This document shows, one piece after another, positions 1 to 46,535 of a stretch of 46,535 nt of DNA (positions within the stretch are counted from its first letter, which is position 1; each line of letters begins with the position of its first letter). This stretch comes from Saccoglossus kowalevskii. Its lineage: Eukaryota > Hemichordata > Enteropneusta > Harrimaniidae. The stretch covers positions 1-46,535 of the forward strand of contig NW_003108264.1 of NCBI RefSeq assembly GCF_000003605.2, read 5' to 3'. The position numbers and the translations under genes are program-made. Below the pieces are notes generated by a model. That model ran no database searches. It was not told the DNA's origin and saw only the letters and a list, made by a program, of their open reading frames with translations.

Positions 1-174
1 GCCGTTAAGTAGCGTACTATTATTCGCACCATGTAGAGGTCATAGGTCAATTCTGAAGTTACTCGTACAGACGCTATCAAGTTTAAAACAGTGTCGGACA
101 TGAAATAGTCGCCAGTTCAGGTATATTTCAAATTGCGTAAGCAGTAGTGTGGGTAGGTGAAGAGACAAAGTTTA
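1..174 (+). repeat. Unit 0, right-hand part only (M4 segment)
   Basis: The window opens inside the M4 segment of a unit. It holds an intact AGGTCA-T-AGGTCA direct repeat and then runs into the 5S-like head at 175. It shares the ATCAAGTTTAAAAC variant with units 1, 11 and 12, whereas most copies read ATCAGGTTTAAAAC. Confidence 0.95.
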
Positions 175-250
175 AAGTCAAGCTCAGTCGGGCCTGGTTA
201 GTTCTTGCATGGGAGACTGCCTGAGAAAACCAGCTAGGGAATTTTTTTTT
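175..250 (+). pseudogene. 5S rRNA relic, best-preserved class (unit 1)
   Basis: From AAGTCAAGC at 175 the sequence aligns without gaps to about positions 49-105 of vertebrate 5S rRNA as I recall it, roughly 47 of 57 bases identical. This covers the three parts of the internal control region bound by TFIIIA: box A region, intermediate element (TCGGGCCTGG, unchanged) and box C (three changes in TACTTGGATGGGAGACCG). The 5' half of 5S and the closing helix I are absent, so it cannot make a working 5S rRNA. Nine Ts follow, as at a Pol III terminator. Units 2, 12, 13, 19, 36 and 49 carry this same form. Whether it is transcribed is unknown. Confidence 0.85.
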
Positions 251-1120
251 GGTTTCATCACATACATATCAAACATATGACAGAATGTTCGTGCATCTTT
301 TTTCACTGTGATGTAAATTATTTTTACTACAGAAACATGGAAATTTAAGCATGTTTTCAAGTTCATGAACATTTTTCGAATTTCTCTATTATTTTTGGAG
401 ATCAAGTTGGTGATGATGTCGGCACATACTGGGGTTTGACCTGTTAACGTACAGTGAAAAGTCGTACAAAGTGAAAGCAAAGTTGTGCAAAGTGATTGGA
501 AAGTTTGTAGATATATTTGTATGCATGACCTAACTTGTTGGCATATAGAAACCCGCAGTTGTAAAGTCAAATAAATGAATAAAAGCGAGATGAAAACAGC
601 CTATATAAGCAGAGTATCACATGAGCTGACTGACCGTAAAAATGATAGAAAACAGCATGAAAAGTTGGTAAAAGCGTGCGAAACGTTGGCGGAGTTACAT
701 GTATATTTAACCTAAGTCATTGGAAATGCCAACCCCGCAGTTAAATTTCAAATATTAAGTAAAGTCAGAAAATACCAGATATATAGCAGATTATGGCACT
801 GCAAACCGAAATGGAAGACAAACTGCTGCAAAGTTTTGAAAGCGATTGCCAAAGTTGTAGATCGTTTGGGAATGTTACATATGATATATATGACGGGTTC
901 CATAGTCAAAAGTTCGAAAACGTAAAAAAAATATTTCGTAAATTGCTCTTTAAGTTGCGTACTATTATTCGCAGCATGTAGAGGTCATAGGTCAATTCAA
1001 GAAGTTACTGGTACAAACGCTATCAAGTTTAAAACAGTGTCAAACATGAAATAGTCGCCAATTCAAGTATATTTCAAATTGCGTGAGCAGTAGTGTGGGT
1101 AGGTGAAGAGACCAAGTTTA
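175..1120 (+). repeat. Repeat unit 1 (946 bp)
   Basis: The 5S-like head is 175-250, with the ancestral GGGCCTGG form and nine Ts. M3 (about 780-910) has lost many single bases. From about 800 on it shares rare variants (ATGGAAGAC, TGCTCTTTAAGTTGCG) with the end of unit 35. Confidence 0.95.
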
Positions 1121-2072
1121 AAGTCAAGCTCAGTCGGGCCTGGTTAGTTCTTGCATGGGAGACTGCCTGAGAAAACCAGCTAGGGAATTTTTTTTATTTC
1201 ATCACATACATATCAAACATATGACAAAATCTTCGTGCATCTTTTTCACTGTGATGTAAATTATTTTTAGTAGAAAAACATGGAAATTTAGGCATGTTGT
1301 CAAGTTCATGAACATTTTTCCAATTTCTCTATTATTTTTGGAGATCAAGTTGGTGATGATGTCGGCACATAGTGGGGTTTGACCTGTTAACGTACAGTGA
1401 AAAGTCGTACAAAGTGAACGCAAAGTTGTGCAAAGTGATTGGAAAGTTTGTAGATATATTTGTATGTTTGACCTAACTTGTTGGCATATAGAAACCCGCA
1501 GTTGTAAAGTCAAATAAATGAATAAAATCTAGATGAAAACAGCCTATATAAGCAGAGTATCACATGAGCTGACTGACCGTAAAAATGATAGAAAACAGCA
1601 TGAAGATTTGGTAAAAGCGTGCGAAACGTTGGCGGAGTTACATGTATATTTAACCTAAGTGATTGGAATGCCAACCCCGCAGTTAAATTTCAAAAACATT
1701 AAGTAAAAGTCAAGAAAATGCCAGATATATAAGCAGATTATGGCAACTGCAAACCGAAAATCGAAGACAAACTGCTTTCAAAGTTTTGAAAAACGATTGC
1801 AAAGTTTATAGATTCGTTTGGGAATGTTACATATGATATTATATTGACGGGTTACATAGTCAAAAGTTCGAAAACTTAAAAAAATATTTCGAAAATTGTC
1901 GTTAAAGTAGCGTACTATTATTCGTAGCATGTAGAGGTCATAGGTCAATTCAAGAAGTTACTCGTACAAATGCTATCAGTTTAAAACAGTGTCAAACATG
2001 AAATAGTCGCCAGATCGAGCATATTTCAAATTGCGTAACTAGTAGTGTTGGTAAGTGAAGAGACAAAGTTTA
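1121..2072 (+). repeat. Repeat unit 2 (952 bp)
   Basis: The 5S-like head is 1121-1195 with GGGCCTGG and eight Ts followed by ATTTC. The rare ACCAAGTTTA, ATGACAAAATCTTCG and CATGTTGTCAAG variants are found otherwise only in unit 36. Confidence 0.95.
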
Positions 2073-2147
2073 AAGTCAAGCTCAATCGGCATGGTTACTT
2101 CTTGCATGGGAGACTGCCTGAGAAAACCAGCTAGGGAATTTTTTTTT
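2073..2147 (+). pseudogene. 5S rRNA relic, one-base-deleted class (unit 3)
   Basis: This copy has lost one G in the intermediate element (TCGGCATGG) in addition to the C-to-A change. The deletion alters the spacing between the box A region and box C, which should weaken TFIIIA contact if that matters here. Units 4, 15 and 46 have the same form. These four are not neighbours except 3 and 4. Confidence 0.8.
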
Positions 2148-3028
2148 GGTTTCATCACATACATATCAAACATATGAGACAACGTTCGTGCATCTTTTTT
2201 TCACTGTAATGTCAATTATTTTTAGTAGAAAAACATGGAAATTTAGGCATGTTTTCAAGTTCATGAACATTTTTCCAATTTCTCTATTATTGTTGGAGAT
2301 CAAGTTGGTGATGATGTCGGCACATAGTGGGGTTTGACCTGTTAACGTACCGTGAAAAGTCGTACAAAGTGAACGCAAAGTTGTGCAAAGTGATTGGAAA
2401 GTTTGTAGATATATTTGTATGCTTGACCTAACTTGTTGGCATATAGAAACCCGCAGTTGTAAAGTCAAATAAATGAATAAAAGCGAGATGAAAACAGCCT
2501 ATAAAAGCAGAGTATCACATGAGCTGACTGACCGTAAAAATGATAGAAAACAGCATGCTATGTTGGTAAAAGCGTGCGAAACGTTGGCGGAGTTACATGT
2601 ATATTTAACCTAAGTCATTGGAATGCCAACCCCGCAGTTAAATTTCGAAAACATTAAGTAAAAGTCAAGAAAATGCCAGATATATAAGCAGATTATGGCA
2701 ACTGCAAACAGAAAATCGAAGACAAACTGCTTGCAAAGTTTTGAAAAACGATTGCAAAGTTTGTAGATTCGTTTGGGAATGTTACATATGATATTATATT
2801 GATGGGTTACATAGTCAAAAGTTCGAAAACTTAAAAAAATATTTCGTAAATTGCCGTTAAAGTAGCGTACAATTATTCGCAGCATGTAGAGGTCATAGGT
2901 CAATTCAAGAAGTTACTCGTACAAACGCTATCAGGTTTAAAACAGTGTCAAACATGAAATAGTCGCCAGATCGGACATATTTCAAATTGCGTAACTAGTA
3001 GTGTTGGTAGGTGAAGAGACAAAGTTTA
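2073..3028 (+). repeat. Repeat unit 3 (956 bp)
   Basis: The 5S-like head is 2073-2147. It reads TCGGCATGG, one G short in the intermediate element, and ends in nine Ts. M3 has the TGATGGGTTACATAG variant near 2800. Confidence 0.95.
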
Positions 3029-3985
3029 AAGTCAAGCTCAATCGGCATGGTTAGTTCTTGCATGGGAGACTGCCTGAGAAAACCAGCTAGGGAATTTTTG
3101 TTTTTGTTTCATCACATACATATCAAACATATGAGACAATGTTCGTGCATCTTTTTTTCACTGTAATGTCAATTATTTTTAGTAGAAAAACATGGAAATT
3201 TAGGCATGTTTTCAAGTTCATGAACATTTTTCCAATTTCTCTATTATTTTTGGAGATCATATTGGTGATGATGTCGGCACATAGTGGGGTTTGACCTGTT
3301 AACGTACCGTGAAAAATCGTACAAAGTGAATGCAAAGTTGTGCAAAGTGATTGGAAAGTTTGTAGATATATTTGTATGCTTGACCTAACTTGTTGGCATA
3401 TAGAAACCCGCAGTTGTAAAGTCAAATAAATGAATAAAAGCGAGACGAAAACAGCCTATATATGCAGAGTATCACATGAGCTGACTGACCGCAAAAATGA
3501 TAGAAAACAGCATGCAAAGTTAGTAAAAGTGTTCGAAACGTTCGCGGAGTTACATGTATATTTAACCTAAGTCATTGGAATGCCAACCCCGCAGTTAAAT
3601 TTCGAAAACATTAAGTAATTGTCTGGAAAATGCCAGATATATAAGCAGATTATGGCAACTGCAAACCGAAAATCGAAGACAAACTGCTTGCAAAGTTTTC
3701 AAAAACGATTGCAAAGTTTGTAGATTCGTTTGGGAATGTTACATATGATATTATATTGACGGGTTACATAGTCAAAAGTTCGAAAAGTTAAAAAAATATT
3801 TCGTAAATTGCCGATAAAGTAGAGCACTATTATTCGCAGCATGTAGAGGTCATAGGTCAATTCAGGAAGTTACTCGTACAAACGCTATCTGGTTTAAAAC
3901 AGTGTCAAACATGAAATAGTCGCCAACTCGAGTATGTTTCAAATTGCGTAAGCAGTAGTGTTGGTAGGTGAAGAGACAAAGTTTA
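3029..3985 (+). repeat. Repeat unit 4 (957 bp)
   Basis: The head is 3029-3105, again TCGGCATGG, and its T-run is split by a G (T5-G-T5). GGAGATCATATTGG near 3253 is shared only with unit 46. Confidence 0.95.
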
Positions 3986-4944
3986 AACTCAAGCTCAATC
4001 GGGCATGGTTAGTTCTTGCATGGGAGACTGCCTGAGAAAACCAGCTAGGGAAATTTTTTTTGGTTTCATCACATACATATCAAACATATTAGACAACGTT
4101 CGTCCATCTTTTTTCACTGTAATGTCAATTATTTTTAGTAGAATCACATGGAAATTTAGGCATGTTTTGAAGTTCATGAACATTTTTCCAATTTCTCTGT
4201 TATTTTTGGAGATCAAGTTGGTGATGATGTCGGCACATAGTGGGGTTTGACCTGTTAACGTAGCGTGAAATTTCGTCCAAAGTGAACGCAAAGTTGTGCA
4301 AAGTGATTGGGAAAGTTTGTAGATATATTTGTATGCTTGACCTAACTTGTTGGCATATAGAAACCCGCAGTTGTAAAGTCAAATAAATGAATAAAAGCGA
4401 GATGAAAACAGCCTATATAAGCAGAGTATCACATGAGCTGACTGACCGTAAAAATGATAGAAAACAGCATGCAAAGTTGGTAAAAGCGTGTGAAACGTTG
4501 GCGGAGTTACATGTATATTTAACCTAAGTCATTGGAATGCCAACCCCGCAGTTAAATTTTGAAAACATTAAGTAAAAATCAAGAAAATGCCAGATATATG
4601 AGCAGATTATGGCAACTGCAAACCTAAAATCGAAGACAAACTGCTTGCAAAGTTTTGAAAAACGATTGCAAAGTTTGTAGATTAGTTTGGGAATGTTACA
4701 TATGATATTATATTGACGGGTTCCATAGTCAAAAGTTCGAAAACGTAAAAAAAAATATTTCGTAAATTGTCGTTAAAGTAGCGTACTATTATTCGCAACA
4801 TGTAGAGGTCATAGATCAATTCAAGAAGTTACTCGTACACACGCTATCAGGCTTAAAACAGTGTTAAACATGAAATAGTCGCCAACTCGAGTATATTTCA
4901 AATTGCGTAACCAGTAGTGTTGGTAGGTGAAGAGACAAAGTTTA
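3986..4944 (+). repeat. Repeat unit 5 (959 bp)
   Basis: The head is 3986-4061, with AACTCAAGC in the box A region and eight Ts. The direct repeat in M4 is damaged (second half AGATCA, near 4814). Confidence 0.95.
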
Positions 4945-5902
4945 AAGTCAAGCTCAATCGGGCATGGTTAGTTCTTGCATGGGAGACTGCCTGAGAAAAC
5001 CAGCTAGGGAAAACTTTTTGGGTTTCATCACATACATATCAAACATATGAGACAACGTTCGTGCATCTTTTTTCACTGTAATGTCAATTATTTTTAGTAG
5101 AAAAACATGGAAATTTAGGCATGTTTTCATGTTCATGAACATTTTTCCAATTTCTCTATTATTTTTGGAGATCAAGTTGGTGATGATGTCGGCACATAGT
5201 GGGGTTTGACCTGTTAACGTACCGTGAAAAGTCATACAAAGTGAACGCAAAGTTGTGCAAAGTGATTGGAAAGTTTGTAGATATATTTGTATGCTTGACC
5301 TAACTTGTTGGTATATAGAAACCCGCAGTTGTAAAGTCAAATAAATGAATAAAAGCGAGATGAAAACAGCATATATAAGCAGAGTATCACATGAGCTGAC
5401 TGGCCGTATAAATGATAGAAAACAGCATGCAAAGTTGTTAAAAGTGTTCGAAACGTTGGCGGAGTTATACGTATATTTAACCAAAGTCATTGGAATGCCA
5501 ACCCCGCAGTTAAATTTCGAAAAAAACATTAAGTAATTGTCTGGAAAATGCCAGATATATAAGCAGATTATCGCAACTGCAAACCGCAAATCAAAGACAA
5601 ACTGATTGCACAGTTTTGAAAAACGATTGCAAAGTTTGTAGATTCGTTTGGGAATGTTACATATGATATTATATTGACGGGTTCCATAGTCAAAAGTTAG
5701 AAAACGTAAAACAATATTTCGTAAATTGCCGTTAAAGTAGCGAACTATTATTCGCAGCATGTAGAGGTCATAGGTCAATTCAAGAAGTTACTCGTACAAA
5801 CGCTATCAGGTTTAAAACAGTGTCAAACATGAATAGTCGCCAACTCGAGTGTATTTCAAATTGCGTAACCAGTAGTGTTGGTAGGTGAAGAGACAAAGTT
5901 TA
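4945..5902 (+). repeat. Repeat unit 6 (958 bp), longest open frame
   Basis: The head is 4945-5019, with AAAC before a run of only five Ts. At 5481-5486 CCAAAG replaces the usual CCTAAG. This removes a conserved minus-strand stop and leaves 4954-5778 open for 274 codons. Confidence 0.95.
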
Positions 5903-6854
5903 AAGTCAGCTCAATCGGGCATGGTTAGTTCTTGCATGGGAGACTGCCTGAGAAAACCAGCTTGGGATTTTTTTTTTTGTTTCATCCACATACATATCAA
6001 ACATATTAAGACAACGTTCGTGCATCTTTTTCACTGTAATGTCAATTATTTTAGTAGAAACACATGGAAATTTAGGCATGTTTCAAGTTCATGAACATTT
6101 TTCCAATTTCTCTGTTATTTTTGGAGATCAAGTTGGTGATGATGTCGGCACATAGTGGGGTTTGACCTGTTAACGTAGCGTGAAAAGTCGTACAAAGTGA
6201 ACGCAAAGTTGTGCAAAGTGATTGGAAAGTTTGTAGATATATTTGTATGCTTGACCTAAATTGTTGGCATATAGAAACCCGCAGTTGTAAAGTCAAATAA
6301 ATGAATAAAAGCGAGATGAAAACAGCCTATATAAGCAGAGTATCACATGAGCTGACTGACCGTAAAAATGATAGAAAACAGCATGCAAAATTGGTAAAAG
6401 CGTGCAAAACGTTGGCGGAGTTACATGTATATTTAACCTAAGTCATTGGAATGTCAACCCCGCAGTTAAATTTCGAAAACATTAAGTAAAAGTCAAGAAA
6501 ATGCCAGATATATAAGCAGATTATGGCAACTGCAAACCAAATCGAAGACAAACTGCTTGCAAAGTATTGAAAACCGATTGCAAAGTTTGTAGATTCGTTT
6601 GGGAATGTTACATATGATATTATATTGACGGGTTCCATAGTCAAAAGTTCGAAAACGTAAAACAATATTTCGTAAATTGCCGTTAAAGTAGCGTACTATT
6701 ATTCGCAGCATGTAGAGGTCATAGGTCAATTCAAGAAGTTACTCGTACAAACGCTATCAGGTTTAAAACAGTGTCAAACATGAAAAAGTCGCCAGATCGA
6801 GCATATTTCAAATTGCGTAAGCAGTAGTGTTGGTAGGTGAAGAGATAAAGTTTT
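5903..6854 (+). repeat. Repeat unit 7 (952 bp)
   Basis: The head is 5903-5978. One A is missing in the box A region (AAGTCAGCTC), CTTGGGA replaces CTAGGGA, and the T-run is the longest here (11). One-base indels cluster from about 5830 to 6095. M2/M3 variants at 6385-6575 match unit 25. Confidence 0.95.
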
Positions 6855-7809
6855 AAGTCAAGCTCAATCGGGCATGGTTAGTTCTTGCATGGGAGACTGC
6901 TGAGAAAACCAGCTAGGGAATTTTTTTTTGGTTTCATCACATACATATCAAACATATTAGACAACGTTCGTGCATCTTTTTTCACTGTAATGTCAATTAT
7001 TTTTAGTAGAAACACATGGAAATTTAGGCATGTTTTCAAGTTCATGAACATTTTTCCAATTTCTCTGTTATTTTTGGAGATCAAGTTGGTGATGATGTCG
7101 GCACATAGAGGGGTTTGACCTGTTAACGTAGCGTGAAAAGTCGTACAAAGTGAACGCAAAGTTGTGCAAAGTGATTGGAAAGTTTGTAGATATATTTGTA
7201 TGCTTGACCTAAATTGTTGGCATATAGAAACCCGCAGTTGTAAAGTCAAATAAATGAATAAAAGCGAGATGAAAACAGCCTATATAAGCAGAGTATCACA
7301 TGAGCTGACTGACCGTAAAAATGATAGAAAACAGCATGCAAAGTTGGTAAAAGCGTGCGAAACTTTGGCGGAGTTACATGTATATTTAACCTAAGTCATT
7401 GGAATGCCAACCCCGCAGTTAAATTTCGAAAACATTAAGTAAAAGTCAAGAAAATGCCAGATATATAAGCAGATTATGGCAACTGCAAACCGAAAATCGA
7501 AGACAAACTGCTTGCAAAGTTTTGAAAAACGATTGCAAAGTTTGTAGATTCGTTTGGGAATGTTACATATGATATTATATTGACGGGTTCCATAGTCAAA
7601 AGTTCGAAAACGTAAAACAATACTTTGTAAATTGCCGTTAAATTAGCGTACTATTATTCGCAGCATGTAGAGGTCATAGGTCAATTCAAGAAGTTACTCG
7701 TACAAACGCTATCAGGTATAAAACAGTGTCAAACATGAAATAGTCGCCAGATGGAGTATATTTCAAATTGCGTAACCAGTAGTGTTGGTAGGTGAAGAGA
7801 CAAAGTTTA
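6855..7809 (+). repeat. Repeat unit 8 (955 bp)
   Basis: The head is 6855-6929 with nine Ts. One C is lost just after box C (ACTGCTGAG instead of ACTGCCTGAG). Confidence 0.95.
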
Positions 7810-8766
7810 AAGTCAAGCTCAATCGGGCATGGTTAGTTCTTGCATGGGAGACTGCCTGAGAAAACCACCTAGGGAAATTTTTGTTGGTTTCATCACATAC
7901 ATATCAAACATATGAGACAACGTTCGTGCATCTTTTTTTCACTGTAATGTCAATTATTTTCAGTAGAAAAACATGGAAATTTAGGCATGTTTTCAAGTTC
8001 ATGAACATTTTTCCAATTTCTCTATTATTTTTGGAGATCAAGTTGGTGATGATGTCGGCACATAGTGGGGTTTGACCTGTTAACGTACCGTGAAAAGTCA
8101 TACAAAGTGAACGCAAAGTTGTGCAAAGTGATTGGAAAGTTTGTAGATATATTTGTACGCTTGACCTAACTTGTTGGCATATAGAAACCCGCAGTTGTAA
8201 AGTCAAATAAATGAATAAAAGCGAGATGAAAACAGCCTATATAAGCAGAGTATCACATGAGCTGACTGGCCGTATAAATGATAGAAAACAGCATGCAAAT
8301 TTGGTAAAAGTGTTCGAAACTTTGGCGGAGTTACATGTATATTTAACCTAAGTCATTGGAATGCCAACCCCGCAGTTAAATTTCGAAAACATTAAGTAAA
8401 AGTCAAGAAAATGCCAGATATATAAGCAGATTATGGCAACTGCAAACCGAAAATCGAAGACAAACTGCTTGCAAAGTTTTGAAAAACGATTGCAAAGTTT
8501 GTAGATTCGTTTGGGAATGTTACATATGATATTATATTGACGGGTTCCATAGTCAAAAGTTCGAAAACGTAAAACAATACTTTGTAAATTGCCGTTAAAT
8601 TAGCGTACTATTATTCGCAGCATGTAGAGGTCATAGGTCAATTCAAGAAGTTACTCGTACAAACGCTATCAGGTATAAAACAGTGTCAAACATGAAATAG
8701 TTGCCAGATCGAGTATAATTCAAATTGCGTAACCAGTAGTGTTGGTAGGTGAAGAGACAAAGTTTA
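7810..8766 (+). repeat. Repeat unit 9 (957 bp)
   Basis: The head is 7810-7882. It is the first of three adjacent copies (9-11) with ACCACCTAGG and a five-T run followed by GTTGG. Confidence 0.95.
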
Positions 8767-9723
8767 AAGTCAAGCTCAATCGGGCATGGTTAGTTCTTGC
8801 ATGGGAGACTGCCTGAGAAAACCACCTAGGGAAATTTTTGTTGGTTTCATCACATACATATCAAACATATGAGACAACGTTCGTGCATCTTTTTTTCACT
8901 GTAATGTCAATTATTTTCAGTAGAAAAACATGGAAATTTAGGCATGTTTTCAAGTTCATGAACATTTTTCCAATTTCTCTATTATTTTTGGAGATCAAGT
9001 TGGTGATGATGTCGGCACATAGTGGGGTTTGACCTGTTAACGTACCGTGAAAAGTCATACAAAGTGAACGCAAAGTTGTGCAAAGTGATTGGAAAGTTTG
9101 TAGATATATTTGTATGCTTGACCTAACTTGTTGGTATATAGAAACCCGCAGTTGTAAAGTCAAATAAATGAATAAAAGCGAGATGAAAACAGCCTATATA
9201 AGCAGAATATCACATGAGCTGACTGGCCGTATAAATGATAGAAAACAGCATGCAAAGTTGTTAAAAGTGTTCGAAACGTTGGCGGAGTTATATGTATATT
9301 TAACCTAAGTCATTGGAATGCCAACCCCGCAGTTAAATTTCGAAAACATTAAGTAAAAGTCAAGAAAATGCCAGATACATAAGCAGATTATGGCAACTGC
9401 AAACCGCAATTCGAAGACAAACTGCTTGCAAAGTTTTGAAAAACGATTGCAAAGTTTGTAGATTCGTTTGGGAATGTTACATATGATATTATATTGACGG
9501 GTTCCATAGTCAAAAGTTCGAAAACGTAAAACAATACTTTGTAAATTGCCGTTAAATTAGCGTACTATTATTCGCAGCATGTAGAGGTCATAGGTCAATT
9601 CAAGAAGTTACTCGTACAAACGCTATCAGGTATAAAACAGTGTCAAACATGAAATAGTCGCCAGATCGAGTATATTTCAAATTGCGTAACCAGTAGTGTT
9701 GGTAGGTGAAGAGACAAAGTTTA
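8767..9723 (+). repeat. Repeat unit 10 (957 bp)
   Basis: The head is 8767-8839, ACCACCTAGG with five Ts. It is nearly identical to unit 9 and differs by a few substitutions such as GATACATAAGCAG in M3. Confidence 0.95.
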
Positions 9724-10678
9724 AAGTCAAGCTCAATCGGGCATGGTTAGTTCTTGCATGGGAGACTGCCTGAGAAAACCACCTAGGGAAATTTTTGTTG
9801 GTTTCATCACATACATATCAAACATATGAGACAACGTTCGTGCATCTTTTTTTCACTTTAATGTCAATTATTGTCAGTAGAAAAACATGGAAATTGAGGC
9901 ATGTTTTCAAGTTCATGAACATTTTTCCAATTTCTCTGTTATTTTTGGAGATCAAGTTGGTGATGATGTCGGCACATCGTGGGGTTTGACCTGTTAACGT
10001 ACCGTGAAAAGTCATACAAAGTGAACGCAAAGTTGTGCAAAGTGATTGGAAAGTTTGTAGATATATTTGTATGCTTGACCTAACTTGTTGGCATATAGAA
10101 ACCCGCAGTTGTAAAGTCAAATAAATGAATAAAAGCGAGATGTAAACAGCCTATATAAGCAGAGTATCACATGAGCTGACTGGCCGTATAAATGATAGAA
10201 AACAGCATGCAAATTTGGTAAAAGTGTTCGAAACGTTGGCGGAGTTACATGTATATTTAACCTAAGCCATTGGAATGCCAACCCCGCAGTTAAATGTCGA
10301 AAACATTAAGTAATTGTCTGGAAAATGCCCGATATATTAGCAGATTATGGCAACTGCAAACCGCAAATGGAAGACAAACTTCTTGCAAAGTTTTGAAAAA
10401 TGATTGCAAAGTTTTAGATTCGTTTGGGAATGTTACATATGATATTATATTGACGGGTTCCATAGTCAAAAGTTGGAAAACGTAAAACAATATTCTGTAA
10501 ATTGCCGTTAAATTCGCGTATTATTATTCGCAGCATGTAGAGGTCATAGGTCAATTCAAGAAGTTACTCGTACAAACGCTATCAGGTTTAAAACAGTGTC
10601 AAACATGAAATAGTCGCCAGATCGGGCATATTTCAAGGGCGTAACCAGTAGTGTTGGTAGGTGAACAGACAAAGTTTA
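9724..10678 (+). repeat. Repeat unit 11 (955 bp)
   Basis: The head is 9724-9796, ACCACCTAGG with five Ts. The L segment carries the linked TTGAGGCATG and CACATCGTGG variants also seen in units 33, 35 and 47. Confidence 0.95.
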
Positions 10679-11635
10679 AAGTCAAGCTCAGTCGGGCCTG
10701 GTTAGTTCTTGCATGGGAGACTGCCTGAGAAAACCAGCAAGAATTTTTTTTTTGGTTTCATCACATACATATCAAACATATGAGACAATGTTCTTGCATC
10801 TTTTTTTCACTGTGATGTAAATTATTTTTAGTAGAAAAACATGGAAATTTAGGCATGTTTTCAAGTTCATTAAAATTTTTCCAATTTCTCTATTATTTTT
10901 GGAGATCAAGTTGGTGATGATGTCGGAACATAGTGGGGTTTGACCTGTTAACGTACCGTGAAAAGTCGTACAAAGTGAACGCAAATTTGTGCAAAGTGAT
11001 TGGAAAGTTTGTAGATATATTTGTATGCTTGACCTAACTTGTTGGCATATAGAAACCCGCAGTTGTAAAGTCAAATAAATGAATAAAAGCGAGATGAAAA
11101 CAGCCTATATAAGCAGAGTATCACATGAGCTGAGTGACCGTAAAAATGATAGAAAACAGCATGCAAAGTTGGTAAAAGCGTGCGAAACGTTGGCGGAGTT
11201 ACATGTATATTTAACCTAAGTCATTGGAATGCCAACCCCGCAGTTAAATTTCGAAAACATTAAGTAAAAGTCAAGAAAATGCCAGATATATAAGCAGATT
11301 ATGGCAACTGCAAACCGCAAATCGAAGACAAACTGCTTGCAAAGTTTTGAAAAACGATTGCAAAGTTTGTAGGTTCGTTTGGGAATGTTACATATGATAT
11401 TATAATGACGGGTTCCATAGTCAAAAGTTCGAAAACGTAAAAAAAATATTTCGTAAATTGCCGTTAAAGTAGCGTACTATTATTCGCAGCATGTAGAGGT
11501 CATAGGTCAATTCAAGAAGTTACTCGTACAAACGCTATCAAGTTTAAAACAGTGTCAAACATGAAATAGTCGCCAATTCAAGTATATTTCAAATTGCGTA
11601 ACCAGTAGTGTTGGTAGGTGAACAGACAAAGTTTA
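10679..11635 (+). repeat. Repeat unit 12 (957 bp)
   Basis: The head is 10679-10753, GGGCCTGG, ending CCAGCAAGAA and ten Ts. The CAAGAA ending, GTTCATTAAAATTTTTCC and GTCGGAACATAG occur together only here and in unit 13. Confidence 0.95.
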
Positions 11636-12586
11636 AAGTCAAGCTCAGTCGGGCCTGGTTAGTTCTTGCATGGGAGACTGCCTGAGAAAACCAGCAAGAA
11701 TTTTTTTTTTGGTTTCATCACATACATATCAAACATATGAGACAATGTTCGTGCATCTTTTTTTCACTGTGATGTAAATTATTTTTAGTAGAAAAACATG
11801 GAAATTTAGGCATGTTTTCAAGTTCATTAAAATTTTTCCAATTTCTCTATTATTTTTGGAGATCAAGTTGGTGATGATGTCGGAACATAGTGGGGTTTGA
11901 CCTGTTAACGTACCGTGAAAAGTCGTACAAAGTGAACGCAAATTTGTGCAAAGTGATTTGGAAAGTTTGTAGATATATTTGTATGCTTGACCTAACTTGT
12001 TGGCATATAGAAACCCGCAGTTGTAAAGTCAAATAAATGATAAAAGCGAGATGAAACAGCCTATATAACCAGAGTATCACATGAGCTGACTGGCCGTAAA
12101 ATGATAGAAAACAGCCTGCAAAGTTGTAAAAGCGTGCGAAACGTTGGCGGAGTTACATGTATATTTAACTAAGTCATTGGAATGCCAACCCCGCAGTTAA
12201 ATTTCGAAAACATTAGTAAAAGTCAAGAAAATGCCAGATATATAAGCAGATTATTGCAACTGCAAACCGTAAATCGAAGACAAACTGCTTGCAAAGTTTT
12301 GAAAAACGATGGCAAAGTTTGTAGATTCGTTTGGGAATGTTAAATATGATATTAATTTGACGGGTTACATAGTCAAAAGTTCGAGAACGTAAAACAATAT
12401 TTCGTAAATTGCCGTTAAAGTAGTGTACTATTATTCGCAGCATGTAGAGGTCATAGGTCAATTCAAGAAGTTACTCGTACAAACGCTAGCAGGTTTAAAA
12501 CAGTGTCAAACATGAAATAGTCGCCAACTCGAGTATATTTCAAATTGCGTAAGCAGTAGTGTGGGTAGGTGAAGCGACAAAGTTTA
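11636..12586 (+). repeat. Repeat unit 13 (951 bp)
   Basis: The head is 11636-11710 with ten Ts. This is the adjacent twin of unit 12. Its M2 region (about 12035-12220) carries at least five separate one-base deletions. Confidence 0.95.
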
Positions 12587-13546
12587 AAGTCAGGCTCAAT
12601 CGGGCATGGTTAGTTCTTGCATGGGAGACTGCCTGAGAAAACCAGCTAGGATTTTTTTTTTGGTTTCATCATATACATATCAAACATATGAGACAATGTT
12701 CGTGGATCTTTTTTTCACTGTGATGTAAATTATTTTTAGTAGAAAAACATAAAAATTCAGGCGTGTTTTCAAGTTCATGAACATTTTTCCAATTTCTCTA
12801 TTATTTTTGGAGATCAAGTTGGTGATGATGTCGGCACATAGTGGGGTTTGACCTGTTAACGTAGCGTGAAAAGTCGTACAAAGTGAACGCTAAGTTGTGC
12901 AAAGTGATTGGAAAGTTTGTAGATCAATTTGTATGCTTGACCTAACTTGTTGGCATATAGAAACCCGCAATTGTAAAGTCAAATAAATGAATAAAAGCGA
13001 GATGGAAACAGCCTATATAACCTAAGTATCACATGAGCTGACTGACCGTAAAAATGATAGAAAACAGCATGCAAAGTTGGTAAAAGCGTGCGAAACGTTG
13101 GCGGAGTTACATGTATATTTAACCTAAGTCATTGGAATGCCAACCCCGCAGTTAAAATTTCGAAAACATTAAGTAAAAGTCAAGAAAATGCCAGATATAT
13201 AAGCAGATTATGGCAACTGCAAACCGCAAATCTAAAGACAAACTGCTTGCAAAAGTTTTGAAAAACGATTGCAAAGTTTGTATATTCGTTTGGAAAATGT
13301 TACATATGATATTATATTGACGGGTTCCATAGTCAAAAGCTCGAAAACGTAAAACAATATTTCGTAAATTGCCGTTAAAGTAACGTACTATTATTCGCAG
13401 CATTTAGAGGTCATAGGTCAATTCAAGAAGTTACTCTTACAAACGCTATCAGGATTAAAACAGTGTCGAACATGAAATAGTCGCCAGATCGGGCATATTT
13501 CGAATTGCGTAACTAGTAGTGTTGGTAGGTGAAGAGACAAAGTTTA
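12587..13546 (+). repeat. Repeat unit 14 (960 bp, longest)
   Basis: The head is 12587-12661, CAGGCTCAATC with ten Ts. AACCTAAGTATCAC near 13020 replaces AAGCAGAGTATCAC, so the M2 TATA-type motif lacks its usual 3' context. Confidence 0.95.
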
Positions 13547-14502
13547 AAGTCAAGCTCAATCGGCATGGTTAGTTCTTGCATGGGAGACTGCCTGAGAAAA
13601 CCAGCTAGGGATTTTTTTGTTTGTTTCATCACATACATATCACACATATGAGACAACGTTCGTGCATCTTTTTTTCACTGTAATGTCAATTATTTTTAGT
13701 AGAAAAACATGGAAATTTAGGCATGTTTTCAAGTTCATGAACATTTTTCCAATTTCTCTATTATTTTTGGAGATCAAGTTGGTGATGATGTCGGCACATA
13801 CTGGGGTTTGACCTGTTAACGTACCGTGAAAAGTCGTACAAAGTGAACGCAAAGTTGTGCAAAGTGATTGGAAAGTTTGTAGATATATTTGTATGCTTGA
13901 CCTAACTTGTTGGCATATAGAAACCCGCAGTTGTAAATTCAAATATATGAATATAAGCGAGATGAAAACAGCATATAATAGCAGAGTATCACATGAGCTG
14001 ACTGGCCGTATAAATGATAGAAAACAGCATGCAAATTTGGTAAAAGTGTTCGAAACTTTGGCGGAGTTACATGTATATTTAACCTAAGTCATTGGAATGC
14101 CAACCCCGCAGTTAAATTTCGAAAACATTAAGTAAAAGTCAAGAAAATGCCAGATACATAAGCAGATTATGGCAACTGCAAACCGCAATTCGAAGACAAA
14201 CTGCTTGCAAAATTTTGAAAAACGATTGCAAAGTTTGTAGATTCGTTTGGGAATGTTACATATGATATTATATTGACGGGTTCCATAGTCAAAAGTTCGA
14301 AAACGTAAAACAATATTTTGTAAATTGCCGTTAAATTAGCGTACTTTTATTCGCAGCATGTAGAGGTCATAGGTCAATTCAAGAAGTTACTCGTACAAAC
14401 GCTATCAGGTTTAAAACAGTGTCAAACATGAAATAGTCGCCAACTGGAGTATATTTCAAATTGCGCAACCAGTAGTTTTGGTAGGTGAAGAGACAAAGTA
14501 TA
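13547..14502 (+). repeat. Repeat unit 15 (956 bp)
   Basis: The head is 13547-13618, with the one-base-deleted TCGGCATGG form and seven Ts. M1/M2 has the AATATATGAATATAAGC variant near 13943. Confidence 0.95.
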
Positions 14503-15459
14503 AAGTCAAGCTCTATCGGGCATGGTTAGTTCTTGCATGGGAGACTGCCTGAGAAAACCAGCTAGGGAATTTTTTTTTGGTTTCATCACATACATATCAA
14601 ACATATGAGACAACGTTCGTGCATCTTTTTTTCACTGTAATGTCAATTATTTTTAGTAGAAAAACATGGAAATTTAGGCATGTTTTCTAGTTCATGAACA
14701 TTTTTCCAATTTCTCTATTATTTTTGGAGATCAAGTTGGTGATGATGTCGGCACATAGTGGGGTTTGACCTGTTAACGTACCGTGAAAAGTCATACAAAG
14801 TGAACGCAAAGTTGTGCAAAGTGATTGGAAAGTTTGTAGATATATTTGTATGCTTGACCTAACTTGTTGGTATATAGAAACCCGCAGTTGTAAAGTCAAA
14901 TAAATGAATAAAAGCGAGATGAAAACAGCCTATATAAGCAGAGTATCACATGAGCTGACTGGCCGTAAAAATGATAGAAAACAGCATGCAAAGTTGGTAA
15001 AAGTGTTCGAAACGTTGGCGGAGTTACATGTATATTTAACCTAAGTCATTGGAATGCCAACCCCGCAGTTAAATTTCGAAAACATTAAGTAATTGTCTGG
15101 AAAATGCCAGATATATAAGCAGATTATCGCAACTGCAAACCGCAAATCAAAGACAAACTGCTTGCAAAGTTTTGAAAAACGATTGCAAAGTTTGTAGATT
15201 CGTTTGGGAATGTTACATATGATATTATATTGACGGGTTCCATAGTCAAAAGTTAGAAAACGTAAAACAATATTTCGTAAATTGCCGTTAAAGTAGCGAA
15301 CTATTATTCGCAGCATGTAGAGGTCATAGGTCAATTCAAGAAGTTACTCGTACAAACGCTATCAGGTTTAAAACAGTGTCAAACATGAAATAGTCGCCAG
15401 ATCGAGTATATTTAACATTGCGTAACCAGTAGTGTTGGTAGGTGAAGAGACAAAGTATA
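14503..15459 (+). repeat. Repeat unit 16 (957 bp)
   Basis: The head is 14503-14578, in the CTCTATCGGGCATGG subfamily (preceded by AAAGTATAAAG), with nine Ts. M3 has the AATTGTCTGG form. Confidence 0.95.
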
Positions 15460-16414
15460 AAGTCCAGCTCTATCGGGCATGGTTAGTTCTTGCATGGGAG
15501 ACTGCCTGAGAAAACCAGCTAGGGTATTTTTTTTTGGTTTCATCACATACATATCAAACATATGAGACAACGTTCGCGCATCTTTTTTCACTGTAATGTC
15601 AATTATTTTTAGTAGAAAAACATGGGAATTTAGGCATGTTTTCAAGTTCATGAACATTTTTCCAATTTCTCTATTATTTTTGGAGATCAAGTTGGTGATG
15701 ATGTCGGCTCATAGTGGGGTTTGACCTGTTAACGAACAGTGAAAAGTCGTACAAAGTGAACGCAAAGTTGTGCAAAGTGATTGGAAAGTTTGTAGATATA
15801 TTTGTATGCTTGACCTAACTTGTTGGCATATAGAAACCCGCAGTTGTAAAGTCAAATAACTGAATAAAAGCGAGATGAAAACAGCCTATATAAGCAGAGT
15901 ATCACATGAGCTGACTGGCCGTAAAAATGATAGAAAACAGCATGCAAAGTTGTTAAAAGTGTTCGAAACGTTGGCGGAGTTACATGTATATTTAACCTAA
16001 GTCATTGGAATGCCAACCCCGCAGTTAAATTTTGAAAACATTAAGTAATTGTCTGGAAAATGCCAGATATATAAGCAGATTATCGCAACTGCAAACCGCA
16101 AATCAAAGACAAACTGCTTGCAAAGTTTTGAAAAACGATTGCAAAGTTTGTAGATTCGTTTGGGAATGTTACATATGATATTATATTGACGGGTTCCATA
16201 GTCAAAAGTTCGAAAACGTAAAACAATACTTTGTAAATTGCCGTTAAATTACCGTACTATTATTTGCAGCATGAGGAGGTCATAGGTCAATTCAAGAAGT
16301 TACTCGTACAAACGCTATCAGGTTTAAAACAGTGTCAAACATGAAATAGTCGCCAGATCGAGTATATTTAACATTACGTAACCAGTAGTGTTGGTAGTGA
16401 AGAGACAAAGTATA
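15460..16414 (+). repeat. Repeat unit 17 (955 bp)
   Basis: The head is 15460-15535, AAGTCCAGCTCTATC with nine Ts. It belongs with unit 16 and is adjacent to it. Confidence 0.95.
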
Positions 16415-17370
16415 AAGTCAAGCTCTATCGGGCATGGTTAGTTCTTGCATGGGAGACTGCCTGAGAAACCAGCTAAGGGAATTTTTTTTTGGTTTCTTCA
16501 CCTACTTATCAAACATATTAAACAACGTTCGTGCATCTTTTTTCACTGTAATGTCAATTATTTTTAGTAAAAACACATGGAAATTTAAGCATGTTTTCAA
16601 GTTCATGAACATTTTTCCAATTTCTCTGTTATTTTTGGAGATCAAGTTGGTGATGATGTCGGCACATAGTGGGGTTTGACCTGTTAACGTAGCGTGAAAT
16701 TTCCTCCAAAGTGAACGCAAAGTTGTGCAAAGTGATTGGAAAGTTTGTAGATATATTTGTATGCTTGACCTAACTTGTTGGCATATAGAAACCCGCAGTT
16801 GTAAAGCCAAATAAATGACTAAAAGCGAGATGAAAGCAGCCTATATAAGCAGAGTATCACATGAGCTGACTGACCGTAAAAATGATAGAAAACAGCATGC
16901 AAAGTTGGTAAAAGCGTGCGAAACTTTGGCGGAGTTACATGTATATTTAACCTAAGTCATTGGAATGCCAACCCCGCAGTTAAATTTCGAAAACATTAAG
17001 TAATAGTCAAGAAAATGACAGATATAGAAGCAGATTACGGCAACTGCAAACCGAAAATCGAAGACAAACTGCTTGCAAAGTTTTGAAAAACGATTGCAAA
17101 GTTTGTAGATTCGTTTGGGAATGTTACATATGATATTATATTGACGGGTTCCATAGTCAAAAGTTCGAAAACGTAAAACAATATTTCGTAAATTGCCGTT
17201 AAAGTAGCGTACTATTATTCGCAACATGTAGAGGTCATAGGTCAATTTAAGAAGTTACTCGTACAAACGCTATCAGGTTTAAAACAGTGTCAAACATGAA
17301 ATAGTCGCCAACGTGAGTATATTTCAAATTGCGTAAGCAGTAGTGTGGGTAGGTGAAGAGACAAAGTTTA
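16415..17370 (+). repeat. Repeat unit 18 (956 bp)
   Basis: The head is 16415-16490, CTCTATC type, one A short in GAGAAACC, with nine Ts. The 5' part resembles units 16-17. From the L segment on it has the TTAAACAACG and TAGCGTGAAATTTCC variants of another subfamily, so the unit is mosaic. Confidence 0.95.
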
Positions 17371-18328
17371 AAGTCAAGCTCAGTCGGGCCTGGTTATTTC
17401 TTGCATGGGAGACTGCCTGAGAAAACCAGCTAGGGAATTTTTTTTTTGGTTTCATCACATACATATCAAACATATGAGACAACGTTCGTGCATCTTTTTT
17501 TCACTGTAATGTCAATTATTTTTTGTAGAAAAACATGGAAATTTAGGCATGTTTTCAAGTTCCTGAACATTTTTCCAATTTCTCTATTATTTTTGGAGAT
17601 CAAGTTGGTGATGATGTTGGCACATAGTGGGGTTTGACCTGTTAACGTAGCGTGAAATTTCGTACAAAGTGAACGCAAAGTTGTGCAAAGTGATTGGAAA
17701 GTTTGTAGATATATTTGTATGCTTGACCTAACTTGTTGGCATATAGAAACCCGCGGTTGTAAAGTCAAATAAATGACTAAAAGCGAGATGAAAACAGCCT
17801 ATATAAGCAGAGTATCACATGAGCTGACTGACCGTAAAAATGATAGAAAACAGCATGCAAAGTTGGTAAAAGCGTGTGAAACTTTGGCGGAGTTACATGT
17901 ATATTTAACCTAAGTCATTGGAATGCCAACCCCGCAGTTAAATTTCGAAAACATTAAGTAAAAGTCAAGAAAATGCAAGATACATAAGCAGATTATGGCA
18001 ACTGCAAACCGCAATTCGAAGACAAACTGCTTGCAAAGTTTTGAAAAACGATTGCAAAGTTTGTAGATTCGTTTGGGAATGTTACATATGATATTATATT
18101 GACGGGTTCCATAGTCAAAAGTTCGAAAACGTAAAACAATACTTTGTAAATTGCCGTTAAATTAGCGTACTATTATTCGCAGCATGTAGAGGTCATAGGT
18201 CAATTCAAGAAGTTACCCGTACAAACGCTATCAGGTTTAAAACAGTGTCAAACATGAAATAGTCGCCAGAACGAGTATATTTCAAATTGCGTAACCAGTA
18301 GTGTTGGTAGGTGAAGAGACAAAGTTTA
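17371..18328 (+). repeat. Repeat unit 19 (958 bp)
   Basis: The head is 17371-17447, GGGCCTGG with GGTTATTTC and ten Ts. M3 shows AATGCAAGATACATAAG near 17971, shared with unit 40. Confidence 0.95.
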
Positions 18329-19285
18329 AAGTCAAGCTCAATCGGGCATGGTTAGTTCTTGCATGGGAGACTGCCTGAGAAAACCAGCTAGGGAAATTTT
18401 TGTTTGTTTCATCACATACATATCAAACATATGAGACAACGTTCGTGCATCTTTTTTTCACTGTAATGTCAATTATTTTTAGTAGAAAAACATGGAAATT
18501 TAGGCATGTTTTCAAGTTCATGTACATTTTTCCAATTTCTCTATTATTTTTGGAGATCAAGTTGGTGATGATGTCGGCACATAGTGGGGTTTGACCTGTT
18601 AACGTACCGTGAAAAGTCATACAAAGTGAACGCAAAGTTGTGCAAAGTGATTGGAAAGTTTGTAGATATATTTGTATGCTTGACCTAACTTGTTGGTATA
18701 TAGAAACCCGCAGTTGTAAAGTCAAATAAATGAATAAAAGCGAGATGAAAACAGCCTATATAAGCAGAGTATCACATGAGCTGACTGGCCGTATAAATGA
18801 TAGAAAACAGCATGCAAAGTTGTTAAAAGTGTTCGAAACTTTGGCGGAGTTACATGTATATTTAACCTAAGTCATTGGAATGCCAACCCCGCAGTTAAAT
18901 TTCGAAAACATTAAGTAATTGTCTGGAAAATGCCAGATATATAAGCAGATTATCGCAACTGCAAACCGCAAATCAAAGACAAACTGCTTGCAAAGTTTTG
19001 AAAAACGATTGCAAAGTTTGTAGATTCGTTTGGGAATGTTACATATGATATTATATTGACGGGTTCCATAGTCAAAAGTTAGAAAACGTAAAACAATATT
19101 TCGTAAATTGCCGTTAAAGTAGCGAACTATTATTCGCAGCATGTAGAGGTCATAGGTCAATTCAAGAAGTTACTCGTACAAACGCTATCAGGTTTAAAAC
19201 AGTGTCAAACATGAAATAGTCGCCAACTCGAGTGTATTTCAAATTGCGTAACCAGTAGTTTTGGTAGGTGAAGAGACAAAGTATA
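18329..19285 (+). repeat. Repeat unit 20 (957 bp)
   Basis: The head is 18329-18401, five Ts then GTTTG. It closely resembles unit 41, and both are preceded by M4 variants TTACCCGTAC and CCAGAACGAG. Confidence 0.95.
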
Positions 19286-20242
19286 AAGTCAAGCTCTATC
19301 GGGCATGGTTAGTTCTTGCATGGGAGACTGCCTGAGAAAACCAGCTAGGGAATTTTTTTTTGGTTTCATCACATACATATCAAACATATGAGACAACGTT
19401 CGCGCATCTTTTTTTCACTGTAATGTCAATTATTTTTAGTAGAAAAACATGGGAATTTAGGCATGTTTTCAAGTTCATGAACATTTTTCCAATTTCTCTA
19501 TTATTTTTGGAGATCAAGTTGGTGATGATGTCGGCACATAGTGGGGTTTGACCTGTTAACGAACCGTGAAAAGTCGTACAAAGTGAACGCAAAGTTGTGC
19601 AAAGTGATTGGAAAGTTTGTAGATATATTTGTATGCTTGACCTAACTTGTTGGCATATAGAAACCCGCAGTTGTAAAGTCAAATAAATGAATAAAAGCGA
19701 GATGAAAACAGCCTATATAAGCAGAGTATCACATGAGCTGACTGGCCGTAAAAATGATAGAAAACAGCATGCAAAGTTGTTAAAAGTGTTCGAAACGTTG
19801 GCGGAGTTACATGTATATTTAACCTAAGTCATTGGAATGCCAACCCCGCAGTTAAATTTCGAAAACATTAAGTAATTGTCTGGAAAATGCCAGATATATA
19901 AGCAGATTATCGCAACTGCAAACCGCAAATCAAAGACAAACTGCTTGCAAAGTTTTGAAAAACGATTGCAAAGTTTGTAGATTCGTTTGGGAATGTTACA
20001 TATGATATTATATTGACGGGTTCCATAGTCAAAAGTTCGAAAACGTAAAACAATACTTTGTAAATTGCCGTTAAATTACCGTACTATTATTCGCAGCATG
20101 TAGAGGTCATAGGTCAATTCAAGAAGTTACTCGTACAAACGCTATCAGGTTTAAAACAGTGTCAAACATGAAATAGTCGCCAGATCGAGTATATTTAACA
20201 TTGCGTAACCAGTAGTGTTGGTAGGTGAAGAGACAAAGTATA
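19286..20242 (+). repeat. Repeat unit 21 (957 bp)
   Basis: The head is 19286-19361, CTCTATC type, nine Ts. L carries GTTCGCGCATC, shared with units 17 and 22. Confidence 0.95.
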
Positions 20243-21189
20243 AAGTCAAGCACTATCGGGCATGGTTAGTTCTTGCATGGGAGACTGCCTGAGAAAACCA
20301 GCTAGGGAATTTTTTTTTGGTTTCATCACATACATATCAAACATATGAGACAACGTTCGCGCATCTTTTTTCACTGTAATGTCAATTATTTTTAGTAGAA
20401 AAACATGGAAATTTAGGCATGTTTTCAAGTTCATGAACATTTTTCCAATTTCTCTATTATTTTTGGAGATCAAGTTGGTGATGATGTCGGCACATAGTGG
20501 GGTTTGACCTGTTAACGAACCGTGAAAAGTCGTACAAAGTGAACGCAAAGTTGTGCAAAGTGATTGGAAAGTTTGTAGATATATTTGTATGCTTGACCTA
20601 ACTTGTTGGCATATAGAAACCCGCAGTTGTAAAGTCAAATAAATGAATAAAAGCGAGATGAAAACAGCCTATATAAGCAGAGTATTACATGAGCTGACTG
20701 GCCGTAAAAATGATAGAAAACAGCATGCAAAGTTGGTAAAAGTGTTCGAAAAGTTGACGGAGTTACATGTATATTTAACCTAAGTCATTGGAATGCCAAC
20801 CCCGCAGTTAAATTTCGAAAACATTAAGTAAAAGTCAAGAAAATGCCAGATATATAAGCAGATTATGGCAACTGCAAACCGAAAAAACTGCTTGCAAAGT
20901 TTTGAAAAACGATTGCAAAGTTTGTAGATTCGTTTGGGAATGTTACATATGATATTATATTGATGGGTTCCATAGTCAAAAGTTAGAAAACGTAAAACAA
21001 TATTTCGTAAATTGCCGTTAAAGTAGCGAACTATTATTCGCAGAATGTAGAGGTCATAGGTCAATTCAAGAAGTTACTCGTACAAACGCTGTCAGGTTTA
21101 AAACAGTGTCAAACATGAAATAGTCGCCAGATCGAGCATATTTCAAATTGCGCAAGCAGTAGTGTTGGTAGGTGAATAGACAAAGTTTA
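20243..21189 (+). repeat. Repeat unit 22 (947 bp)
   Basis: The head is 20243-20318, CACTATC variant, nine Ts. About nine bases are missing in M3 near 20886, where GAAAAAACTGC replaces the usual stretch containing TCGAAGACA. Confidence 0.95.
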
Positions 21190-22140
21190 AAGTCAATCTC
21201 AATCGGGCATGGTTAGTTCTTGCATGGGAGACTGCCTGAGAAAACCAGCTAGGGAATTTTTTTTGGTTTCATCACATACATATCAAACATATGAGACAAC
21301 GTTCGTGCATCTTTTTTTCACTGTAATGTCAATTATTTTTAGTAGAAAAACATGGAAATTTAGGCATGTTTTCAAGTTCATGAACTTTTTTCCAATTTCT
21401 CTGTTATTTTTGGAGATCAAGTTGGTGATGATGTTGGCACATAGTGGGGTTTGACCTGTTAACGTAGCGTGAAATTTCGTACAAAGTGAACGCAAAGTTG
21501 TGCAAAGTGATTGGAAAGTTTGTAGACATATTTGTATGCTTGACCTAAATTGTTGGCATATAGAAACCCGCAGTTGTAAAGTCAAATAAATGAATAAAAG
21601 CGAGATGAAAACAGCCTATATAAGCAGAGTATCACATGAGCTGACTGACCGTAAAAATGATAGAAAACAGCATGCAAACTTGGTAAAAGCGAGCGAAACG
21701 TTGGCGGAGTTTCATGTATATTTAACCTAAGTCATTGGAATGCCAACCCCGCAGTTAAATTTCGAAAACATTAAGTAATAGTCAAGAAAATGCCAGATAT
21801 AGAAGCAGATTATGGCAACTGCAAACCGAAAATCGAAGACAAACTGCTTGCAAAGTTTGAAAACGATTGCAAAATTTGTAGATTCGTTTGGGAATGTTAC
21901 ATATGATATATATGACGGGTTCCATAGTCAAAAGTTCGAAAACGTAAAACAATATTCGTAAAGTGCAGTTAAAGTAGCGTACTATTATTCGCAGCATGTA
22001 GAGGTCATAGGTCAATTCAAGAAGTTACTCGTACAAACGCTATCAGGTTTAAAACAGTGTCAAACATGAAATAGTCGCCAGATCGAGCATATTTCAAATT
22101 GCGTAAGCAGCAGTGTTGGTAGGTGAAGAGACAAAGTTTA
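21190..22140 (+). repeat. Repeat unit 23 (951 bp)
   Basis: The head is 21190-21264, AGTCAATCTC form, eight Ts. One-base indels and a shortened GATATATATGACGG cluster at 21840-21970. Confidence 0.95.
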
Positions 22141-23096
22141 AAGTCAAGCTCAATCGGGCATGGTTAGTTCTTGCATTGGAGACTGCCTGAGAAAACCAGC
22201 TAGGGAATTTTTTTTTGGTTTCATCACATACATATCAAACATATGAGACAACGTTCGTGCATCTTTTTTTCACTATAATGTCAATTTTTTTTGTAGAAAA
22301 ACATGGAATTTTAGGCATGTTTTCAAGTTCATGAACATTTTTCCAATTTCTCTGTTATTTTTGGAGATCAAGTTGGTGATGATGTCGGCACATGGTGGGG
22401 TTTGACCTGTTAACGTACCGTGAAAAGTCGTACAAAGTGTACGCAAAGTTGTGCAAAGTGATTGGAAAGTTTGTAGATATATTTGTATGCTTGACCTAAC
22501 TTGTTGGCATATAGAAACCCGCAGTTGTAAAGTCAAATAAATGAATAAAAGCGAGATGAAAACAGCCTATATAAGCATAGTATCACATGAGCTGACTGAC
22601 CGTAAAAATGATAGAAAACAGCATGCAAAGTTGGTAAAAGCGTGAGAAACGTTGGCGGAGTTACATATATATTTAACCTAAGTCATTGGAATGCCAACCC
22701 CGCAGTTAAATTTCGAAAACATTAAGTAAAAGTCAAGAAAATGCCAGATATATAAGCAGATTATGGCAACGGCAAACCGAAAATCGAAGACAAACTGTTT
22801 GCAAAGTTTCGAAAAACGATTGCAAAATTTGTAGATTCGTTTGGGAATGTTACATATGATATTATATTGACGGGTTCCATAGTCAAAAGTTCGAAAACGT
22901 AAAACAATATTTCGTAAATTGCCGTTAAAGTAGCGTACTATTATTCGCAGCATGTAGAGGTCATAGGTCAATTCAAGAAGTTACTCGTACAAACGCTATC
23001 AGGTTTAAAACAGTGTCAAACATGAAATAGTCGCCAGATCGAGCATATTTCAAATTGCGTAAGCAGTAGTGTTGGTAGGTGAATAGACAAAGTTTA
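22141..23096 (+). repeat. Repeat unit 24 (956 bp)
   Basis: The head is 22141-22216, with TTGCATTGGAGAC in box C and nine Ts. L reads CAATTTTTTTTGTAG instead of CAATTATTTTTAGTAG. Confidence 0.95.
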
Positions 23097-24051
23097 AAGT
23101 CAATCTCAATCGGGCATGGTTAGTTCTTGCATGGGAGACTGCCTGAGAAAACCAGCTAGGGAATTTTTTTTTGGTTTCATCACATACATATCAAACATAT
23201 GAGACAACGTTCGTGCATCTTTTTTTCACTGTAATGTCAATTATTTTTAGTAGAAAAACATGAAAATTTAGGCATGTTTTCAAGTTCATGAACTTTTTTC
23301 CAATTTCTCTGTTATTTTTGGAGATCAAGTTGGTGATGATGTCGGCACATAGAGGGGTTTGACCTGTTAACGTAGCGTGAAAAGTCGTACAAAGTGAACG
23401 CAAAGTTGTGCAAAGTGATTGGATAGTTTGTAGATATATTTGTATGCTTGACCTAAATTGTTGGCATATAGAAACCCGCAGTTGTAAAGTCAAATAAATG
23501 AATAAAAGCGAGATGAAAACAGCCTATATAAGCAGAGTATCACATGAGCTGACTGACCGTAAAAATGATAGAAAACAGCATGCAAAATTGGTAAAAGCGT
23601 GCGAAACGTTGGCGGAGTTACATGTATATTTAACCTAAGTCATTGGAATGTCAACCCCGCAGTTAAATTTCGAAAACATTAAGTAAAAGTCAAGAAAATG
23701 CCAGATATATAAGCAGATTATGGCAACTGCAAACCAAATCGAAGACAAACTGCTTGCAAAGTTTTGAAAACCGATTGCAAAGTTTGTAGATTCGTTTGGG
23801 AATGTTACATATGATATTATATTGACGGGTTCCATAGTCAAAAGTTCGAAAACGTAAAACAATATTTCGTAAATTGCCGTTAAAGTAGCGTACTATTATT
23901 CGCAGCATGTAGAGGTCATAGGTCAATTCAAGAAGTTACTCGTACAAACGCTATCAGGTTTAAAACAGTGTCAAACATGAAATAGTCGCCAGATCGAGCA
24001 TATTTCAAATTGCGTAAGCAGTAGTGTTGGTTGGTGAAGAGATAAAGTTTA
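23097..24051 (+). repeat. Repeat unit 25 (955 bp)
   Basis: The head is 23097-23172, AATAGACAAAG and CAATCTC form, nine Ts. M2/M3 (23575-23770) share GCATGCAAAATTGG, GAATGTCAACCCC and AAACCAAATCG with unit 7. Confidence 0.95.
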
Positions 24052-25008
24052 AAGTCAAGCTCAATCGGGCATGGTTAGTTCTTGCATGGGAGACTGCCTG
24101 AGAAAACCAGCTAGGGAAATTTTTTTTGGTTTCATCACATACATATCAAACATATTAGACAACGTTCGTGCATCTTTTTTCACTGTAATGTCAATTATTT
24201 TTAGTAGAAACACACGGAAATTTAGGCATGTTTTCAAGTTCATGAACATTTTTCCAATTTCTCTGTTATTTTTGGAGATCAAGTTGGTGATGATGTCGGC
24301 ACATAGTGGGGGTTTGACCTGTTAACGTAGCGTGAAAAGTCGTACAAAGTGAACGCAAAGTTGTGCAAAGTGATTGGAAAGTTTGTAGATATATTTGTAT
24401 GCTTGACCTAAATTGTTGGCATATAGAAACCCGCAGTTGTAAAGTCAAATAAATGAATAAAAGCGAGATGAAAACAGCCTATATAAGCAGAGTATCACAT
24501 GAGCTGACTGACCGTAAAAATGATAGAAAACAGCATGCAAAGTTGGTAAAAGTGTTCGAAACGTTGGCGGAGTTTCATGTATATTTAACCTAAGTCATTG
24601 GAATGCCAACCACGCAGTTAAATTTCGAAAACATTAAGTAAAAGTCAAGAAAATGCTAGATATATAAGCAGATTATGACAACTGCAAACCGAAAATCGAA
24701 GACAAACTGCTTGCAAAGTTTTGAAAAACGATTGCAAAGTTTGTAGATTCGTTTGGGAATGTTACACATGATATTATATTGACGGGTTCCATAGTCAAAA
24801 GTTCGAAAACGTAAAACAATATTTCGTAAATTGCCGTTAAAGTAGCGTACTATTATTCGCAGCATGTAGAGGTCATAGGTCAATTCAAGAAGTTACTCGT
24901 AAAAACGCTATCAGGTTTAAAACAGTGTCAAACATGAAATAGTCGCCAGATCGAGCATATTTCAAATTGCGTAAGCAGTAGTGTTGGTAGGTGAATAGAC
25001 AAAGTTTA
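24052..25008 (+). repeat. Repeat unit 26 (957 bp)
   Basis: The head is 24052-24127, eight Ts. L has the ATATTAGACAACG form of units 5 and 8, and one extra G in the GTGGGGG stretch near 24306. Confidence 0.95.
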
Positions 25009-25963
25009 AAGTCAATCTCAATCGGGCATGGTTAGTTCTTGCATGGGAGACTGCCTGAGAAAACCAGCTAGGGAATTTTTTTTTGGTTTCATCACATACA
25101 TATCAAACATATGAGACAACGTTCGTGCATCTTTTTTACACTGTAATGTCAATTATTTTCAGTAGAAAAACATGGAAATTTAGGCATGTTTTCAAGTTCA
25201 TGAACATTTTTCCAATTTCTCTATTATTTTTGGAGATCAAGTTGGTGATGATGTCGGCACATAGTGGGGTTTGACCTGTTAACGTACCGTGAAAAGTCAT
25301 ACAAAGTGAACGCAAAGTTGTGCAAAGTGATTGGAAAGTTTGTAGATATATTTGTACGCTTGACCTAACTTGTTGGCATATAGAAACCCGCAGTTGTAAA
25401 GTCAAATAAATGAATAAAAGCGAGATGAAAACAGCCTATATAAGCAGAGTATCACATGAGCTGACTGGCCGTATAAATGATAGAAAACAGCATGCAAATT
25501 TGGTAAAAGTGTTCGAAACTTTGGCGGAGTTACATGTATATTTAACCTAAGTCATTGGAATGCCAACCCCGCAGTTAAATTTCGAAAACATTAAGAAAAG
25601 TCAAGAAAATGCCAGATACATAAGCAGATTATGGCAACTGCAAACCGCAATTCGAAGACAAACTGTTGCAAAGTTTTGAAAAACGATTGCAAAGTTTGTA
25701 GATTCGTTTGGGAATGTTACATATGATATTATATTGACGGGTTCCATAGTCAAAAGTTCGAAAACGTAAAACAATACTTTGTAAATTGCCGTTAAATTAG
25801 CGTACTATTATTCGCAGCATGTAGAGGTCATAGGTCAATTCAAGAAGTTACTCGTACAAACGCTATCAGGTTTAAAACAGTGTCAAACATGAAATAGTCG
25901 CCAGATCGAGTATATTTCAAATTGCGTAACCAGTAGTGTTCGGAGGTGAAGAGACAAAGTTTA
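25009..25963 (+). repeat. Repeat unit 27 (955 bp)
   Basis: The head is 25009-25084, CAATCTC form, nine Ts. From L onward it switches to the unit 9-like subfamily (TTTTCAGTAG, GTACGCTTGACC), so it is mosaic. Confidence 0.95.
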
Positions 25964-26915
25964 AAGTCAAGCTCAATCGGGCATGGTTAGTTCTTGCATG
26001 GGAGACTGCCTGAGAAAACCACCTAGGGAAATTTTTGTTGGTTTCATCACATACATATCAAACATATGAGACAACGTTCGTGCATCTTTTTTTCACAGTA
26101 ATGTCAATTATTTTCAGTAGAAAAACATGGAAATTTAGGCATATTTTCAAGTTCATGAACGTTTTTCCAATTTCTCTATTATTTTTGGAGATCAAGTTGG
26201 TGATGACGTCGGCACATAGTGGGGTTTGACTTGTTAACGTACCGTGAAAAGTCATACAAAGTGAACGCAAAGTTGTGCAAAGTGATTGGAAAGTTTGTAG
26301 ATATATTTGTACGCTTGACCTAACTTGTTGGCATATAGAAACCCGCAGTTGTAAAGTCAAATAAATGAATAAAAGCGAGATGAAAACAGCCTATATAAGC
26401 AGAGTATCACATGAGCTGACTGGCCGTATAAATGATAGAAAACAGCATGAAAGTTGGTAAAAGTGTTCGAAACGTTGGCGGAGTTACATGTATATTTAAC
26501 CTAAGTCATTGGAATGCCAACCCCGCAGTTAAATTTCGAAAACATTAAGTAAAAGTCAAGAAAATGCCAGATATATAAGCAGATTATGGCAACTGCAAAT
26601 CGAAAATCGAAGACAAACTGCTTGCAAAGTTTTGAAAAACGATTGCAAAGTTTGTAGATTCGTTTGGGAATGTTACATATGATATTATTTTGACGGGTTC
26701 CATTGTCAAAGTTCGAGAACGTAAAACAATATTTCGTAATTGCCGTTAAATTAGCGTACTATTATTCACAGCATGTAGAGTCATAGGTCAATTCAAGAAG
26801 TTACTAGTACAAACGCTATCAGGTTAAAACAGTGTCAAACATGAAATAGTCGCCAACTCGAGAATATTTCAAATTGCGTAACCAGTAGTGTTGGTAGGTG
26901 AAGAGACAAAGTTTG
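25964..26915 (+). repeat. Repeat unit 28 (952 bp)
   Basis: The head is 25964-26036, ACCACCTAGG with five Ts. Single-base losses cluster at 26700-26830, and one of them removes a G from the M4 direct repeat. Confidence 0.95.
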
Positions 26916-27835
26916 AAGTCAATCTCAATCGGGCATGGTTATTTCTTGCATGGGAGACTGCATGAGAAATCCAGATAGGGATTTTTTTTTGGTTTCATCA
27001 CATACATATCAAACATATGAGACAACGTTCGTGCATTTTTTTTCACTGTAATGTCAATTATTTTTAGTAGAAAAACATGGAAATTTAGGCATGTTTTCAA
27101 GTTCATGAACATTTTTCAAATTTCTTTATTATTTTTGGAGATCAAGTTGGTGATGATGTCGGCACATAATGGGGTTTGACCTTTTAACGAACCGTGAAAA
27201 GTCGTACAAAGTGAACGCAAAGTTGTGCAAAGTGATTGGAAAGTTTGTTGATATATTTGTATGCTTGATCTAACTTGTTGGTATATAGAAACCTGCAGTA
27301 GTAAAGTCAAATAAATGATTAAAAGCGAGATGAAAACAGCCTATATAAGCAGAGTATCCCATGAGCTGACTGGCCGTAAAAATGATACAAAACAGCATGC
27401 AAAGTTGGTAAAATTTTCGAAACGTTGGCGGAGTTACATGTATATTTAACATAAGTCATTGGAATGCCAACCCCGCAGTTAAATTACGAAAACATTAAGT
27501 AAATGTCAAGAAAATGCCAGATATATAAGCAGATTATGGCAACTGCAAACCGCAAATCGAAGACAAACTGCTTGCAAAATTTTGAAAAACGATTGCAAAG
27601 TTTGTAGATTCCTTTGGCAATGTTACATATGATATTATATTGACGGGTTACATAGTCAAAAGTTCGAAAATGTAAAAAAATATTCGCAGCATGTAGAGGT
27701 CATAGGTCAATTCAAGAAGTTACTCGTACAAACGCTATCAGGTTTAAAACAGTGTCAAACATGAAATAGTCGCCAACTCGAGAATATTTCAAATTGCGTA
27801 ACCAGTAGTGTTGGTAGGTGAAGAGACAAAGTTTG
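26916..27835 (+). repeat. Repeat unit 29 (920 bp, internal deletion)
   Basis: The head is 26916-26990. It is the most degenerate one (GGTTATTTC, CATGAGAAATCCAGATAGGG) and has nine Ts. About 35 bp are missing at the M3/M4 border near 27680, where AAAATATT runs straight into CGCAGCATG. Confidence 0.95.
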
Positions 27836-28790
27836 AAGTCAAGCTCAATCGGGCATGGTTAGTTCTTGCATGGGAGACTGCCTGAGAAAACCAGCAACGG
27901 AAATTTTTTGGTTTCATCACATACATATCAAACATATGAGACAACGTTCGTGCATCTTTTTTTCACTGTAATGTCAATTATTTTTAGTAGAAAAACATGG
28001 AAATTTAGGCATGTTTTCAAGTTCATGAACATTTTTCCAATTTCTCTATTATTTTTGGAGATCAAGTTGGTGATGATGTCGGCTCATAGTTGGGTTTGAC
28101 CTGTTAACGTACCGTGAAAGTCGTACAAAGTGAACGCAAAGTTGTGCAAAGTGATTGGAAAGTTTGTAGATACATTTGTATGCTTGACCTAACTTGTTGG
28201 TATATAGAAACCCGCAGTTGTAAAGTCAAATAAATGAATAAAAGCGAGATGAAAACAGCCTATATAAGCAGAGTATCACATGAGCTGACTGGCCGTAAAA
28301 ATGATACAAAACAGCATGCAAAGTTGGTAAAAGTGTTCGAAACGTTGGCGGAGTTACATGTATATTTAACATAAGTCATTGGAATGCCAATCCCGCAGTT
28401 AAATTTCGAAAACATTAAGTAATTGTCAGGAAAATGCCAGATATATAAGCAGATTATCGCAACTGCAAACCGCAAATCATAGACAAACTGGTTGCAAAGT
28501 TTTGAAAAAACAATTGCAAAGTTTGTAGATTCGTTTGGGAATGTTACATATGATATTATATTTACGGGTTCCATAGTCAAAAGTTAGAAAACGTAAAACA
28601 ATATTTCGTAAATTGCCGGTAAAGTAGCGTACTATTATTCGCAGCATGTAGAGGTCATAGGTCAATTCAAGAAGTTACTCGTACAAACGCTATCAGGTTT
28701 AAAACAGTGTCAAACATGAAATAGTCGCCAACTCGAGTGTATTTCAAATTGCGTAACCAGTAGTTTTGGTAGGTGAAGAGACAAAGTATA
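27836..28790 (+). repeat. Repeat unit 30 (955 bp)
   Basis: The head is 27836-27909, ending CCAGCAACGGAAA and six Ts. M4 and the flank just before the head are shared with unit 29 (CTCGAGAATATTTC, GTTTGAAGTC). Confidence 0.95.
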
Positions 28791-29739
28791 AAGTCAAGCT
28801 CTATCGGGCATGGTTAGTTCTTGCATGGGAGACTGCCTGAGAAAACCAGCTAGGGAATTTTTTTTTGGTTTCATCACATACATATCAAACATATGAGACA
28901 ACGTTCGTGCATCTTTTTTCACTGTAATGTCAATTACTTTTAGTAGAAAAACATGGAAATTTAGGCATGTTTTCAAGTTCATGAACATTTTTCCAATTTC
29001 TCTATTATTTTTGGAGATCAAGTTGGTGATGATGTCGGCACATAGTGGGGTTTGACCTGTTAACGAACCGTGAAAAGTCGTACAAAGTGAACGCAAAGTT
29101 GTGCAAAGTGATTGGAAAGTTTGTAGATATATTTGTATGCTTGACCTAACTTGTTGGCATATAGAAACCCGCAGTTGTAAAGTCAAATAAATGAATAAAA
29201 GCGAGATGAAAACAGCCTATATAAGCAGAGTATCACATGAGCTGACTGGCCGTAAAAATGATAGAAAACAAAGTTGGTAAAAGTGTTCGAAACGTTGGCG
29301 GAGTTACATGTATATTTAACTTAAGTCATTGGAATGCCAACCCCGCAGTTATATTTCGAAAACATTAAGTAAAAGTCAAGAAAATGCCAGATATATAAGC
29401 AGATTATGGCAACTGCAAACCGAAAATCGAAGACAAACTGCTTGCAAAGTTTTGAAAAACGATTGCAAAGTTTGTAGATTCGTTTGGGAATGTTACATAT
29501 GATATTATATTGACGGCTTCCATAGTCAAAAGTTCGAAAACGTAAAACAATACTTTGTAAATTGCCGTTAAATTAGCGTACTATTATTCGCAGCATGTAG
29601 AGGTCATAGGCCAATTCAAGAAGTTACTCGTACAAACGCTATCAGGTTTAAAACAGTGTCAAACATGAAATAGTCGCCAACTCGAGTGTATTTCAAATTG
29701 CGTAACCAGTAGTGTTGGTAGGTGAAGAGACAAAGTTTC
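28791..29739 (+). repeat. Repeat unit 31 (949 bp)
   Basis: The head is 28791-28866, CTCTATC type, nine Ts. Seven bases (GCATGCA or an equivalent shift) are lost in M2 near 29270, leaving GAAAACAAAGTTGG. The M4 direct repeat is damaged (AGGCCA, near 29608). Confidence 0.95.
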
Positions 29740-30695
29740 AAGTCAAGCTCTATCGGGCATGGTTAGTTTGTGCATGGGAGACTGCCTGAGAAATCCAGCT
29801 AGGGAAATTTTTTTGGTTTCATCACATACATATCAAACATATGAGACAACGTTCGTGCATCTTTTTTTCACTGTAATGTCAATTATTTTTAGTAGAAAAA
29901 CATGGAAATTTAGGCATGTTTTCAAGTTCATGAACATTTTTCCAATTTCTCTGTTATTTTTGGAGATCAAGTTGGTGATGATGTCGGCACATAGTGGGGT
30001 TTGACCTGTTAACGTACCGTGAAAAGTCGTACAAAGTGAACGCAAAGTTGTGCAAAGTGATTGGAAAGTTTGTAGATATATTTGTATGCATGACCTAACT
30101 TGTTGGCATATTGAAACCCGCAGTTGTAAAGTCAATTAAATGAATAAAAGCGAGATGAAAACAGCCTATATAAGCAGAGTATCACATGAGCTGACTGGCC
30201 GTAAAAATGATAGAAAACAGCATGCAAAGTTGGTAAAAGTGTTCGAAACGTTGGCGAAGTTACATGTATATTTAACCTAAGTCATTGGAATGCCAACCCC
30301 GCAGTTAAATTTCGAAAACATTAAGTAATTGTCTGGAAAATGCCAGATATATAAGCAGATTATCGCAACTGCAAACCGCAAATCGAAGACAAACTGCTTA
30401 AAAAGTTTTGAAAAACGATTGCAAAGTTTGTAGATTCGTTTGGGAATGTTACATATGATATTATATTGACGGGTTCCATAGTCAAAAGTTAGAAAACGTA
30501 AAACAATATTTCGTAAATTGCCGTTAAAGTAGCGAACTATTATTCGCAGCATGTAGAGGTCATAGGTCAATTCAAGAAGTTACTCGTACAAACGCTATCA
30601 GGTTTAAAACAGTGTCAAACATGAAATAGTCGCCAACTCGAGTATATTTCAAATTGCGTAACCAGTAGTGTTGGTAGGTGAAGAGACAAAGTTTA
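29740..30695 (+). repeat. Repeat unit 32 (956 bp)
   Basis: The head is 29740-29814, CTCTATC type with GTTTGTGCATGGG in box C and seven Ts. Confidence 0.95.
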
Positions 30696-30772
30696 AAGTC
30701 AAGCTCAATCGGGCATGGTTAGTTCTTGCATGGGAGACTGCCTGAGAAAACCAGCTAGGGAAATTTTTTTTT
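30696..30772 (+). pseudogene. 5S rRNA relic, majority class (unit 33)
   Basis: This is the form in most units: TCGGGCATGG in place of TCGGGCCTGG, then GTTCTTGCATGGGAGACTG for box C and CCTGAGAAAACCAG for the following loop. It ends in nine Ts. The change is in the intermediate element, and the full 5S spacing is kept. Confidence 0.85.
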
Positions 30773-30975
30773 GTTTCATCACATACATATCAAACATATG
30801 AGACAACGTTCGTGCATCTTTTTTTCACTGTAATGTCAATTATTTTTAGTAGAAAAACATGGAAATTGAGGCATGTTTTCAAGTTCATGAACATTTTTCC
30901 AATTTCTCTGTTATTTTTGGAGATCAAGTTGGTGATGATGTCGGCACATCGTGGGGTTTGACCTGTTAACGTACC
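30773..30975 (+). repeat. L segment of the reference unit
   Basis: This stretch of about 200 bp lies between the 5S-like T-run and the first monomer. The + strand is T-rich, with further runs of five to eight Ts (for example in CATCTTTTTTTCAC). I find no clear similarity to M1-M4 and no recognisable gene. It may be a strongly diverged monomer or DNA that came in with the 5S fragment. Confidence 0.6.
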
Positions 30976-31100
30976 GTGAAAAGTCGTACAAAGTGAACGC
31001 AAAGTTGTGCAAAGTGATTGGAAAGTTTGTAGATATATTTGTATGCTTGACCTAACTTGTTGGCATATAGAAACCCGCAGTTGTAAAGTCAAATAAATGA
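30976..31100 (+). repeat. M1, truncated ~180-bp-type monomer (reference unit)
   Basis: M1 contains the shared core GCAAAGTTGTGCAAAG at 30999, then GTAGATATATTTGTATG, GACCTAACTTGTTGGCATA and CCCGCAGTTGTAAAG. The same order of blocks occurs in M2. The 5' part that holds the TATATAAGCAG motif in M2 and M3 is not recognisable here. Confidence 0.7.
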
Positions 31101-31281
31101 ATAAAAGCGAGATGAAATCAGCCTATATAAGTAGAGTATCACATGAGCTGACTGGCCGTAAAAATGATAGAAAACAGCATGCAAAGTTGGTAAAAGTGTT
31201 CGAAACGTTGGCGGAGTTACATGTATATTTAACCTAAGTCATTGGAATGCCAACCCCGCAGTTAAATTTCGAAAACATTAA
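31101..31281 (+). repeat. M2 monomer, about 181 bp (reference unit)
   Basis: In order: AAAAGCGAGATGAAA, a TATATAAG motif at 31124, GCAAAGTTGGTAAAAG at 31181, GTATATTTAACCTAAG, CCAACCCCGCAGTTAAA and TTCGAAAACATTAAG. The core lies 182 bp after that of M1. The blocks CCGCAGTT and (A/T)GTATATTT match M1 in order, which supports common descent. Confidence 0.75.
31124..31130 (+). promoter_or_regulatory. TATA-like motif in M2
   Basis: TATATAAG resembles a TATA box. Two AATAAA hexamers lie just upstream (in AAATAAATGAATAAAAG, 31091-31107). It occurs in almost every unit and again 181 bp downstream in M3. In AT-rich satellite this may be only monomer sequence; no transcript start can be shown. Confidence 0.25.
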
Positions 31282-31455
31282 GTAATTGTCTGGAAAATGC
31301 CAGATATATAAGCAGATTATCGCAACTGCAAACCGCAAATCGAAGACAAACTGCTTGCAAAGTTTTGAAAAACGATTGCAAAGTTTGTAGATTCGTTTGG
31401 GAATGTTACATATGATATTATATTGACGGGTTCCATAGTCAAAAGTTAGAAAACG
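31282..31455 (+). repeat. M3 monomer, about 174 bp (reference unit)
   Basis: In order: GAAAATGCCAGATATATAAG (TATATAA at 31305), GCAACTGCAAACC, GCAAAGTTTTGAAAAACG at 31357, GCAAAGTTTGTAGATTCG and AGTTAGAAAACG (TTCGAAAACG in most units). The TATATAA motifs of M2 and M3 are 181 bp apart. M3 exists in two common forms across the array, starting AAAAGTCAAG or AATTGTCTGG. Confidence 0.75.
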
Positions 31456-31652
31456 TAAAACAATATTTCGTAAATTGCCGTTAAAGTAGCGAACTATTAT
31501 TCGCAGCATGTAGAGGTCATAGGTCAATTCAAGAAGTTACTCGTACAAACGCTATCAGGTTTAAAACAGTGTCAAACATGAAATAGTCGCCAACTCGAGT
31601 ATATTTCAAATTGCGTAACCAGTAGTGTTGGTAGGTGAAGAGACAAAGTTTA
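31456..31652 (+). repeat. M4, diverged monomer leading into the 5S relic (reference unit)
   Basis: M4 opens with TAAAACAATATTTCGTAAATTGCC and then has the AGGTCA direct repeat, CGTACAAACG, and ends AAAGTTTAAAGTCCAA. The CGTACAAA and TAAAGTCAA blocks recall M1, but similarity is weak. The TAAAGTCAA ending overlaps the first bases assigned to the 5S relic, so the exact junction is uncertain. Confidence 0.5.
31514..31526 (+). promoter_or_regulatory. AGGTCA-T-AGGTCA direct repeat (DR1-like), one per unit
   Basis: Two perfect AGGTCA half-sites are separated by one base. This is the consensus recognised by RXR, HNF4 and COUP-TF type nuclear receptors in animals. Reading all 49 complete M4 segments (units 0-48), 43 are perfect. 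Units 5, 28, 31, 36, 43 and 44 are altered. Binding is not shown by the sequence; in a young array, conservation alone is weak evidence of function. Confidence 0.4.
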
Positions 31653-32609
31653 AAGTCCAACTCAATCGGGCATGGGTAGTTCTTGCATGGGAGACTGCCT
31701 GAGAAAACCAGCTAGGGATTTTTTTTTGTTTCATCACATACATATCAAACATATGAGACAACGTTCGTGCATCTTTTTTTCACTGTAATGTCAATTATTT
31801 TTAGTAGAAAAACATGGAAATTTAGGCATGTTTTCAAGTTCATGAACATTTTTCCAATTTCTCTGTTATTTTTGGAGATCAAGTTGGTGATGATGTCGGC
31901 ACATAGTGGGGTTTGACCTGTTAACGTACCGTGAAAAGTCGTACAAAGTGAACGCAAAGTTGTGCAAAGTGATTGGAAAGTTTGTAGATATATTTGTATG
32001 CTTGACCTAACTTGTTGGCATATAGAAACCCGCAGTTGTAAAGTCAAATAAATGAATAAAAGCGAGATGAAAACAGCCTATATAAGCAGAGTATCACATG
32101 AGCTGACTGGCCGTAAAAATGATAGAAAACAGCATGCAAAGTTGGTAAAAGTGTTCGAAACGTTGGCGGAGTTACATGTATATTTAACCTAAGTCATTGG
32201 AATGCCAACCCCGCAGTGAAATTTCGAAAACATTAAGTAATTGTCTGGAAAATGCCAGATATATAAGCAGATTATCGCAACTGCAAACCGAAAATCGAAG
32301 ACAAACTGTTTGCAAAGTTTTGAAAAGCGATTGCAAAGTTTGTAGATTCGTTTGGGAATGTTACATATGATATTATATTGACGGGTTCCATAGTCAAAAG
32401 TTCGAAAACGTAAAACAATATTTCGTAAATTGCCGTTAAAGTAGCGAACTATTATTATTCGCAGCATGTAGAGGTCATAGGTCAATTCAAGAAGTTACTC
32501 GTACAAACGCGATCAGGTTTAAAACAGTGTCAAACATGAAATAGTCGCCAACTGCAGTTATTTCAAATTGAGTAACCAGTAGTGTTGGTAGGTGAAGAGA
32601 CAAAGTTTA
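31653..32609 (+). repeat. Repeat unit 34 (957 bp)
   Basis: The head is 31653-31727, AAGTCCAACTC and GCATGGGTAGTTC, nine Ts. These changes are shared only with unit 40, six units away. One extra ATT is present in M4 near 32450. Confidence 0.95.
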
Positions 32610-33567
32610 AAGTCAATCTCAATCGGGCATGGTTAGTTCTTGCATGGGATACTGCGTGAGAAAACCAGCTAGGGAATTTTTTTTTTGTTTCATCACATAC
32701 ATATCAAACATATGAGACAACGTTCGTGCATCTTTTTTTCACTGTAATGTCAATTATTTTTAGTAGAAAAACATGGAAATTGAGGCATGTTTTCAAGTTC
32801 ATGAACATTTTTCCAATTTCTCTGTTATTTTTGGAGATCAAGTTGGTGATGATGTCGGCACATCGTGGCGTTTGACCTGTTAACGTACCGTGAAAAGTCG
32901 TACAAAGTGAACGCAAAGTTGTGCAAAGTGATTGGAAAGTTTGTAGATATATTTGTATGCTTGACCTAACTTTTTGGCATATAGAAACCCGTAGTTGTAA
33001 AGTCAAATAAATGAATAAAAGCGAGATGAAAACAGCCTATATAAGCAGAGTATCACATGAGCTGACTGGCCGTAAAAATGATAGAAAACAGCATGCAAAG
33101 TTGGTAAAAGTGTACGAAACGTTGGCGGAGTTACATGTATATTTAACCTAAGTTATTGGAATGCCAACCCCGCAATTAAATTTCGAAAACATTAAGTAAT
33201 TGTCTGGAAAATGCCAGATATATAAGCAGATTATCGCAACTGCAAACCGAAAATGGAAGACAAACTGCTTGCAAAGTTTTGGAAAGCGATTGCAAAGTTT
33301 GTAGATTCGTTTGGGAATGTTACATATGATATTATATTGACGGGTTCCATAGTCAAAAGTTCGAAAACGTAAAAAAAATATTTCGTAAATTGCTCTTTAA
33401 GTTGCGTACTATTATTCGCAGCATGTAGAGGTCATAGGTCAATTCAAGAAGTTACTCGTACAAACGCTATCAAGTTTAAAACAGTGTCAAACATGAAATA
33501 GTCGCCAATTCAAGTATATTTCAAATTGCGTGAGCAGTAGTGTGGGTAGGTGAAGAGACCAAGTTTA
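32610..33567 (+). repeat. Repeat unit 35 (958 bp)
   Basis: The head is 32610-32686, CAATCTC with GGGATACTGCGTGAG and ten Ts. Its right end, from about 33245, switches to the unit 1/2 variant set. Confidence 0.95.
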
Positions 33568-34519
33568 AAGTCAAGCTCAGTCGGGCCTGGTTAGTTCTTG
33601 CATGGGAGACTGCCTGAGAAAACCAGCTAGGGAATTTTTTTTATTTCATCACATACATATCAAACATATGACAAAATCTTCGTGCATCTTTTTCACTGTG
33701 ATGTAAATTATTTTTAGTAGAAAAACATGGAAATTTAGGCATGTTGTCAAGTTCATGTACATTTTTCCAATTTCTCTATTATTTTTGGAGATCAAGTTGG
33801 TGATGATGTCGGCACATAGTGGGGTTTGACCTGTTAACGTACCGTGAAAAGTCATACAAAGTGAACGCAAAGTTGTGCAAAGTGATTGGAAAGTTTGTAG
33901 ATATATTTGTATGCTTGACCTAACTTGTTGGCATATAGAAACCCGCAGTTGTAAAGTCAAATAAATGAATAAAAGCGAGATGAAAACAGCCTATATAAGC
34001 AGAGTATCACATGACCTGACTGGCCGTATAAATGATAGAAAACAGCATGCAAAGTTGTTAAAAGTGTTCGAAACGTTGGCGGAGTTATACGTATATTTTA
34101 CCTAAGTCATTGGAATGCCAACCCCGCAGTTAAATTTCGAAAACATTAAGTAAAAGTCAAGAAAATGCCAGATACATAGCAGATTATGGCAACTGCAAAC
34201 CGCAATTCGAAGACAAACTGCTTGCAAAGTTTTGAAAAACGATTGCAAAGTTTGTAGATTCGTTTGGGAATGTTACATACGATATTATATTGACGGGTTC
34301 CATAGTCAAAAGTTCGAAAACGTAACACAATATTTTGTAAATTGCCGTTAAATTAGCGTACTATTATTCGCAGCAAGTAGAGGTCATTGGTCAATTCAAG
34401 AAGTTACTCGTACAAACGCTATAAGGTTTAAAACAGTGTCAAACATGAAATAGTCGCCAGATCGAGTATATTTCAAATTGCGTAACCAGTAGTGTTGGTA
34501 GGTGAAAAGACAAAGTTTA
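33568..34519 (+). repeat. Repeat unit 36 (952 bp)
   Basis: The head is 33568-33642, GGGCCTGG, eight Ts then ATTTC. It is the distant twin of unit 2 up to about 33757. After that it carries a different subfamily (GTACATTTTTCC, TTATACGTATATTTTACC). Confidence 0.95.
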
Positions 34520-35476
34520 AAGTCAAGCTCAATCGGGCAAGGTTAGTTCTTGCATGGGAGACTGACTGAGAAATCCACCTAGGGAAATTTTTGTGGTTTC
34601 ATTACATACATATCAAACATATGATACAACGTTTGTGCATCTTTTGTTCACTGTAATGTCAATTATTTTTAGTAGAAAAACATGGAAATTTAGGCATGTT
34701 TTCAAGTTCATGTACATTTTTCCAATTTCTCTATTATTTTTGGAGATCAAGTTGGTGATGATGTCGGCACATAGTGGGGTTTGACCTGTTAACGTACCGT
34801 GAAAAGTCATACAAAGTGAACGCAAAGTTGTGCAAAATGATTGGAAAGTTTGTAGATATATTTGTATGCTTGACCTAACTTGTTGGCATATAGAAACCCG
34901 CAGTTGTAAAGTCAAATAAATGAATAAAAGCGAGATGAAAACAGCCTATATAAGCAGAGTATCACATGACCTGACTGGGCCGTATAAATGATAGAAAACA
35001 GCATGCAAAGTTGTTAAAAGTGTTCGAACGTTGGCGGAGTTATACGTATATTTTACCTAAGTCATTGGAATGCCAACCCCGCAGTTAAATTTCGAAAACA
35101 TTAAGTAAAAGTCAAGAAAATGCCAGATATATAAGCAGATTATGGCAACTGCAAACCGTAAATCGAAGACAAACTGCTTGCAAAGTTTTGAAAAACGATT
35201 GCAAAGTTTGGAGATTCGTTTGGTAATGTTACATATGATATTATATTGACGGGTTACATAATCAAAAGTTCGAAAACTTAAAAAAAATATTTCGTAAATT
35301 GCCGTTAAAATAGCGTACTATTATTCGCAGCATGTAGAGGTCATAGGTCAATTCAAGAAGTTACTCGTACAAACGCTATCAGGTTTAAAACAGTGTCAAA
35401 CATGAAATAGTCGCCAACTCGAGTATATTTCAAATTGCGTAAGCAGTAGTGTGGGTAGGTGAAGAGACAAAGTTTA
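34520..35476 (+). repeat. Repeat unit 37 (957 bp)
   Basis: The head is 34520-34592, GGGCAAGG, GACTGACTGAG, five Ts. L variants CATTACATAC, ATGATACAACG and CTTTTGTTCAC are shared only with unit 45. Confidence 0.95.
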
Positions 35477-36433
35477 AAGTCAAGCTCAGTCGGGCATGAT
35501 TAGTTCTTGTATGGAAGACTGCCTGAGAAAACCAGCTAGGGAATTTTTTTTTTGGTTTCATCACATACATATCAAACATATGAGACAATGTTCGTGCATC
35601 TTTTTTTCACTGTAATGTCAATTATTTTTAGTAGAAAAACATGGAAATTTAGGCATGTTATCAAGTTCATGAACATTTTTCCAATTTCTCTGTTATTTTT
35701 GGAGATCAAGTTGGTGATGATGTCGGCACATAGTGGGGTTTGACCTGTTAACGTACCGTGAAAAGTCGTACAAAGTGAACGCAAAGTTGTGCAAAGTGAT
35801 TGGAAAGTTTGTAGATATATTTGTATGCTTGACCTAACTTGTTGGCATATAGAAACCCGCAGTTGTAAAGTCAAATAAATGAATAAAAGCGAGATGAAAA
35901 CAGCCTAAATAAGCAGAGTATCACATGAGCTGACTGACCGTAAAAATGATAGAAAACAGCATGCAAAGTTGGTAAAAGCGTGGTAAACGTTAGCGGAGTT
36001 TCATGTATATTTAACTAAGTCATTGGAATGCCAACCCCGCAGTTAAATTTCGAAAACATTAACTAAAAGTCAAGAAAATGCCAGATATATAAGCAGATTA
36101 TGGCAACTGCAAACCGTAAATCGAAGACAAACTGCTTTCAAAGTTTTGAAAAGCGATTGCAAAGTTTGTAGATTCGTTTGGGAATGTTACATATGATATT
36201 ATATTGACGGGTTCCATAGTCAAAAGTTCGAAAACGTAAAACAATATTTCGTAAATTGCCGTTAAAGTAGCGTACTATTATTCGCAGCATGTAGAGGTCA
36301 TAGGTCAATTCAAGAAGTTACTCGTACAAACGCTATCAGGTTTAAAACAGTGTCAAACATGAAATAGTCGCCAGATCAAGCATATTTCAAATTGCGTAAG
36401 CAGTAGTGTGGGTAAGTGAAGAGACAAAGTTTA
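35477..36433 (+). repeat. Repeat unit 38 (957 bp)
   Basis: The head is 35477-35553, with GCATGATTAGTTCTTGTATGGAAGAC, split as several private box C changes, and ten Ts. Confidence 0.93.
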
Positions 36434-37389
36434 AAGTCAAGCTCAATCGGGCATGGTTTGTTCTTGCATGGGAGACGGCTCGAGAAAACCAGCTAGGGAA
36501 ATTTTTTTGGTTTCATCACATACATATCAAACATATGAGACAACGTTCGTGCATCTTTTTTTCACAGTAATGTCAATTATTTTTAGTAGAAAAACATGGA
36601 AATTTAGGCATGTTTTCAAGTTCATGAACATTTTTTCCAATTTCTCTGTTATTTTTGGAGATCAAGTTGGTGATGATGTCGCACATAGTGGGGTTTGACC
36701 TCTTAACGTACCGTGAAAAGTTCGTACAAAGTGAACGCAAAGTTGTGCAAAGTGATTGAAAGTTTGTAGATATATTTGTATGCTTGACCTAACTTGTTGG
36801 CATATAGAAACCCGCAGTTGTAAAGTCAAATAAATGAATAAAAGCGAGATGAAATCAGCGTATATAAGCAGAGTATCACATGAGCTGACTGGCCGTAAAA
36901 ATGATAGAAAACAGCATGCAAAGTTGGTAAAAGTGTTCGAAACGTTGGCGGAGTTACATGTATATTTAACCTAAGTCATTGGAATGCCAACCCCGCAGTT
37001 AAATTTCGAAAACATTAAGTAATTGTCTGGAAAATGCCAGATATATAAGCAGATTATCGCAACTGCAAACCGCAAATCGAAGACAAACTGCTTGCAAAGT
37101 TTTGAAAAACGATTGCAAAGTTTGTAGATTCGTTTGGGAATGTTACATAAGATATTATATTGACGGGTTCCATAGTCAAAAGTTAGAAAACGTAAAACAA
37201 TATTTCGTAAATTGCCGTTAAAGTAGCGAACTATTATTCGCAGCATGTAGAGGTCATAGGTCAATTCAAGAAGTTACTCGTACAAACGCTATCAGGTTTA
37301 AAACAGTGTCAAACATGAAATAGTCGCCAACTCGAGTATATTTCAAATTGCGTAACCAGTAGTGTTGGTAGGTGACGAGACAAAGTTTA
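36434..37389 (+). repeat. Repeat unit 39 (956 bp)
   Basis: The head is 36434-36508, with GGTTTGTTC and GGAGACGGCTCGAG and seven Ts. One-base gains and losses cluster at 36630-36765. Confidence 0.95.
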
Positions 37390-38344
37390 AAGTCCAACTC
37401 AATCGGGCATGGGTAGTTCTTGCATGGGAGACTGCCTGAGAAAACCAGCTAGGGATTTTTTTTTGTTTCATCACATACATATCAAACATATGAGACAACG
37501 TTCGTGCATCTTTTTTTCACTGTAATGTCAATTATTTTTAGTAGAAAAACATGGAAATTTAGGCATGTTTTCAAGTTCATGAACATTTTTCCAATTTCTC
37601 TGTTATTTTTGGAGATCAAGTTGGTGATGATGTCGGCACATAGTGGGGTTTGAACTGTTAACGTACCGTGAAAAGTCGTACAAAGTGAACGCAAATTTGT
37701 GCAAAGTGATTGGAAAGTTTGTAGATATATTTGTATGCTTGACCTAACTTGTTGGCATATAGAAATCCGCAGTTGTAAAGTCAAATAAATGAATAAAAGC
37801 GAGATGAAAACAGCCTATATAAGCAGAGTATCACATGAGCTGAGTGACCATAAAAATGATAGAAAACAGCATGCAAAGTTGGTAAAAGTGTTCGAAACGT
37901 TGGCGGAGTTACATGTATATTTAACCTAAGTCATTGGAATGCCAACCCCGCAGTTAAATTTCGAAAACATTAAGTAAAAGTCAAGAAAATGCAAGATACA
38001 TAAGCAGATTATGGCAACTGCAAACCGCAATTCGAAGACAAACTGCTTGCAAAGTTTTGAAAAACGATTGCAAAGTTTGTAGATTCGTTTGGGAATGTTA
38101 CATATGATATTATATTGACGGGTTCCATAGTCAAAAGTTCGAAAACGTAAAACAATACTTTGTAAATTGCCGTTAAATTAGCGTACTATTATTCGCAGCA
38201 TGTAGAGGTCATAGGTCAATTCAAGAAGTTACCCGTACAAACGCTATCAGGTTTAAAACAGTGTCAAACATGAAATAGTCGCCAGAACGAGTATATTTCA
38301 AATTGCGTAACCAGTAGTGTTGGTAGGTGAAGAGACAAAGTTTA
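37390..38344 (+). repeat. Repeat unit 40 (955 bp)
   Basis: The head is 37390-37464, with the same AAGTCCAACTC and CATGGGTAG changes as unit 34 and nine Ts. Its M3/M4 instead match the segment before unit 20. Confidence 0.95.
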
Positions 38345-39301
38345 AAGTCAAGCTCAATCGGGCATGGTTAGTTCTTGCATGGGAGACTGCCTGAGAAAAC
38401 CAGCTAGGGAAATTTTTGTTTGTTTCATCACATACATATCAAACATATGAGACAACGTTCGTGCATCTTTTTTTCACTGTAATGTCAATTATTTTTAGTA
38501 GAAAAACATGGAAATTTAGGCATGTTTTCAAGTTCATGAACTTTTTTCCAATTTCTCTATTATTTTTGGAGATCAAGTTGGTGATGATGTCGGCACATAG
38601 TAGGGTTTGACCTGTTAACGTACCGTGAAAAGTCTTACAAAGTGAACGCAAAGTTGTGCAAAGTGATTGGAAAGTTTGTAGATATTTTTGTATGCTTGAC
38701 CTAACTTGTTGGCATATAGAAACCTGCAGTTGTAAAGTCAAATAAATGAATAATACCGAGATGAAAACGGCCTATATTAGCAGAGTATCACATGAGCTGA
38801 CTGGCCGTATAAATGATAGAAAACAGCATGCAAATTTGGTAAAAGTGTTCAAAACTTTGGCGGACTTACATGTATATTTAACCTAAGTCATTGGAATGCC
38901 AACCCCGCAGTTAAATTTCAAAAACGTTAATGAATTGTCTGGAAAATGCCAGATATATTAGCAGATTATCGCAACTGCACACCGCAGATCTAAGACAAAC
39001 TGCTTGCAAAGTTTTGAAAAACGATTGCAAAGTTTGTAAATTCGTTTGGGAATGTTACATATGATATTATATTGACGGGTTCCATAGTCAAAAGTTAGAA
39101 AACGTAAAACAATATTTCGTAAATTGCCGTTAAAGTAGCGAACTATTATTCGCAGCATGTAGAGGTCATAGGTCAATTCAAGAAGTTACTCGTACAAACG
39201 CTATCAGGTTTAAAACAGTGTCAAACATGAAATAGTTGCCAACTCGAGTATATTTCAAATTGCGTAACCAGTAGTGTTGGTAGATGAAGAGACAAAGTTT
39301 A
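38345..39301 (+). repeat. Repeat unit 41 (957 bp)
   Basis: The head is 38345-38417, five Ts then GTTTG, as in unit 20. L has GAACTTTTTTCC and CATAGTAGGG, shared with unit 43. Confidence 0.95.
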
Positions 39302-40257
39302 AAGTCAATCTCAATCGGGCATGGTTAGTTCTTGCATGGGATACTGCCTGAGAAAACCAGCTAGGGAAATTTTTTTTGTTTCATCACATACATATCAAAC
39401 ATATGAGACAACGTTCGTGCATCTTTTTTCACTGTGATGTCAATTATTTTTAGTAGAAAAACATGGAAATTTAGGCATGTTTTCAAGTTCATGAACATTT
39501 TTGCAATTTCATCTATTATTTATGGAGATCAAGTTGGTGATGACGTCGGCACATAGTGGGGTTTGACCTGTTACGTACCGTGAAAAGTCGTACAAAGTGA
39601 ACGCAATAGTTGTGCAAAGTGATTGGAAAGTTTGTAGATATATTTGTATGCTTGACCTAACTTGTTGGTATATAGAAACCCGCAGTTGTAAAGTCAAATA
39701 AATGAATAAAAGCGAGATGAAAACAGCCTATATAAGCAGAGTATCACATGAGCTGTCTGGCCGTAACATTGAAAGAAAACATCATGCAAAGTTGGTAAAA
39801 GTGTTTGAAACGTTGGCGGAGTTACATGTATATTTAACTTAAGTCATTGGAATGCCAACCCCGCAGTTAAATTTCGAAAACATTAAGTAAAAGTCAAGAA
39901 AATGCCAGAAATATAAGCGGATTATGGCAACTGCAAACCGAAAATCGAAGACAAACTGCTTGCAAAGTTTTGAAAAACGATTGCAAAGTTTGTAGATTCG
40001 TTTGGGAATGTTACATATGATATTATATAGACGGGTTCCATAATCAAAAGTTCGAAAACGTAAAACAATACTTTGTAAATTGCCGTTAAATTAGCGTACT
40101 ATTATTCGCAGCATGTAGAGGTCATAGGTCAATTCAAGAAGTTACCCGTACAAACGCTATCAGGTTTAAAACAGTGTCAAACATGAAATAGTCGCCAGAA
40201 CGAGTATATTTCAAATTGCGTAACCAGTAGTGTTGGTAGGTGAAGAGACAAAGTTTA
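39302..40257 (+). repeat. Repeat unit 42 (956 bp)
   Basis: The head is 39302-39377, CAATCTC and GGGATACTGCC, eight Ts. M2 reads GCTGTCTGGCCGTAACATTG, shared with unit 43. Confidence 0.95.
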
Positions 40258-41216
40258 AAGTCAAGCTCAATCGGGCATGGTTAGTTCTTGCATGGGAGAC
40301 TGCCTGAGAAAACCAGCTAGGGAATTTTTTTTTGGTTTCATCACATACATATCGAACATATGAGACAACGTTCGTGCATCTTTTTTTCACTGTAATGTCA
40401 ATTATTTTTAGTAGAAAAACATGGAAATTTAGGCATGTTTTCAAGTTCATGAACTTTTTTCCAATTTCTCTATTATTTTTGGAGATCAAGTTGGTGATGA
40501 TGTCGGCACATAGTAGGGTTTGACCTGTTAACGTACTGTGAAAAAGTCGTACAAAGTGAACGCAAAGTTGTGCAAAGTGATTGGAAAGTTTGTAGATATA
40601 TTTGTATGCTTGACCTAACTTGTTGGTATATAGAAACCCCGCAGTTGTAAAGTCAAATAAATGAATAAAAGCGAGATGAAAACAGCCTATATAAGCAGAG
40701 TATCACATGAGCTGTCTGGCCGTAACATTGAAAGAAAACAGCATGCAAAGTTGGTAAAAGTGTTCGAAACGTTGGCGGAGTTACATGTATATTTAACCTA
40801 AGTCATTGGAATGCCAACCCCGCAGTTAAATTTCGAAAACATTAAGTAATTGTCTGGAAAATGCCAGATATATAAGCAGATTATCGCAACTGCAAACCGC
40901 AAATCAAAGACAAACTGCTTGCAAAGTTTTGAAAAACGATTGCAAAGTTTGTAGATTCGTTTGGGAATGTTACATATGATATTATATTGACGGGTTCCAT
41001 AGTCAAAAATTAGAAAACGTAAAACAATATTTCGTAAATTGCCATTAAAGTAGCGAACTATTATTCGCAGCATGTAGAGGTCATAGATCAATTCAAGAAG
41101 TTACTCGTACAAACGCTATCAGGTTTAAAACAGTGTCAAACATGAAATAGTCGCCAACTCGAGTATATTTCAAATTGCGTATCCAGTAGTTTTGGTAGGT
41201 GAAGAGACAAAGTATA
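40258..41216 (+). repeat. Repeat unit 43 (959 bp)
   Basis: The head is 40258-40333, majority form, nine Ts. Extra single bases occur near 40545 and 40639. The M4 direct repeat is damaged (AGATCA, near 41085). Confidence 0.95.
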
Positions 41217-41289
41217 AAGTCAAGCTCTATCGGGCATGGTTAGTTCTTGCATGGGAGACTGCCTGAGAAAACCACCTAGGGAAATTGTT
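41217..41289 (+). pseudogene. 5S rRNA relic without a T-run (unit 44)
   Basis: The 5S-derived part is present, but the closing T-run reads TTGTTGTT. It is the only copy of the 49 without at least four consecutive Ts here. If the relics were transcribed by Pol III, this one should read through to the next T-run in the L segment, about 50 bp downstream. Confidence 0.8.
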
Positions 41290-42161
41290 GTTGGTTTCAT
41301 CACATACATATCAAACATATGAGACAACGTTCGTGCATCTTTTTTTCACTGTAATGTCAATTAATTTTAGTAGAAAAACATGGAAATTTAGGCATGTTTT
41401 CAAGTTCATGAACATTTTTCCAATTTCTCTATTATTTTTGGAGATCAAGTTGGTGATGACGTCGGCACATAGTGGGGTTTGACCTGTTAACGTACCGTGA
41501 AAAATCGTACAAAGTAAACGCAAAGTTGTGCAAAGTGATTGGAAAGTTTGTAGATATATTTGTATGCTTGACCTAACTTGTTGGTATATAGAAACCCGCA
41601 GTTGTAAAGTCAAATAAATGAATAAAGCGAGATGAAACAGCCTATATAAGCAGAGTATCACATGAGCTGACTGGGCCGTATAAATGATAGAAAACAGCAT
41701 GCAAATTTGGTAAAAGTGTTCGAAACTTTGACGGAGTTACATGTATATTTAACTAAGTCATTGGAATGCCAACCACGCAGTTATATTTGGAAAACATTAA
41801 GTAATTGTCTGGAAAATGCCAGATATATTAGCAGATTATGGGCCACTGCAAACCGCAAATCGAAGACAAACTGCTTGCAAAGTTTTGAAAAACGATTGCA
41901 AAGTTTGTAGATTCGTTTGGTAATGTTATATATGACGGGTTCCATAGTCAAAAGTTCGAAAACGTAAAACAATACTTTGTAAATTGCCGTTAAATTAGCG
42001 TACTATTATTCGCAGCATGTAGAGGTCATAAGTCAATTCATGAAGTTACTCGTACAAACGCTATCAGGTTTAAAACAGTGTCAAACATGAAATAGTCGCC
42101 AGATCGAGTATATTTCAAATTGCGTAACCAGTAGTGTTGGTGGGTGAAGAGACAAAGTTTG
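41217..42161 (+). repeat. Repeat unit 44 (945 bp)
   Basis: The head is 41217-41289, CTCTATC plus ACCACCTAGG, and is the only one whose T-run is destroyed (ATTGTTGTTGG). About eleven bases are missing in M3 near 41928, one-base losses cluster at 41625-41765, and the M4 direct repeat is damaged (AAGTCA). Confidence 0.95.
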
Positions 42162-43117
42162 AAGTCAAGCTCAATCGGGCATGGTTAGTTCTTGCATGGG
42201 AGACTGACTGAGAAAACCACCTAGGGAAATTTTTGTGGTTTCATTACATACATATCAAACATATGATACAACGTTTGTGCATCTTTTGTTCACTGTAATG
42301 TCAATTATTTTTAGTAGAAAAACATGGAAATTTAGGCATGTTTTCAAGTTCATGTACATTTTTCCAATTTCTCTATTATTTTTGGAGATCAAGTTGGTGA
42401 TGATGTCGGCACATAGTGGGGTTTGACCTGTTAACGTACCGTGAAAAGTCATACAAAGTGAACGCAAAGTTGTGCAAAGTGATTGGAAAGTTTGTAGATA
42501 TATTTGTATGCTTGACCTAACTTGTTGGCATATAGAAACCCGCAGTTGTAAAGTCAAATAAATGAATAAAAGCGAGACGACAACAGCCTATATAAGCAGA
42601 GTATCACATGAGCTGTCTGACCACAAAAATGATAGAAAACAGCATGCAAAGTTGGTAAAAGTGTTCGAAACGTTCGCGGAGTTACATGTATATTTAACCT
42701 AAGTCATTGGAATGCCAACCCCGCAGTTAAATTTCGAAAACATTAAGTAATTATCTGGAAAATGCCAGATATATAAGCAGATTATGGCAACTGCAAACCG
42801 TAAATCGAAGACAAACTGCTTTCTAGGTTTTGAAAAACGATAGCAAAGTTTGTAGATTCGTTTGGGAATGTTACATATGATATTATATTGACGGGTTACA
42901 TAGTCAAAAGTTCGAAAACTTAAAAAAATATTTCGTAAATAGCCGTTAAAGTAGCGTACTATTATTCGCAGCATGTAGAGGTCATAGGTCAATTCAAGAA
43001 GTTACTCGTACAAACGCTATCAGGTTTAAAACAGTGTCAAACATGAAATAGTCGCCAGATCGGGCATATTTCAAATTGCGTAACTAGTAGTGTTGGTAGG
43101 TGAAGAGACAAAGTTTA
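42162..43117 (+). repeat. Repeat unit 45 (956 bp)
   Basis: The head is 42162-42234, GACTGACTGAG and ACCACCTAGG, five Ts. L matches unit 37. M2 onward switches to the unit 3/4 set (GAGACGACAACAG, CGTTCGCGGAG). Confidence 0.95.
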
Positions 43118-44074
43118 AAGTCAAGCTCAATTGGCATGGTTAGTTCTTGCATGGGAGACTGCCTGAGAAAACCAGCTAGGGAATTTTTGTTTTGGTTTCA
43201 TCACATACATATCAAACATATGAGACAATGTTCGTGCATCTTTTTTTCACTGTAATGTCAATTATTTTTAGTAGAAAAACATGGAAATTTAGGCATGTTT
43301 TCTAGTTCATGAACATTTTTCCAATTTCTCTATTATTTTTGGAGATCATATTGGTGATGATGTCGGCACATAGTGGGGTTTGACCTGTTAACGTACCGTG
43401 AAAAATCGTACAAAGTGAACGCAAAGTTGTGCAAAGTGATTGGAAAGTTTGTAGATATATTTGTATGCTTGACCTAACTTGTTGGCATATAGAAGACCGC
43501 AGTTGTAAAGTCAAATAAATGAATAAAAGTGAGATGAAAACAGCCTATATAAGCAGAGTATCACATGAGCTGACTGACCGTAAAAATGTTACAAAACACC
43601 ATGCAAAGTTGGTAATAGCGTGCGAAACGTTGGCGGAGTTTCATGTATATTTAACCTAAGTCATTGGAATGCCAACCCCGCAGTTAAATTTTGAAAACAT
43701 TAAGTAAAAGTCAAGGAAAATGCCAGATATATAAGCAGATTATGGCAACCGCAAACCGCAAATCGAAGACAAACTGCTTGCAAAGTTTTGAAAAACGATT
43801 GCAAAGTTTGTAGATTCGTTTGGCAATGTTACATATGATATTCTATTGACGGGTTCCATAGTCAAAAGTTCGAAAACGTAAAAAAATATTTCGTAAATTG
43901 CCGTTTAGTAGCGTACTATTATTCGCAGCATGAAGAGGTCACAGGTCAATTCAAGAAGTTCCTCGTACAAGCGCTATCAGGTTTAAAACAGTGTCAAACA
44001 TGAAATAGTCGCCAACTCGAGAATATTTCAAATTGCGTAACCAATAGTGTTGGTAGGTGAAGAGACAAAGTTTA
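43118..44074 (+). repeat. Repeat unit 46 (957 bp)
   Basis: The head is 43118-43193, TTGGCATGG with a T-run split by G (T5-G-T4) as in unit 4. The M4 direct repeat is still perfect but with C as the spacer base. Confidence 0.95.
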
Positions 44075-45031
44075 AAGTCAAGCTCAATCGGGCATGGTTA
44101 GTTCTTGCATGGGAGACTGCCTGAGAAAACCACCTATGGAAATTTTTGTTGGTTTCATCACATACATATCAAACATATGAGACAACGTTCGTGCATCTTT
44201 TTTTCACTTTAATGTCAATTATTGTCAGTAGAAAAACATGGAAATTGAGGCATGTTTTCAAGTTCATGAACATTTTTCCAATTTCTCTGTTATTTTTGGA
44301 GATCAAGTTGGTGATGATGTCGGCACATCGTGGGGTTTGACCTGTTAACGTACCGTGAAAAGTCGTACAAAGTGAACGCAAAGTTGTGCAAAGTGATTGG
44401 AAAGTTTGTAGATATATTTGTATGCTTGACCTAACTTGTTGGTATATAGAAACCCGCAGTTGTAAAGTCAAATAAATGAATAAAAGCGAGATGAAAACAG
44501 CCTATATAAGCAGAATATCACATGAGCTGACTGGCCGTATAAATGATAGAAAATAGCATGCAAAGTTGTTAAAAGTGTTCGAAACGTTGGCGGAGTTATA
44601 TGTATATTTAACCTAAGTCATTGGAATGCCAACCCCGCAGTTAAATTTCGAAAACATTAAGTAAAAGTCAAGAAAATGCCAGATACATAAGCAGATTATG
44701 GCAACTGCAAACCGCAATTCGAAGACAAACTGCTTGCAAAGTTTTGAAAAACGATTGCAAAGTTTGTAGATTCGTTTGGGAATGTTACATATGATATTAT
44801 ATTGACGGGTTCCATAGTCAAAAGTTCGAAAACGTAAAACAATACTTTGTAAATTGCCGTTAAATTAGCGTACTATTATTCGCAGCATGTAGAGGTCATA
44901 GGTCAATTCAAGAAGTTACTCGTACAAACGCTATCAGGTATAAAACAGACTCAAACATGAAATAGTCGCCAGATCGAGTATATTTCAAATTGCGTAACCA
45001 GTAGTGTTGGTAGGTGAAGAGACAAAGTTTA
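44075..45031 (+). repeat. Repeat unit 47 (957 bp)
   Basis: The head is 44075-44147, ACCACCTATGG, five Ts. L and later segments match unit 11 (TTGTCAGTAG, TTGAGGCATG, CACATCGTGG). Confidence 0.95.
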
Positions 45032-45979
45032 AAGTCAAGCTCAATCGGGCATGGTTAGTTCTTGCATGGGAGACTGCCTGAGAAAACCACCTAGGGAAAT
45101 TTTTGTTGGTTTCATCACATACATATCAAACATATGAGACAACGTTCGTGCATCTTTTTTTCACTTTAATGTCAATTATTTTTAGTAGAAAAACATGGAA
45201 ATTTAGGCATGTTTTCAAGTTCATAAACATTTTTCCAATTTCTCTATTATATTTGGAGATCAAGTTGGTGATGATGTCGGCACATAGTGGGGTTTGACCT
45301 GTTAACGTACCGTGAAAAGTCATACAAAGTGAACGCAAAGTTGTGCAAAGTGATTGGAAAGTTTGTAGATATATTTGTATGCTGACTACTGTGGCATATA
45401 GAAACCCGCAGTCGTAAAGTCAAATAAATGAATAAAAGCGAGATGAAAACAGCCTATATAAGCAGAGTATCACATGAGCTGACTGCCCGTATAAATGATA
45501 GAAAACAGCATGCAAATCTGGTAAAAGTGTTCGAAACGTTGGCGGAGTTACATGTATATTTAACCTAAGCCATTGGAATGCCAACCCCGCAGTTAAATGT
45601 CGAAAACATTAAGTAATTGTCTGGAAAATGCCCGATATATTAGCAGATTATGGCAACTGCAAACCGCAAATCGAAGACAAACTTCTTGCAAAGTTTGAAA
45701 AACGATTGCAAAGTTTGTAGATCGTTTGGGAATGTTACATATGATATATATGACGGGTTCCATAGTCAAAAGCTCGAAAACGTAAAACAATATTTCGTAA
45801 ATTGCCGTTAAAGTAACGTACTATTATTCGCAGCATGTAGAGGTCATAGGTCAATTCAAGAAGTTACTCGTACAAACGCTATCAGGTTTAAAACAGTGTC
45901 AAACATGAAATAGTCGCCAGATCGAGCAAATTTCAAATTGCGTAAGCAGTAGTCTGGGTAGGTGAAGAGGCAAAGTTTA
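45032..45979 (+). repeat. Repeat unit 48 (948 bp)
   Basis: The head is 45032-45104, ACCACCTAGG, five Ts. Several bases are lost in M1 near 45383 (GCTGACTACTGTGGC), and one-base losses cluster in M3 at 45690-45755. Confidence 0.95.
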
Positions 45980-46535
45980 AAGTCATGCTCAGTCGGGCCT
46001 GGTTAGTTCTTGCATGGGAGACTGCCTGAGAAAACCAGCTAGGGAATTTTTTTTTGGTTTCATCACATACATATCAAACATATGAGACAATGTTCGTGCA
46101 TCTTTTTTTCACTGTAATGTCAATTATTTTTAGTAGAAAAACATGGAAATTTAGGCATGTTTTCAAGTTCATGAAAATTTTTCCAATTTCTCTGTTATTT
46201 TTGGAGATCAAGTTGGTGATGATGTCGGCACATAGTGAGGTTTGACCTGTTAACGTACCGTGAAAAGTCGTACAAAGTGAACGCAAAGTTGTGCAAAGTG
46301 ATTGGAAAGTTTGTAGATATATTTGTATGTTTGACCTAACTTGTTGGCATATAGAAACCCGCAGTTGTAAAGTCAAATAAATGAATAGAAGCGAGATGAA
46401 AACAGCCTATATAAGCAGAGTATCACATGAGCTAACTGACCGTAAAAATGATAGAAAACAGCATGCAAAGTTGGTAAAAGCGTGCATAAACTTTGGCGGA
46501 GTTTCATGTATATTTAACCTAAGTCATGGAATGCC
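45980..46535 (+). repeat. Repeat unit 49, cut by the window end (556 bp)
   Basis: The head is 45980-46055, AAGTCATGCTCAGTC with the ancestral GGGCCTGG and nine Ts. The window ends inside M2, just after the CATGTATATTTAACC stretch. Confidence 0.95.

Follow-up and report, generated by a model that had tools for sequence, protein, structure and literature searches.

Introduction

SINEs of the SINE3 kind (5S-headed SINEs) carry a 5S-like head on a longer unit. Tandem satellites that carry 5S rRNA sequence are also known from other animals. The PcP190 satellite of frogs is a high-copy tandem repeat with a ~190-bp unit, 120 bp of which form a 5S-like region (PMC11675491, PMC4201667). 5SHindIII-DNA from the fish Hoplias malabaricus has a 360-bp unit with 95 bp of 5S, while the rest resembles 5S spacer (PMC2713275). 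In the hagfish Eptatretus burgeri, EEEb3 is a germline-restricted tandem mosaic with a 379–438 bp unit, in which a partial 5S piece lies amid unrelated parts (a SINE2-like part and GTA repeats); the same paper describes Germ1 of the sea lamprey, a tandem repeat of truncated 28S and a remnant of the R2 retrotransposon (PMC9734144).

The array described here is a new, well-resolved example of a 5S-carrying satellite, and we found no published description of it in the literature searched. It resembles 5SHindIII-DNA in being a satellite with a partial 5S piece, and PcP190 in being a 5S-derived tandem satellite of high copy number. It cannot be assigned to PcP190, as it holds 58 bp of 5S in a 957-bp unit rather than 120 bp in ~190 bp (PMC11675491). 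In plan it is also like EEEb3, whose 379–438 bp unit contrasts with ~957 bp including ~181-bp monomers here, and to Germ1, which also joins a truncated rRNA gene piece to other sequence at a fixed junction in tandem; there the parts are 28S and R2, whereas no retrotransposon was recognised in our unit (PMC9734144).

Results

Organization of the array

The window, i.e., the whole stretch of DNA analysed, is an entire 46.5-kb contig (C275; 46,535 nucleotides) of a 572-Mb animal assembly. A search of the window by nhmmer with a single unit head as query recovered 49 heads, in every case on the + strand. An earlier note on this DNA had placed an array at 175–46055; the array itself was confirmed, but not its limits, as it fills the whole contig from 1 to 46535. 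The main features are:

1..46535, + strand: 5S-headed satellite tandem array, 48 complete units and a partial unit at each end
175..232, + strand: first 5S relic (5S positions 49–106; region of box A, intermediate element and box C), matching the species' own 5S gene at 49 of 58 bases
242..250, + strand: T run after the first relic
2278..2444, + strand: monomer A of unit 3, ~167 bp, placed from consensus 202–368
2447..2628, + strand: monomer B of unit 3, ~181 bp, placed from consensus about 371–552
2629..2803, + strand: monomer C of unit 3, ~175 bp, placed from consensus 553–727
45980..46037, + strand: last (49th) 5S relic, located by nhmmer; 47 relics lie between it and the first at ~955-bp steps

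The complete units measure 920–960 bp, and the 957-bp unit named in the earlier note is indeed the commonest (16 of the 48). With a mean pairwise identity of 94.5%, these 48 head-to-tail units form a long array of similar copies, i.e., satellite DNA. Adjoining units resemble each other a little more than other pairs do (0.9496 vs. 0.9450), a difference reached in none of 2000 permutations and the one that exchange predicts. Within the consensus we recognised three diverged ~181-bp monomers (A, B and C above), while no monomer copies were detectable in the remaining ~430 bp. TRF reported 21-bp sub-repeats alone in the window, being blind to a ~957-bp unit since its longest period is 500. Open reading frames of 100 aa recur along the array because the units are copies of one another; a Pfam scan of three of the 34 listed frames, representing three unit reading frames, gave nothing over the cut-off (best sub-threshold E 0.16). 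No tRNA genes were found in the window, and a search of IMG/VR for exact copies of a 29-mer from the head found none. The window also lacks the CENP-B box core, even with one mismatch allowed, although this absence says little about a possible centromeric role.

Extent of the 5S relic

As reference we used the species' own 5S gene, drawn from the same assembly via Rfam RF00001; such genes lie on contigs C3485, C2212 and C3801, and their spacers differ from the window unit, which sets the array apart from functional 5S gene arrays. The 20 kb adjoining the 5S array on C3485 held two short reading frames and were uninformative. As the earlier note had proposed, all 49 heads match 5S rRNA from about position 49. 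The alignment of the consensus head with the species' own gene is gap-free over 5S positions 49–106, with 48/58 identical bases (49/58 for unit 1) and a score of 38 (40 for unit 1); in neither case did any of 500 shuffles exceed 16. This significant match identifies the satellite as 5S-derived. Human 5S scored 58–65 against the heads, with a shuffle maximum of 26–27 (300 shuffles). The absence of the 5′ half was likewise borne out: 5S positions 1–48 had no match in the unit, their score being reached by 498/500 shuffles on the + strand and 212/500 on the − strand.

The covariance-model search suggested in the earlier note spoke against the match. Rfam 5S returned no match in the window at the gathering threshold, and at a lax threshold, applied to the first 2,200 bases, it gave 15.9 bits (E 7.1) for two of the three heads there. 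Such a failure would be expected for a diverged half molecule. Other lax matches in these 2.2 kb (mir-1468, SNORD20 and others) had E values of 0.47 or worse and were taken as chance. The relic is not a functional 5S rRNA gene, as it is not full length and no copy passes the RF00001 gathering threshold.

The T run noted after 48 of 49 copies was also recovered: the longest run in the stretch 50–95 bases past the head start is at least five Ts in 48 heads and three in one. The unit is T-rich throughout, with five further runs of 4–7 Ts at consensus 120–219 and another at 664. When the relic flanks were compared with the species' 5S spacers, a single T-rich match of 31 bp, to one of the spacers, exceeded 200 shuffles and the remaining three comparisons gave nothing beyond shuffles. 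Apart from this match, the rest of the unit is unlike the species' 5S spacers, and the array does not fit 5SHindIII-DNA, in which the remainder is spacer-like (PMC2713275).

Related arrays and a second 5S satellite in the genome

Sampling six contigs via the head (30 loci) revealed an array wherever sequence was read. A body motif of the unit has 1,682 matches in the genome vs. 479 for the 957-type head, which rules out that every body copy has such a head. We ascribe the gap to diverged heads in other subfamilies, and sister subfamilies explain it in part: at four loci (L093–L096), selected by the body motif with the head not used, the truncated relic was present in all four at the identical junction, each time with a T run of at least 8. 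An apparent extension of 5S homology to position 17 in L094 spans a deletion in that copy and was not trusted. Headless units may nevertheless exist, the four body-selected loci being those read outside the family of the window. One of the sister forms is a 938-bp unit that is 76% identical to the 957-bp consensus. As the truncated relic and its junction recur in this unit, the capture predates the split of the subfamilies, in line with the proposal in the earlier note that a 5′-truncated 5S was captured before amplification. Since the four body-selected loci share relic and junction, one ancient capture appears the likeliest history.

The same genome contains a second 5S-derived satellite, which is a new result of this analysis. 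In this satellite every 216-bp monomer includes a complete 5S-like pseudogene; its 5′ half has 4,201 matches in the genome, and all 27 copies from two loci pass the Rfam 5S threshold. It is like PcP190 in plan only, combining a whole 5S-like region with a spacer. A first profile match between the relic flanks and the 216-bp spacer extended into that spacer, yet it failed against shuffles, and no resemblance beyond shuffles was found. At 5S position 61, the 216-bp consensus and all five subfamily copies compared have A, where the 5S gene has G. This is a one-site hint that the satellite, not the gene, may have been the source of the relic.

Origin and possible function of the relic

We consider it probable that the array in the window represents a higher-order, mosaic kind of satellite, whose relic most likely has no function now. 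In a single joining event between DNA segments, a 58-bp piece of 5S (positions 49–106, the internal promoter region) would have been linked to unrelated AT-rich sequence, with the three diverged ~181-bp monomers as part of the latter. The piece could derive from a 5S gene or, equally well, from the 216-bp satellite with its 5S pseudogenes. The resulting composite of ~0.94–0.96 kb would then have been tandemly amplified and homogenised through unequal exchange or gene conversion, and would later have given rise to subfamilies, the 957-bp and 938-bp ones among them.

In an unlikely alternative, the relic would still work as a Pol III promoter or as a TFIIIA sink, recruiting TFIIIA/TFIIIC and either yielding ~115-nt RNAs or buffering the factor; this is close to the earlier suggestion of dispersed TFIIIA/Pol III sites or a small-RNA source. 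What has been retained coincides exactly with the internal promoter region, and all four sister copies still have the T run. When subfamilies are compared, conservation of the head lies at the 88th, 94th and 59th percentile, a mild hint towards function. In the 216-bp consensus the equivalent stretch has 1/58 changes vs. 10/61 in the rest of the 5S part (p = 0.0086, a post hoc comparison); copy diversity of that satellite is, however, not lower there (6.5% vs. 5.9% in the 5′ half). Inside the array the head shows no extra conservation, its diversity being average for the unit (0.032 vs. 0.031; 45th percentile). Promoter elements, which span 39 of the 58 positions, contain 7 of the 10 consensus changes, as often as chance predicts (Fisher p = 1), folding of two heads was no better than that of shuffles, and further T runs lie elsewhere in the T-rich unit. 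The sequence thus lends the earlier suggestion no support, and the relic is most likely a passive part of the mosaic. Quite improbable, too, is a broader version in which two unrelated satellites independently kept the same 58-bp internal promoter, bare in the 957/938-bp family and as the one nearly unchanged stretch of the 216-bp consensus. The promoter and not the rRNA would then have been propagated, and thousands of dispersed TFIIIA sites would act as a selected or selfish sink or as a Pol III-driven heterochromatin signal.

Two readings that invoke mobile elements are both very unlikely. A truncated and tandemly amplified 5S-headed SINE, as the earlier note had considered, would explain why one end of a longer unit resembles 5S. 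Yet SINE3 requires a complete 5S promoter head with its 5′ end, a SINE body and dispersed copies, whereas here the head begins at position 49, the copies read are in tandem and the T run directly after the head would end a Pol III transcript; neither a SINE body nor an A tail was noticed on inspection by eye. Nor did either flank resemble the species' 5S spacers, beyond the one T-rich match, or the 216-bp spacer. The other possibility is that a 5S-targeting, Mutsu-like retrotransposon landed within a 5S gene, so that its 3′ end and then the downstream half of the gene make up the unit, comparable to R2/28S in lamprey Germ1. It would explain why, in each subfamily sampled, a fixed break inside 5S separates non-5S sequence on its upstream side from the 3′ part of 5S on the other. 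Against this, the sequence past the relic is not the known 5S 3′ end or spacer, and the three unit frames contain no protein family over the cut-off. That the match reflects chance or another Pol III gene has practically no probability left: the low Rfam score might suggest it, but the shuffle comparison with the species' own gene refutes it, the window has no tRNA, and a related full-length 5S satellite exists in the same genome.

A single genome thus offers two kinds of 5S satellite, one with a partial and one with a whole 5S-like region, for direct comparison with each other and with functional genes. This makes it testable whether satellites acquire 5S pieces via recombination-prone 5S arrays or whether the internal promoter aids their persistence. 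Since all sampled copies of the 216-bp satellite pass Rfam 5S, 5S gene counts in such genomes may be badly inflated. Among side observations, a search for the GFP family found no members, but its control was equally empty and the result is uninformative. COX1 on contig C4830 uses TGA for Trp, contains 10 ATA codons and lacks AGA/AGG; several of these ATA codons lie at sites that we take to be Ile.

A 5S fragment heads every unit of the array

The entire contig C275 (46,535 bases), from an assembly of 572,110,611 bases in 4,830 contigs, is a single tandem array. Using one head, the 58-bp 5S fragment of the unit, as nhmmer query on C275, we counted 49 heads, all 49 on the + strand, the number that had been given in the earlier note. 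The 48 complete units are 920–960 bp long (957 bp in 16 of the 48), with a mean pairwise identity, gaps counted, of 94.5% (range 87.7–99.0%). No tRNA was found in C275.

The species' own 5S genes were extracted from the assembly with Rfam RF00001. Among 18,217 first-look candidates 47 matches were scored, at 105–113 bits, standing in tandem on contigs C3485, C2212, and C3801. Alignment to the own gene, which the earlier note had proposed as a check on the claimed 5S relic, bore out the kinship: the consensus head aligns gap-free over 5S positions 49–106 with 48/58 identities, and the head of unit 1 with 49/58. The respective scores were 38 and 40, against 16 for the best of 500 shuffled sequences. 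Human and Drosophila 5S, used as approximate queries, also outscored all 300 shuffles. The covariance-model search, the other check proposed, gave the window no match at the Rfam threshold and 15.9 bits under a lax search of its first 2,200 bases; the relic is thus missed by Rfam.

The limits of the fragment are nearly constant. Among 128 distinct heads from six contigs, those besides C275 having been picked by head match, the start lies at 5S position 49 in 126 and at 50 in 2, and the end at position 106 in 123. As claimed earlier, the 5′ half is absent (positions 1–48 have no match in the unit) and a T run, of at least five, follows 48 of the 49 window heads; the 5S 3′ end past position 106 is unrecognizable in the unit. 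The remainder of the unit contains three diverged monomers (consensus coordinates):

202–368, diverged monomer 1
372–552, diverged monomer 2
553–727, diverged monomer 3

The strongest internal match of the unit joins 289–335 and 647–693, and no monomer was seen in the ~430 bp surrounding the relic. When the own 5S spacers were compared with the unit, one of four comparisons exceeded all 200 shuffles (34 vs. a maximum of 32), over a T-rich 31 bp, and we discounted it. The two spacer types (loci L005 and L024; units of ~1,139 and ~1,579 bp) are unlike each other except for one common ~80-bp stretch, which lies ~90–170 bp downstream of the genes themselves and contains AAGAGGGCGCACCAC, a possibly CTCF-like sequence.

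Homogenization of the array

Adjacent units resemble each other slightly more than an average pair does (0.9496 vs. 0.9450 identity; none of 2,000 permutations as high), which fits unequal exchange or conversion. No higher-order period was prominent at lags 1–24, the top mean being that of lag 1 (14 of 500 permutations as high). In array contigs beyond C275, sampled by partial reads totaling 79,510 bases, array sequence was present everywhere sampled. Units with internal duplications or deletions (e.g., 894 bp) occur at L055 and L063 (contig C4065) and L047/L048 (C4116); judged from sequence, these may be signs of unequal exchange inside units.

The capture probably predates the subfamilies

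A 34-mer from the body, i.e., the unit outside the head, had 1,353 + 329 genome matches (≤3 mismatches) and one from the 957-type head 477 + 2 (≤2 mismatches), while in the window they matched 46 and 45 of the 49 units, respectively; most body copies thus lack a 957-type head. The 477 head matches are forward and the 2 reverse, nearly one orientation over separate contigs (C275, C859, C880, C1108, and others), of which the assembler is perhaps the source. From the body counts, multiplied by 0.94–0.96 kb, we estimate the family at ~1.6 Mb, ~0.3% of the assembly, divergent copies being missed.

A mosaic body pattern gave 698 + 97 matches, and further contigs were drawn from the first 100 places listed. 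The relic was present in all four loci picked by body rather than by head, on C482, C743, C3309, and C257 (44, 43, 48, and 48 of 58 identities to the gene over 49–106), with an identical junction and at least eight Ts after the relic in each. The C482 and C743 units are ~938 bp long and 76.0% identical to the 957 consensus, and the inferred common head of the subfamilies has 49/58 identities to the gene. Since relic and junction are common to these subfamilies, the capture predates their split, which agrees with the earlier proposal of capture before amplification. On C257 the array copy begins at ~base 887,991 of 889,210, close to the end of this 889-kb contig, which exposes one boundary between array and non-array sequence; L094 (C257:887300-889210) has rearranged partial units.

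A second 5S satellite and the source of the relic

A pattern of the 5S 3′ half that accepted any base at the five head-specific sites, and up to 3 mismatches elsewhere, had 3,452 + 2,246 genome matches and none in the backward control. Ten loci on C111 (L082–L091) proved to be another satellite, of 216-bp, sometimes 118-bp, monomers with a whole 5S-like region; it is also among the matches listed for C242, C404, C554, C576, and C588. Its 5′ half has 2,190 + 2,011 matches (≤3 mismatches), functional genes among them. At two loci, 27 matches of this satellite passed the Rfam 5S threshold with 44–89 bits, vs. at least 105 for the scored genes; the 5S-like region is a pseudogene. A consensus built from 61 monomers matches the 119-nt gene at 109 positions, with 1 change in the 58 positions of 49–106 and 10 in the 61 elsewhere (p = 0.0086, the division chosen post hoc). 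Present diversity of the satellite in 49–106 is not lower than in 1–48.

The relic may derive either from the 5S gene or from this satellite. Over 49–106 the two differ solely at position 61, where the relic has A, as in the satellite, in 5/5 subfamily copies compared, and some window units have G; this single site is insufficient to choose. The flanks of the relic showed no kinship to the 216-bp spacer above shuffles.

Hagfish EEEb3 (PMC9734144), Hoplias 5SHindIII (PMC2713275), and frog PcP190 (PMC11675491; PMC4201667) are 5S-derived satellites, so the kind is already known. The 216-bp satellite has the same plan as PcP190, and EEEb3 (PMC9734144) shares with the window unit a partial 5S in a mosaic. 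Searches of open-licence full-text papers turned up no family of 957/938-bp units whose 58-bp relic comprises the promoter alone.

Is the relic used?

The relic is probably passive. Ranked among all 58-bp stretches, its diversity within the array falls at the 45th percentile; 7 of the 10 consensus head changes fall within box A, intermediate element, and box C, which cover 39/58 positions (p = 1; Xenopus coordinates); and for the two heads tested by RNA folding, 175 and 68 of 200 shuffles equaled or bettered the fold. A Pol III or TFIIIA role, as the earlier note suggested, is possible: head conservation between subfamilies stands at the 88th (938), 94th (C3309), and 59th (C257) percentile, a mild hint of constraint.

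A mitochondrial-type COX1 was also observed at G000:C4830:13523-14863 of the assembly (G000), with TGA for Trp and without AGA or AGG; several of its ATA codons presumably stand at Ile sites.
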